64,000 nucleotides of DNA from Theodoxus fluviatilis (lineage: Eukaryota; Mollusca; Gastropoda; Cycloneritida; Neritidae), in contig JAWQFJ010001795.1 in assembly GCA_034096865.1 (NCBI GenBank), positions 143,816-207,815 on the forward strand, read 5' to 3'. This document shows, piece by piece, positions 1 through 64,000 of the stretch; within the stretch, counting starts at the first letter, position 1, and every line of letters begins with the position of its first letter. Position numbers and translations under genes: made by a program. The notes below the pieces were generated by a model that did no database searches, was not told where the DNA came from, and was given only the letters and a program-made list of their open reading frames with translations.

Positions 1-29
1 ACCCCATAGTTGAGGTCGGCCTTCTGCAC
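1..29 (-). CDS. stau: Staufen exon leading into dsRBD4 (cut by window edge)
   Basis: On the minus strand a pyrimidine-rich acceptor ending TGTTGCAG at 30-31 is followed in phase 0 by codons reading VQKADLNYG. This resembles the short Tyr-Gly linker that precedes dsRBD4 in animal Staufens. The previous exon ends in phase 0 at 4721, so the frame fits. Only 29 bases are visible, so the call depends on position, phase and the weak linker match. The acceptor itself is convincing. Confidence 0.6.
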
Positions 30-1160
30 CTGCAACAGGTTTCATGCACTGGTTGTCTGGCAAAACAACAGGGAAAGCCATGAGAATACTTCAGTGAACC
101 GCTGCTGGCCAGGTTCAGGCATGAAGAGGCATGAAGGAGGGTTAAGGCATTAATAGAGGGCTGAAAGTACTATTCATAAGACCAACATGCAGAGTATCAA
201 ATTACTGTTCAACAAAAAACAACCTGTCCTGAAACTTCAGGTTTCCATGGCAGCAATCTAAGAAGGTCACCGTGTACTGACCTTCATAAACTCCAAGGCT
301 AAAAATCAACCACTGATAACTTCAAACTTCAAAATCCTTTTTTCATTAATTTACACATTTCCATCTTCTCTCAGACTGGTTTCTTCTTTCAAGCAGTTTT
401 TGAGTAATTTTTTATTTTTAAGTTCCAAGCCCACTGCCATGAGGGCTTGGAGGATCTGCACTTCACACACACTGTCACCTATCATAGCAATAACACTCTT
501 AACAAATACTTCAAAAAGGCTTTGATTAAAAGGCAAGAATACACAGAATATATATTTTTTTACTCCTGAACTATACATGCTCCTTTTTTTTCCTTGGATA
601 TTTAAATAAAACACCTGGTAGAAAAAAATTGCTGGACAAGTATTTCTAAGGCTAATATAACAAAATCAAGCTGTCACAGAAAAGTAAAGGCTTCAGTAAT
701 GTCCAAACTATCACGATAGTGAATTTTGTCCCCCACTCCAGCCCTTGTTTTGAAGGTCCTATCCTCCATACCCTTCTTGGTGGCAGATGCGTATACTCAT
801 CTCAACTTCTCAGCCTTTTCCATGAGTGTTTTTCACAGCATTACTGTGTGCTCATGTAGACATCCTGCACCACGACCATGTGGATCGCATGTCCAGACTG
901 GACTTCCAAGACTGGCACTCCAGCAAATTACCAACAATCTCAGATCTCACTCTTCCCTATCGCTTCGGTCCATGTGTTTTACATTCCGATGTATCATGTG
1001 CATGGAATAATATTTAAACTGGGGAGCTAATCTTGTGAGTTCTAGTCATATAAATCAAAGAAAGTAACGCTGAATGCTGCTGGAAGAGAATTGAAATCAA
1101 GCACTGCCATTCTCAGACAACACTGACTGTTCTCAACTAACGCACTGTTCACATTGTTAA

Positions 1161-2093
1161 CCCTCTGGACACCATAAATTTTTTCACGTTTTTTACTCTC
1201 TGCAGCCAGTTATTTTCTGGACGTGCCCAAAAACCGAGACCCCTCCTCTGTTTAAAAATATACAATTATTTTATTCTTTGCTATAGAGGCAAATTGTTTT
1301 GAGGAAAGATGGAAAATTGAATGCTCTCTCTGATAGACCCACTGAAAAATATGTCCATGCAATACAATATCATAGGGAAAAAAACCTGAGACAACACAGA
1401 TAAAAAACGGGTCGAGTGACAGGCTGCCACTAACTCACTCGAGAATAAATCCCTGCATCGCTTCCTTTCTTCGCCCTCACTTGACCAGCATAGCGATTCG
1501 TTTCGTCGACCATCAAGTCAACGACTTCATTGTTGAAATAAAGATGAAAAGCATCCGATTCCGATACGTCGTCGGGCACATGTTGAGGAGAGTCCATGGT
1601 CTGGCACTCCAGCAACCATGAGTGGTCATACGCAGACGGAATCTTGGACTGGGCTGGTTCAACTTCGATTTCGTCATCAGAGTCACTGTCTGTGGCAAAC
1701 TCGACCAAATCTTCCTCTGTGAAGCCATGGAATTCTTCTTCAGAGTCAGAATCGAACAATATTTCAAAGATTCACTCTTCATCAGGATCGAGCTCAGCCA
1801 TTTTTTGGCCAGCGTTCGCAATCGAAATCGCGCAGCAGCGCGTCTACCTCGATCGGTAACTTCATAATTCGCTCTAAATTCGCGCACTTGCAGGGAAAAA
1901 ACATGGTGACTGTTATTATGAAAGCCAGGCTCTTCTGCGCAGTCTCCATGCGTAGAGAGCTCTCACAATCCCAAGATTCATAGCAAACGGCACCAGATTC
2001 AAACATGCCTATCAGTCTGTCGACTATAACCGCCGACGGCTGTTGGGGGGATAACTGCGTCGGCGGTTATGACCGCCACAGGCGCACAGAGGG
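1161..2093 (-). mobile_element. Non-autonomous piggyBac-type element with TTAA duplication
   Basis: TTAA stands at 1157-1160 and again at 2094-2097. The element starts CCCTCTGGACACC and ends in CAGAGGG, so the outer 7 bp are inverted copies. Next to the right end is a palindromic block with repeated GGCGGTTATGACCGCC-like motifs (2010-2080). The 933-bp interior encodes only the N-terminal part of a piggyBac transposase, on the minus strand. TTAA target duplication is diagnostic of piggyBac and a few other superfamilies; the encoded fragment decides for piggyBac. Confidence 0.85.
1430..1801 (-). pseudogene. piggyBac transposase N-terminal fragment
   Basis: From an ATG at 1801 the frame reads MAELDPDEE and then meets a TGA (1772-1774). 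It reopens for about 114 codons to a stop at 1430-1432. The sequence is strongly acidic (FDSDSEEEF, then a DSDSDDEIEVE stretch) and ends with LMVDETNRYA, which matches the 'xxTNxYA' block before the catalytic domain of piggyBac transposases (compare LLVEQTNLYAER in the element at 40.6 kb). No DDD catalytic region is present. It cannot make an active transposase; the early stop suggests even the short peptide is broken unless translation starts downstream. Confidence 0.75.
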
Positions 2094-2420
2094 TTAATGT
2101 TCCAATCAGTTGTTGCAAAGCTGTGTGCAGCTACTCTCAAGCTGGAAGCCAATGAAATCACCACACAGTTGTTCAGAGATCAAGGGAAAGTAATGAAACA
2201 CAGCTCCATGTTCTGACAGCATTCCTCTACCCCTTTTCCATGTATTTCAATATTGTCTCTTTGGAATCTGTCTACAAGCTTCACTTTCTCTATTTTGTCT
2301 GCCCATGTCAGGTGAATTTACACTGAAGATCCAAAACATTCAGCTCACAAACCAGCCTTGTCCAGTATCATTTTGACTTCATCTTCTCATGAAACAGGAA
2401 GAGGGTGAGTAGGGGAGTGT

Positions 2421-2512
2421 GTGTGTGTGTGTGCGCGCGCGTGCGTGCGTGCGTGTGTGTGTGTGCGCCTGTGTGCGCGTGTGTGCGTGCGTGCAAGAGA
2501 GAGAGAGAGAGC
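2421..2512. repeat. GT/GCGT then GA microsatellite
   Basis: A run of GT and GCGT units is followed by a short GA tract ending near 2512. It has no coding meaning; the Cys/His/Thr-rich open frames across it are translation artefacts. Confidence 0.9.
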
Positions 2513-3782
2513 ATATTATGGAATACTGAGGATGAACACAAAGTTGTCCAAAATTGAGTTATCATGAACTTGTTAGAGCAGGACAAACAAGATGCTGTTA
2601 GTTGAGCTGACCAAGGATTGAGGGGAATTAAAAACTAAACGAAACAAAGGAATTTTCAAGAAGCAAGCAGATGGAAAAGCAAAGTTTTCCAGGGCACACA
2701 AGGAAATAGCTGATCCTTGAAAATTACATGGGAATAAGAGATTTGGTGTCTTGCTGAAAGCAGTACTTCAGCAGAGCAGATATGGTTGAAACCATGAAGT
2801 TGGCAAGATCTCTCAACATAAAAATCCTCTCAGCAAATCTGCACCCACGTTGCTGGCCCATGAGACAACCAAAGTCAAAAGTTCTGGTGCCCTGGCACTG
2901 CGAGTACATCCTCATCACTCCATAAGTTTGACTGTGCCCTATTGTTGCACTTGTTTATTCACTCCTCTTTGTCTTGATGACTTTGCCTTATCTTGACTGT
3001 TTTGGTTGCATTTTCTTCAAATTTCAGTCGGCCTTGTGGTGAGACTTGGTATTTGCCATCTACACTCCTTTCAGAAAAGTTGCCAACCGTCAATGAGAAA
3101 CAAAGGAAGCAAATGCTAACTCCCTTTTGGGCATTGTATACCAAAAGAACTCAAACATTATTAACATCAAAATATAAAATGAGTAAGAGTGGACATCATC
3201 ACCATGTCAATGAATGGCGTCTACAGAATGGGATGGACTGACCAGAATTGGTTAACTTCCATTATTCCCCTTTGCAAATATGATTACCTCATATATATTA
3301 CAAGGAAGATAAAAAAAGGCAATTGTAAAAGAATTTCTCTATGCCCAGTTTCAAGATGATTGAAGCATAACTGTGGAAGATTGAAAACAATTGTACAGCA
3401 CTCACATTTCCTTTCTTCATCATACACTTTTCTATTAGCACTACAGCATTTGTGAACCAGTCACATCATTCCGAATAATTTCCACTTCAGTTGTGTGTTC
3501 TCTGTTGCCAACGTCCCATATGGGGGAGGGGGGGGTGGGGGGGGGGGGGTGTGTGTGCGACAAAGAGGGTTGGGGTGAGCATGATATTTATGCACTACTT
3601 CTGTATTTTCAATCTATAACTTGTAATGCCTACACGCTTTTCTGATACATTCCCTACCATGATATAGCATTTTGTTGTTTCCCTAGCAACAAAAGATTTA
3701 CAATACTTAACCTTAAAATCATTATTTTAAACTTCCCTTTGCAATATGGCTGCATTGACATTTCCACAGCAAAACAAACAAA

Positions 3783-4618
3783 CAAGAAGGGCAGCCCATA
3801 CGACTCACATGCTTGACCTTCACACGACATTGACCTTTACATGACCTTGACCTTCAGGTGACCTTCAAGGTCAAACAACTAAACCTAGCAATGACATCAT
3901 ACACTAAGAACTGCTTTACACATTTTCCCTACCAAAATACATATGACCTTGACCCAAGGTCAAGGTCATCCAAGGTCATGCAACACAAAGCTGTTAATTC
4001 AAGACATAGGAAGCACAATGGTGCTTATTGGCACTTTCTACCATGAGATATGGTTACTTTTAGTGGTTCACTACCCCATTTTGGTCACATTTCATAAGGG
4101 TCAAACTGACCTTGACCTTGATGACATGTGACCAAATGTGTCTCATGATGAAAGTATAACATGTGTACTACAATGTTATGAAGCTTGGAAGAGTTACCTT
4201 CCATAATTCAGGGTCAAGGTCACTTCAAAATATGTGTACAATCCAACTTTAAAGAACTCCTGTGACCTTGACCTTGAAGCAAGGTCAATCAAACTGGTAT
4301 CAAAAGATGGGGATTACTTTGCCCTATATACCAGGTATCCAATCTCAAAAACTTCCGAAAAAATTGGGAAAATGTGAAAAATGGCTGTTTTTTAGACAAC
4401 ATTTACGGCCCCTGCGACCTTGACCTTAAAGCAAGGTCAAGTCACTGTGTATGTTTTTTGACGCCTTGTCATCCTACACCATCATGCCAAATGGGGTGTT
4501 GATAGACTTAATAGTCTCCAAGAAAAATCCAACGTTAAAGTTTTTTTACGGACGACACCACGCCCGGACGAAACGGGTGAGTACATAGACTCACTTTTGC
4601 TTCGCATGTGAATCAAAA
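3783..4618 (+). repeat. AGGTCA-rich dispersed repeat, copy 1
   Basis: This is the first of three copies of a roughly 0.85-kb repeat. Each copy begins near AACAAGAAGGGCA..CCCATACGACTCACATGC and ends near ATAGACTCACTTTTGC..CATGTGA.TCAAAAA. GACTCACATGC occurs near both ends in inverted orientation, which suggests imperfect terminal inverted repeats. The body is dominated by TGACCT/AGGTCA hexamers, often as TGACCTTGACCTT or CAAGGTCAAGGTCA. No transposase is visible. The class is unknown; a non-autonomous DNA element is likeliest. Confidence 0.8.
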
Positions 4619-4720
4619 ACCCTAGGAGGGTAGCAAGACACTATTTCTATATGCCAGACATAATGCAAAATGCGCAATGCCCAAAGCTGAAGGCACTGAG
4701 CGGAGAAAGTCGAGAGTCAC

Positions 4721-4945
4721 CTTGATGAGGTTCCTGTTCTTCTTCTTGTTGACTGGCTGCTTGGTCTTGGGGCGCTGGATGGTGGCGGAGAGGGGAGGCA
4801 TCTGCCGTAGCTCCTCCAGCATCATCTCTGCTGCCTTCTTTTTGGAGACCTTTTTGCTGTTGCCTTCCGCCTCTGTCATCAGGTCCCCCACACTGCAGTG
4901 CGTCACAAACATCTTCATGTGTGGCGGTCCCGACTCCCGCACCAC
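4721..4945 (-). CDS. stau: Staufen exon: most of dsRBD3
   Basis: A 75-codon exon lies between an acceptor ending GTGTGCAG (4946-4953) and an ATCAAG|GTGACT donor, in phase 0 at both ends. It reads VVRESGPPHMKMFVTH, then a Val-Gly-Asp strand, then EAEGNSKKVSKKKAAE and a helix EMMLEELRQMPPL. These are the beta strands, the basic KKxSKKxAA loop and helix 2 of a canonical RNA-binding dsRBD. The ESGPPHMK motif is characteristic of Staufen dsRBD3, the domain that binds RNA most strongly in this family. A basic tail (KTKQPVNKKKNRN) follows and corresponds to the Lys/Arg-rich linker before dsRBD4. All expected RNA-contacting lysines are present. Confidence 0.96.
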
Positions 4946-5139
4946 CTGCACACCGGGAAGAACACAAGTGTCAGTTATGACCCAGACATAATGAAAAATG
5001 GGTACTACACTATAGAATGCCAGAAACATTTTTAAAAGACTGGTTACAACAATCGCACAGAAAAACAAGGGCATTACAATCACTGCACAAGATGCTTGCA
5101 TATAATGACCATTACACAATTATAGAGAAATACAGATGC

Positions 5140-6150
5140 TTCAACATTATTCAGAAACACATATTACAACCATCAGACAGAAATACATATGCTACAACCA
5201 TTATACAGAAACATAGATGTTACAACCATCAGACAGAAATAAGATGCTACAACCAACAGACAGAGACACAGATGTTACAATCATCAGACAGAAATACAGA
5301 TGCTACAACCATTATACAGAAACACATGTTACAATCATCAGAGAAATATATATGCTACAACCATTATACAGAAACACAGATGTTACAACCATCAGACAGA
5401 AATACAGATGCTACAACCATTATTCAGAGACACAGATGTTACAAACATCAGACAGAAATACAGATGCTACAACCATCAGACAGAAATACAGATGCTACAA
5501 CCATTATTCAGAGACACATGTTACAAACATCAGACAGAAATACAGATGCTACAAACATCAGACAGAAATACAGATGCTACAACCATCAGACAGAAACACA
5601 GATGTTACAACCATCAGACAGAATACAGATGCTACAACCATTAGACAGAAACACAGATGTTACAACCATCAGACAGAACTATAGATGCTACAACCATCAG
5701 ACAGAAACACAGGTGTTACAACCAGCAGACAGAAATACAGATGCTACAACCATTATTCAGAGACACAGATGTTACAACCATCAGACAGAAACACAGATGT
5801 TACAACCAACAGAGACACAGATGTTACAACCATCAGACAGAAATACAGACGCTACAACCATCAGACAGAAACACAGATGTTACAACCAGCAGACATAAAT
5901 AAGATGATGCAACCAACAGACAGAAACATAGATGTTACAACCATCAGACAGATATACAGATGCTACAACCATCAGACAGAAACACAGATATGACAACCAT
6001 CAGACAGAAATACAGATGCTACAACCATCAGACAGAAACACAGATGTTACAACCATCAGACAGAAATACTCATGTTACAATCATCAGATAGAAACACAGA
6101 TGTTACGACCATTATTCAGAAATACAGATGATACAATCATCAGACAGGAA
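5140..6150. repeat. 28-bp minisatellite in the Staufen dsRBD3 intron
   Basis: About 36 imperfect copies of a 28-bp unit (AGATGCTACAACCATCAGAC plus AGAAATAC) lie in the intron 4946-6352. Some units carry ATTATTCAGAG or ATTATACAGAA in place of ATCAGACAG. The unit lacks stops in several plus-strand frames, which creates long meaningless open frames (up to 293 codons). The edges fade into diverged units near 5100 and 6200. Confidence 0.92.
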
Positions 6151-6352
6151 ACACTGTTGTCACAACCCTCACAAACACAGTTGTTATTACCCATACACAC
6201 CCAATTAAACATGTACGACCATCACAAGGAAACAGTGGGCACAACAACTGAACCCTGACTAGCAAAATTCTCAAAACATGCTTTGGAAAAGTACAGACAT
6301 CAACACATGGTAAAGTTTGCCATGAGATAAGAAAGAATTTCTTGCAACTTAC

Positions 6353-6429
6353 CTCAAAGTTGACCGGGAGATTTCGCTTTAGGGCTATTTCGTGGACTAG
6401 ACTGATTTCCGACTTCAGTTTGTCCTTTT
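6353..6429 (-). CDS. stau: Staufen exon: start of dsRBD3
   Basis: A 77-bp exon runs from a CATTGCAG acceptor (6430-6431) to an AACTTTGAG|GTAAGT donor at 6353/6352, a near-perfect consensus. With the G carried from the previous exon it reads EKDKLKSEISLVHEIALKRN and then LPVNFE. This is helix 1 and the first strand of Staufen dsRBD3. The match to the animal consensus (SEIS.V.EIALKRNLPVNFE) leaves little doubt. It joins in phase 0 to the exon at 4945, which opens VVRESGPP, giving a complete dsRBD3 across the two exons. Confidence 0.95.
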
Positions 6430-6659
6430 CTGCAATGAAAATTTCTAATAGTCAAATTCAGGCATGTCTATTCAAAATCAAAGTTATCTGTCATGGCCGG
6501 TGCAACCATTCAATGTACAGAATATGCTGTGCTAAATGATTATCTTGGAGAGCAAGCTTTAACCAAGACTACGGAAATGCCATGCTTCCAAAATGACCCT
6601 TTCCTTGCCAGAGTCAGGTAAATTGAGTAAAAATACTGTACGTTTATATATGACACATT

Positions 6660-7060
6660 CCATCGAGGGCTCCAGTAGTCCTGTGGTTAGAACACTTGCC
6701 TTGTGGCTAGCTGGTGTGGTTCTACACAAATGAAATGCATCAGTTGCATCCTTGGGCAAGATACTTAACTCATGTTGCCTCTCCTAGCATTGCCACTCCT
6801 AGCGTTGCCTCTCCTAGCATTGCCACTCCTAGCGTTGCCTCTCCTAGCATTGCCTCTCCTAGCGTTGCCTCTCCTAGCATTGCCTCTCCTAGCGTTGCCT
6901 CTCCTAGCGTTGCCTCTCCTAGCATTGCCTCTCCTAGCGTTGCCTCTCCTAGCGTTGCCTCTCCTAGCATTGCCACTCCTAGCATTGCCTCTCCTAGCAT
7001 TGCCTCTCCTACAGATGAATAAAACTGGGTACTGGGTGCTGCACAGTGGTGACTGAGGGT
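6660..7060 (+). mobile_element. tRNA-derived SINE split by a 15-bp minisatellite
   Basis: TAGTCCTGTGGTTAGAACAC followed by TTGCC looks like a Pol III A box, and CTGGTGTGGTTCTAC like a weak B box. After these comes CCTTGGGCAAGATACTTAAC, a block shared by many animal SINEs. The expected 3' part (AATAAAACTGGGTACTGGGT, then GCACAGTGGTGACTGAGGG) appears only after the minisatellite. The array therefore seems to have grown inside the SINE. The class call is good; exact ends are uncertain. Confidence 0.6.
6772..7011. repeat. 15-bp minisatellite (GCCTCTCCTAGCATT)
   Basis: Sixteen units of GCCTCTCCTAGCATT/GCCACTCCTAGCGTT stand in register. Because 15 is a multiple of three, all six frames stay open or short-periodic. 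The Leu/Ala/Pro-Ser repeat proteins predicted on both strands are artefacts. Confidence 0.95.
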
Positions 7061-7063
7061 TAA

Positions 7064-8134
7064 CTCATTCAAGACAGGGCATTTCGTCTCTAGCTATGGC
7101 ATATCAGACAACACATTTCTACATTTTAGGAAAACACTTGCCCCCCAAAAACTATACACAATAAGACTTTGAACTTATCAGATTTAATTGTAAACATAAT
7201 TTACATCATACCCAAAAATTAAGTCAATCACATTAATATAATTGCTTTTGTAAAACTGGACAATATTTCACATTTTTGCACCACAATGAGAACACGGGGT
7301 TGAAATAAAGAAGGAAAATTTTTCCTGAGTCTCCTAAAGCTCAATTCCTCATCAGACATGAAGGAAAATGGTTAAAGTTTGATAAGAAAGTTCACTGGTA
7401 TTGTAGATTATACACATAAAGTCGTTGACTTCAAGGTTGAAAATTCTCAACTGGAAAAATTTCCGCTACACCATATGCATCCTCGGGCACTAACACCTAA
7501 TCAGCAAGGAGATCTTGGCTGAGAAAGTTGAGAGGAATGTGGCAATCTTTCAACAGATGAAGGCCATTTGTTCCCGTAAATGAATGCATAGCAGGAAAGA
7601 AAGACAGAATCTTTGTGCCAATCACCCAGGAAAAAACTTAACAAATTTATCCGCAGACAAATTCTGCACAGCTGCTGGCTGGGCTATGATCGACTGGATG
7701 CAGAACTTCCATCTCCTGTGATCTCCCTGTCACCTTCGCTCGCCTTGGACGAACTCATTACCATATTCTTCTATCTCAGAGCCTTCTGTCTGCAAAATTT
7801 TTCTTATTTCAAATGCTGACAAGTGCTCCATCCATCATTTGCTGTCGCTGCAAAGCAACAATGAAATATAGCGTGAAACTGTCTCGTCAACCTGCGAAGC
7901 AGAGCTACCCCTGGCTTCAAAAATATCTCTATACATCGCAATGCATGGGAATAAGGGCACTAGAGTTGCCTCTCTTAATAGATAGCTAGAGAAGCTAGCT
8001 CTACCTCTTAGTTTTGAATTAAGCATGGTAGGTGAGAGCGGCAAATTTTCTAAGTGCAAATTCCCGATTAGGGACGTTCGTCTTGAACGGTTGCGCGAAG
8101 CCAAACCCCATCGGGAACGTTCATCTTGAATGAG
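7064..8134. mobile_element. Probable piggyBac-like MITE with one lost TTAA
   Basis: The left end is TTAA (7060-7063) followed by CTCATTCAAGACAGGGC. The right end is the inverse of CTCATTCAAGATGAACG at 8118-8134, so 11 bp match exactly. The right flank reads AGAA where TTAA is expected, which could be mutation. CYCATT ends are shared with the elements at 37.0, 39.9 and 57.3 kb. No recognisable transposase fragment is seen inside. Confidence 0.55.
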
Positions 8135-8195
8135 AGAAAAGCCCCAAGAGGAATTCTAATGTATCTGAGCAAGAAATAACATTCCTATTATTATC

Positions 8196-8226
<31 letters not shown>

Positions 8227-8380
8227 GGATGATGATGAGGATTGTTATTATCATTCACTGCAATAGACCCTATGCATCACTCCACCCATAGACTGAGACA
8301 AACAGTACTCGGCTGAGGTGCAGGAGCAAATTTACGTAGTCACATGACAGGTGCAATGTCATGATTCAACTCAAATTTTA

Positions 8381-9232
8381 ACAAGAAGGGCAAAGCCCAT
8401 ACGACTCACATGCTTGACCTTGACCTTTATATGACCTTGACCTTCAGGTGACCTTCAAGGTCAAGGTCAAACAACTAAACCTACCAATGACATCATACAC
8501 TAAGAAATGCTTTACACATTTTTCCTACAAAAATACATGTGACCTTGACCCAAGGTCAAGGTCATCCAAGGTCATGCAACACAAAGCTGTTAATTCAAGA
8601 CATAGGAAGCACAATGGTGCTTATTGGCACTTTTTACCATGAGATATAGTCACTTTTAGTGGTTCACTACCCCATTTTGGTCACATTTCATAAGGGTCAA
8701 AGTGACCTTGACCATGATGATATGTGAACAAATGTGTCTCATGATGAAAGTATAACATGTGCCCCACATAATTATTAAGTTTGAAACAGTTATCTTCCAT
8801 AGTTCAGGGTCAAGGTCACTTCAAAATATGTATACAATCCAACTTTGAAGAGCTCCTGTGACCTTGACCTTGAAGCAAGGTCAACCAAACTGGTATCAAA
8901 AGATAGGGCTTGCTTTGATTTATATACCACTTGTAGCTAAGGTCGCCATTCTCAATAACGTGGGAGAAAATTGGGAAAATGTGAAAAATGACTGTTTTTG
9001 AGACCACATTTATGGCTCCTGTGACCTTGACCTTGAAGCAAGGTCAAGTCACTATGTATGTTTTTTGAGGCCTTGTCATCATACACCATCATGCCACATT
9101 TGGTGTTGATAGACTTAATAGTCTCCGAGAAAAATCCAACGTTTAAGTTTTTTACGCCCGGACGCCCGGACGGACGGACGGACGAAACGGCTCAGTACAT
9201 AGACTCACTTTTGCTTCGCATGTGAGTCAAAA
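8381..9232 (+). repeat. AGGTCA-rich dispersed repeat, copy 2
   Basis: This is the most complete copy, with the same ends as copy 1. I count 19 exact AGGTCA/TGACCT hexamers in about 850 bp. Several lie in the form TCAAGGTCA, the extended half-site bound by monomeric nuclear receptors of the FTZ-F1/SF-1 and ERR type. A CCCGGACGGACGG tract stands near the right end. Strand here follows the arbitrary convention that the AACAAGAAGGGC end is left. Confidence 0.85.
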
Positions 9233-9564
9233 ATTGTATTAAGAAACTGCAGAAATTTAGAAAATGCTCATAAGAATTCGGATGACTTTGCATACATACC
9301 CATTTTCATACCCATGCCTATTCAGGTGTCCAACAGTGGAGACAATGAGATAAACCAATTCAGATCACTCCCATCAAATCACATACAGATACACTGCATC
9401 TCTGTACCTCAAATATGACATAAACCTCTTTTGAAAAGATTAAGGAATAGCTCATGTGTGCGTTTATTTTCATTTGGGAGTGTTTTTACTATGATTAATA
9501 CAGATTCGTATAATAAAATTCACGTCATTACTCCTTTCAAAATGTCATCCTTCCCACTAGTTAT

Positions 9565-11205
9565 AACAAGAACGGCAAAGCCCATACGACTCACATGCTT
9601 GACCTTGACCTTTACATGACCTTGACCTTCAGGTGACCTTCAAGATCAATGTCAAACAACTAAACTTAACAATGACATCATACACTAAGAACTGCTTTAC
9701 ACATTTTTCCTACAAAAATACATGTGACCTTGACCCAAGGTCAAGGTCATTCAAGGTCATGCAACACAAAGCTGTTAATTCAAGACATAGGAAGCACAAT
9801 GGTGCTTATTGGCACTTTCTACCATGAGATATGGTTACTTTTAGTGGTTACTACCCCATTTTGGTCACATTTCATAAGGGTCAAATTGACCTTGACCTTG
9901 ATGATATGTGACCAAATGTGTCTCATGATGAAAGTATAACATGTGTACTACAATCTTCTGAAGTTTGGAAGAGTTGTCTTCCATAGTTCAGGGTCAAGGT
10001 CACTTCAAAATATGTATACAATCCAACTTTAAAGAGCTCCTGTGACCTTGACCTTGAAGCAAGGTCAATCAAACTGGTATCAAAAGATAGGGATTACTTT
10101 GCCCTATATACCATATATAGGTCAGGTATCCAATCTCAAAAACTTCAGAGAAAATTGGGAACATGTGAAAAATGGCTCTTTTTTAACATTTACGGCCCCT
10201 GCGACCTTGACCTTGAAGCAAGGTCAAACCACTATGTATGTTTTTGTGCGCCTTGTCATCATACACCATCATGCCAAATTGGGTGTTGATAGACTTAATA
10301 GTCTCCGAGAAAAATCCAACGTTAAAGTTTTTTACGGACAGCAGGACGTCTGGACGCCCGGACGCCCAGACGCCCAGACGCCCGGATGGATGACACAGGT
10401 GACCTAGTATGAAAGTATAACATGTGTACTACAATGTTATGAAGTTTGGAAGAGTTATCTTTCATAGTTCGGGGTCAAGGTCACTTCAAAATATGTATAC
10501 AATCCAACTTTAAAGAGCTCCTGTGACCTTGACCTTGAAGCAAGGTCAAGTCACTATGTATGTTAATGTACGCCTTGTCATCCTACACCATCATGCCAAA
10601 TTGGGTGTTGATAGACTTAATAGTTTCCGAGAAAAATCCAACGTTAAAGTTTTTTTATGGACGACAGGACACTCGGCCGCTTGGCCGCCCGGACGGCCGC
10701 GCAGACAGATGACACTGGTCATCTAGTATAAAAGTATAACATGTGTACTACAATCTTATGAAGTTTGGAAGAGTTATCTTCCATAGTTCAGGGTCAAGGT
10801 CACTTCAAAATATGTATACAATTCAACTTTAAAGAACTCCTGTGACCTTGACCTTGAAGCAAGGTAAATCAAACTGGAATCAAAAGATAGAGATTACTTT
10901 GCCCTATATACCATATATAGGTCAGGTATCCAATCTCAAAAACTTCTGAGAAAATTGGGAAAAATTGAAAAATGCCTGTTTTTTAGACAACATTTACGGC
11001 CCCTGCGACCTTGACCTTGAAGCAAGGTCAAGCCACTATGTATGTTTTTGTACGCCTTGTCATCCTACACCATCATGTCATATTGGGTGTTGATAGACTT
11101 AATAGTCTCCAAGAAAAATCCAACGTTAAAGTTTTTTACAGACGCCCGGACGGACGAAAAGGGTGAGTACATAGACTCACTTTTGCTTCGCATGTGAGTC
11201 AAAAA
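9565..11205 (+). repeat. AGGTCA-rich dispersed repeat, copy 3, internally triplicated
   Basis: It starts and ends like copies 1 and 2 but is twice as long. The segment beginning GAAAGTATAACATGTGTACTA recurs at about 9928, 10409 and 10730, each followed by the CTTGACCTTGAAGCAAGG block and a CCCGGACG/CGGCCG tract. The right two-thirds have therefore been amplified in tandem. Only 330 bp separate it from copy 2. Confidence 0.82.
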
Positions 11206-11733
11206 TAGTTTCTGACCCATCATTTTCAAGAAGCTGACCACGATTCATTAAAACATATTTTAAATAAATTTAAAAAATTACAACCTCTATATTTAAGGAA
11301 AACATCTGTATGAGGAACTAATTCTTGATGATTGCAATGCCTGATCAGCAGCACTTTTCTTTGCGTGAACTTGTAATGTCCCACACAGTTTCTGCCCATT
11401 GCTGCAATTCCACAACTGACCTCATCATTAGCTAGGTCCCAGCTGCTTCCTCTTGCATTTCCATCCTCAAACTCATTCTGAGTTTAGCAGTCAAGTGACC
11501 ACCTTAAGGCAGAGCTGTCTCCTGTTAAGTTCCCTGTGTGGTCCCTTAATTTAGGATGAGTTTGAGTAGGAACTGGGGAGCTCACCCACACCTATGATGG
11601 GAGGCAAGGGAGGAGGGCACTCTTTTGGGACATAATTATTTGACACCTGGCATATATTTAAGACCATCTCAAAGAATAAGATGTATCCAGACCACAACAG
11701 AATTATTCCAAGGGCAAAAACAGTAGAACCCAC

Positions 11734-11930
11734 CTTCATCTTCTGTCTCGACCTTCACTTCTTCCTTTTGTGCAGGCCCTTCTGGCATGGGGAGGCTTTT
11801 GATGACTCGCAGAGCCTTGGCTGCAGCGTTGTGTCGAGCTGCCTGGCGTGTTGACCCCTCGCCAATGAACTCTCTGGTCCCCACTTTTAGGGACACATAA
11901 AAGGTGCGTGGCACACGTGGATAGTGGTAC
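11734..11930 (-). CDS. stau: Staufen exon: C-terminal two thirds of dsRBD2
   Basis: A 197-bp exon runs between a TTTTTGGCAG acceptor (11931-11932) and a GATGAAG|GTGGGT donor. Its first base completes the Arg codon split at the upstream exon. It reads YHYPRVPRTFYVSLKVGTRE, then FIGEGSTRQAARHNAAAKAL and RVIKSLPMPE. These are strands 2-3 and helix 2 of Staufen dsRBD2, and the TRQAAxHxAAxKAL helix is typical. An acidic linker (KEEVKVETEDE) then leads to dsRBD3, as in other Staufens. dsRBD2 of Staufen is usually split by a variable Pro/Tyr-rich loop; here the loop falls across the exon junction and is short. Confidence 0.96.
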
Positions 11931-14097
11931 CTGCCAAAAACATCACAAGAGTTTCGCTACAACCTATTGAGCTCTTCGTGAAAAGATTATGAGGGTTTGG
12001 TTACCCTTAATTGCACATGTGAAGCTCCACTCAGTAAGACAAAAACATGCAATAAGCATATATTGATAAGGTTAATTGTTTTAAATGTTTCAAACAGCAA
12101 TCAGGTGATTCTCCGACACATGAAAATTGTTCCACTTGCTTCCTGCATCAAGCAGCAAAACGGAATCATCACATGTAATATATCCTCCCTTCCTACCATT
12201 CCAATACCTCCTGCTGCCTACTCTCATTCATCCTGTGTTATCGCAACCATGATGGGAACAGAAGGCTGCCACGGGACCACTACAGCTAGAGCATGGAGTC
12301 ACAGAGGGGACTGAGTGGAAGCAGCTGGAGCCCAGCCGACGCCTGGGCTGGTACAGGAATGGCAGCAAGGGGTGGACATCACTTGTCATGCAATCTGATG
12401 GCAGCTTGGGCACCACAGACCTATCCTTGTGACACTGCTCAGATGACCAGTCAAAAGTTTTCAATGAAAGTATGACTGTTAAACTGGCCTTAAAGGTAAT
12501 TACATTTTTGGTATCATTATCAGCTTAAAGCCACTTTCAGGAATTCAATGCTCAAGTACTCAATTAATATTAAACTATACAAGCATCATATAAATATCTT
12601 CAGAATTTCATTTTCATTTTTTTTGTGTAATGCATGAGGGTTTCTACTTGTCAGTTCACCAAGAATATTCCATCCAAGATCTACAATGATTGAAGTTATG
12701 TAACTGGAGAAGTTAGGATATCAATGCCAACAAAGTATTACAGCACAAGCCCACTCAGGGAAGAAAGCAGCACCAAACAAGCAGACGCATTGAGGGAAGC
12801 CTCAGTAAAAAAGCAAGCCACAAGCAAAGTGAAACCAAGTCAGTCCTAGCCTCCGGTCTGCCCTCCTTGGCATCCACTGGAGCAGACACTGCACCTGCTG
12901 GCAACTAGGAGCTACAAGTGCATGCAGGTCCCTTGTTGAGCGCAAGAGACTGCCTGGGGAGGAGGAGCTTGAGGGACCGAGACCAGAAACTTGCTGGGGG
13001 ACTTCTCCATCGTGGCCAGCCACCACACAACCTGTCCTAATCAGTAAGGGTTTTGGCATTTGGAGACGACCGTTTTGTGTTGTTTATCATTGGCTGTCTT
13101 ACCCGATTCATTTGATATTAATATTGATACAGGATTTAAAAAATGTAGATCAGGTGTCATGCCAGCAGTAACTGTGAGAACATGGCCGGTGTTGTGGCCC
13201 AACACAGGTGCTACAGAGCCAGCATAAGGCAATACAGAGTTGACTTTTGGCTTGGAAGGGAGGTGGTTCTGAAGACCGGGCAGATTGCCTGTGTAGTTTG
13301 AATGCAGTGTCAGGCTACACCAAATATTGAGTAGCATGTGTTTAAGAGTGCAGTATAGTACATGTAATTAAAAGTTGGTTTTCATGCATTAATAAAAATT
13401 TCCGGCAAATTATTGCAAACTATGAAAAAGTTGTGTCCCGGGTATGTATTTCTGCAAAAACAAGTAACTGACCCAGATTGGCCCTCCCCCCACCCCCACA
13501 TTTCCCATAGATGCCTGGGCCGTCCACTGCATCCCAACCTGTCTCCAGGTGGCATGACATTGTGGCACTAGATGTAGAGGTGTCGATTGGAATGAAAAGA
13601 GAGGTTGACAATCTGTGCCACTTCCCTCACTATGATGAAAGTTTTGCACCAGTCATGACTTCTTCAATCAACTTGCTCGAGTTAGGACTGGCTCCATGGT
13701 GGCTGGTTACACTTGGCCAATCCCCATTCGCCAAGCCTTCTTCCTGTTTGGAGGGGTGGCATGGCCAGCAGTCCCACTCCAACAACCAGCTTCCTTCCAT
13801 GTTTTCCATTTTGACGACACTTTTTGGTTGACACATAGCATTCCACCTTGCCAGTTTTTCTCTCAGGGCACATTTGCACATTCTGAGCTTATGATATAGA
13901 GATCTTGTCAGTAAAACTCTGTGTAGTTCATCTTTACAGTCCTTAGGATATACTGTTGCCACAGAAAGTTTCTAGGCACCTGCAATAAGGCCCCTTAGAG
14001 AGAGAAAATAAAGCGAATTCATCAATGTTGCACCTAAATAGCTTTACCATCTCACACAGTAACCAAACTCCATCATCATAAATATACATATACATTT

Positions 14098-14184
<87 letters not shown>

Positions 14185-15419
14185 GCACATGAAAGAATAA
14201 AAAGTCTCACGAGTTGGTTATGAGATGTCCTCAACTTTCATCATCTTGGGTCAATAAAAGTCTGAAAGTTTGACATATTCATATTCTATGACGTTTTTAC
14301 ACTTTGGGGGGTTTTTGTTCTGATAACTGAAAACTAGTTTATTTGTGAGTTTTTAATGGGAGATGTTTGGGAAGTTTTTTAAGGCTAGTGAAATGACACA
14401 AGTGTCATACTCACAGCTACAATGAGGAGGTACATGATCTGCTTGGTGGGGTGAGCTCTGCCTAAACACATTTCAATTCTTTGATCACAAGACCTTGCAA
14501 TATATACTTTTTTTTAAATAGGAACCACAGGTGTTGGTAAAATGAGAATCTGGCAAAGTGGGGGAAATTGGTGGCACAGTGGGATCTGGCAAAGTGGGGG
14601 AGTGAGAATGGAAATTGGAGAGAAACGGTCACTACATCTTGCTTGCACTCATTCTCACCAAACCAGCTCCATAGTGTGTCAAAGCCCAACACCAACAGAT
14701 ACTCCGCAATACAGCACAAGGTACCGTTTCAAGGAAAATACAGTTAGGAAATCCAAAAAGTGTGTACCGTAAATCTCGGGCTACATGGTGCATTCTAAAG
14801 TAAGAGGTGCTCCAATATTGCAAGAAAAATGAAGAAAAAACACACACCAAAAACCTACATGTAGGGTGCAAAGTCATATAAGGTACATATAGCGAAAGAA
14901 CTACACAGGTACAATTCAGAACTAAACGAAACAAACATTAGTCAAGGTCATGAAACTTGTCGGCACAAGAAGAAGCAAAGTAGCATGGCATTGGAACTTC
15001 CGGCCTTGCATGAGGAAGAATGAATGTGCAAGGTGATATGTACCATGAATCCTAGGATCAAGACTGCAGCAGTACAAGAAACATTTCCAACACACTACTG
15101 CTATCGATATAAAATCTGACTGAACACATCTGAATGAATGTGTGTGTGAATAAACCTCACTTTTAACCCCCCAATTTCCGTCATGCTGCCTCATCAAAGC
15201 AGCATAAATGTTGTGAAACTCTAATGGCGTGCTCATTCTTTCACAAACATTTGCCAAAAACTACGACAAAAATAGCAAAATTCTACTTGTGTTCATCATG
15301 AGGTGAATTATTTGAAGTCTGCTACTGCAATCAGTGCAAAATTCACTGTTGACAAATAGAATTAAACTATGAAACACTGCGTACTTGCAGCTTTTATGAG
15401 TTCTTTTTGACATTCAATG
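11931..15419 (-). other. Staufen intron, first part: no gene seen
   Basis: About 3.5 kb of mostly unique intron sequence. The only obvious structure is the TG tract at 14101-14180. Several open frames of 60-110 codons (for example near 13.6-13.9 kb) show no motif, no family resemblance and no paired splice sites. I treat them as chance. Confidence 0.6.
14101..14180. repeat. Long (TG)n microsatellite
   Basis: About 40 uninterrupted TG dinucleotides. It is a pure tract, hence probably length-polymorphic. The poly-His/Thr frame across it is an artefact. Confidence 0.97.
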
Positions 15420-17864
15420 TAGGTGGCGGCAGCCTCTATACAGTCATGCAGGGAAACCTGGTTTTTGCACTAATTTTCACACCATGTTTATATCAACAAC
15501 ATTTGCTTGGTTTGTCTTGACAATGTGCCCAATAAATACTTTGAAGTTCATTCTGCCTTGTCTTTGCCTTCGTTTGATGTGAATGAGAACATGTGAGCGA
15601 GAGGAGTAGGCAGAAATGCCTAATATTTTGGATCGACGAACCGCGACGCCATTAGGCCTGCAGCCATTTTGAGCTCAAGCAAAACAACACCTATCTGGGA
15701 AATCTCGCTGTTCTCTGTTCATGTCTATTTTTAACTTGAACAAAAGTGTGTCAGGTCAAACAAGACAAAGCTAGGCTTTGTTTACGTGTGATTTTAATTT
15801 TCCTAGGTAGTAGGGTTTATGAAAAAAATCCGAGATGAAAACACCTAAATATAGCTTGGTCACTTTCTCGGCTGAATTACGGGATTGGGGCATAATTGCG
15901 ACCCCACAATCATATATGCGATGGAAACAGCGTTTTCTGGAGGTTTCGGTCATGTTCGAAACTAAAGAATGCATGACGTCCACGCCGAGCGACAGTCAAT
16001 CAAAAGAGGCAACCCGTGCCTTTGACACGAAGCAGCCCTAGCTCAAAACATGGCGACCGAACACGCGCTTTCAACGTCGCCGTTAGCGACTCTGTTCGAG
16101 AAAGTCGAAACCATTCTTGATAAGTTTGTCGATAATCGTATTCATAAACATCTATTTTCGGTACTTGTAGAGTTTTAAGGTGCTAATTTCACGTAAGAAT
16201 GGCTAGATTTTAAGCTAAAAGTTGCGAGTGGATACGATCCATGCCGATCGGGCTCGAGTGTTATGGGTAGTGACAAAAACATGTTCTGTGTCTTTTTTCA
16301 GGCGATTTATTGTTCCAAGTCAAGATTTGAAACAAAAAAAAGAGTAGTTGTAGAAATGAGTGGTGTATTGTTTTTGTGATGATTTAACTTTGGTGGGGGT
16401 AAAATAGACAAAAGCGTTTGCTTTCTAAAACCGGAAGTAGATCGAGTCAGCGTCTGTCGTCTTCTTCTGTCGCTAGTTCAGTAGGCCTAGTTGTTCACAT
16501 GTTTCAAGATGTTGGCTTCAGTCGTTTTTCTTCTGAGTGGCATCTTCAGAGAATAAAATAGGATTTAACCACAAATTATTTCAGAAAGGATTTATTAATC
16601 AGGTATTTGTCCTAGTCATATGGTCACAAACTTTGGCTTTGCCTCACTACTTTGAGTGCACGAGGGTTCAGTGTTATTCATGTGACTACAATTACAATTA
16701 GCTGCTTGCTTCTGATGTGGTGGCACTGAGGGTTCAGTGTTATTCATGTGACTACAAAGCTGCTTGCTTCTGATGTGGTGGCACTGAGGGTTCAGTGTTA
16801 TTCATGTGACTACAAAGTTGCTTGCTTCTGATGTGGTGGCACTGAGGGTTCAGTGTTATTCATGTGACTACAAAGCTGCTTGCTTCTGATGTGGTGGCAC
16901 TGAGGGTTCAGTGTTATTCATGTGACTACAAAGTTGCTTGCTTCTGATGTGGTGGCACTGAGGGTTCAGTGTTATTCATGTGACTACAAAGCTGCTTGCT
17001 TCTGATGTGGTGGCACTGAGGGTTCAGTGTTATTCATGTGACTACAATTACAAAGCTGCTTGCTTCTGATGTGGTGGCACTGAGGGTTGAGTATTGTCCA
17101 TATGGACTGAACGACAATTTTTTTCTTGATTTTGTCTGAAATAGGGTGCTTTGATACTTGCTGTCAAGAAAAAGTGACCTGCACATTCCTGTTTGTTGGT
17201 TCTATCAGTTCCATACATTGCATTCTGCTTGTGTGCAAAATTTCAAGCATTTATCTCCAGTAGTTTTTGAGCTGTAGCTTGTTCAGTATACGAGTTCTTC
17301 GAAAACTTTCACTTTTCGTCTAATTTTTTTGTTATTTTTGGTGGTCATCAACTGATGTATTAATTTTTAAAGCAATTTGATTGTTTTCTTGGGCCCTTTA
17401 TATCATATTCTGTCTGTCTGCAAAAAATCAGTGAAATATCTTAAACGGTTCTTGAGTTATAGCTTCTTAAAGTGAAATATTCCAGAAAATGGCCTTGTTC
17501 CGCGAGGCAAATTGATGTTTTCCCCATTTTTAAGGCTCTTTTTAAAAAAAACCAGCCTGCCATGGTCCCTGAAAAAAATTAGAGCCAGACAATAACATAG
17601 AATGTATGAAATATTTCATTTATAAGGACAGCTGTGCTTTAGTTTTGATTCTAATGACCTTCAAAGTTGCTACTTTATGCTAATTTGACATTTATGTATT
17701 ACGAGCGTTTCGCCTTTCACGACCTTTGAAGTGGCATATCTCAGAAACTAATGAAGATATTCACTTACTTTTTTTTTCTTTTTTTCTAGTCTTTCTGCCA
17801 ACTTTATAACACAACACATTATAAACTTCCTCTTCCCCAACAAAAATTTGACTGCCGCCACCTA
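15420..17864 (+). mobile_element. Unclassified TIR transposon with 7-bp TSD, copy 1
   Basis: The left end is TAGGTGGCGGCAGCC; the right end, inverted, is TAGGTGGCGGCAGTC. Both flanks carry TTCAATG (15413-15419 and 17865-17871), a 7-bp target duplication. The 2445-bp body has an ATG-initiated 42-codon frame (16050-16178, starting MATEHALSTSPLATLFEKVE), then a 58-bp minisatellite, then a T-rich right arm. The last 110 bp resemble the right arm of the copy ending at 48949. No transposase is recognised. Superfamily is open: 7-bp duplications are reported for Dada and P-type elements, but I see no protein to decide. Confidence 0.8.
16663..17087. repeat. 58-bp minisatellite inside the TIR element
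   Basis: About seven copies of a 58-bp unit beginning GAGGGTTCAGTGTTATTCAT and ending TTCTGATGTGGTGGCACT. The first and last units carry an extra ATTACAA. It sits in the middle of the element at 15420-17864, in the place where its relative at 44703-48949 has a different 52-bp array. Confidence 0.95.
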
Positions 17865-18039
17865 TTCAATGGGAGTTCTGTCTGCAAAACAATGAACTAA
17901 TGTTGTTCTGATGGAGACCTATCAGATTTTGAACTGGAACATACATTTTGTGCTTGCCTTCTTTCTTTTTCCATATTTTTTGCACTATACCTCATTAAAA
18001 CATCATTTGTGAAAAACTAATAAATTTAGGTTTGCTTAA

Positions 18040-18642
18040 CTCTCTGGAGTCGTAACGCCCCATATGGGGCGTTGCCTACAAAACATTCCTGTATACTCAC
18101 CAATGGTCTAAGGGAGGCAACTCCAGTTTAGAATAATATAGGAACCATATTTCCACAGTGAGTTACCTTTCTTTATGATTTCTTTTGAGGGGAGTTTGAA
18201 TCGGTGAATTTTTTATGTGAACACCCTATGTTTTGCAAAAATGGCCGACAACTACTTTTCCGTGAAAATCTATCAATTTATATAGTGATTTTTCTTTTCT
18301 AGGTGCCTTTTTTATATTGCAAATGCTATCAGAATATAGGTAAATATATTGGCATTGTTTTTGCATTTCAATTTTTTTTTTGAAGGCACCATTCCAGCAT
18401 TTTTCAATTCTTGCAACTTGACTGACGATTTTTGAACTTTTTTTTTTTTTTTTTTGCTGATTACATGCATTATTTCAGTAGATATAACTCAAATCATGCA
18501 CATTGAAACATTTTGATCATGATTTGTTTGAATTAAGTGAATAAATATCTTTTATTTGATATATAGCTTTTGTCATTATTTCATGGCTTTCTATTTTTGT
18601 TAGATTTTTGAAAATGCTTAAAAAACCTACGTTGCTAGTGAG
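18040..18642. mobile_element. Possible TTAA-flanked MITE
   Basis: TTAA at 18036-18039 is followed by CTCTCTGGAGTCGTAACG and a perfect palindrome CGCCCCATATGGGGCG. TTAA at 18643-18646 is preceded by GCTAGTGAG, whose inverse is CTCACTAGC. The end similarity is weak (CTCWCTRG). An alternative right end is TTAA at 18880-18883, preceded by GGTACAGGATCTTAAGAG. I cannot decide between them. Confidence 0.3.
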
Positions 18643-19675
18643 TTAAACTTCTCATGAAAATGTAGAATAATGACAAAATAGAAGACATTTTTTCTAACCA
18701 TAAACAGGAACGTGTTCACCCTTATGGTCCTGTAAGTCATTCACAGGTTTCATTCCCCAGGCCTGTAAGGATTATGTAATTTGTATAGAAAAAAAAATCA
18801 GTCAGGTAACAGCCACGTGGGGTGGGTGGTACAGGATTGAGCAGGGTGGGTGGTAATGGGCGGTACAGGATCTTAAGAGTTAAGAAGGAGATGCATAAGG
18901 TGCACTGGGATAGAAGGTGCAGGGGTTCAAATGATGGAAAAAAGATGCTGCTTGTAGTCCAAGATTTATGGTAATACTGTACCATTCAAATGCAAATACA
19001 CCATAATTCCATAAAAGAAAAGGCAGTTCCATAAATGACAAGGAAATTTCTAAATACAAAAGAAATTCCCTCAAAAAGCTTCTACTATAAATGCGTGATT
19101 CTGCAAAAGTCTGATCCCACACACCGGCAAGAATTACTGATTTTTCCCCCTAATAACAGACCAACAACAAATCTTGCAACACTTCAACATCAACAGAATG
19201 CAGTATTACACTTGATATGTAGTCTCAGCATTCTTCTCATGACTACACTTGATCAAGCCGTCAAAATGGCTCAGGGCAATTCACTGGCTTTCCTAAGAAG
19301 GTAGCACTGCAAGGTCACCCAAACTGACACGGATCATGCTGTATATTCAGTCCACCCTGGCAGCAAGCCAACCCAGCCACAGACTACCTATCCACCAGTT
19401 CAACTTACACACACCTATGATAAGAAGTTCTCATCTTTAGCTAAGAGACTGCCACTAGTTTGTCTCGTGAGCTAATCGGAAGGGGAAGCCTTCAAGTTCA
19501 CACTGCATAGCATGTGGCCAATTCCCACCTAAATCTGAAACTTTTTACATCTGTCCCACAGTTTTCTAGTTCATAAGCAGCCTCTCCAGGTCTCAAAGAA
19601 AAGAGTTTCCCAGACAGCCGGCACTCCAGACCTTTCCACCTCCACCAGAAGGCTGAGCCTGCAAGTGCCTAGGCC

Positions 19676-20010
19676 ATCATGGTGGCACCCCTCCACTACC
19701 ATGTCATGGTGGCACCCCTCCACTACCATGTCATGGTGGCACCCCTCCACTACCATGTCATGGTGGTACCCCTCCACTACCATGTCATGATGGCACCCCT
19801 CCACTACTATGTCATGGTGGCACCCCTCCACTACCATGTCATGATGGCACCCCTCCACTACCATGTCATGGTGGCACCCCTCCACTACCATGTCATGATG
19901 GCACCCCTCCACTACCATGTCACGGTGGCACCCCTCCACTACCATGTCATGGTGGCACCCCTCCACTACCATGTCACAGTGGCACCCCTCCACTACCATG
20001 TCATGATGGC
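19676..20010. repeat. 27-bp minisatellite
   Basis: About 12 units of GTCATGGTGGCACCCCTCCA followed by CTACCAT, with transitions such as GTCATGATGG and GTCACAGTGG. A 27-bp period keeps frames open on both strands, giving spurious His/Met-Val repeat proteins of 150-187 codons. It lies in the dsRBD2 intron. Confidence 0.95.
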
Positions 20011-20522
20011 ACCCATCTATTGCCACCAACCACCACAGCCATCCACTCCTGCACCCAGCACCTCCCCATGGGTCAATAGCAAAGCTCTCTCCCTCACTGC
20101 AGAGCAAAACTATCTCCATGTCAGTCTCTAACAATACCCCTAACCCGAGGAAGCAGTTGGCAAAAGGTAATGAGGGAGATCAGTATGAGCCATGTCACTC
20201 AGAAGGCAAACACCCAAATCATCAGCTCTTCCACTAACAATTAGATTCTGCAGTCAGGCAGAGAGGCATGTAGTGTCTACGGAGTGATGGGCGTGACAAT
20301 GTGCAAACTTTACATACCATAATTGGGAGACTTGCACCTTTCCTCCAGGGTCAACAATGCTAGAAACAGTAAAAGTCCAAGTTTGAGTTTCTGCTCGAAC
20401 TAGAACACACTTTACAAACATGGGCTGAAATGGTCGGATTCTCACAGAGAAATCATTATATCTGCTGTTGTTATTTTCCTTAGTCACAAGAAGGAATCAA
20501 TGCACTGTAGTAGCAAGTTAAG

Positions 20523-20524
<2 letters not shown>

Positions 20525-20558
<34 letters not shown>
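20525..20558. repeat. 34-base poly-G run
   Basis: An uninterrupted G run. Shorter G-rich runs occur at about 3523-3551 and 21268-21320, and C runs at 55600-55615, 55676-55690 and 55717-55738. Such runs can form G-quadruplexes and are also common sites of sequencing length error. Confidence 0.85.
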
Positions 20559-20559
<1 letters not shown>

Positions 20560-20925
20560 AACCTGCCCTGGCCACCAGGAGCTGTCTATACAGGTCTGTG
20601 GGAGATACAGAGGGAAACTTTTCTAATGGAGGGAGAGGTTCCCCTACCTTTCTCTCCATACTGCATTGAAATGTTTCCTCTGGCCCCCTTACTTCCGTTC
20701 ACTACCTTGCAGACACTATAGACATTCCATCGGTAACAAGCTCTATTACAATCCCTTTCTGTGCTTTGCGACCCCGATCCACTGGTAGACCAAATGGCTG
20801 CCAGAGCAAGTCACACATGACACCTTTCCACTCAGCAGTAGGAGCCATGCAGTGGCGGAGCTGCTCTTCCCACTGAACCCTAGCTAGCTGCAATGGAAGT
20901 GGACAACATGGATACCCACCCATAC

Positions 20926-21067
20926 CTCTGGTTGTATGCCATGGTTCGGAAGTCAAAGCCTGCAGGTGGGTAGAAGGAGGGCTGCCTGTTCTCGATTGGC
21001 TTGTACACTGCCGGCTCATTGCGCTTCATGGCCAGAGCATTCAGCTCCACGGTGGGTGTTACTGTGG
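20926..21067 (-). CDS. stau: Staufen exon: N-terminal part of dsRBD2
   Basis: A 142-bp exon runs from a GTCCCCACAG acceptor (21068-21069) to a CCAGAG|GTATGG donor (20925-20924). It reads TTVTPTVELNALAMKRNEPA, then VYKPIENRQPSFYPP and ending MAYNQR. TPTVELNALxMK is helix 1 of Staufen dsRBD2, and the Tyr/Pro-rich segment after it is the loop that interrupts this domain. It leaves a two-base overhang that is completed by the first base at 11930. The domain is complete when joined to that exon. Confidence 0.95.
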
Positions 21068-21529
21068 CTGTGGGGACAAGACCTGATTGACATAGGAATC
21101 CACTTGCATGTTTGCACACTTGCATACACGTATGCTTGCATGCATACACACAAATAACCCACAGACATAGGCACACTCACACACACACAGATGCACTTAT
21201 ACCCATGCATGCACTTGCACACAGATAAATAATATCAGAATCCTTCAGCAAAAACTTATTTTGGGGTGGGTGAGGGTAGGGTGGGGGTGGGGGTGGGGGT
21301 GGGGGGGGGGGGGGGGGGGGTAGAGAGAGGATACAAATAAAAAGTTTGTCAGGATAACAAATAAAACAACAGCATGGTCCAAATTAATTAAAATCCGTAG
21401 CGTTGTGTGTAACTCCTCAAAGAAAGGTCTCTCGTCATTCATCACTACGTCTCACAGGTGACATTTTCAGGGTTGCATGAAACCAGATTCTGTGAAATGA
21501 AACAAATCAGATGAGCTTAACTCTGAACG

Positions 21530-22292
21530 TCCTGTAAGGAATTTCACAACTACAAGCCCCAGTCCTGTAAGGAATTTCACAGCTACAAGCCTCAGTCCTG
21601 TAAGGAATTTCACAGCTACAAGCCTCAGTCCTGTAAGGAATTTCACAGCTACAAGCCTCAGTCCTGTAAGGAATTTCACAGCTACAAGCCTCAGTCCTGT
21701 AAGGAATTTCACAGCTACAAGCCCCAGTCCTGTAAGGAATTTCACAGCTACAAGCCTCAGTCCTGTAAGGAATTTCACAACTACAAGCCTCAGTCCTGTA
21801 AGGAATTTCACAGCTACAAGCCTCAGTCCTGTAAGGAATTTCACAACTACAAGCCCCAGTCCTGTAAGGAATTTCACAACTACAAGCCCCAGTCCTGTAA
21901 GGAATTTCACAACTACAAGCCCCAGTCCTGTAAGGAATTTCACAGCTACAAGCCTCAGTCCTGTAAGGAATTTCACAGCTACAAGCCTCAGTCCTGTAAG
22001 GAATTTCACAGCTACAAGCCTCAGGGCCCATATTCACAACGGCGATTTATTTTAAGTCTGATTTATCTCTAAACTCAGACGATTCCAACTGCCTGTTCCG
22101 CTCTCCCTTGGCTGGAAACCAGTATATATAGCAAAGCGCAACCTAGGATCCTCTGACGAGCGTACCTTATCTAACCAATCAAGATAACGCGTGGCTAGGG
22201 GATAAATCGAGTGTTAAAAAGATAAATCGCCGTTGTGAATACTGGCCCAGTCCTGTAAGGAATTTCACAACTACAAGCCCCAGTCCTGTAAG
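21530..22292. repeat. 33-bp minisatellite, interrupted by a MITE
   Basis: About 15 copies of AGTCCTGTAAGGAATTTCAC followed by A(A/G)CTACAAGCC(C/T)C precede 22024, and two more follow 22249. A 225-bp MITE has inserted between them, so the array is older than the insertion. The 33-bp period gives open frames of about 180 codons on the minus strand, which I consider artefacts. Confidence 0.95.
22024..22248. mobile_element. 225-bp MITE with long inverted ends
   Basis: The left end GGGCCCATATTCACAACGGC continues GATTTAT. The right end inverted is GGGCCAGTATTCACAACGGC continuing GATTTAT, so about 27 of 30 terminal bases match. The target is the 33-bp array, which makes the boundaries easy to place. 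The duplication is at most one or two bases (A or CA). The superfamily is not decidable from this. Confidence 0.85.
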
Positions 22293-22389
22293 GTTTTAGA
22301 GAAAATGACACATAACACGGTTGTTCTGTTAAACAAAAATCTAACTTCTATAATAGTGTATGGATCTGTAAGAAATTCTTTGTGTGTAG

Positions 22390-22957
22390 TCAAAAATGAA
22401 TGTTGGTCATTCTAAGATCAAGTACAGAGTGTGGTTTTTTAAACATTTTTCTTTGCCTTATTTGCATGTAATTGGCATAATTACAGGTAAATAAATGGAA
22501 ATAGACCAAAACATATTTTTCTATGTCTGACCATTCGGAGATGGTGAAATCATCATCCGATGACGAGTCGAATAATATGCTCATGGAATTCCGATATATC
22601 ACTTGGGAAGCAGTAGTGGAGTCAGCTCAGCAAGTCTAGATCGAACTGTTTCGATAAAAAACAAATCACTGCTAGAACCATAGTTGGCATTATCATTTGC
22701 CATCTTCACAATGGAGAACGCCCACACAGAAAATGAGCGAAAAAGCCAAATAACTCAGTAGAAATTGATCAAAATCTGTTTTAAAACATTCCCAGAGACG
22801 CACTAACCAAGCAGAAGTAGCCCAGTAATTTCCTTCAGTCCCTAGAGAGCTCGCAAGAGTTATCTCCCTTGATATTGTAGCAGTGAATCAGGAGCGGTTA
22901 CAAGCGGTATCGGATTTAGCCTCAGGAGCAGTTAGGAGCGGTACAGGACGTTGAAAG
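22390..22957 (-). mobile_element. Partial piggyBac-like element (right end plus acidic fragment)
   Basis: TTAA at 22958-22961 is preceded by an end whose inverse is CTTTCAACGTCCTGTACCGC. Inside, on the minus strand, an ATG-initiated frame reads MSILFDSSSDDDFTISEWSD, acidic like the N-terminal fragments at 1.8, 37.3, 39.2 and 57.6 kb. I do not find a matching left end, so the extent is a guess. Confidence 0.35.
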
Positions 22958-23065
22958 TTAAAGCACTTTGCATTGCAAACAGATGAAAAAGCTCAATTGA
23001 AGACTCTGGGAAGCAACCTTCTTGTGCAGCAAGTCTCCTAATTGCTTGACTGGTGGGTTGATTCT

Positions 23066-23380
23066 TTGAAGGTTGACTGTCAAACAGCCTTTGCTGGTTA
23101 GAAGTTTGACTGTCAAACAGCCTTTGCTGGTTAGAAGTTTGACTGCCAAACAGTCTTTGCTGGTTAGAAGTTTGACTGTCAAACAGCCTTTGCTGGTTAG
23201 AAGTTTGACTGTCAAACAGCCTTTGCTGGTTAGAAGTTTGACTGTCAAACAGCCTTTGCTGGTTAGAAGGTTGACTGTCAAACAGCCTTTGCTGGTTAGA
23301 AGTTTGACTGTCAAACAGCTTTTGCTGGTTAGAAGGTTGACTGTCAAACAGCCTTTGCTGGTTAGAAGTTTGACTGTCAA
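23066..23380. repeat. Second 33-bp minisatellite
   Basis: About ten copies of GACTGTCAAACAGCCTTTGC followed by TGGTTAGAAG(T/G)TT. It is unrelated to the 33-bp array at 21.5-22.3 kb although the period is the same. It ends 80 bp before the TIR element at 23459. Confidence 0.95.
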
Positions 23381-23458
23381 GTCCCCAGCTCTCCAGTCAT
23401 TCACTTTTCATGAATCACATAATGGATCTGTTCTAACTGCAGAGAGCTACACTTAGAG

Positions 23459-24665
23459 TAGGTAGTGGCAGCAAAAATTGAAACCTCAGTATAGAATAGA
23501 AAATTATGATTTATTATGATTCTACTATATGACAGAATTAAAGCCAAAAAAATGTAAGGCTCTATCATTAACAGTTCCGGAGATAATGAGGTTTCAAATT
23601 GATGGCGAAATTTGAGAGGATGTCCTTGTACTAAACTACCATTTTCAGCCTGGAAAAACTTAATGAATAAGACAGATTATGTAGTCTTTGTTAATTAAGA
23701 ATATACAACTGATTATATAGATTGTATTTCTTAAAAAGCTAGGCTGTGAATACAAAATCAGCAAATCTACATGTACTTCAAAAGATGGATGGATGGATGG
23801 ATGGATAGAGTTTTACAGCCTATCAGCCTTTGTAGGCTACGTAAGGCCATCAAGCACGAAAATCACTAGAACAGTAACGGTGTCCCTAGTTATTCGCCTT
23901 TTACAAATCGCGTAGGGATACGCAGTCAAACTTGAAAGAATTGTCTATTTTGACAGCATAAAATTACAAAATCACTTTGAAGATTCACTCTGAATCACTT
24001 CTTTATTACAGAATTTAACATAAACATCAAGCTCAATTTTTCTTAGTTCATCAAATGCAATATTTAGGAAAATACTGAGTTTCAAAAACAAACTTAGGCT
24101 AATTATGCCATGACGGACTAGGAAATGACCGTCATGTATATATAATGGCCATAACTTTTGAACCACTTGACGGATTTACTTCAAATTTGAGAGAAATACA
24201 GAAAACTACATAGGAAGCATGAAGAGATTAATCTTGGTTGAAAGCTTTTTTTCGTGATTTTTCGTTTCTAGGGGTTTATACATGGGAGATATTGATGGAT
24301 TTTGGTATCATTCAATTTATTACTTAACTTCGCATACATTGATATCAAATATAGCATTGTGTGATGTCTGTCCCAAATTCGCCAGGCGAGTAAACGGAGT
24401 ACCATAAAACTCACCCGTTGCCGCCTTGGCTGGAAAAGCGGGGTTTTCACGATCGCACTGCTTCACAGTATCACAATATTTTGGTGTGGCACTTTTAAAA
24501 TAAATGATAAACGTATATAATATTGAAAGAAAGAAAGAAAGTTCTTTATTTCTGCGTGTTACACATCTGTAGTACTTGTGTAAGCCAAACACAGCCCCGT
24601 GAAATCGTCAATTTTGGCTGATTTGCACGTTAGATTGCACTTTTGTGTAGCACTGCCACTACCTA
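23459..24665 (+). mobile_element. Unclassified TIR transposon with 7-bp TSD, copy 3
   Basis: The left end is TAGGTAGTGGCAGC; the right end inverted is TAGGTAGTGGCAGTGC. The flanks carry CTTAGAG on both sides (23452-23458 and 24666-24672), a 7-bp duplication. It is 1207 bp long and has no minisatellite, unlike copies 1 and 2. It shares with the copy at 44703-48949 a phrase around AACTTTTGAACCACT (24150 and 45156). No transposase frame is recognised. Confidence 0.82.
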
Positions 24666-24949
24666 CTTAGAGGTAAAAAGTATAGGTATAATATAAAGAC
24701 CATCACTCCAGGACTCAAAGAGTTTTGCACTTTACCCCCAATCATTGCCAAATCTTTACTGGCACATGACAAGAAACACAGTGAGAGAAAGGGCACGCAT
24801 AGTAAGGTACCAGCACTACCTCCACCTGGGCAGTATTCCAACCTAACGCTGGCTCAAAGCTGCATCAAGGATAAACTGCACTACAGCATGCCATCATTGT
24901 CCGACTCCCTATATAGGGATTATTTGCCCCATTACCCCCTTATACATAC

Positions 24950-25166
24950 TGCCTGAGGCTGCATCCAGCTCTGGGGTCTTGGGAGGCTTGGGCGGTGGGT
25001 GCTTGAAGGCTGTGATGTTCAGAGCATTGGAGGCTGCCATGTGCTGAGCTTTCTTGATGCTGGGGCCTGAGGCTTCATACTCTTCCTCCCCCAGCTTCAG
25101 CTTCACATAGAACGTCTTCTTGTGGGCTGGACCTTGTTCATCTATCAGCGTGTACTGGTGCAAGAT
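24950..25166 (-). CDS. stau: Staufen exon: C-terminal part of dsRBD1
   Basis: A 217-bp exon runs from a GGTCTTGCAG acceptor (25167-25168) to a CAGGCA|GTATGT donor. In phase 0 it reads ILHQYTLIDEQGPAHKKTFY, then VKLKLGEEEYEASGPSIKKA and QHMAASNAL. This completes the dsRBD begun by the exon ending at 49075. The ExGPAHxKTF and KKAQHxAA motifs are those of Staufen dsRBD1. A Pro-rich tail (KHPPPKPPKTPELDAASG) follows, as in fly Staufen. A 4.3-kb array of 19/20-bp repeats starts only 150 bp upstream of the acceptor. Confidence 0.96.
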
Positions 25167-25312
25167 CTGCAAGACCATCAAATATACTGGTACAACATCT
25201 GCAATGGAACTGAATTGGTTTACACTCGCAGTTACATGCAAGTTTACAAAAGAGACATATAAATACCACAACTCCCTGTGTGGTTGGCACACAGCTGAGT
25301 CTTTACTCATTT

Positions 25313-27996
25313 CAGGTTTTGACCAACATTTCAGACTTACACCAACATTTCAGATTTAAACCAACATTTCAGATTTAAACCAACATTTCAGACTTAAACC
25401 AACATTTCAGACTTAAACCAACATTTCAGACTTAAACCAACATTTCACACTTACACCAACATTTCAGACTTACACCAACATTTCAGACTTAAACCAACAT
25501 TTCAGAAATACATCAACAATTCAGACTTACACCAACATTTCAGACTTACATCCACATTTCAGACTTGCACCAACATTTCAGACTTACATCAACATTTCAG
25601 ACTTGCATCAACATTTCAGACTTGCATCTACATTTCAGACTTACATCAACATTTCAGACTTGCATCTACATTTCAGACTTGCACCAACATTTCAGACTTA
25701 CACCAACATTTCAGACTTGGCAACAACATTTCAGACTTAAACCAACATTTCAGACTTACACCAACATTTCAGACTTGCACCAACATTTCAGACTTGGCAA
25801 CAACATTTCAGACTTGGCAACAACATTTCAGACTTAAACCAACATTTCAGACTTACACCAACATTTCAGACTTGCACCAACATTTCAGACTTGGCAACAA
25901 CATTTCAGACTTGGCAACAACATTTCAGACTTACACCAACATTTCAGACTTGGCAACAACATTTCAGACTTAAACCAACATTTCAGACTTACACCAACAT
26001 TTCAGACTTACACCAACATTTCAGACTTGGCAACAACATTTCAGACTTAAACCAACATTTCAGACTTACACCAACATTTCAGACTTGCACCAACATTTCA
26101 GACTTGGCAACAACATTTCAGACTTACACCAACATTTCAGACTTACACCAACATTTCAGACTTGGCAACAACATTTCAGACTTACACCAACATTTCAGAC
26201 TTACACCAACATTTCAGACTTACATCCACATTTCAGATTCACACCAACATTTCAGACTTAAACCAACATTTCAGACATGCATCAACATTTCAGACTTGGC
26301 AACAACATTTCAGACTTACATCATCATTTCAGACATGCATCAACAGTTCAGACTTGCATCAACATTTCAGACTTGCATCAACATTTCAGACATTTCAGAC
26401 TTGCATCAACATTTCAGACTTGCATCAACATTTCAGACTTGCATCAACAATTCAGACTTGCATCAACATTTCAGACTTGCATCAACATTTCAGACTTGCA
26501 TCAACATTTCAGACTTGCATCAACATTTCAGACTCGCATCAACATTTCAGACTTGCATCAACATTTCAGACTTGCATCAACATTTCAGACTTGCATCAAC
26601 ATTTCAGACTCGCATCAACATTTCAGACTTGCAACAACATTTCAGACTTACACCAATATTTCAGACTTACACCAACAGTTCAGACTTGGCAACAACATTT
26701 CAGACTTGGCAACAACATTTCAGACTTAAACCAACATTTCAGACTTACACCAACATTTCAGACTTGCACCAACATTTCAGACTTACATCCACATTTCAGA
26801 CTTACATCAACATTTCAGACTTGGCAACAACATTTCAGACTTGGCAACAACATTTCAGACTTACACCAACATTTCAGACTTACACCCACATTTCAGACTT
26901 GCACCAACATTTCAGACTTACATCCACATTTCAGACTTACATCAACATTTCAGACTTGCATCAACATTTCAGACGTGCATCCACATTTCAGACTTACATC
27001 AACATTTCAGACTTGCATCAACATTTCAGACTTGCATCAACAATTCAGACTGGCATCAACATTTCAGACTTGGCAACAACATTTCAGACTTACACCAACA
27101 TTTCAGACTTACACCAACATTTCAGACTTGGCAACAACATTTCAGACTTAAACCAACATTTCAGACTTACACCAACATTTCAGACTTGCACCAACATTTC
27201 AGACTTGGCAACAACATTTCAGACTTGCACCAACATTTCAGACTTGCACCAACATTTCAGACTTACACCAACATTTCAGACTCGCATCAACATTTCAGAC
27301 TTACACCAACATTTCAGACTTGGCATCAACATTTCAGACTTACACCAACATTTCAGACTTGGCAACAACATTTCAGACTTGCACCAACATTTCAGACTTA
27401 CACCAACATTTCAGACTTGGCAACAACATTTCAGACTTGCACCAACATTTCAGACTTACACCAACATTTCAGACTTGGCAACAACATTTCAGACTTACAT
27501 CCACATTTCAGACTTGCATCAACATTTCAGACTTAAACCAACATTTCAGACTTGCACCAACATTTCAGACTTGGCAACAACATTTCAGACTTGCAACAAC
27601 ATTTCAGACTTGCACCAACATTTCAGACTTGCACCAACATTTCAGACTTGCAACAACATTTCAGACTTGGCAACAACATTTCAGACTTAAACCAACATTT
27701 CAGACTTGGCAACAACATTTCAGACTTACACCAACATTTCAGTCTTACACCAACATTTCAGACTTGGCAACAACATTTCAGACTTACACCAACATTTCAG
27801 ACTTACACCAACATTTCAGACTTACACCAACATTTCAGACTTACATCCACATTTCAAATTCACACCAACATTTCAGACTTAAACCAACATTTCAGACATG
27901 CATCAACATTTCAGACTTGGCAACAACATTTCAGACTTACATCATCATTTCAGACATGCATCAACAGTTCAGACTTGCATCAACATTTCAGACTTG
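25313..27996. repeat. 19/20-bp satellite array, left block
   Basis: About 140 units of ATTTCAGACTTACACCAAC (19 bp) mixed with ATTTCAGACTTGGCAACAAC (20 bp) and ATTTCAGACTTGCATCAAC. It is one array with the block at 34669-36329, split by the Gypsy insertion. The unit contains no plus-strand stop, so frames of up to 599 codons arise; these are artefacts. On the Staufen sense strand the ACACC variant reads GGTGTAAGTCTGAAAT, which contains a GTAAGT splice-donor-like hexamer. Confidence 0.96.
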
Positions 27997-28533
27997 TGTT
28001 ACGGTAAGGTGGTCTCTAACTTTCGGTCCGTCCCAGCTCGCGCCAGGAAAGTAGAATTAGGACTTCGTCTGAAGTTTTCTGGGAAGATCTTTATTCCATG
28101 TCTTGGCAACAAACGTACAGCGATGGCGAGTGCGCTTTCAAAGGCGCCAACAGCTCCACAAGCTCTCACTTGCTCACAACAACGACCTCATCCATTTCTG
28201 CTCCATGAACAAATCAGGACAGACTCTTACCTCTCTTCATAGGCCAGAGCCATCACGGTTCGACTTATCCCTACACCCATGATGCCACTACTTCTCCCAG
28301 CAATCACTCCCAGCGATAACACGCCGAAACGCCACGTCCTTCTCGCGCGCCATATTTTTCCTAACTGTCATTTTCGTCGCTGTCATACGTCACTTTTCAT
28401 TATTACGTCATCGTCACTAAAAATCGTCCGTCTCGGTCCAATCTGATCTGTACAAGGCGACAGGGAAAGTTCCCGAACTGCGGCATTTCCCATTACATTT
28501 GCATCCACAGGCATTTCACATTCTTCCGCAACA
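27997..28533 (-). repeat. Gypsy 3' LTR
   Basis: 537 bp. On the element's sense strand it begins TGTTGCGGAAG and ends CCGTAACA. It differs from the other LTR at two bases (28013 region T/G and 28250 region C/T). An AATAAA signal lies on the minus strand at 28090-28095. The purine tract AAAGAAGGGAGC directly precedes it on the minus strand. Confidence 0.95.
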
Positions 28534-28893
28534 CAGCTCCCTTCTTTCGAGACCAAGACGTCCTCGTCGGTCTTCCCACACCTCCAACTACAATACAACA
28601 ACAGGAATGAATGTGAAAAAAGTTACATGCCTGAAAGAAAAGAACAAGAAGTCCATTACTCATCTGGTCGTGCTCATCCTTGGTGGTTAACGTGGTGGAG
28701 AGAGAGGGACGAACTGGTGGCAGGACTGACAGAAGGATCTAGGTTTCCCTTTCTCCCTCCTGACCACAGAGCCATAGTCCCGCCACACCACAACACGTCC
28801 ACACATGCACCTGGGTCGCTCCCTCGTCGCTCTCACCTTCCGAGGGCGACCCAAGGCTCCCTCTCTCGCCAGTCACTCCTCATCGATGTCCGC

Positions 28894-29149
28894 CTACCAG
28901 TAGGGCGAAGGTCCTACCACTGTACGTTCCACACAAGTCGGCGGGAAATCCTCACAGGAAGCGGGTCGGCCGCACCACACGCCGCCCTCGTTTGGTGTAC
29001 GCCTGCACATCCTCCTGGGTCGTCTCATCGTCGCTCTCACCTTCCGAGGACAACCCAGGGCTCCCTCCTCCCTCCAGCTGCTCTTCATCGATGTCGGGGG
29101 GGTCAGGCTGTCGGCGCGGACATCCGCCACCAGTCGGGCGGAAGTTCAC
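28894..29149 (-). pseudogene. Possible displaced C-terminal tail of the Gypsy pol
   Basis: In the frame next to pol, overlapping its last codons, a short reading frame continues with an acidic stretch (EGESDDETTQED) and ends KRGRRVVRPTRFL. A basic RR..RP tail after an acidic linker is common at Gypsy pol C-termini. Either pol ends naturally at 29103, or a small indel just before 29103 has displaced this tail. I cannot tell which without related copies. Confidence 0.4.
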
Positions 29150-32100
29150 CCTGGTATTCCCACAGTCTGGCCCGGTTTACCACCCGTGGTCGGGCCCGAG
29201 AGTGCTGTTGAATGCGGTACACCCCCTCGTGAATCCGGCCCATAACCCTGTAAGGGCCCGTCCAGGGCCTAGCCAACTTGGTGGTGCGTCCTTTCTTCAC
29301 TCGCGGGTTGAAGTACCAGACAGCCGAGCCCTCAGCGAAGGTCTGGTCGTCTGCCTTGCGGTCGTACCAAGCCTTCATCCGGTCCGCGCTCTGATGCAGG
29401 TGGGTCCTTGCGGACTCCTGTACCGCCTGCAACGTATCCTGGAGCTGCATCACGTATTGAGGCATGTCGCGGGGGGTATCCCCCAGGGGCCTTGGCAGTA
29501 CCAAGTCAGCTGGGAGTTTGAGCTCTCGCCCAAGCATCAGCCGACTGGGGGAGATGCCCGTCGCTTCTTGCACTGCAGACCGGTAGGCCATCAGGGAGAA
29601 AGGTAAATAGTCCTCCCAATCCCTCTGGTGGTCGCTGACGCACTTCGATAGGCACCCCATGAGGGTTCTGTTATATCGCTCCACCATGCCGTCGGACTGG
29701 GGGTAGGCTGGCGTCGTGCGAGTCTTATGAATGCCCATCAGCCGACAGGTTTCCTGGAAGACAGCCGACTCGAAATTTCTCCCCTGGTCGGAGTGCAGCT
29801 CCCAGGGCATGCCGAATCGACAGAAGAAGCCTTCTACCAGAGCCCTGGCCACTGTCGTGGCCGTCTGATCGGGGAGAGGGTAGGCCTCGGGCCACTTGGT
29901 GAAGTAGTCCATCGCGACCAAGACAAACCGGTTCCCCGACTCAGTCTCGGGTAGGGGGCCCAGGATATCGACCGCCACCCTCTCCATGGGTGCCCCTGTC
30001 AGGTAGACTTGGGCAGGGCCGTGATGACGCCCGCGGGGTCCCGCACGTGAAGCACAAACATCGCAGCGGCGGCACCAGTCCTCAACCGAAGTGCGCCGTC
30101 CGACCCAGTAATACCTCTCGCAGACCCGCTGGTATGTCTTTCTGCGTCCGAAATGCCCGGCTGTCGGGCTGTCGTGCAGCTGCTTCAGGGCCTCTCCCTG
30201 CATTGCTTTTGGCAGGACCGGAAGCAGGGTGTGGTGGGCCCCCTTCTCGTTTACCCACCTCCGGTACAGCGCTCCGTCCCTCATCAGCAGGGTATCCCAC
30301 TGGGTCCAGTAGGCCTTAATGACGGGGCTCGTGGCAGTTATCTCCCTCCAAACGGGCCGTACGGGGCTGGTCTCCATCCAGTGGATGACAGTCTGCAGAT
30401 CAGGGTCTTGTCGCTGCGCGTCCGCTAACGCGGTCTCCTGTACGGCGATCTGTCGTACCGTCTCGCAGCATGGCTCCAAGGACGCCTGTTCCTCCCCGTG
30501 TCTGACCACTCGGAGGCAGGCTTTGCAGTCGCAGGGACGACGAGAGAGTCCATCGGCATTGCCGTGGTTTTTGCCGGGACGGTGCAGGATCTCGAAGTCG
30601 TACTCCTGAACCCTTTGGAGCCATCGTGCCCACTGACCCTCTGGATCTCGAAAGTGCATGAGCCATTGCAGGGATGAGTGGTCCGTCCTCAGAGTGAACC
30701 TCCGGCCATACAGGTATGGACGAAAGTGGGAGAAGGCCTTCACGACCGCTAACAGCTCCCGCCGTGTGACGCAGTATCGACGCTGCGGGCGGTCGAGGCG
30801 GGCGCTGTAGTATCCTATGGCTCTCTCCTCGCCATCTTGGACCTGTGACAGTACCGCTCCAATCCCCGTGTCACTGGCGTCCGTGTCGAGTATGAACGGC
30901 TCATCCTCCCTCGGGTAGGCAAGGACCGGCGATTCTGTGAGGCGCCGCTTTAGCGCTTGGAAGGCGTCCTCGCACTCGGCGCTCCATTGGAACTGGGCTT
31001 TCTTCCCCTTCAGTTGATGCAGCGGGGAGGCGACATCAGAGAAGCCCTGCACGAACCGGCGGTAGTAATTGCAGAAGCCCAGAAAACTATTGACTTCCGT
31101 TAGATTCCTTGGTCTTGGCCAGTCCTGCACGGTGCGCACTTTGGCTGAGTCAGTGTGGATGCCATTGGCTCCTACAACGTGGCCTAGAAAGACGACCTCT
31201 TTCTTGAATAGCCGACACTTCTGGGGGTGCAGCTTTAGACCGGCCTCTTCCAGTCGTTGAAACACCGCCTCTAGGAGGTGAAACTCCTGTTCAAGTGTCG
31301 GTGCATATATGATGACGTCATCCAGATAGACTAGGACGCCTTTCTGCAAGAGATCTTGGAGCACTGTCTCCATGAGACGCTCGAAGGTGGCCGGTGCGTT
31401 GCACAGTCCAAAAGGCATCACTGAAAATTGCCACAACCCTCCGTCCATGCAGAAAGCTGTTTTCTCTCGGTCCCCTTGTTCGACCTCTACCTGCCAGTAC
31501 CCACTCTTCAAATCAAGTGTGCTGAACCACCTAGCCCCCGAAAGGGCATCGAGGGTCAGGTCGATTCGCGGCAGGGGGTGCGAATCCTTCTTGGTGACGT
31601 CGTTCAGTCGGCGGTAGTCGACGCAGAACCTCGTGGAGCCGTCTTTCTTCTTCGCCAGCACTACCGGGGACGACCAAGGGCTGTTTGAGGGCTCAATGAC
31701 ACCCTGTTCTAGCATCCTCTGGACCTCCTGGCGCGCTATCTCCCGGCTGGCGAGAGGTATAGGCCTGGGGGCTTGCCTGATGGGGTTCGATGATCCCACG
31801 TCGATGGTATGACGTACGAGGCCAGTCCGACCCTCGTCGTGCTCCGCCAATGAGAAGGCTCCCCGGTGGGCGCGCAGTATTTCACCAAGTCGGGTCCGGT
31901 CCGAGGCGTCGAGTTCCTGGCTCCCCTCCTCCATGACAGTCTGCAGGGCTCCTGGGAAGGGCACGGTCAAGCCACCCTCCGTCAGTCCGGCCTGCAGCTT
32001 TCCTACCTTTAAAAGGCGCGGTGAGGACGCTCTCGCCCACTCAACACTCTCGAACCGTATCGGCAGCCCGTCAAGAGTCAGGAGAGCCCGTCCCCAGTCC

Positions 32101-32594
32101 ATCACTCCTGAGTGTTCCCGAAGGAAATCCGCTCCCAGTATGGCGTCTTCCACTACGTCAGCAATAAGGAACACGTGAGAGGTAGCGAACTCACCAGCCT
32201 GTAGCCTTGCCTCCACTACGCCGTGTACGGGGATAGGGCCATTCCGGACGTCGGTCAGGGCTATTGTCGTCTCCTCCCTTTTCATGAAGGGGCGAAGACC
32301 GGTCCTTACGACGGAGACGGTGGCTCCTGAGTCGATCAGTGCGTTGCACCTGTACCCGTCAATGCTGACGTCTATCAACGGCCCCCCTGGGTCACATCGC
32401 ACACCATTCAACTTGAAGGTGCGATGGCGTAGGGCGGTAGGGGGATGGAATGCCGGACTCTGCCCCCTAAGTCCGGCACATCCTAGTTTTCCTGGGCGGG
32501 GGGCGGCCTCTCTCCACGGTTGCGGCTTGGGTAGGAGGCTAACTTCTGTGGACAGTGACGCGCGATGTGACCGATCGTGTCGCATTGGTAGCAC
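29103..32594 (-). CDS. pol: Gypsy pol polyprotein (PR-RT-RNaseH-IN)
   Basis: An uninterrupted frame of about 1163 codons; its first codon here is GTG, so it is probably reached from gag by -1 frameshifting. Approximate residues: protease LIDSGATVS (88-90 DSG); reverse transcriptase with VYLDDVII (YLDD 423-426); RNase H starting ILDTDASDTG (about 568); integrase zinc finger H807/H814/C844/C847; catalytic D876, D936 and E972, with 35 residues between D936 and E972 as in retroviral-type integrases. A GPY/F-like segment (RPWTGPYRVMGRI) follows near 1115. All catalytic residues are present. It copies the element's RNA and inserts the cDNA. Confidence 0.95.
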   Translation of the reverse strand: MLPMRHDRSHRASLSTEVSLLPKPQPWREAAPRPGKLGCAGLRGQSPAFHPPTALRHRTFKLNGVRCDPGGPLIDVSIDGYRCNALIDSGATVSVVRTGLRPFMKREETTIALTDVRNGPIPVHGVVEARLQAGEFATSHVFLIADVVEDAILGADFLREHSGVMDWGRALLTLDGLPIRFESVEWARASSPRLLKVGKLQAGLTEGGLTVPFPGALQTVMEEGSQELDASDRTRLGEILRAHRGAFSLAEHDEGRTGLVRHTIDVGSSNPIRQAPRPIPLASREIARQEVQRMLEQGVIEPSNSPWSSPVVLAKKKDGSTRFCVDYRRLNDVTKKDSHPLPRIDLTLDALSGARWFSTLDLKSGYWQVEVEQGDREKTAFCMDGGLWQFSVMPFGLCNAPATFERLMETVLQDLLQKGVLVYLDDVIIYAPTLEQEFHLLEAVFQRLEEAGLKLHPQKCRLFKKEVVFLGHVVGANGIHTDSAKVRTVQDWPRPRNLTEVNSFLGFCNYYRRFVQGFSDVASPLHQLKGKKAQFQWSAECEDAFQALKRRLTESPVLAYPREDEPFILDTDASDTGIGAVLSQVQDGEERAIGYYSARLDRPQRRYCVTRRELLAVVKAFSHFRPYLYGRRFTLRTDHSSLQWLMHFRDPEGQWARWLQRVQEYDFEILHRPGKNHGNADGLSRRPCDCKACLRVVRHGEEQASLEPCCETVRQIAVQETALADAQRQDPDLQTVIHWMETSPVRPVWREITATSPVIKAYWTQWDTLLMRDGALYRRWVNEKGAHHTLLPVLPKAMQGEALKQLHDSPTAGHFGRRKTYQRVCERYYWVGRRTSVEDWCRRCDVCASRAGPRGRHHGPAQVYLTGAPMERVAVDILGPLPETESGNRFVLVAMDYFTKWPEAYPLPDQTATTVARALVEGFFCRFGMPWELHSDQGRNFESAVFQETCRLMGIHKTRTTPAYPQSDGMVERYNRTLMGCLSKCVSDHQRDWEDYLPFSLMAYRSAVQEATGISPSRLMLGRELKLPADLVLPRPLGDTPRDMPQYVMQLQDTLQAVQESARTHLHQSADRMKAWYDRKADDQTFAEGSAVWYFNPRVKKGRTTKLARPWTGPYRVMGRIHEGVYRIQQHSRARPRVVNRARLWEYQGELPPDWWRMSAPTA

Positions 32595-34090
32595 TTGATG
32601 GGCCCGCGCCGACTGTCCCGACGAGGGGTGTTAATTCTCGCCCTCTCCAGGAGCTCCTCCATCAGGCGCCTGAACTGCGCCAGCAGAGCGTCGCAGTCGC
32701 TGGCGGCTTCATTCTGGCTGCCCACAGCCCTGACCTTGTGATGCTGTGGTAGTCTCGGCGCTGCGTCCTCACGCTGGGCGATGGCCTCAATGCGGAGTGT
32801 GGTGTTCACGGTCTCTGCGAGGGTGGTGGGGGCCAGCAGCTGCACCTGCCGCTTCACTTCGCTGTCGGAGAGGGCTTCCAGGAATTTCTCGCGGGACAGA
32901 TCGTCCACCGCGTCCCTACTGCAGGCAGGGTGAGCTCGTCTCACGAGCCGCTCTATGTCAGCGGCTAACTCAGGGAGAGACTCACCCTTCTTGCGCCTCC
33001 TCGCGCAGAGCATCGCCTTCGCCTGATCGGGATTCCTGGCATCCTGGAATCTGTCGTGGAGGGCCCTGGCGATGGCGCTGTAATTAGCCCTGTCCTCATG
33101 TGGCAACGACTCCAGGATGCCTAATGCCTGACCAGTCAGGTTGGAAATAAGGTATCCTGCTTTTTCCCTCTCTCCCCAGCCATTCATCGCCGCCGTGACC
33201 TCAAACTGTACTCGGTATGCCTCCCACGAGGCCTTACCGTCATAGGTCTGAGGCCTTTGCCGTAGGGGTCGGGCAGCGGTCATGCATGCCCCCTCCCAGG
33301 CCGGGACGAAAGCAGGCGCCTCTGCTCGTAGTGGTTCGTACGCCTGATGATCGCCCGTGGTCCGAAAGGGGATCGGAGGAGGAGGTTTTCGTCCTGTGGC
33401 TCCTTCTTCCTCCAGTCTTTTCTGAAGGTCAGTTACGGCGTCCTGGAGACGTGCAACCTCTCCCCCGACATGGGAGCCGAGGTTCCGCATCTGTCCCTCG
33501 AAGCTTGCCCTTGCTTCTTCCAGGGACGAGTCGAGGCGTCCGATCTCCCCGCGCATCTCGGTCTGCACCGTCCCAATCTCCTGGCGGAGTTCGGCGGTGC
33601 TGCTTGCGAGGGCAAGGAACTGCTCCTTGAACGCCTCAATTTCCTGTCGCCTTTGTTCTGTCTCCTCCCGTCGCTGCAGTTCTTTCTGTTTCTTTTCTGT
33701 TTCCTTCCTCTCGCGATATTCTTTCTCTTCTTCTTCCTTCCTCTCGCGATATCCTTCCTCCTTCTTCTGCTGCTGCACTTTCTCCTCCTCTTTCTTCTGT
33801 CGTCGCAGCTCTTTCTCCTCCTCTTTCTGCCGCTCCTTCTCTTCTTCCTTCTTCTGCTGCTCTGCCTTCTCCTCCTGTCGCTGCCGCTCCTTCTCGTTTT
33901 CCTTCTTCTGCTGCTCTGCCTTCTCCTCCTGTCGCTGCCGCTCCTTCTCGTTTTCCTTCTTCTGCTGCTCTGCCTTCTGTTCTTCGAGCAGAAGCTTGAT
34001 CATCACCAACATGTCCTCTGCCGGTTGTTGTTTCGCCTCTTCGCGTGCGGTGGCCGATCTCGTTAATCTTTTCTCGCCTTCAGCGTCCAT
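32483..34090 (-). CDS. gag: Gypsy gag with coiled coil and CCHC knuckle
   Basis: 535 codons from a real ATG at 34090 to TAG at 32483-32485. Residues about 30-160 are a Glu/Lys/Gln/Arg-rich coiled coil with three near-identical repeats of AEQQKKENEKERQRQEEK. A capsid-like region follows (YDGKASWEAYRVQFEVTA near 280-300, then the KKGESLPELA block). Near the C-terminus is one zinc knuckle CYQCDTIGHIARHC (C-x2-C-x4-H-x4-C). It overlaps pol by 112 bp in the -1 frame. The heptamer GGAAAAC stands directly before the stop; it is a possible slip site but not a classical one. Confidence 0.93.
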   Translation of the reverse strand: MDAEGEKRLTRSATAREEAKQQPAEDMLVMIKLLLEEQKAEQQKKENEKERQRQEEKAEQQKKENEKERQRQEEKAEQQKKEEEKERQKEEEKELRRQKKEEEKVQQQKKEEGYRERKEEEEKEYRERKETEKKQKELQRREETEQRRQEIEAFKEQFLALASSTAELRQEIGTVQTEMRGEIGRLDSSLEEARASFEGQMRNLGSHVGGEVARLQDAVTDLQKRLEEEGATGRKPPPPIPFRTTGDHQAYEPLRAEAPAFVPAWEGACMTAARPLRQRPQTYDGKASWEAYRVQFEVTAAMNGWGEREKAGYLISNLTGQALGILESLPHEDRANYSAIARALHDRFQDARNPDQAKAMLCARRRKKGESLPELAADIERLVRRAHPACSRDAVDDLSREKFLEALSDSEVKRQVQLLAPTTLAETVNTTLRIEAIAQREDAAPRLPQHHKVRAVGSQNEAASDCDALLAQFRRLMEELLERARINTPRRDSRRGPIKCYQCDTIGHIARHCPQKLASYPSRNRGERPPPAQEN

Positions 34091-34112
34091 GGTTTTCTAC
34101 TTTTTTTTGATT

Positions 34113-34130
34113 TCCCCGTCTCGGGAACCA
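34113..34130 (-). other. Gypsy primer-binding site
   Basis: One base after the 5' LTR, the element's sense strand reads TGGTTCCCGAGACGGGGA. The leading TGG complements a tRNA CCA end and the rest a tRNA acceptor/T-arm. I could not assign the tRNA with certainty. Confidence 0.8.
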
Positions 34131-34131
34131 A

Positions 34132-34668
34132 TGTTACGGTAAGGTGGTCTCTAACTTGCGGTCCGTCCCAGCTCGCGCCAGGAAAGTAGAATTAGGACTT
34201 CGTCTGAAGTTTTCTGGGAAGATCTTTATTCCATGTCTTGGCAACAAACGTACAGCGATGGCGAGTGCGCTTTCAAAGGCGCCAACAGCTCCACAAGCTC
34301 TCACTTGCTCACAACAACGACCTCATCCATTTCTGCTCCATGAACAAATCAGGACAGACTCTTACCTCTCTTCATAGGCCAGAGTCATCACGGTTCGACT
34401 TATCCCTACACCCATGATGCCACTACTTCTCCCAGCAATCACTCCCAGCGATAACACGCCGAAACGCCACGTCCTTCTCGCGCGCCATATTTTTCCTAAC
34501 TGTCATTTTCGTCGCTGTCATACGTCACTTTTCATTATTACGTCATCGTCACTAAAAATCGTCCGTCTCGGTCCAATCTGATCTGTACAAGGCGACAGGG
34601 AAAGTTCCCGAACTGCGGCATTTCCCATTACATTTGCATCCACAGGCATTTCACATTCTTCCGCAACA
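34132..34668 (-). repeat. Gypsy 5' LTR
   Basis: 537 bp, two differences from the 3' LTR. It contains the element's promoter and an AATAAA on the minus strand at 34225-34230. It lies directly against satellite repeats, with CTTG (34669-34672) as the target duplication. Confidence 0.95.
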
Positions 34669-36329
34669 CTTGCATCAACATTTCAGACTTGCATCAACAT
34701 TTCAGACTCGCATCAACATTTCAGACTTGCATCAACATTTCAGACTTGAATCAACATTTCAGACTCGCATCAACATTTCAGACTCACATCAACATTTCAG
34801 ACTTGCATCAACATTTCAGACTTGCATCAACATTTCAGACTTGCATCAACATTTCAGACTCGCATCAACATTTCAGACTCGCATCAACATTTCAGACTTA
34901 CACCAACATTTCAGACTTACACCAACAGTTCAGACTTGGCAACAACATTTCAGACTTGGCATCAACATTTCAGACTTGGCATTAACATTTCAGACTTACA
35001 CCAACATTTCAGACTTACACCAACATTTCAGACTTGGCAACAACATTTCAGACTTGGCAACAACATTTCAGACTTGGCAACAACATTTCAGACTTACACC
35101 AACATTTTAGACATGCATCAACATTTCAGACATGCATCAACATTTCAGACTTGGCAACAACATTTCAGACTTACATCATCATTTCAGACATGCATCAACA
35201 GTTCAGACTTGCATCAACATTTCAGACTTGCATCAACATTTCAGACTTAAACCAACATTTCAGACATGCATCAACATTTCAGACTTGGCAACAACATTTC
35301 AGACTTACATCATCATTTCAGACATGCATCAACAGTTCAGACTTGCATCAACATTTCAGACTTGCATCAACATTTCAGACTCGCATCAACATTTCAGACT
35401 TGCATCAACATTTCAGACTTGCATCAACATTTCAGACTTGCAACAACATTTCAGACTTACATCATCATTTCAGACTTACACCAACATTTCAGACTTGGCA
35501 TCAACATTTCAGACTTACATCCACATTTCAGACTTGCATCAACATTTCAGACTTGGCATCAACATTTCAGACTTGGCATCCACATTTCAGACTTACATCA
35601 TCATTTCAGACATGCATCAACATTTCAGACTTGGCAACAACATTTCAGACTTACATCATCATTTCAGACATGCATCAACAGTTCAGACTTGCATCAACAT
35701 TTCAGACTTGCATCAACATTTCAGACTCGCATCAACATTTCAGACTTGCATCAACATTTCAGACTTGCATCAACATTTCAGACTTGCATCAACAATTCAG
35801 ACTTGCATCAACATTTCAGACTTGCATCAACATTTCAGACTTGCAACATTTCAGACTTGGCATCAACATTTCAGACTTACATCCACATTTCAGACTTGCA
35901 TCAACATTTCAGACTTGGCATCAACATTTCAGACTTGCATCAACATTTCAGACTTGGCAACAACATTTCAGACTTGCACCAACATTTCAGACTTACACCA
36001 ACATTTCAGACTTACACCAACATTTCAGACTCGCATCAACATTTCAGACTTGGCATCAACATTTCAGACTCGCATCAACATTTCAGACTCGCATCAACAA
36101 TTCAGACTTGCATCCACATTTCAGACTTGCATCAACATTTCAGACTTGGCATCAACATTTCAGACTCGCATCAACAATTCAGACTTGCATCCACATTTCA
36201 GACTTGCATCAACATTTCAGACTTGCATCAACATTTCAGACTTGGCATCAACATTTCAGACTTACACCAACATTTCAGACTTGCATCAACATTTCAGACT
36301 TGGCATCAACATTTCAGACTTACATCATC
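34669..36329. repeat. 19/20-bp satellite array, right block
   Basis: It continues the array at 25313-27996 after the Gypsy insertion, with about 85 units. TTGCATCAAC-type units dominate here, whereas TACACCAAC and GGCAACAAC are more frequent at the far left. Occasional 11-bp-short units (35846 region) mark unequal exchange. Confidence 0.95.
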
Positions 36330-37033
36330 GGCAAAAAAGGCTCCCTGGCACTGGAGCTTTTTTAGAGTTTAAAAATAAAAGTAATTTTGAAATTACTTTA
36401 TACTGTTTGCATGCAAGACATACTGGTATCTACAATTCAAACATAAAAGAAAACCTTTTCTATGTTTTGGCCATGACAAACACTTTGCACTGAATGTTAG
36501 AAAGGGGACTGTTGTTTTGAGTGTTCTATGTGTTCTATTATTTTTCAGGTTGGTTCATCTGTTCGAGTAATCAAATAGGCAACTTCTGATATTTTTCATT
36601 TTGTCTTAATGTAGTGCAAAATCTTTCTTAATTATGGTAGATTTTCAGATCTCTGCAAATTTGTACTGTCAAGCCATTGGCTAACAAATGCTGGCCATTA
36701 TTAACATTAAATGTGCCTCAAAATGCACAAAAACTTATGAAACCACACAATCTCTTGGGAGTTGGTTGGAATTCATGAGCAAGTCATGATTTTCCTAGTT
36801 GTTCACCACTTACTAAACCAGCTGGGAGACAGCGGGTCAATTCTTACCCCAAACCCTTCCAGAGAGGAGACTCAGTGCAAGTACTGGCTGAAGAACTAGG
36901 TCATACGTCTCACAATGAAGAGAGAGCTCCCCTAGGTGTCAAAACAAGTTTTAAAATATTGACAAACTTGATGTTTGATCTTTGAATGAATGAACTAAAC
37001 CAAAAGTTGCTTATTTGACTACCATGACTACCC
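36330..37033. other. Intron sequence between satellite and MITE: nothing recognised
   Basis: About 700 bp of apparently unique Staufen intron. No open frame of interest, no repeat unit and no element ends seen. Confidence 0.5.
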
Positions 37034-37037
37034 TTAA

Positions 37038-38093
37038 CTCATTTGTGGCGCATAGGCTCAATTGAGCCTACCACATTAGCATATTTTTGCCCCCTTACAA
37101 CAAGGAAAATATGGTTTAGGGAACTAGTCTAGTCTTTAATTAGTCTCCGTACTATAGTTTGCCAACTTTAGATCCACACACAGATCTTTCCCGGCCAGAC
37201 CATAACCTTTATTTGCGATGCACTAGAAGGCACGAAGTAAACAGTAATAATGGCGGCGGCGCTTAAATCGCAGCATGAGGTGGGTGAGCCAGTGGAAATT
37301 GCTATAGAGGAGGGTTCTGATGCTGAAGAGGATGCTTTGTATGAGATAGGAACTGATGTAGATGATCCCTTTCATGATGATGATGATAGTAGTGATTTTC
37401 CTCTCGCTAATGATGAGGTATCAGAGAGCGAGGATGAGAGCGAAGCTGTCACGCTGACTGAAACTAGGTCGACCTCGCTATCATCGGTAGTTCATTGTAG
37501 ATTCATATTGATTGTAACTCAGGACTAATAAACACAATCGTCACAAAATTTCTCCAGTGTGTTTTTGTGATGATCCCTTTCATTATGATGATGATAGTAG
37601 TGATTTTCCTCTCGCTAATGATGAGGTATCAGAGAGCGAGGATGAGAGCGAAGCTGCCATGCTGGCTGAAACTAGGTCGACCTCGCCATCATCGGTAATT
37701 CATTGTAGGCTCATATTGATTGTAACTCAGGACTAATAAACACAATCATCACAAAATATCTCCAGTGTGTTTTTGTGCCATTTTTTGAAGTTCACTTTTT
37801 TTAATAGAGCTCCAGACCAAGAAACAAGCAGTGAGCACTCTGAGAAAGAGAGCTGGGTGAAAGACCTATTTTTTTCAAAATAGTGGCTCTACTTACTGTC
37901 ATGGCAAGTGTAGTGTTTTCTTAGCTTGATAAAGTGCAGCATTTGGCTAGTTTTGGCAAAGAAAGACCTTTCTAGCCATACCAAGTTTAGCTTTGTAGCT
38001 AAAGTATTTATTTTACTACGATTTTTCAAACTTGGTCCATTTTCCTGCGATTGCAGGGGACAGACGCACTAGACATTCTGCGCCTTGAATGAG
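37038..38093 (+). mobile_element. Non-autonomous piggyBac derivative
   Basis: TTAA at 37034-37037 and 38094-38097. The ends are CTCATTTGTGGCGC and, inverted, CTCATTCAAGGCGC. Beside the left end is the palindrome TAGGCTCAATTGAGCCTA. Inside are an acidic N-terminal transposase fragment (37250-37528) and a tandem duplication with a 208-bp period (37361-37568 and 37569-37776) that includes its tail and an AATAAA. Confidence 0.85.
37250..37528 (+). pseudogene. Acidic N-terminal piggyBac fragment (92 codons, own AATAAA)
   Basis: From an ATG in ATAATGG context the frame reads MAAALKSQHEVGEPVEIAIE, then EGSDAEEDALYEIG and an Asp/Ser/Glu-rich run, and stops at 37526-37528. A polyadenylation-type AATAAA overlaps the stop. 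There is no catalytic domain. The frame is intact, so a 92-residue acidic peptide could be made. Whether it is expressed is unknown. Confidence 0.6.
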
Positions 38094-38097
38094 TTAA

Positions 38098-38409
38098 CCC
38101 TTACCTTGGCATCATAACTGGGACTGTTTGTGTCAGTGCTTCTAAAAATAGGCTATACTTCAAGGACAAGACACCTATTCTTTTCTTTTGCACAACTCCT
38201 TCAAATTATCCAACAACATTTTGCAAAGCCCATACCAGAAGGACTCACAATTGATCAAAGAACAATTCCATTTTAAGAATATGTTAAAGGTGAATTTTAG
38301 GTCATTTTTGGAAAGCACTTCCCCCCTCATCACTCATGGCGCTTGTTGCAACTTGAAGGCTTGGCCCAGTCATGTCCTCACAGGATATGCATGTCTACCA
38401 GGGGAAGGG
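38098..38409. mobile_element. 312-bp TTAA-flanked MITE next to the previous element
   Basis: It starts CCCTTACCTTGGCA directly after the TTAA at 38094-38097 and ends, inverted, CCCTTCCCCTGGTA before TTAA 38410-38413. Its left TTAA is also the right TTAA of the element ending at 38093. The CCCTTA start resembles the piggyBac at 40615. No coding content. Confidence 0.7.
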
Positions 38410-38945
38410 TTAATGACCTGATGCTGTCCCTTTGTCATCCTACACAGCTACAGCCTCTCCGGCAATAGCAGTCTGAATGCTCAGACTGTGGCATTCTGCT
38501 GTTGCAGTCCCAATCTATGGCCTGTGGCTCTCCAAGGTTAACTGGACTACTGGAGTAGGCTTTGGAACCCCAGCAGCCAGGGGTTCCAGCTGAGGAGGAG
38601 GGCATCAAGCAGCAGCAGCCCTACACAGCACTGGTTTCCACTCATCTCTCTATAATGGAGTCTATTCATAAGACACACAGGGGTTTATACTCAACTCATG
38701 GTCAAGGGCAAGTTCACTACTGAGATAAAAACTGGTTTAAACTAATTTTTCTGAAAAAGGCACAGAAAGGTTAAGAGCTCTCTTGATGTAATGGGCAAGT
38801 ACACAGAGGAAACACATCAGGATATATAATTTCCCTATGCAGCAAAAAAAGTATTTGATGAGCCACACACTTACCCGAGTTTAAGTTTAATTAGAAGACA
38901 CTTGGGGGATTATACTCACCTTGTTGTAAGAGGCAAGTTCAATTA

Positions 38946-39870
38946 TCAGTCACACAGTTTAATACACACATTTTTGTCTTGGGCAAACTGTTTTAAATAA
39001 GACTTGGAGACGAAAATCATGGCGGAGGCATGGTCTAAAGTTCTCATTCTTCCACTCTCCCTGGAATCCTTCGAACTCCTCTTCGACATCCTCCTCCTCC
39101 AGAAACTCAAACCACTCCTGCGACTGTTCTGCACCCAAACGATCGCTACAGTAGTCTCCCGAAAGTGCTTCGAACTCCTCATCTGAATCAGCTTCGATAT
39201 CACTCCCTTCACTGATCGCTGCAGGATCGTCAGCCATGTTGCGCGAGGTCAGATCTCTCCACAAAAACTATCTTTTCTCCGCTTGTAAATGTAATCACTC
39301 GATTTTGAAGGTACCCTGATATTTTGCATACTTTAAGCTTTCAAACAGTGTTTGAATCTTGTTGATATGTTGAATATAAGTTGAGTTATATACTTTTTTG
39401 TTGGCAATATCTTTCAAATGCCGAAAGGACAAATTTCTTAGATTTTACATATGTGTACATTATCTGTCATAATATTTTGCCAACTGCTCTGATTCTTTTG
39501 AAATTTTAATTGCAAATATCAAAATGAATCAGCTTCAAGACTATGTAAAGTTTTTACTGTTTCAATGAGAATAAATGGAGTTGAAGTGTATTTTGGAGCC
39601 AAAACATTTTGTGTTCTTGAAAAATTTTCACTTTTGTCACCTTTCCAATTTTTTACAGGAAAATTTTGTACTCTAGGAGCTGCAGTCATGATGTAGTGGA
39701 GTAGATTATTTATTTACCTTTCTAGCAGTTTTTAGATCTTGTTTCTAGGATGTGTAGAAGAGAAGAAATAATTTTTTGAATAAAGGATGTCGACTTCTTT
39801 CTTTTTTTCCGGAAAAACCCTCAGGTTTTAGGGAGGCCTTTTCATCACGCACTGTAGGTCGTAATGGGTT
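38946..39870 (-). mobile_element. Partial piggyBac derivative with acidic fragment
   Basis: The right end before TTAA 39871-39874 is, inverted, CCCATTACGACCTACAG, sharing CYCATT with other elements here. On the minus strand, an ATG at 39239 opens MADDPAAISEGSDIEADSDE followed by EEFEALSG and a second acidic run (FLEEEDVEEEFEGF), to a stop near 38959. I find no left terminal match, so the left limit is only the end of the reading frame. Confidence 0.55.
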
Positions 39871-40084
39871 AATCATCACATAGGAAAGACACCTCAAATT
39901 CAGTGGAGCTATGTGTGGAGTTGAGAGACGGTTGAGCCGTGCTCCTCTACCATAGAACACAGCCTTCAGGTGCTATACTTTCTGCTGATGTTTCATCGTC
40001 AGGGATCTCACAGTGTTTTGTCAGTCTTAGAATACAGACACCTTGAGTCCAGTGGAACATATAGAGCTCAGGCTGTGTGTGGAT

Positions 40085-40275
40085 AGTATTTTGGTACTTT
40101 GGAATTGCAGCGTGATATGCTTTTTTTCCAGTGTTCTTGCAATGGTTTAATGTGGTACTTTGGAATTGCACTGTGTGATATGCTTTTTTTCCAGTGTTCT
40201 TGCAATGGTCTAATGTGGTACTTTGGAATTGCAGCGTGATATGCTTTTTTCCAGTGTTCTTGCAATGGTGTAATG
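40085..40275. repeat. Three tandem copies of a ~61-bp unit
   Basis: The phrase TACTTTGGAATTGCAGCGTG followed by ATATGCTTTTTTTCCAGTG and TTCTTGCAATGGT.TAATGTGG occurs three times. It lies just outside the piggyBac element that starts at 40615. Confidence 0.85.
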
Positions 40276-40614
40276 TGGCATGTCATTCTGAAGAGATTGA
40301 AAAGACAAACACAGAACACTTTAAATTTTGAAGATCAGACAATAATTGCTCATTCTACAGCTGTTTGAAGTTGATGCTCATAAACCCTGTTTTTGCCGTC
40401 TAAAATATTGAACAAAACATCAAGTTTACACCATCTTGCTGAAGTAAGTACTGACTGTGGTTGCCTGGAAAAAAATAAGGGTGATGTTTGTGTTACAAAC
40501 AATAGATTCTATATAGGTGAAGTAATTCTGATGTTTGGGCTGCATTTTACTGCTTGCTGAAATGAGTACTTCGTCAGATTCGATTAAAAAAAGACCCGAA
40601 AACAGCTGAATTAA

Positions 40615-43600
40615 CCCTTATCCTGGTTAGCGCGGCATTTGCCGCGCTCGCCTTTGTGGTCCGCCACTGGTAAGCGCGGCATATGTCGTTTCTGACACCA
40701 CGTGCATTCTGGCTCTCTCCAAGTACAAGCCTATCATATAACTCTACATTTACTGATGCTAGTTCATGCAGAAGAGGTTTCTCTACAGTCTACAGCTTGG
40801 CCAATCAACAATCAGGGTGATTTTATGTGCGTTATAGTAGAAATTATGGGCTACATCCTGTAGAATCGAAGTGGACGCTCGAGGCAACATGTCGCAATCG
40901 CGAAATCTGTTTGAAGATTTTAATCCTCCAGTTTCCGAAGATGAAGATGAAGAGGAAACTTTACATGAAGTAATCAGGCAAGCTGTAATTAGCTCAAGAA
41001 TGCCGATCTCTCAAGCTGCGAGTGATCAAGATGTAGGAGAAGATGATAGTGAAGGGTGGATGCGAACAGCTGATGAGCCGCTAATTGCGCCGTTCACGGG
41101 TGAGTCGAAACTCCTCGCGGAGATTGACTCTGACGCTGAGCCAATTGACTTTTTGAACCTATTCCTGGATGATACAGTTTTTGAATTGCTTGTGGAGCAA
41201 ACAAACCTGTATGCTGAGAGGAAACTGGAAAGCACCGAGCCGTCTCCTCATTCGCGATTGTTACGCTGGTCGCCTGTCAACTGTGACGAAATGAAAACAT
41301 TCCTTGCTCTCGTGATCCTCACGGGCATCGTCGTGAAATCGTCCATCCCAGCATATTGGAGCACAGATGAGGTTGATGCTACTCCGTTTTTTGGTCAGAC
41401 AATGTCGCTCACACGTTTCGAAGGAATACTGAGCAACCTGCACTTGGCAGACAACGCACTCGATGACAAGACTGATCCATTGTTCAAAATACGGCCATTT
41501 GTCACTCACCTCCGAATGCGGTTCATGGATGTGTACTCGCCCCGCCAAGATCTGCGTTTTGACGAGGGGATGTGCCCCTGGAAGGGACACTTGAGGTTTC
41601 GAGTGTACAACCCTGCCAAGCCTACCAAGTTCGGCGTGAAGCTCTACAAAGTCTGTGAGGCAGACTCGGGCTACGTTGTTGGCTTTGAAGTTTATCAGGG
41701 CTCTTCACCTTGCACCACCTTCGCCGAGGCAGTGGGGGTTGGAGAGGACAGGACGCAGACCACCAAGATCGTAACGGGATTGCTTGCTTTCTGTGGCCTG
41801 CTGTCCAAGGGACATCATGTCTACATGGACAACTACTACAGCAGTCCTGAATTGTTTGAGGAGCTGGACACTCTCAACATATATGCATGTGGAACTGTTC
41901 GTGTAGGCAGAAAAGGCATGCCAGAGGCTCTTCAGAAGAAGGCAATCAAGCTGCACCAAGGACAGACTGTTTTCAGACAGAAAGGAAACCTCCTTGCCCT
42001 GAAGCATCATGACAAACGAGATGTGAACATGCAGACTACAATTCACTGTGCAGATGAGGTCATACTGGATAAGCATGATGCCCAAGGCCAGCTTGTTGTG
42101 AAGCCCACCTGCATTGTTGACTACATTCAGAAGATGGGGGGGGTTGATCTGGCAGATCAAATGAACAAAAACTACACTGTCCTGAGGAAAACAGTCAAAT
42201 GGTGGAAGAAACTTTTCCTGCATCTCCTGACGCTCGCAATGTGCAATGCCTACATCCTGCACAGAAAATATGCAACTGCTTCCATGTCACACATTGACTT
42301 CAGGAAAGAGCTTGTCCGTAGTCTCATCAGACAAGCCACCAGGGCCCCTCGACCTGCACCCAAAGGCAAGAGAATGGCAAACCCTCCCAGCCGCATGCAA
42401 GCCTCACACACACACCTGTGTACATTCCTGCAAAGGAAGGTGCGAAGCGGGAGAGGCCCCTGCGTGATTGTGTTGCTTGCAATGCAAAGAAGTCTCATCG
42501 CACAGGGTTCAAAAGGAAGCAGACTTCCTACATGTGTGACATCTGCCAAGTTCCTCTCTGTGTGCCAAACTGTTTTGAGATTTATCACAAGAATGCCCAC
42601 TACAAACGTGCTCTGCGACCTGATGAGCCATCCACCTCAGCTGATCACCGACTCACCTGTAGATAACTCTTCCAGATAGCAGATCTATGTGGACATGTGT
42701 ACTTTCAAGTTTCATGCAACTGGATAACTGTGTTGTACTTTATATTTCATTGCAACTGGATTACTGCATGTACTCTCAAGTTTCATGCAATTGGATTACT
42801 GGGTGTACTTCCAAGTTTCCTGCAACTGGATTACTGGATTACTGGTTTGGATGAGACTGCTTGCCGCAATCAGGCACACTGGTATGTGTGAATGTGCCTC
42901 CTACCTTAACCAGTGTTTTTGTTTGTTTTTTTACATGAAAGGGTATTCATAGCAATTTTCTTGATGCTCTTGTAGTATTGCTGGTTTGAGGTAAGTTTTT
43001 GAAAATGTTTGTGTAGTGTGTAATGCCTTCTTGTGTCTCATAATGACAAAAATCTGTAGAATTTTTCAGTTTTATTACAGACAAATGATCAAATAATGAA
43101 TGTAGGAGACAAACTTTACTGCAGACTGTTTTCATGTTGAATTATCCACATATTGATGCTATTCAGTTTCTACATTTGCAATAATTTGAGGAATACTGCA
43201 TAAGATGGAAGAGAGTGTAGGTAATCAGAATTACTTCATTTGCCTCTCTGATACCTGGCTCATCGAATTTGCATTATAATTTAAAGAGTGCATTTTTGGT
43301 CAAAGGAAATGATACATTAGTATGCACAGATGACAAAGCAACATCCAGTAGGGTTTATAGGGTATTTAGCCACTATTGCATAGTGATTTACCTGTTTTAT
43401 TTCTCGAGGAGTGAAAAACACACACAAATATTTACAATTTAAAATTTGACCCAAAAATCAGGTTCTGAATAAAGACTATAAACTGTACACCAACATATTG
43501 TTCATTTTATTTCAAGCATTTTGTGTTTTTACTTTATGTGTCTATCTGTAACGGTTCATCAGCAATCTCAAAGTTAATGAAAGGTGTGCATGTTGCTCAA

Positions 43601-43663
43601 ATTGCTCGTGTTTTAGCACCACTGGCAGCCCATAACGTGATCGTTTTAGCACCGCTCTAAGGG
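40615..43663 (+). mobile_element. Near-complete piggyBac transposon
   Basis: 3049 bp between TTAA 40611-40614 and TTAA 43664-43667. The ends are CCCTTATCCTGG and, inverted, CCCTTAGAGCGG. A strong palindrome AGCGCGGCATTTGCCGCGCT stands 15 bp inside the left end and is partly repeated at 40672. The transposase reads rightwards. A short ~45-bp tandem repeat (42698-42860) lies between the gene and the right end. The right end also appears at about 44608 only because of the duplicated segment around the N gap. Confidence 0.93.
40889..42666 (+). pseudogene. piggyBac transposase, frameshifted before its zinc finger
   Basis: It cuts and pastes the element at TTAA. The first ATG is at 40889 (MSQSRNLFEDF). 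An acidic N-terminus is followed by the DDD domain: D in RFDEGMCPWKG (about residue 225), D in VYMDNYYSS (314) and D in GGVDLADQMN (420/423). The single frame runs on to 42679, but after about 42412 it loses family resemblance. The Cys-rich C-terminal finger (RDCVACNAKK...YMCDICQVPLC) is in another frame, ending at 42666. The switch lies at a CA repeat (42406-42416), and one extra CA unit would explain it. The catalytic core is intact; target and end binding by the finger is lost. Confidence 0.85.
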
Positions 43664-43990
43664 TTAAGAACGTATTTGATAGTTCATAACTCTGGTTCTA
43701 GTTGTGATAGAGACAAAAAAAATGTTTTGGGTGTGCTTGTATTACTTGCTACTTTAGTAGGTAGCAGCGCAGCCTCGCAAAATGGGTGGGAAAGCTGCCT
43801 CAGGTCATCCTTTACTTAGCTTTAATCGGCTAAAATGAATCTCTTAAATGTCAAGAACAAGAATAAAACACATTGAAACAGAAAGATAAACAAGCCTTCT
43901 GTCTGTTAGCATCCTTGTTATTGTCAGATCTGTTTGATTTGAGCAATTCTGAGTCATTTGAAAGTTGTCACTTTTCAAGCCGTGTTGCCC
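43056..43990. repeat. 935-bp segment, first copy (probable assembly duplicate)
   Basis: It is repeated after the N gap at 44001-44935 with the same length and no difference that I could see. It includes the right end of the piggyBac and the left end of the TIR element. It ends in mid-sequence at the gap, so it is best read as an overlap that was not collapsed. Confidence 0.93.
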
Positions 43991-44000
43991 NNNNNNNNNN
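43991..44000. other. 10-N assembly gap
   Basis: Ten Ns of nominal size. The sequence right of the gap restarts at the equivalent of 43056, so no real sequence need be missing. Confidence 0.99.
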
Positions 44001-44935
44001 GTAGAATTTTTCAGTTTTATTACAGACAAATGATCAAATAATGAATGTAGGAGACAAACTTTACTGCAGACTGTTTTCATGTTGAATTATCCACATATTG
44101 ATGCTATTCAGTTTCTACATTTGCAATAATTTGAGGAATACTGCATAAGATGGAAGAGAGTGTAGGTAATCAGAATTACTTCATTTGCCTCTCTGATACC
44201 TGGCTCATCGAATTTGCATTATAATTTAAAGAGTGCATTTTTGGTCAAAGGAAATGATACATTAGTATGCACAGATGACAAAGCAACATCCAGTAGGGTT
44301 TATAGGGTATTTAGCCACTATTGCATAGTGATTTACCTGTTTTATTTCTCGAGGAGTGAAAAACACACACAAATATTTACAATTTAAAATTTGACCCAAA
44401 AATCAGGTTCTGAATAAAGACTATAAACTGTACACCAACATATTGTTCATTTTATTTCAAGCATTTTGTGTTTTTACTTTATGTGTCTATCTGTAACGGT
44501 TCATCAGCAATCTCAAAGTTAATGAAAGGTGTGCATGTTGCTCAAATTGCTCGTGTTTTAGCACCACTGGCAGCCCATAACGTGATCGTTTTAGCACCGC
44601 TCTAAGGGTTAAGAACGTATTTGATAGTTCATAACTCTGGTTCTAGTTGTGATAGAGACAAAAAAAATGTTTTGGGTGTGCTTGTATTACTTGCTACTTT
44701 AGTAGGTAGCAGCGCAGCCTCGCAAAATGGGTGGGAAAGCTGCCTCAGGTCATCCTTTACTTAGCTTTAATCGGCTAAAATGAATCTCTTAAATGTCAAG
44801 AACAAGAATAAAACACATTGAAACAGAAAGATAAACAAGCCTTCTGTCTGTTAGCATCCTTGTTATTGTCAGATCTGTTTGATTTGAGCAATTCTGAGTC
44901 ATTTGAAAGTTGTCACTTTTCAAGCCGTGTTGCCC
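44001..44935. repeat. 935-bp segment, second copy
   Basis: Duplicate of 43056-43990. This copy continues without a break into the body of the TIR element, so it is the better one to keep. Confidence 0.93.
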
Positions 44936-45323
44936 AGCGTCGGCATCCATTTTGCTTTAGTCAACTTGGCCGAAATCACCACTCGACTTCGGAGAAGTAA
45001 ACACGCACTATTTCATCTTTGTCAACGGAGTTGATATACATTAGCGGAATATAGTCCGTAGTTTACACTGGTATATGTATTTTTTTCATGCGTTATTTAG
45101 TTTTTTTTAATTAAATAGTTTCTTTTATAGTGGTCATCTTTAAACCCGTGTAACTTTTGAACCACTGCACCGATTGACCACATAAAGGATGCGCCTGAAA
45201 GTTCATTCTTCTGTGATTCCAACCGTATAACACATACTATCGTTGTAGTCATGCGCGAAGAGCACAGCCAATGAGAACAGAGCTTTGTAAGACACTTCGG
45301 CAGACCCGCTTCGACCGGCTATC

Positions 45324-45402
45324 ATGGCGAACGCAGTGCTTTCTGTCGCTAGCGGCGAAGAGGAATCTACATCTTTTGTGATGAAAATCAGAGCCATATT
45401 GG
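45324..45402 (+). pseudogene. Exon-like ATG frame in the TIR element
   Basis: ATG in ATCATGGCG context begins MANAVLSVASGEEESTSFVM and then KIRAILG, ending at a GTAAGT donor (45403). In the copy at 15.4 kb an ATG frame in the same relative position begins MATEHALSTSP. The parallel suggests the first exon of the family's own gene, but the remaining exons are missing. The family is not recognised. Confidence 0.35.
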
Positions 45403-45926
45403 GTAAGTAATCATATTTATACGTAGAAAAGATCCTTAGGTAATCACTTTTGGCAGTATTTTTTGCTGAATTCATTTGTAACTGTGAAAATATATCGCTT
45501 GTTTCAGACCCACGTGTTGATCACATTAGCGGACGATTTCGTTTCAATGCTCTGTCCACTTGCGCGCCGATTTAATTTTTTTCTTTAGGAATCAGTTGCT
45601 GCTGCTATGCTAATATCAAGTTTGAGTCATTTCTGAATCATTCTATGACTGATATTAACGTGTTTTCTCATGGATTGCGACGGACGTTCATGGATAAATA
45701 TAGGTGCCTAGCCGCACCTCGCTTGCAATGACATCGTTGTTGATCAACATTTCACGAGTTGTGAAATGGGGTGGTCAATAAACGACCAAAGTTAATTTTT
45801 ACCTTTCGCCGTACATGTGATATGTTTATTTCAAACTAATCTTCAATCACTACTTCGATAGTTTTTAATTCTCTGCAGTCTGCTGTTGTTTTCTTAAGGA
45901 TTAATGCCCCTTTGCTGAAACTGGAA

Positions 45927-47954
45927 GTGCGACTGCAAGGCTAGGCCTGGTGTACCCAACACCATCCACTCATTCAATGTGCGACTGCAAGGCTAGGCCT
46001 CGTGTACCCAACACCATCCACTCATTCAATGTGCGACTGCAAGGCTAGGCCTCGTGTACCCAACACCATCCATTCATTCAATGTGCGACTGCAAGGCTAG
46101 GCCTCGTGTACCCAACACCATCCACTCATTCAATGTGCGACTGCAAGGCTAGGCCTCGTGTACCCAACACCATCCACTCATTCAATGTGCAACTGCAAGG
46201 CTAGGCCTCGTGTACCCAACACCATCCATTCATTCAATGTGCGACTGCAAGGCTAGGCCTCGTGTACCCAACACCATCCACTCATTCAATGTGCGACTGC
46301 AAGGCTAGGCCTCGTGTACCCAACACCATCCACTCATTCAATGTGCGACTGCAAGGCTAGGCCTCGTGTACCCAACACCATCCACTCATTCAATGTGCGA
46401 CTGCAAGGCTAGGCCTCGTGTACCCAACACCATCCTATCATTCAATGTGCGACTGCAAGGCTAGGCCTCGTGTACCCAACACCATCCACTCATTCAATGT
46501 GCGACTGCAAGGCTAGGCCTCGTGTACCCAACACCATCCACTCATTCAATGTGCGACTGCAAGGCTAGGCCTCGTGTACCCAACACCATCCACTCATTCA
46601 ATGTGCGACTGCAAGGCTAGGCCTCGTGTACCCAACACCATCCACTCATTCAATGTGCGACTGCAAGGCTAGGCCTCGTGTACCCAACACCATCCACTCA
46701 TTCAATGTGCGACTGCAAGGCTAGGCCTCGTGTACCCAACACCATCCACTCATTCAATGTGCGACTGCAAGGCTAGGCCTCGTGTACCCAACACCATCCA
46801 CTCATTCAATGTGCGACTGCAAGGCTAGGCCTCGTGTACCCAACACCATCCATTCATTCAATGTGCGACTGCAAGGCTAGGCCTCGTGTACCCAACACCA
46901 TCCATTCATTCAATGTGCGACTGCAAGGCTAGGCCTCGTGTACCGAACACCATCCACTCATTCAATGTGCGACTGCAAGGCTAGGCCTCGTGTACCCAAC
47001 ACCATCCATTCATTCAATGTGCGACTGCAAGGCTAGGCCTCGTGTACCCAACACCATCCACTCATTCAATGTGCGACTGCAAGGCTAGGCCTCGTGTACC
47101 CAACACCATCCATTCATTCAATGTGCGACTGCAAGGCTAGGCCTCGTGTACCGAACACCATCCACTCATTCAATGTGCGACTGCAAGGCTAGGCCTCGTG
47201 TACCGAACACCATCCACTCATTCAATGTGCGACTGCAAGGCTAGGCCTCGTGTACCCAACACCATCCATTCATTCAATGTGCGACTGCAAGGCTAGGCCT
47301 CGTGTACCCAACACCATCCACTCATTCAATGTGCGACTGCAAGGCTAGGCCTCGTGTACCCAACACCATCCATTCATTCAATGTGCGACTGCAAGGCTAG
47401 GCCTCGTGTACCCAACACCATCCACTCATTCAATGTGCGACTGCAAGGCTAGGCCTCGTGTACCCAACACCATCCACTCATTCAATGTGCGACTGCAAGG
47501 CTAGGCCTCGTGTACCCAACACCATCCACTCATTCAATGTGCAACTGCAAGGCTAGGCCTGGTGTACCCAACACCATCCATTCATTCAATGTGCAACTGC
47601 AAGGCTAGGCCTCGTGTACCGAACACCATCCATTCATTCAATGTGCGACTGCAAGGCTAGGCCTCGTGTACCCAACACCATCCACTCATTCAATGTGCGA
47701 CTGCAAGGCTAGGCCTCGTGTACCCAACACCATCCACTCATTCAATGTGCGACTGCAAGGCTAGGCCTCGTGTACCCAACACCATCCACTCATTCAATGT
47801 GCAACTGCAAGGCTAGGCCTCGTGTACCCAACACCATCCACTCATTCAATGTGCGACTGCAAGGCTAGGCCTCGTGTACCCAACACCATCCACTCATTCA
47901 ATGTGCGACTGCAAGGCTAGGCCTCGTGTACCCAACACCATCCACTCATTCAAT
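45927..47954. repeat. 52-bp minisatellite, 39 units
   Basis: 2028 bp, exactly 39 x 52, of a unit starting GTGCGACTGCAAGGCTAGGC and ending CCACTCATTCAAT. Units differ by single substitutions (CACTC/CATTC, GCGAC/GCAAC, ACCC/ACCG) and one carries CCTATC. The uniformity points to recent amplification. Confidence 0.97.
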
Positions 47955-49074
47955 GATTCATCCTTGTTTTATTCTCAGTTTATCCAAGTTTTATGGTCCA
48001 TCATACTAATTTGAGTCAAATAAAAGACTGACTGAAAGTACTGTGAAAGTAAAAGTAAACAGCCCTATGTCGTTTCAGTCATAAATCAGTAAATAATTGA
48101 TAATTGATATGAGCATATTTTGTTTGTTACAGATGATGCCCACTTCCAGCAAATGAAGTCTGCTTTCACAGCTACTGGATTGACAATTTTGTTTGAGTCT
48201 TTGAATGACTTTGAAGTAGGGATATGAATTTGACAATCGCAACTTGTCCCACTGTGCACTCTGCAAGAATTTTGTTTAGTACATAGAACTGTGAACAGTA
48301 TTCGTAAATATCTTCCTTGATGTAACACATATGTGTGAAGATAACAGTATAACTAATCTACACACCAAAAATCATAGCTGTATTTCCAATAGTTTCTGAA
48401 ATATTTCAATCTGAAATGTGGTTCCTCCTCAATTTGTGCCGTTTTCGCTGGAGATCATGGAGAATTTGTACATACTTGTGTGTGATTTTTTCAAACATTG
48501 CACTAAATTTCACTGTCCACAAAGCTTACATTGTAATCTGTCTACACACCAAAATTGGTGGTTGTATCTTCAATAGTTTCTGAATTATTGGCATTAAAGT
48601 GACAAAAAAAATGTTCTTTTTCAGTTGTTCCGCTTAACAAATTAGTGTTTTTGTCATTTTTTAGGCTCTTTTTCTCCCAAAATATGAAACTAGACTGGCT
48701 GAAAAAAAATAGACTTGCTCTACACAAACCTGTTAGGCATTTCTGAAAGTTCCAGACTGCTCCTGTACATATTGTATGAAATGTGATGACCGGAGTCGCA
48801 AAAGCATGTATACTAAAATATCAATATCTCATGAACTAATAAAGATATCCACTTACTTTTTTGTGTTTTGCTTGTATTGTATTCTTCTTTAAAAATATCA
48901 CAAAACATACACTCTCACTTAAAATTAAAATTTTGACTGCTGCTACCTAACTTTAGTAATTTTTGTGTTTCATTACATTTCAAATCACTTCAAATTTTGA
49001 CCTGCTGGTACCTACATAGGGACACACATTTACCTCGTCATGTTGGTAGGACACATAGGGATACATCCACTCAC

Positions 49075-49598
49075 CTTGTTGTAACGGGCAAGTTCATTGA
49101 TGAGACACATAGGGGTTTTCTCTTTTGTGTTTGCCAGGGCTAGCTGCTGTTGCTGCAGGGAGTCCTCCTCCAGGTCTCCCAGGATCACCGCCTGCTGTGA
49201 CTGGGAGGTCTGTGATGACATCACCTGTGGGTGAGGGCCAGGGGAGGAGGCAGCTGCAGAGTCTCCTGAAAGGGGGGTCTGTGACCGGGGGGCCTGGGGG
49301 GTCTGAGAGCGGGGAATCTGAGACTGGGGTGTCCCTGAGCGGGACACCTGAGTCAGGGCACTCTGCTCCAGCCCCGGCCCCCCAGGCACTCCCCCTCCTG
49401 CATGTGGGGGTGCTGCCATGGGGTACTGGGGATGCATGCTTCCGTTGTGCACGCCTAGGGGGGCGGGGTGTCCAGGGGGGATGGCAAACGGCGGCAGGTG
49501 GGCCCCAGGGTACATTATTGGCTCAGGTATTCCCCGCACCCCTGCAGAAAAAGGCATGGGTCCAGAGTGAACAGGGTCATACATCCCCATTGCACCTG
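49075..49598 (-). CDS. stau: Staufen exon: low-complexity N-terminal region and start of dsRBD1
   Basis: An exon of about 521-524 bp. The acceptor is a tandem CAGCAG, so use of the first AG adds one codon and either choice keeps frame. It reads GAMGMYDPVHSGPMPFSAG, a Pro/Gly/His-rich stretch, then a Ser/Gln/Thr/Pro-rich segment with repeated RSQTPQAPRSQTP, a QQQQ run, and NTKEKTPMCLINELARYNK. The last is the signature opening of Staufen dsRBD1 and joins in phase 0 to the exon at 25166. The donor is AACAAG|GTGAGT. The N-terminal part is probably disordered and fits the Gln/Pro-rich leader of fly Staufen. Confidence 0.96.
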
Positions 49599-49639
49599 CT
49601 GAAAAAGAGGATCAACCATAGGTAAGTTTCTGCTACACT

Positions 49640-50935
49640 ATCATCCACCCAGCCAGTCACTTCTACACTATCAATCACAAATCAGCCACTGATATACTAG
49701 TATCCACAATCAGTCACTGTTAAACTATCACAAATCAGTCACTGCTATACTAGCATCCACAATCAGTCACTGTTAAACTATCACTAATCAGTCACTGCTA
49801 TACTAGCATCCACAATCAGTCACTGTTAAACTATCACAAATCAGTCACTGCTATACTAGCATCCACAATCAGTCACTGTTAAACTATCACTAATCAGTCA
49901 CTGCTATACTAGCATCCACAATCAGTCACTGTTAAACTATCACAAATCAGTCACTGCTATACTAGCATCCACAATCAGTCACTGTTAAACTATCACTAAT
50001 CAGTCACTGCTATACTAGCATCCACAATCAGTCACTGTTAAACTATCACAAATCAGTCACTGCTATACTAGCATCCACAATCAGTCACTGTTAAACTATC
50101 ACAAATCAGACACTGCTATACTAGCATCCACAATCAGTCACTGTTAAACTATCACTAATCAGTCACTGCTATACTAGCATCCACAATCAGTCACTGTTAA
50201 ACTATCACAAATCAGACACTGCTATACTAGCATCCACAATCAGTCACTGTTAAACTATCACTAATCAGTCACTGCTATACTAGCATCCACAATCAGTCAC
50301 TGTTACACTATCATCCATACATCAATCACTGTTACACTATCATCCATACATCAATCACTGTTATACTATCATCCACAAACCAGTTACTGTTACACTATCA
50401 TCCATCCATACATCAATCCCTGTTACGCAATCATCCACAAATCAGTCACAGCTACACTATACATTAATCACTTTACACTATCGTCCATACATCAATCATT
50501 GTTACACTATCATCCATACATCAATCACTGTTACAATATTGTCCATACATTAATCACTGTTACACTATCATCCATACATTAATCACTGTTACTATCGTCC
50601 ATACATCAATCACTGTTAGACTATCATCCACAAATCAGTCACAGCTACTCTATCATCCATACATTAATCACTTTTACACTATCATCCATACATCGATCAC
50701 TCTTACACTAACAGCCATACATCGATCACTGTTACACTATCATCCATACATCAATCACTGTTACACTATCATCCATACTATCATCTATACATCAATCACT
50801 GTTAGACTACCATCCATACATCAATGATTCAATCACTGTTAGACTATCATCAATGGATACATCAATCACTGTTACTCTATCATCCACAAATCAGTAGTTA
50901 CACAATCATCCACAAATCAGTCACAGCAACCCTAT
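49640..50935. repeat. 53-bp and ~29-bp tandem repeats
   Basis: From about 49690 to 50290 a 53-bp unit (CAATCAGTCACTGTTAAACT, then ATCACAAATCAGTCACTGCT, then ATACTAGCATCCA) repeats about 11 times. Further right it decays into a 28-30-bp unit CCATACATCAATCACTGTTA followed by CACTATCAT. The two share CAxTCACTGTTA, so one array probably gave rise to the other. It lies 40 bp upstream, in the transcript sense, of the exon starting at 49598. Confidence 0.9.
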
Positions 50936-52523
50936 CAACCACTGGTCAGTCAGTTACTGTTTCACAACCACATTTAAGTTTCTACCACGCTTTCAACCAC
51001 ATGTTATTTTCTGCTCCACAGGTCAGTTTCTGCTAAACTTACTTCCTGGCAAACTTTGATCACTTCGGATGTGAAGATATGATGTCCAAGGAATATCATA
51101 TCTAAAGTCTAAAAAATGACAAAAGTAACATTTTTAACCACAAATTAATTTCCTTATTTTCATAATTTCATATAAATAATATATATAGCACATATGATTA
51201 ATATTTTATTTTAGCATTAGTTATGGAAATACACACGTTGCATAGCTCTAGGCAACTTAGCTGCGTGTTTTCTTGAAAACTGTTCCAGCTACTTCAGCCA
51301 TTTCCCTTGGATGCTCCTATATATTCAGATGTGTTCCCACACACAAAACGGTATGCTGCCATCTCACTTGGAGTATGATTCTTCATGGGCCAAGTGCACA
51401 ACAATTCTTCCTGCATCTTCATCATAATGATCAAACAAATCTCTGAAAAAATATTCAAGCTAAAATGTGCCTTTTTAATAGTAATAGTACATATCACAGA
51501 GCAGCTGAGTGCCAATATGATCAGAAAAAGCTAAAATGTGAGGTGGTAATTACTATCATGGAGGTTTATGATTTCTAACCTCCCCCATGAAAGTAAAAAT
51601 TAAGTACACAACTTTGTAATGACAAGATAGGGGATGGGGTGGGGTGGGGGTGGGGGTGGATAGGGGTGGTGGTGGTTTGAGATAGAGGAGTACTAGGTGA
51701 ACTAATTTCAAATGAAAGGAAAAAGTTCTTGATTCTGCTAAATTACTCTATGGCAAGGCAGTGTGACCATATCTCACATCCTTATGTACTTTTCCCCCCC
51801 ACCCAAAAAAAAGATTTACAATGGCACTGTCCACATCTCATTAGATTCTGTCTTGTCTAATGGTATCATGACCTCCAGCAAGGCAGTTGCATTTTCAGTT
51901 GGTTAGTTCATTTGTTCATTATTTGACAAAATAACTCAAAAAGTTAAAAGCAGATTCTGATATTATTTGGTGCAAGTTAAGGGTTTAACCCAAAAAACAA
52001 GCCATTAATTTTTGGAGGTTATTTGTCATCTATTACCTAGTTTTGGAATTTGTACCCAAAACACATATTATCCCAAGGCCATAGCCCACTGTGTGCCACA
52101 AGCCAGCATATTGCATTCTATACTCCGAGACTGCCAAAGACCACTAGCAAGGGTTAAAATGAACTGGACTTCCTAACATCAGATCTGGCTAGCAGAACAT
52201 GCTGTATGAATTATACAGGCCATGGATGACCAGCCATCTATTCAACCGCTGTAAAGCATTATAAACTAAGGTCCACGAGTTGAGCCGAACGTTAAAAGCT
52301 ATACAGGCCGCACCACAGGCATATCTCTATCAACCACTAGCAACACTCAAACCATCATGTCCTGTAAGGCCTGGCAAGCTGGACACACTGCCTGTATTGT
52401 GCTGCATTTTGTTGGGGCTTCCTTGGCGGAGGTTTGTGCTCTCCAAGTGCTCTCTAGGGTTTTAATAAAATAAAAACCATAAGTAATAGTCCTGTAACTA
52501 CATAGTAAGTGGAAGAAAATTGC

Positions 52524-52559
<36 letters not shown>

Positions 52560-54953
52560 AATAAATAAAAAAAGCTAAAGCCCATACATGTAAATTGCAG
52601 ACCTGTATGCCTCATGCTAGTGCAAAGTGTAGCGCGGACAGCTGAAAAGTGTAGTCAAGGTTGTCAAAAGTGTAGTCTACAATTTCATCAACACCACTAA
52701 TACAATGCAGTTATAATAAGTAAATATGTGCGTGCATTTGTGTGTTTGTGTGTAATATTCATCTTAAATTGAGTAGCTTTAAAATACATTATGCCTTTAG
52801 CATCCTGCTGAATTTGTCAGTGGAAGCCAGTGGCACATTGTTGTCAACAATGATGCAACAGAGAATCGCCTCTGCCTTAGTCACATCCTACTCCAGCGAA
52901 AATGCAGTCTATTAGGTTGATGCCCTCTGGAATACATGTGATAATGGCACAAACTTCCCCACAGAATTCTCAAACTATTTGTGAGATCCACTTTAGCAAT
53001 GCTTCTTGCAATCACACAATCCGGAAGTTTTGCAGATAGTGCAGTGAGCAAATGTTGGACCTTACGGGGAAGCAATAAGCAGGCATGAGATCCTGAAATT
53101 GTGAAATTAACTGAAAAAATTAGCAGGAGTCTGAGGAGTTTTCACAATTTTGACTTTTAAAAAGTCACTCTTCTGACAGCTGTGGCAAGTCCAGAACAAC
53201 ATTTTTGATGAGCAAACACCAGATTAATATTGTTGAAATTCATGGTTTGTTTTTGAGGCTGTTAAGTTTCCTTACCATCATAAAATGTACCTTTACTTAA
53301 AAAAATTAATTAATAAATTATACATAAATAAAAAAACAGGTAGTATGTATATTTTATTTATCGCACTGTTATGTTTTGTATTGTGATAAGCTCATATCGT
53401 TGTGTAGATCGTTGTGCAGCCACCTTCACAACGTGACTTTTGGATGTCAGGTGTTGTACAAAGCTTTTTTTACCATTGTTGGCGTAGTTTATCACTTCAT
53501 CATTGCACAAACTGCAAACTGCTTTCCCAGCTTAGTTCACTTTGGCGATCATGTCGCCAACTTTCACCTCAACATCACCAGAAAGGGTAACTTCTTCGTC
53601 CATCCATTTGAAACTCCAACAGTTTTTTACATTTCCTTCTTTGTCTATTTCTCTTGCTCTCGCTATCTCGCTCGGTTTCAGCTTCCGAAGCATTTTTATC
53701 GGTTGAAGCAGGCGTCGAGAAAGATCAAGATGGCGATCGCGTCGAGCAGACGAACTATATTCCCAAACACGGTCATCCTCAAAGTGTCTCTCATTTTCAA
53801 ATCATTTGAGACCTACATTTCCGGTAAATGCCAGGTATAGCGCGCTATCTTTCACTGTGTTCACCTGTACGCGCTAATCATTGTCATCAATCTTTTCTCA
53901 TTTTAAAACCGTTTGAGAACTACATCAGCGTTTGCAGGCAAGCAGCAAACGGCGCGATCTAAAAATAGATAAGCGAGTGACCTCTACCAACTTCCGGGCA
54001 CACATGACGTCACGCCGAAGGGAACGTCGGCTTACAGATGCTACGCTTATACTATATTATAGCCTTATATATATACAAAACCTCACACACACACCCCCAC
54101 CCCCCAAATTTTCTCAACGGATCTGTGCGAATCACGAGAATAGCCCCTGGCCCTGGAGCTTCAGAATTAACGGATTTCCGTTAATTAACGGAAAAATCTC
54201 TGGCCTGATAAGGCAAGGATACCACTCTTGGTATGATGCACAGTACGTTTGCCATGCCCTCTTTCTTTTATTGTTTTAGACACAGCAGATACAGTTTGAG
54301 AAACTTCAGATGCTATGACTTCTTCCTCCTTTCATGTCGCCTCTTGTCACGCCATCTTTTCTTTTCGTGTGTTTCTTCCCATGATTGGGAAATCTTTATG
54401 TTCAAAGCAATGTGAGACCTTTACATACTAACTGTAAGCCAGTAACTTAGCCAATAAGGGTTATGGCAACTCTAGCTTGCGTGCTGCCAACGGTACACGC
54501 ATTTAAAGAGAGGTAATTGAAAAAACCGGAATCGGTGTGCTTCAAAAATATGGAACAAAAAACGAAAATAAACTTGTCTATTAATAAGTGTAGCCGTGAC
54601 AGACTGAAAAGTGGTTTAGCTTGGTTAGGTGTAGGAGTGTAGCCCTGGAGTCATTTGCGTAGTTTTCTACACCCAAAGCATAGGGTAAACAGGTCTTAAA
54701 TTGTTCAGAGGATGCACACCCTGATTTGATCCGACAAATAAATGACACTACCACAGGGGCTAGACTAGAGAAATTACAAATCACCCGAAAATTCTAGAAG
54801 TGCTGGAGCAACAAATACTGGGCTGAATTTTTCCATTTGGCAGTGGCTCTGGCCCTCTACATGTACCTGTTTCATTCAGGACCACTCAAGCTGGAAACTC
54901 CTACAGTTCATGACAGGAATAGTTCACAATAGTTCAGCCTCAACAGCCAAGTA
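50936..54953 (-). other. Staufen intron between exons at 49.6 and 56.8 kb: no gene seen
   Basis: About 4 kb. It contains a G-rich stretch (51625-51675), a 30-base poly-A (52528-52557) followed by AT-rich sequence that may be a retroposon tail, and a short palindrome ACGGATTTCCGTTAATTAACGG (about 54170-54191). Open frames such as 53376-53840 have no motif or paired splice sites. Confidence 0.5.
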
Positions 54954-56152
54954 AGGCAAAAAAAAAAGAAGGTGTGGTTAAGGTAACATAGCCAAAAAAA
55001 AATAGGGTAGGTAGGTCGGCAATAACTTTTTTTTTAATAACTTTTTATTTCTCGTGGAAACCAAATTAAACCTACTCGACTTGGAAATAAGTGTGCGAAC
55101 AGACAGCGGATATTCCTTTTGAATAATTTTGACTTAACTTCTCTTGGAATTAGGTAAAGAAAAGCATTGACTTACCAGTGAAGATATGGCTGATATGAGA
55201 TTGTCTGTCCTTCTAGTGTCAGTATCAGGTGACCAACCATCGGTGCCCCTAACGTGAACCAGATGTAATTGAAATGCATCAGGAACTTGTGCTGCATGTT
55301 GATCATCCTCTTCTTCTTCCTCACTCTCGGCTTGCAAAACTTCACATTTGAAATGTATCGCCTTCAGTTCAAACGTGTCCCCGACCTCTCCAACAGTCAA
55401 ACCCCAAGCCAACTCAAACCCATCCCCATCTGCTTTGCATGTGGTCACATCACCAGAGCTGCCAAGTGCTACAATTTAGGCGTAGCATGCTACGATTTCG
55501 CCGTGCTTGCTACGATGCTACGATCGTCAGGGAAAAACTACGATTTTTCAAAGCCTGGAACTGAACTTTTGACCGTCACGAAGAAATACACACACACACC
55601 CCCCCCCCCCCCCCCTGCTTTATGCTGGCGGTTCAGCGCTGAGCGTTGAACTGAACTTTTGACCATCACGTAGAACCCCCCCCCCCCCCCGCTTCACATC
55701 GGCAGCTCAGCAACAAGCCCCCCCCCCCCCCCCCCCCCGCGCAAACATCGCCATTTTCTTTCTTGTGCGTGTGTGCTACGCCTATTTCTTAAATGCTACT
55801 CCAAAAAGCTCTGGATGCTAGTTGCTACTCTTTGGCATGATGGTGGGTTGGCAGCTCTGCATCACCGTAGCAACGAGCGACCACCCCATATTTTTTCATG
55901 TTCAATTCGGGATGAATGTTAAGAAAAACTTCCGTCATCGATGCCGTCTCTGGATATGCGGAAATCTGCTTATTGCCGTCTTGATGGTCACATTTTGAGG
56001 TAACAGTCGCCACCAAACGTTCGCGGCACGCCATTTTCACAACTTTGATATTTTAAAAAAACTTCAACATTTTCAATAAAAAGATGTAGGGTCGGCGCCC
56101 CAGAATAGGGTAGGTCGGATTACCGTAACCACACCATTTATTTTTTTTGGCC
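54954..56152 (-). mobile_element. TIR element with TA flanks, carrying exon-like frames
   Basis: The left end is AGGCAAAAAAA..GAAGGTGTGGTTAAGGTAA; the right end inverted is GGCCAAAAAAA..AATGGTGTGGTTACGGTAA. About 35 terminal bases match with few differences. TA flanks both sides. A second inner motif AATAGGGTAGGTCGG occurs near both ends in opposite orientation. On the minus strand it contains a 71-codon frame starting MKMACRERLVATVTSKC (56034-55825) and a further frame (near 55448-55162) ending at a SAISSL|GTAAGT donor. The product is not recognised. Tc1/mariner is possible from the TA, but there is no DDE domain. Confidence 0.6.
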
Positions 56153-56226
56153 TAATAGAAAATCCTGCCACAGTTTTGGCATTAGCATAGAAATAGAATT
56201 TCTTATTTAACAACTGAGTAAAATTC

Positions 56227-56530
56227 CTTTCTGTTCCAGAACTGCAGCAATAATTTTCCTCTTAGTCTTACCACTTGTTCTAAATAGGAGACAGCTAATT
56301 TTCTCCTTACCACTTCTGTTCTATAACAGAGAGAGCTAATTTTCCCTTACCACTTCAGTTCTACACAGGAGACTGCTAATGTTTCTTCAGTTCTGCAAAG
56401 GAGACTACTAATTTTCCCCTTATCACATCTGTTCTATAAAGGAGACTACTAATTTTCCCCTTATCACATCTGTTCTACAAAGGAGACTGCAAATTTTCCC
56501 CTTACCATTTCAGTTCTACACAGGAGAGCT
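56227..56530. repeat. ~41-bp tandem repeat
   Basis: About seven diverged copies of GGAGACTACTAATTTTCCCC followed by TTATCACATCTGTTCTATAAA. It ends about 170 bp downstream, in transcript sense, of the Staufen exon at 56698. Confidence 0.85.
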
Positions 56531-56697
56531 GCAGACCTGCTACACTTAGGCACTATGGAAAAATCTTACCCATGCCTACAGGTGAGCACGCATGCATGCA
56601 CACAAGAGCACATGCATGCACACAAGAGCACATGCACACACACACATACAGAGGCACGCATATGCATGCATGCACACACACACACACACAAACATAC

Positions 56698-56830
56698 CAG
56701 GAGGCATGTGCATGGAGGAGGGGTCAGGAACAACAGCAGTGGAGTTCATTGCAGGGTTGGTTTTCAACATCTGGGACTGTGGATTGTAGAAGTCCAGCAC
56801 ACAACTGGAGTCTGGGCAATAATAATTGTT
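56698..56830 (-). CDS. stau: Staufen N-terminal exon
   Basis: A 133-bp exon runs from a CTCTGTTGCAG acceptor (56831-56832) to a CCTCCTG|GTATGT donor. In phase 0 it reads NNYYCPDSSCVLDFYNPQSQ, then MLKTNPAMNSTAVVPDPSSM and HMPP. It leaves one G that completes a Gly codon at 49595. Sequence here is low-complexity Asn/Pro/Ser and is not diagnostic by itself. The call rests on strong splice signals, phase agreement on both sides and position upstream of the dsRBD1 exon. A CA/GT microsatellite follows the donor. Confidence 0.8.
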
Positions 56831-57200
56831 CTGCAACAGAGAAATTGAGTGAAAGATGAAACAAAATGCAGTCTCTCACTCTCACTCTCAGTCATAACTT
56901 TGCTATCAGCTAAGCCTCAGCTGCTCCTTGTCCCATTTCCCTCTCACATTCTGTTTTCCAAAGATATTGATCAAGTGAAGGCTTTACATTCCCCATATGC
57001 TTGATAGGCAACATGGCTATAAAGAATACGGTTGGTATGTGTTTTTTAAAATCTTTTCAGAAGAGGCCAGATTAAGCATAAACCAAAGTTTCTTTCAGTG
57101 GATGATCACATACTAGTATCTATTCCATCAAGCTGACATAAATAATTATATCCAACCATTATATTCACGCTCGAAACCTCTGCAGGTGCAAAAGACTTAC

Positions 57201-57260
57201 CAGGTGTTCGCACAAGCAGAAAGATGGCGACAGACTTGGAATGAAAGTATGGTTTGTCAT
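57201..57260 (-). CDS. stau: Possible first coding exon of Staufen
   Basis: On the minus strand, ATG at 57260 opens 20 codons (MTNHTFIPSLSPSFCLCEHL) that end exactly at a CACCTG|GTAAGT donor in phase 0, matching the acceptor at 56830. An earlier out-of-frame ATG (MADFGSL, then stop) would act as a small upstream frame. The right part of the exon abuts the TTAA of the MITE at 57320. Staufen N-termini are poorly conserved, so this could also be non-coding, with translation starting later at a Met in the next exon. Confidence 0.4.
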
Positions 57261-57319
57261 AAAGACCCGAAATCTGCCATTTTGTGAACATTCAAAGTGC
57301 ACGTGGAGGAGTTTATTAA

Positions 57320-58418
57320 CCCATTGCTTACGCAGCGCAAGGACATGTTGCGATAACGCCAACACCCGTTGGCTACGTAGCGCAAGTACGTGTTGCGGTC
57401 GCCGTAATGCATTTTTCCTATCTCCGTGTCTGTTTCAAGGGAAGTAAATCGTACAGCTCTTTATTCTCTGTCCAGTGTGTGTTCGCTGGAGTTACCTTTT
57501 CTTTAGTATAGTCCCCGTGAGAAAGCTAGATGTAGTAGAAGCTACGCTCACCCTACGTCACGTTTTTGCGCTTGTCGACATGGCGTCGCGTTGGCGAAGT
57601 TGATCAAGCGGTGATGAAAATGACGAAGTATTAGAAGTGTGGATGGAAGAAGGGTCTGATATTGAAGATCTAGGTGGATATTGGACTTCTGAAGATCTTT
57701 ATGATTCTGATGCGGAAATAGTCCCAGTCAACGAGAATGAAGCGGTGGCTGACAGCGAAGACGAATCGATTTCGTGGCTGAAAGCGAAAACGAATTGACT
57801 TCATCGCCGTCGACGTCAGAAAGAGAGGAAGAGATAGAAACGGTTTTTACAGCAGACACAGACATCGATTCGGATGCAGAGGATGCCGAAAACCTTCTCT
57901 ACTCCTCCAATGAACTGTACCACACAAAAGAGGACTATGCTGAGTAGGGCGCCTTCTTTCTCTCAGGTCATTTGAGACTTTTCTTCTATTCAAACAGAGA
58001 CAGATTGCAGTGAGTAAGTGTATATTTTCTGATTTCCCCTCTCTGACTTGCTAAAAAAAATCATTTTCAAGCATTTTTTTATCCTGTAGTTATCAATATA
58101 GTTTGATGTGGAAATACTGATTTCAGAACTGTTGTGCAAAATTTATCTCGTGACTATTATTACAATACATTAGGTGTAAAAAAAAAGAAAATCAAAATTG
58201 CATGTACCTGGTGTTAAAAAACAAATTTCCCCAATTTTCTTACTGCATATTGTAACTATCCAGCACTTCAGCTAGAAAGTGCAAATGATTATCTTTCTTG
58301 TGGTACCAACCATTAAACAGTTAATCTAAATTTGGAATTTGTGTGATTTTTTTAAAACTTGCAAAAACACTGCGTACACAGGTAAAGTTCCTAATGCTAT
58401 CCCTGCGTAAGCAATGAG
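57320..58418 (+). mobile_element. Non-autonomous piggyBac derivative
   Basis: TTAA at 57316-57319 and 58419-58422. The ends are CCCATTGCTTACGCAGCG and, inverted, CTCATTGCTTACGCAGGG, so 16 of 18 bases match. A repeated CTTACGCAGCGCAAGGAC / GCTACGTAGCGCAAGTAC motif lies inside the left end. It carries an acidic N-terminal transposase fragment. It lies between the possible Staufen first exon and the divergent promoter. Confidence 0.88.
57580..57798 (+). pseudogene. Acidic N-terminal piggyBac fragment with early stop
   Basis: ATG at 57580 gives MASRWRS, then TGA (57601-57603), then an open acidic stretch (SSGDENDEVLEVWMEEGSDI, then EDLGGYWTSEDLYDSDAE) to a stop at 57796. EEGSDIE is shared in type with EEGSDAEE (37.3 kb) and SEGSDIEADS (39.2 kb). 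No catalytic part. The early stop parallels that of the fragment at 1.8 kb. Confidence 0.6.
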
Positions 58419-58893
58419 TTAATAGTTTTCAAACATGCACGTGACTTCCGTTTGAGCTGATGAAATAACTAATACCGAATTCGCCACAACATCTAATCAC
58501 AACAATCCTTACAACAACCGGGTGGTGCTGAAAAGGAATTTTGCTATGACTATTGTGCATCAACGGGGTAAGGTGTCATATAGTATGGAGCCGTGTCGGC
58601 CATGTCAGATGTCCTGCTACTCCATAACAATCGGACAATGACCGAGATTTGACCGATCGGGAAGGGTGCTCGTTTCTACATAGTTCATTTCAGGCTTGTG
58701 CAGCCAAACGCAACAGCTCCATTTACAGAAACATAATACGGCATCTTCAATCTACAATAACAACAGTTTAGCAATGAATACATTCTTCCATTCTCAATAC
58801 TGAACACATCAATCGTCATTTTGGAAGAAACCGTATCACTTGCACTAGTTGCAGGGAAAAATATAAAAATGAAAAAGTATCAAAGCACGACTT

Positions 58894-59312
58894 ACCAAAA
58901 AGATTAAGCTTTCTGACGAATAAATCCAATGTTCTTTGCAGCAAAGAAATCCAGAAGTTGTTATCCCAGAGAGAAGTGTTGAAAACCAGTGGCAAACAGT
59001 AAAGAAAATCGTCTGACTAACATGCCTCCATGTTGGTCAGTGCCCTACTGGTGATTAACGCACTTTCGAGAAATTGCGAGATCATTGACTATATATATAT
59101 ATTAAATTTTAATTACGGTGTCAAATCTTTTTCTATTATAAATTAATGATATATAATGTGATACAATTTAATTTTTACTTTCAAAAAGATTCCCCAGCAA
59201 CGCGATTCGTTTTAAGATGGCGTAGTTCCGCGGTTCGCAGAAGCCCCACTCGCTGCGTGCTACTCGTTGATCAGGAAAATTTCAACCTGCAGTCGCTGTA
59301 AATACTCCAGTC
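58894..59312. promoter_or_regulatory. Divergent promoter region of Staufen and the F-box gene
   Basis: On the minus strand a consensus donor (TTTTTG|GTAAGTC) at 58896/58895 ends a sequence without long open frame, a candidate 5' UTR exon of Staufen. On the plus strand the F-box gene's ATG is at 59313. The 400 bp between contain an AT-rich core (59084-59160) with moderately GC-rich flanks. No TATA box can be assigned with confidence. Start sites are inferred, not seen. Confidence 0.4.
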
Positions 59313-59405
59313 ATGTTCGCAAAAAAGTCAAACCAATCTATGATAGCAAAAAATCGTTTGAACAGTACGTGGACGCCCTTGAGCAACGAAGAAACGAATA
59401 ACAAA
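59313..59405 (+). CDS. FBXO16/ECT2L-like F-box gene, first coding exon
   Basis: ATG at 59313 opens 31 codons (MFAKKSNQSMIAKNRLN, then STWTPLSNEETNNK) ending at AACAAA|GTAAGT in phase 0. STWTPL followed by N, a short spacer and the (I/V)F(D/E)ERRAL..GKW block is the leader seen upstream of the F-box in FBXO16 and ECT2L. The next exon at 60586 supplies that block with the same spacing. The product is expected to be a substrate adaptor of SCF ubiquitin ligase. The F-box itself lies right of the window, so which paralogue this is stays open. Confidence 0.7.
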
Positions 59406-59561
59406 GTAAGTGGTCGCGCTGTCTTAGACTTGTTTAATCTTGATCAACAACAAATGAACGATAAAGGTATGTACAAAAATCTCCACATTTCTCACATTAA
59501 ACTGGGAATTCCATTCAAATGCATGTATAGAGTCAGGGCATACTTAGAATTGTGTTGAAAT

Positions 59562-59591
59562 GTGCGTGTGTGTGTGTGTGTGCGTGCGCGC

Positions 59592-59674
<83 letters not shown>
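59562..59674. repeat. GT then GA microsatellite
   Basis: A GT/GCGT tract (59562-59633) runs into a GA tract (59634-59674) in the first intron of the F-box gene. Reading frames across it are artefacts. Confidence 0.95.
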
Positions 59675-59677
<3 letters not shown>

Positions 59678-59821
59678 CTTTGCATAACACTTTTTGTTTA
59701 CACACATCATGGAAAATAGTCAAGAAGGAAGATGTATCTCCAACAAGTATAGAAATGTGGAACGATCACTTTGAGACTGTTGTCCAGAAAGGGCTGAGTG
59801 CACAATACAAGGGTCCCAGGT

Positions 59822-59959
59822 GAGGTAATTGGTGACGCTGCGACCAAGGTAGTGGAATTCCTTGACTAGCTGGACTTCCTCATTGTTGACATGCACTGAG
59901 GTGTAGGTTGTGGGTTTTCCAAAGTTGACTATGAGTTCCTTTGGCTTTGTCTTCTTCAT
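59822..59959 (-). pseudogene. Non-LTR reverse transcriptase fragment
   Basis: On the minus strand, KKTKPKELIVNFGKP, a short spacer with HVNNEEVQLV, and EFHYLGRSVTNYLTWDPCI correspond to the K-T-K-E-(M/L)(I/V)-V-x-F ... (V/F)..F.YLG..(I/V)...L.W block at the C-terminal side of many LINE reverse transcriptases. Only about 45 codons remain. It is a dead fragment. Confidence 0.65.
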
Positions 59960-60055
59960 GTGGAGATGGAGATGGCTGTCATTTCACTATTTGGAGAGAT
60001 AGTGAATTTTACTTGTGCTCTCAGCTAAGTCTTCATGTCAAAACTCACAGATAGA

Positions 60056-60250
60056 TCATGGGTAGAGGCTAAGAATGTGATTGTGGAGAATCAGGCTGGA
60101 ATTGGAAAAGATTACACCACTGTAGATATATATTTGTTTCTTCATTATATCATCCAACGTCATTTTTGGAGAAAAGGAAAAGTGTTTGCAGCCACTGTTG
60201 ATTTCTGTTAGGCTTTTGATGTAGTCCACAGGTCAACACTTTGGGAAATA
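60056..60250 (+). pseudogene. Second reverse transcriptase fragment, opposite strand
   Basis: On the plus strand, VEAKNVIVENQAGIGKDYTT, then VDIYLFLHYIIQRHF, and VFAATVDFC.AFDVVHRSTLWE (an in-frame TAG stands where Lys is usual) matches the QAGFRxGxST and F.DFxKAFD motif A of LINE reverse transcriptases. It lies on the opposite strand from the fragment at 59.8-60.0 kb, so the two come from separate insertions or an inversion. Confidence 0.65.
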
Positions 60251-60585
60251 AAATGTCAAGCACTTTTACAGCCCTCTATTGTGCTCTGATAATACTGCTC
60301 AATCTTATCAAGGGTTCTTTATGACAATATGCCAAAGTTGTAACCATGGAGACTTCTCACTTCTCATAAACTGCGTCACAGACCCTAGATAAAATTTCCT
60401 CCATAGCCTCGCACCGATAATCCCAAGTCTCCTCGACTTTTGCCTCTCTTTTTTTTTCCTTTTGTTTTGCCACTGGTTTGTAGCTCATTGGTTTTTTGGG
60501 GGTTTTTCCTTTTTCCTTTTCATATAGGTTTCTCATGCTTGCTTACATTGCTCATACTTTAAAATATTGAACTCTTATGTTTCAG

Positions 60586-60621
60586 ATCTTTGATGAAAGG
60601 CGGGCTCTTGTTGGGAAATGG
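60586..60621 (+). CDS. FBXO16/ECT2L-like gene, second coding exon (36 bp)
   Basis: A TTATGTTTCAG acceptor (60584-60585) is followed by 12 codons IFDERRALVGKW and a TGG|GTAAGT donor (60622-60623), phase 0 at both ends. Joined to the previous exon, the motif matches FBXO16, where FDKW-type sequence follows. The frame stays open past this donor to another GT near 60727, so a longer exon is possible, but the added residues do not resemble the family. Confidence 0.65.
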
Positions 60622-61094
60622 GTAAGTAAATGTGTTCATCTTGACATAATTTTGCTCAGTCTTGGTGCAAACATGACTTGGATGTCAGACCAGGCCTATA
60701 AGGATCATGTTGATTATGGTTATGAAGGTAAATAATTTGTTAGGGTAAACAATTTCATAAATCCACATTTAATGTGTTCTTCAAAATCCAATCCCAAGCT
60801 CCTGTGCTTGCAGATGATTGTCAAAATCTAAACTGAAAGTGAAAACATTCTAATAATAATTAATACTCATACTGTCCCCCCAAAAATGGCACAACTCTTC
60901 ACTTTTCTTACTGAACTACTTGTTCCAAATTTTGAACTACATAATGCGTTTCCCCCAAGATCCTTACTTGAATGGTCTGTGGAGTGAAACACTAAAAGGA
61001 GCATATGGGATTAAGCAGACAGCGAGATCAATACAGTGTGAGATTAAGCAGACAGTGAAATCAATACAGGAATGACAGCAAGAAGAGCAGAAAG

Positions 61095-62836
61095 GCAATG
61101 TTGGAGTTGGTACTAATGGAAGTTGTTTTGACTTGACAGTACGAGAAGTGGGCAGACAAAAAACACTGGAGCTAGTAGAAATGGAAGTTGTTTTGACTTG
61201 ACAGTACGAGAAGTGGACAGATAAGAGACACTGGAGCTAGTAGAAATGGAAGTTTTGACTTGACAGTATGAGGAGTGGACAGATAAGAGACACTGGAGCT
61301 AGTAGAAATGGAAGTTTTGACTTGACAGTATGAGGAGTGGACAGATAAGAGACACTGGAGCTAGTAGAAATGGAAGTTTTGACTTGACAGTATGAGGAGT
61401 GGACAGATAAGAGACACTGGAGCTAGTAGAAATGGAAGTTGTTTTGACTTGACAGTACGAGAAGTGGACAGATAAGAGACACTGGAGCTAGTAGAAATGG
61501 AAGTTTTGACTTGACAGTATGAGGAGTGGACAGATAAGAGACACTGGAGCTAGTAGAAATGGAAGTTTTGACTTGACAGTATGAGGAGTGGACAGATGAG
61601 AGACACTGGAGCTAGTAGAAATGGAAGTTGTTTTGACTTGACAGTATGAGGAGTGGACAGATAAGAGACACTGGAGCTAGTAGAAATGGAAGTTGTTTGA
61701 CTTGACAGTATGAGGAGTGGACAGATGAGAGACACTGGAGCTAGTAGAAATGGAAGTTGTTTTGACTTGACAGTATGAGGAGTGGACAGATAAGAGACAC
61801 TGGAGCTAGTAGAAATGGAAGTTGTTTTGACTTGACAGTATGAGGAGTGGACAGATGAGAGACACTGGAGCTAGTAGAAATGGAAGTTGTTTTGACTTGA
61901 CAGTACGAGAAGTGGACAGATAAGAGACACTGGAGCTAGTAGAAATGGAAGTTGTTTTGACTTGACAGTATGAGGAGTGGACAGATGAGAGACACTGGAG
62001 CTAGTAGAAATGGAAGTTTTGACTTGACAGTATGAGGAGTGGACAGATAAGAGACACTGGAGCTAGTAGAAATGGAAGTTGTTTTGACTTGACAGTATGA
62101 GGAGTGGACAGATAAGAGACACTGGAGCTAGTAGAAATGGAAGTTGTTTTGACTTGACAGTATGAGGAGTGGACAGATGAGAGACACTGGAGCTAGTAGA
62201 AATGGAAGTTGTTTGACTTGACAGTATGAGGAGTGGACAGATGAGAGACACTGGAGCTAGTAGAAATGGAAGTTGTTTGACTTGACAGTATGAGGAGTGG
62301 ACAGATGAGAGACACTGGAGCTAGTAGAAATGGAAGTTGTTTGACTTGACAGTATGAGGAGTGGACAGATAAGAGACACTGGAGCTAGTAGAAATGGAAG
62401 TTGTTTTGACTTGACAGTACGAGAAGTGGACAGATGAGAGACACTGGAGCTAGTAGAAATGGAAGTTGTTTTGACTTGACAGTATGAGGAGTGGACAGAT
62501 GAGAGACACTGGAGCTAGTAGAAATGGAAGTTGTTTTGACTTGACAGTATGAGGAGTGGACAGATGAGAGACACTGGAGCTAGTAGAAATGGAAGTTTTG
62601 ACTTGACAGTATGAGGAGTGGACAGATAAGAGACACTGGAGCTAGTAGAAATGGAAGTTTTGACTTGACAGTATGAGGAGTGGACAGATGAGAGACACTG
62701 GAGCTAGTAGAAATGGAAGTTGTTTTGACTTGACAGTATAAGGAGTGGACAGATGAGAGACACTGGAGCTAGTAGAAATGGAAGTTGTTTTGACTTGACA
62801 GTATAAGAAGTGAACAGACAAAAAACACTGGACCTA
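61095..62836. repeat. 62-65-bp minisatellite, left block
   Basis: About 27 units of GAGTGGACAGATAAGAGACA, CTGGAGCTAGTAGAAATGGA and AGTTGTTTTGACTTGACAGT plus ATGAG (65 bp). Shorter variants have GTTTGACTT (64) or lack GTT (62). Variant types are interspersed, which suggests repeated unequal exchange. It lies in the second intron of the F-box gene. Confidence 0.95.
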
Positions 62837-62840
62837 GTAG

Positions 62841-63592
62841 AACCCAAACACCGGTGGTAAGTGAAAGTCGCTTTAACACAGGGCGAGCACAGACGCAAAT
62901 TTTCGACTTACAACTGAACTGTTGTGTGATTGTTTTATGCCTGAAGAAGACTTGTAAGTCGAAAATTTGCTGTTACGGACAGGCTAACTGGGCCTTGGGT
63001 TTGCCTAGCCTGCACAAGTGAAAATAAACAAGAAAACACAAACACCAGCACAGAGTTACAGAGTCGTGTATTCGAACACAAACAAACTCAACTGCCCGTC
63101 CCACACCAGGACTCACAGGTGCTGACGTGCGGCCCCCGCCGGCACTCAGACTTCAAACACTAAAGCTCCAGCGGCCCCCCGCCGACAGTCTTCATACAGG
63201 CCCCCGCCCGGAAAGCTCCACTTCTCCGCTGTCCAAAGAACCCTGAAAAAAACCACATACTCACTCATCCGTTCCTTCACAATCAATCATCATACATCCG
63301 CGGTATTTACAATATAGAAGGATACAGATAAAATAAGCACTCACCCGTCACCCTGGGGTTCATTCGCTCGAGTGTCGTATCCAGCTTTCACTCGGCAAAT
63401 ATACAATCAATCAGATCATTCGCTCACCCGTGAACACTCCTCAGTCACTACGTCACCCACTCATGCTAAAAATAATCCCAGTCAAAACCTAACCACGTGC
63501 ACACCACCATTCGCCACATTCGATTCGTAACATTTGCGTCTGTGTTTGCCCTGTGTTAAAGCGACTTTCACTTACCGCCGGTGTTTGGGTTC
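62841..63592. mobile_element. Foldback MITE carrying a solo LTR
   Basis: The left arm AACCCAAACACCGGTGGTAA, then GTGAAAGTCGCTTTAACACA, matches the inverse of the right arm with few changes over more than 60 bp. With the solo LTR removed, the pairing continues through GACGCAAATTTTCGACTTAC, so the original element was about 190 bp and nearly all hairpin. The inverted match may extend to 62837 and 63595 (GTAGAACCC). About 38 bp of unrelated sequence (63595-63632) separate it from the array on the right. Confidence 0.8.
62971..63532. repeat. Solo LTR, 562 bp
   Basis: It begins TGTTACGGACAGG and ends ATTCGTAACA, with inverted TGTTACG ends, and is flanked by TTTGC on both sides (62966-62970 and 63533-63537). 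TG..CA termini, a 5-bp duplication and no internal coding mark it as a solo LTR. The TGTTACGG end resembles that of the Gypsy LTR at 28 kb, but the bodies differ. An AATAAA is present at about 63023. Confidence 0.85.
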
Positions 63593-63632
63593 TACTTTAT
63601 GCGTCGCCTGCAGTCCAAGGAATTTAGTAAGA

Positions 63633-64000
63633 CTGGACCTAGTAGAAATGGAAGTTTTGACTTGACAGTATGAGGAGCAGACAGATAAGAGACACTGGAG
63701 CTAGTAGAAATGGAAGTTTTGACTTGACAGTATGAGGAGCAGACAGATAAGAGACACTGGAGCTAGTAGAAATGGAAGTTTTGACTTGACAGTATGAGGA
63801 GCAGACAGATAAGAGACACTGGAGCTAGTAGAAATGGAAGTTGTTTTGACTTGACAGTATGAGGAGTGGACAGATGAGAGACACTGGAGCTAGTAGAAAT
63901 GGAAGTTGTTTGACTTGACAGTATGAGGAGTGGACAGATGAGAGACACTGGAGCTAGTAGAAATGGAAGTTTTGACTTGACAGTATGAGGAGTGGACAGA
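63633..64000. repeat. 62-65-bp minisatellite, right block (runs off window)
   Basis: Same unit as 61095-62836, here with AGGAGCAGACAGATAAGAG in the first three units. The array was therefore interrupted by the MITE and its passengers and continues past 64000. Confidence 0.93.

Follow-up and report, generated by a model that had tools for sequence, protein, structure and literature searches.

Cut-and-paste DNA transposons with 7-bp target duplications in Theodoxus fluviatilis: a transposase of predicted Hermes/hAT-type fold and copies carrying minisatellites

A 64,000-nt stretch of the Theodoxus fluviatilis genome (contig JAWQFJ010001795.1; hereafter the window) contains three elements, E1, E2 and E3, which are very probably non-autonomous copies of a group of cut-and-paste DNA transposons. 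A DDE transposase of about 1,060 to 1,230 residues, with a predicted Hermes/hAT-type core, would mobilise them through their TAGGTRGYRGCAG ends with a 7-bp stagger. E1 and E3 would have arisen by internal deletion, and the minisatellites that they carry would be ordinary tandem amplifications.

Ends, target duplications and insertion sites

All three elements are bounded by a 13-bp terminal inverted repeat (TIR), TAGGTRGYRGCAG, with TAGG..CCTA at the termini, and have exact 7-bp duplications. E1 (2,445 bp; 15420..17864, plus strand) has exact 13-bp TIRs and lies between two copies of TTCAATG (15413..15419 and 17865..17871). E2 (1,207 bp; 23459..24665, plus strand) has TIRs flanked by CTTAGAG (23452..23458 and 24666..24672). 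E3 (4,247 bp, including 2,029 bp of minisatellite; 44703..48949, plus strand) has TIRs flanked by ACTTTAG (44696..44702 and 48950..48956), as well as sibling copies elsewhere in the genome. The coordinates, shared ends and duplications given in the initial annotation are thus exact, with the detail that the left end of E3 reads TAGGTAGCAGCGCAG and has a 2-bp insertion relative to the 13-mer. Five exact matches to TAGGTRGYRGCAG lie in the window, at the two ends of each of E1 and E2 and at the right end of E3; when up to two mismatches are allowed, 15 matches are found against 5.6 expected. An additional E3 left end at 43758 was rejected: an exact 935-bp repeat flanks a 10-N gap (43991-44000), and the segment (43056..44935) is an assembly artefact duplicating the E3 left end on paper.

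E1 and E3 have related right arms, as had been proposed, with 70% identity over the terminal 130 columns and 62% over 197 columns further in. Clear similarity of E2 to E1 or E3 was not found outside the ends; E2 belongs to a second family, which shares these ends and whose copies include L010, L019 and part of L022. Neither E2 nor L010 or L019 gave a transposase match by tblastn, and no transposase-bearing relative of this second family was present among the genomic loci fetched.

In the host genome, TAGGTRGYRGCAG has 598 exact matches, compared to 177 for the reversed control. The 7-bp duplications were checked at all nearest inward-facing pairs within 13 kb among 100 matches listed of the 598, a sample of 18 pairs that is therefore biased to young, intact copies. 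Sixteen of these pairs are flanked by exact duplications. The two pairs without one are L009 and L023, the flanks of the latter being inverted copies; an alternative outer pair at L022 has no duplication either, and that of L059 has one mismatch. Four of the 16 positive pairs (L018, L019, L020 and L026/27) lie inside simple or tandem repeats, where a duplication is less telling. Two empty sites were located. Altogether, the idea of a transposon family that has TIRs and duplicates 7 bp on insertion is borne out by the window elements, the other genomic pairs and the empty sites.

Insertion sites are CTTANAG-like. Of the 24 known exact duplications, 22 entered a base-preference test (all but L047 and L068); in these, T at position 2 and A at position 6 occur 26 times, against 12.6 expected. 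In 3 of the 18 pairs (L019, L020 and L026/27) an array adjoins the element on one flank or both, close to the 21% array share of the window, and we therefore claim no preference for landing in minisatellites. All copy counts are lower bounds, the genome searches scoring the best 38-150 candidates only.

Transposase-bearing copies and the predicted protein

A search for copies with long reading frames, which the initial annotation had advised, yielded a 1,231-aa open frame between TAGGTRGYRGCAG end pairs, in two copies that are 99.93% identical and inserted at different sites. This frame is counted stop to stop, and its first ~20 residues are probably intron. Transposase-bearing copies in the same genome measure 5.7-12.6 kb, the transposase itself roughly 1,060-1,230 aa; a third long frame, L048, has no end pair in its locus. 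L056, which represents the 7,991-bp copy type (C2257, L056), has an in-frame stop within one transposase segment, so this copy may be dead. The Mutator-like frames of L016 (Pfam PF20700) were set aside as transposase candidates because about the first 240 bp of this locus are common to the L022 type, several end-bounded copies encode the L022 type of protein, and profile comparison gave nothing.

Residues D, D and E and a CxxH motif are conserved across the transposase family; D71, D144 and E442 are the candidate catalytic residues, E442 being the likely third. The predicted structure shows an RNase H core with an all-helical insertion of the Hermes/hAT type, preceded by a long helical (coiled-coil) stretch and followed by an extra beta domain. 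The protein encoded between the element ends thus appears to be an acidic-triad RNase H transposase, presumably endowed with catalytic activity. TIRs with a duplication of fixed length, together with this predicted fold and triad between them, are features that define cut-and-paste (DDE) elements. We read a GRGRRPKLP stretch as AT-hook-like; the label "Tudor-like" for the beta domain derives from one source's name for P0050 and from the predicted strands.

Pfam and NCBIfam scans covered 35 relatives picked for length and diversity. At E 0.1, none of the 35 matches the Pfam hAT dimerisation domain (PF05699) or a BED finger, and no THAP domain was found in them; PF05699 itself has at least 150 matches in this genome. 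NCBIfam gave coiled-coil and stray matches, and for the C-terminal beta domain taken by itself there was no Pfam match. PDB sequence searches returned apparent coiled-coil or chance matches only (8 of 8, the 60 listed of 136, and 8 of 8), and no viral structure in the library scored below E 0.001. Homologs were collected in three rounds, which retrieved 14, 112 and 135 proteins; of the last set 120 were listed, and no listed protein is annotated as hAT; candidates in this search need shared exact words, and a distant hAT could therefore hardly enter it. No P, Dada, Kolobok or Transib entry stands among the best 50 structural matches listed, although such a listing excludes nothing. The family can be called undescribed with respect to Pfam, NCBIfam and PDB sequences (Repbase and Dfam lying outside the scope), and no paper describing it was found in the open literature searched (most subscription papers and Repbase Reports lying outside it). 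The earlier view that no protein supports a superfamily no longer stands, for the predicted protein points to a hAT-like fold rather than to P or Dada.

Placement among DNA transposon superfamilies

The placement of the family is evenly poised. It may represent a superfamily of animal DNA transposons in its own right, as yet unnamed and sister to hAT, characterized by a Hermes-type core, an N-terminal coiled coil and AT-hook-like motif, a C-terminal Tudor-like domain, 7-bp CTTANAG-type duplications and TAGGTRGYRGCAG ends. Its range would include at least molluscs, annelids, nemerteans and echinoderms, with recent activity in T. fluviatilis. We give somewhat less than even weight to its being a highly divergent clade within the hAT superfamily, like hAT5, hAT6 and the fungal hAT7. 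The duplications of hAT elements follow the pattern nTnnnnAn, which the excess of T at position 2 and A at position 6 resembles: in both cases a medium-length duplication has T near its start and A near its end. Short TIRs, a predicted RNase H core with helical insertion, the DDE residues and CxxH are likewise in common with Hermes/hAT (PDB 6dwz, 6dww, 2bw3). When the proteins were compared with hAT frames of this genome that look complete, local similarity was confined to the second D and CxxH and was not significant. The duplications are 7 bp in the copies tested rather than the 8 bp typical of hAT, but PMC12730594 reports hAT families with 5-, 6- and 7-bp duplications, hAT5, hAT6 and hAT7 being the exceptions within hAT. 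One of these, hAT7 of rust fungi, combines 7-bp duplications with a hAT-type transposase; according to the same paper, however, it was assigned by sequence similarity and clusters with fungal and plant hAT, whereas the present proteins have no hAT sequence match.

It is at this level that inclusion in hAT meets its difficulties. Similarity to Hermes/hAT is undetectable in sequence, the hAT dimerisation and BED domains were matched in none of the 35 members scanned, in a genome rich in such hAT-domain matches, and the three homolog-search rounds returned, among the proteins listed, only the transposase family itself. Repbase, as described in PMC4455052, decides hAT membership by convergence of iterated sequence search, which a distant hAT could hardly have shown in the three rounds made here, given the exact words required. 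The predicted coiled-coil stretch before the core and beta domain after it also set the family apart from Hermes/hAT. The link to hAT is thus one of predicted structure, with sequence profiles falling short of it.

Membership in the P superfamily is very improbable. Galileo, a P element, also has 7-bp duplications, tandem repeats within its copies and many copies devoid of the transposase segment, but it is described in PMC4168063 as having a THAP domain, D(2)H, very long TIRs and the target consensus GTANTAC; here no THAP domain was found in the 35 members scanned, CxxH replaces DxxH and the duplication consensus differs. We hold it just as implausible that these are Dada or Kyakuja elements, whose duplications are reported to be 6-7 bp and 7 bp, respectively. 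Dada resembles the present family further in its large DDE transposase with introns; PMC3706591 describes it as having zinc fingers (CCCC, CCHC), small RNA gene targets and, in the families treated, no TIRs. Dada-U6, Dada-U1 and two Kyakuja families are reported without TIRs, against the 13-bp TIRs found here, and Kyakuja (KDZ) has CA..TG ends rather than TAGG..CCTA. P membership was rejected on the THAP domain and the D(2)H motif, Dada membership on the TIRs; Kyakuja is disfavoured.

Internal deletions and minisatellites

By alignment, E1 is an internal-deletion derivative of the 7,991-bp transposase-bearing copy type: it matches L056 at 98.8% (1-1244) and 96.1% (1243-2445), with 5,561 bp absent between. 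It retains a remnant of transposase exon 1 (MATEHALSTSPLATLFEKVE...; 16050..16118, plus strand), matched by residues 1-26 of P0003 (tblastn, 65% identity, E 0.008) and also present in L056. In E3, an exon 1 remnant (MANAVLSVASGEEESTSFVMKIRAIL; 45324..45402, plus strand), read from the sequence and compared by eye with MASSMVNSVASSEDEINSEIGK in L012, is followed by a GTAAGT donor. The start of exon 2 (DDAHFQQMKSAFTATG...; 48133..48227, plus strand) lies 3' of a TTACAG acceptor, keeps the phase of exon 1 and continues up to a stop. Its identity rests on position and splice phase, the sequence match being weak (P0004 residues 1-21 align by tblastn to 48117-48179 with 52% identity at E 0.042, unrelated hits in the window being at 0.19 and 0.25). 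Both E1 and E3 thus retain remnants of the gene's first exons, and the ATG frame seen at the same relative place in the two elements is real but must be reinterpreted as the first exon of the transposase gene.

The transposase encoded by the 5.7-12.6 kb copies would recognise the 13-bp ends, excise the element and integrate it at CTTANAG-like sites, cutting the target with a 7-bp stagger; its Hermes/hAT-type core with helical insertion would be too distant in sequence from hAT for any profile used. In P and hAT elements, gap repair is a route by which internal segments are lost. The deletions in E1 and E3 would most likely stem from such repair being interrupted after excision. Loss of internal segments is touched on in PMC4168063.

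The arrays have the sizes first reported, 58 bp x 7.3 in E1 (16658..17092, plus strand) and 52 bp x 39.0 in E3 (45927..47955, plus strand, intron 1). Both had been described as private. This holds for the 52-bp array: each of the 11 sibling loci examined (L058-L068) has one unit match between the same arms, and the other 37 genome-search rows that match the unit only all fall within the E3 copy. The E3 array therefore grew in place, from one unit to 39, in this copy. The 58-bp array, on the other hand, is common to about 17 loci, the transposase-bearing parent type included; it has 13.9 units in L056, where it lies 3' of the stop codon of the transposase frame, and 5.3-6.3 units in seven other copies measured. 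An array match is absent at six E1-type loci. Judging from these comparisons, E1's array is older and was inherited from the parent type, so birth of the array within the copy itself holds for E3 but not for E1.

The further suggestion that element structure actively promotes tandem amplification is improbable. Two unrelated arrays in two lineages do speak for it, and overlapping adjacent rows, read without alignment, hint at three or more additional internal tandem duplications at eight E3-type loci (C2158, C15820 twice, C17820; C1404, C2039, C3011; C304). However, 16 arrays (period at least 15, at least 3 copies, length at least 100 bp) fill 20.9% of the window, so that 1.7 would be expected by length in E1, E2 and E3 and the two found are no excess. 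The two arrays differ in unit and place, one in the first intron and the other 3' of the stop codon, and the single units of the E3 siblings and the six E1-type loci without an array match argue in the same direction. Ordinary tandem amplification in non-coding parts of the elements, probably by slippage, would suffice: the 52-bp amplification would have occurred in the E3 copy only, while the 58-bp array would have been copied with the element, gaining and losing units.

Oyster Helentrons and Tetris are reportedly examples of minisatellite-carrying transposons. More generally, tandem repeats arise in or spread via transposons, as stated in a review (PMC9659126); what differs here is that the single-unit state of E3 and the transposase-bearing parent type of E1 are found in the same genome. 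Together, these copies allow the birth of a minisatellite, and its copying by transposition, to be followed from the state before to the state after. On present evidence, more than 100 predicted proteins are transposases of one family or fragments of them, almost all of these having no name or the label "uncharacterized" or "hypothetical". A name for this family would make mollusc annotation cleaner, and its apparently intact copies are candidates for a new gene-transfer tool.

Ends, target duplications and surroundings

The genome assembly (965 Mb in 19,668 contigs, the window being C1783:143816-207815) was searched for the 13-mer terminal inverted repeat. The ends, positions and flanking 7-bp duplications described in the initial annotation agree for all three elements, E1 (15420-17864), E2 (23459-24665) and E3 (44703-48949), with the 13-mer at the left end of E3 interrupted by a 2-bp insertion. 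What looks like a fourth end, at 43758, was rejected as an assembly artefact: it lies within an exact 935-bp repeat that flanks a 10-N gap on both sides. This repeat (43056-44935) is an unmerged contig overlap, so that its sequence is doubled in the assembly.

Genome-wide there are 598 occurrences of the 13-mer; its reversed sequence, used as control, has 177. When every nearest inward-facing pair within 13 kb was collected among 100 places listed of the 598, an exact 7-bp duplication adjoined the ends in 16 of 18 pairs (L026/27 among them); 4 of these 16 sit in tandem or simple repeats, where such a match is less telling. The pairs at L009 and L023 have no exact 7-bp duplication beside their ends. 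At L022 the duplication is that of the inner pair, an outer alternative pair having none. Outside the 18 pairs, exact duplications were found at L043, L045, L056, L047 and L068, and one with a single mismatch at L059; at L058 any duplication is obscured by Ns. Two empty sites were recovered: when the flanks of L024 are joined, keeping a single duplication, the resulting sequence aligns to L012 over 580 bp (97.6%), and the flanks of L025 likewise align to two places of L016 over about 410 bp (90-95%). Base preference in 22 duplications reads C-T-Y-A-N-A-G. The combined count of T at position 2 and A at position 6 is 26, compared to 12.6 in random 7-mers from the window (reached in 0 of 5,000 samples).

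The 168-bp end pair of L023 (301-468) has outer flanks that are inverted copies of each other, a structure that resembles an insertion less than it does a fold-back of a single E2-type end. In L016, the region 1322-3482 has two frames with matches to Pfam PF20700 (Mutator-like transposase), enclosed by a TAGGTAGCGGCAG pair with duplication ATAATAG; they probably belong to another transposon, inserted in a family member.

In the window, minus-strand frames at 4622-5119 and 24909-25310 resemble double-stranded-RNA-binding domains of what we take, from the frames alone, to be a Staufen-type gene; if this reading holds, the elements would lie in introns of this putative gene. Within 25322-36327, a presumably Gypsy-like element, named from its frames (29103-32594 and 32483-34090, minus strand), is surrounded by a 19-bp minisatellite, with units going on at both sides (25322-27996, 34668-36327). 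The 602-aa frame at 40871-42679 is, by its resemblance, presumably a piggyBac transposase.

Transposase and internally deleted copies

Copies with long frames were found within the end pairs of L022 (1,231 aa, stop to stop), L024 and L026/27. Three frames of 1,227-1,231 aa in the genome are 98-100% identical; for the third (C10221), no end pair was seen within its locus, L048. The complete elements of C977 and C3060 have different duplications and share 99.93% identity over 5,737 bp, hence the family moved recently.

The copy L056 (contig C2257) is 7,991 bp long, is flanked by the duplication CATTAAT and contains a transposase gene close to the Littorina protein P0003 (65% over the 26-aa exon 1, 79-97% over five more segments). 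An in-frame stop interrupts one transposase segment, so that L056 may be inactive. E1 matches L056 at 98.8% (E1 1-1244) and 96.1% (1243-2445); between these two stretches, which overlap by 2 bp where they join, 5,561 bp are missing. The ATG frame previously noted in E1 is transposase exon 1, which L056 has as well. The ATG frame of E3 is also exon 1. It is followed by a GTAAGT donor and then by a TTACAG acceptor, after which exon 2 begins in phase, the exon-2 match being weak (E 0.042). The right arm of E3 is 88% identical to those of L012 and L022. L012 is L022 minus a similar internal stretch, with a 10-bp overlap at the deletion. In P and hAT elements, short overlaps at internal deletions go with interrupted gap repair after excision, a process that would fit the deletions of E1 and L012. 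The ends of E2 are the same, but it is a member of a separate, related family of non-autonomous elements; among the loci fetched, no copy of that family bears a transposase.

Minisatellites within the elements

The 58-bp array, previously thought private to E1, is carried in family context by about 17 matched loci. It has 5.3 to 7.3 units in eight measured copies other than L056, the parent type of E1, in which 13.9 units lie downstream of the transposase frame. Thus, the array travels with the element and alters mostly by whole units. At six loci the flank after the array was matched and the array itself had no match. Diverged arrays of the unit (78-88%) without E1 flanks, on C18327, C2831, C19209, C12273 and C16130, are either older family copies or free satellite.

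The 52-bp array of E3 behaves differently. In the sibling loci L058-L068 (40 of 118 candidates scored), one unit match of 36-58 bp lies between the same two arms in 11 of 11, and all 37 other unit-only rows of the genome search fall within E3. One 52-bp stretch therefore became 39 units in the E3 copy, a clean case of minisatellite growth within one copy.

Minisatellites inside transposons are a known phenomenon (PMC9659126). The initial annotation went further, suggesting that element structure promotes amplification. Some proneness would agree with eight E3-type loci at which overlapping adjacent rows, read unaligned, hint that further stretches of intron 1 have been duplicated in tandem; however, with arrays defined by a period of at least 15 bp, at least 3 copies and at least 100 bp (16 in the window, together 13.4 kb or 21%), the elements hold 2 against 1.7 expected by length, no sign of excess over the rest of the window. 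At the E3-type loci on C2158, C15820, C17820, C1404, C2039, C3011 and C304, neighbouring rows share about 190-400 bp of the query, and their breakpoints differ.

Relatives of the transposase

Three rounds of homolog search gathered 14, 112 and 135 proteins. Among the 120 listed of these 135, none is named a transposase and most are unnamed, "uncharacterized" or "hypothetical"; P0030 is labelled aubergine-like, P0050 Tudor domain-containing, and P0107, P0109 and P0111 have unrelated Pfam domains. None of 35 members scanned matched any Pfam transposase family (E 0.1). D71, D144, CxxH 175-178 and E442 (numbering of relative P0002) are each kept in at least 90% of 68 aligned sequences. Littorina saxatilis supplies the nearest named relatives, one segment reaching 97%. 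Listed named relatives include proteins from the gastropods Littorina, Nucella, Elysia, Plakobranchus, Gigantopelta and Patella and the bivalve Sinanodonta; non-mollusc hosts among those listed are the nemertean Lineus, the annelid Lamellibrachia, the crinoid Anneissia and the starfish Acanthaster.

Altogether, the observations of the initial annotation stand, and their interpretation is partly supported. The elements appear to represent an unannotated, recently active transposon group with 7-bp duplications, which would be hAT-like. Judging from the hosts of the listed relatives, this group extends across several lophotrochozoan groups and to echinoderms.
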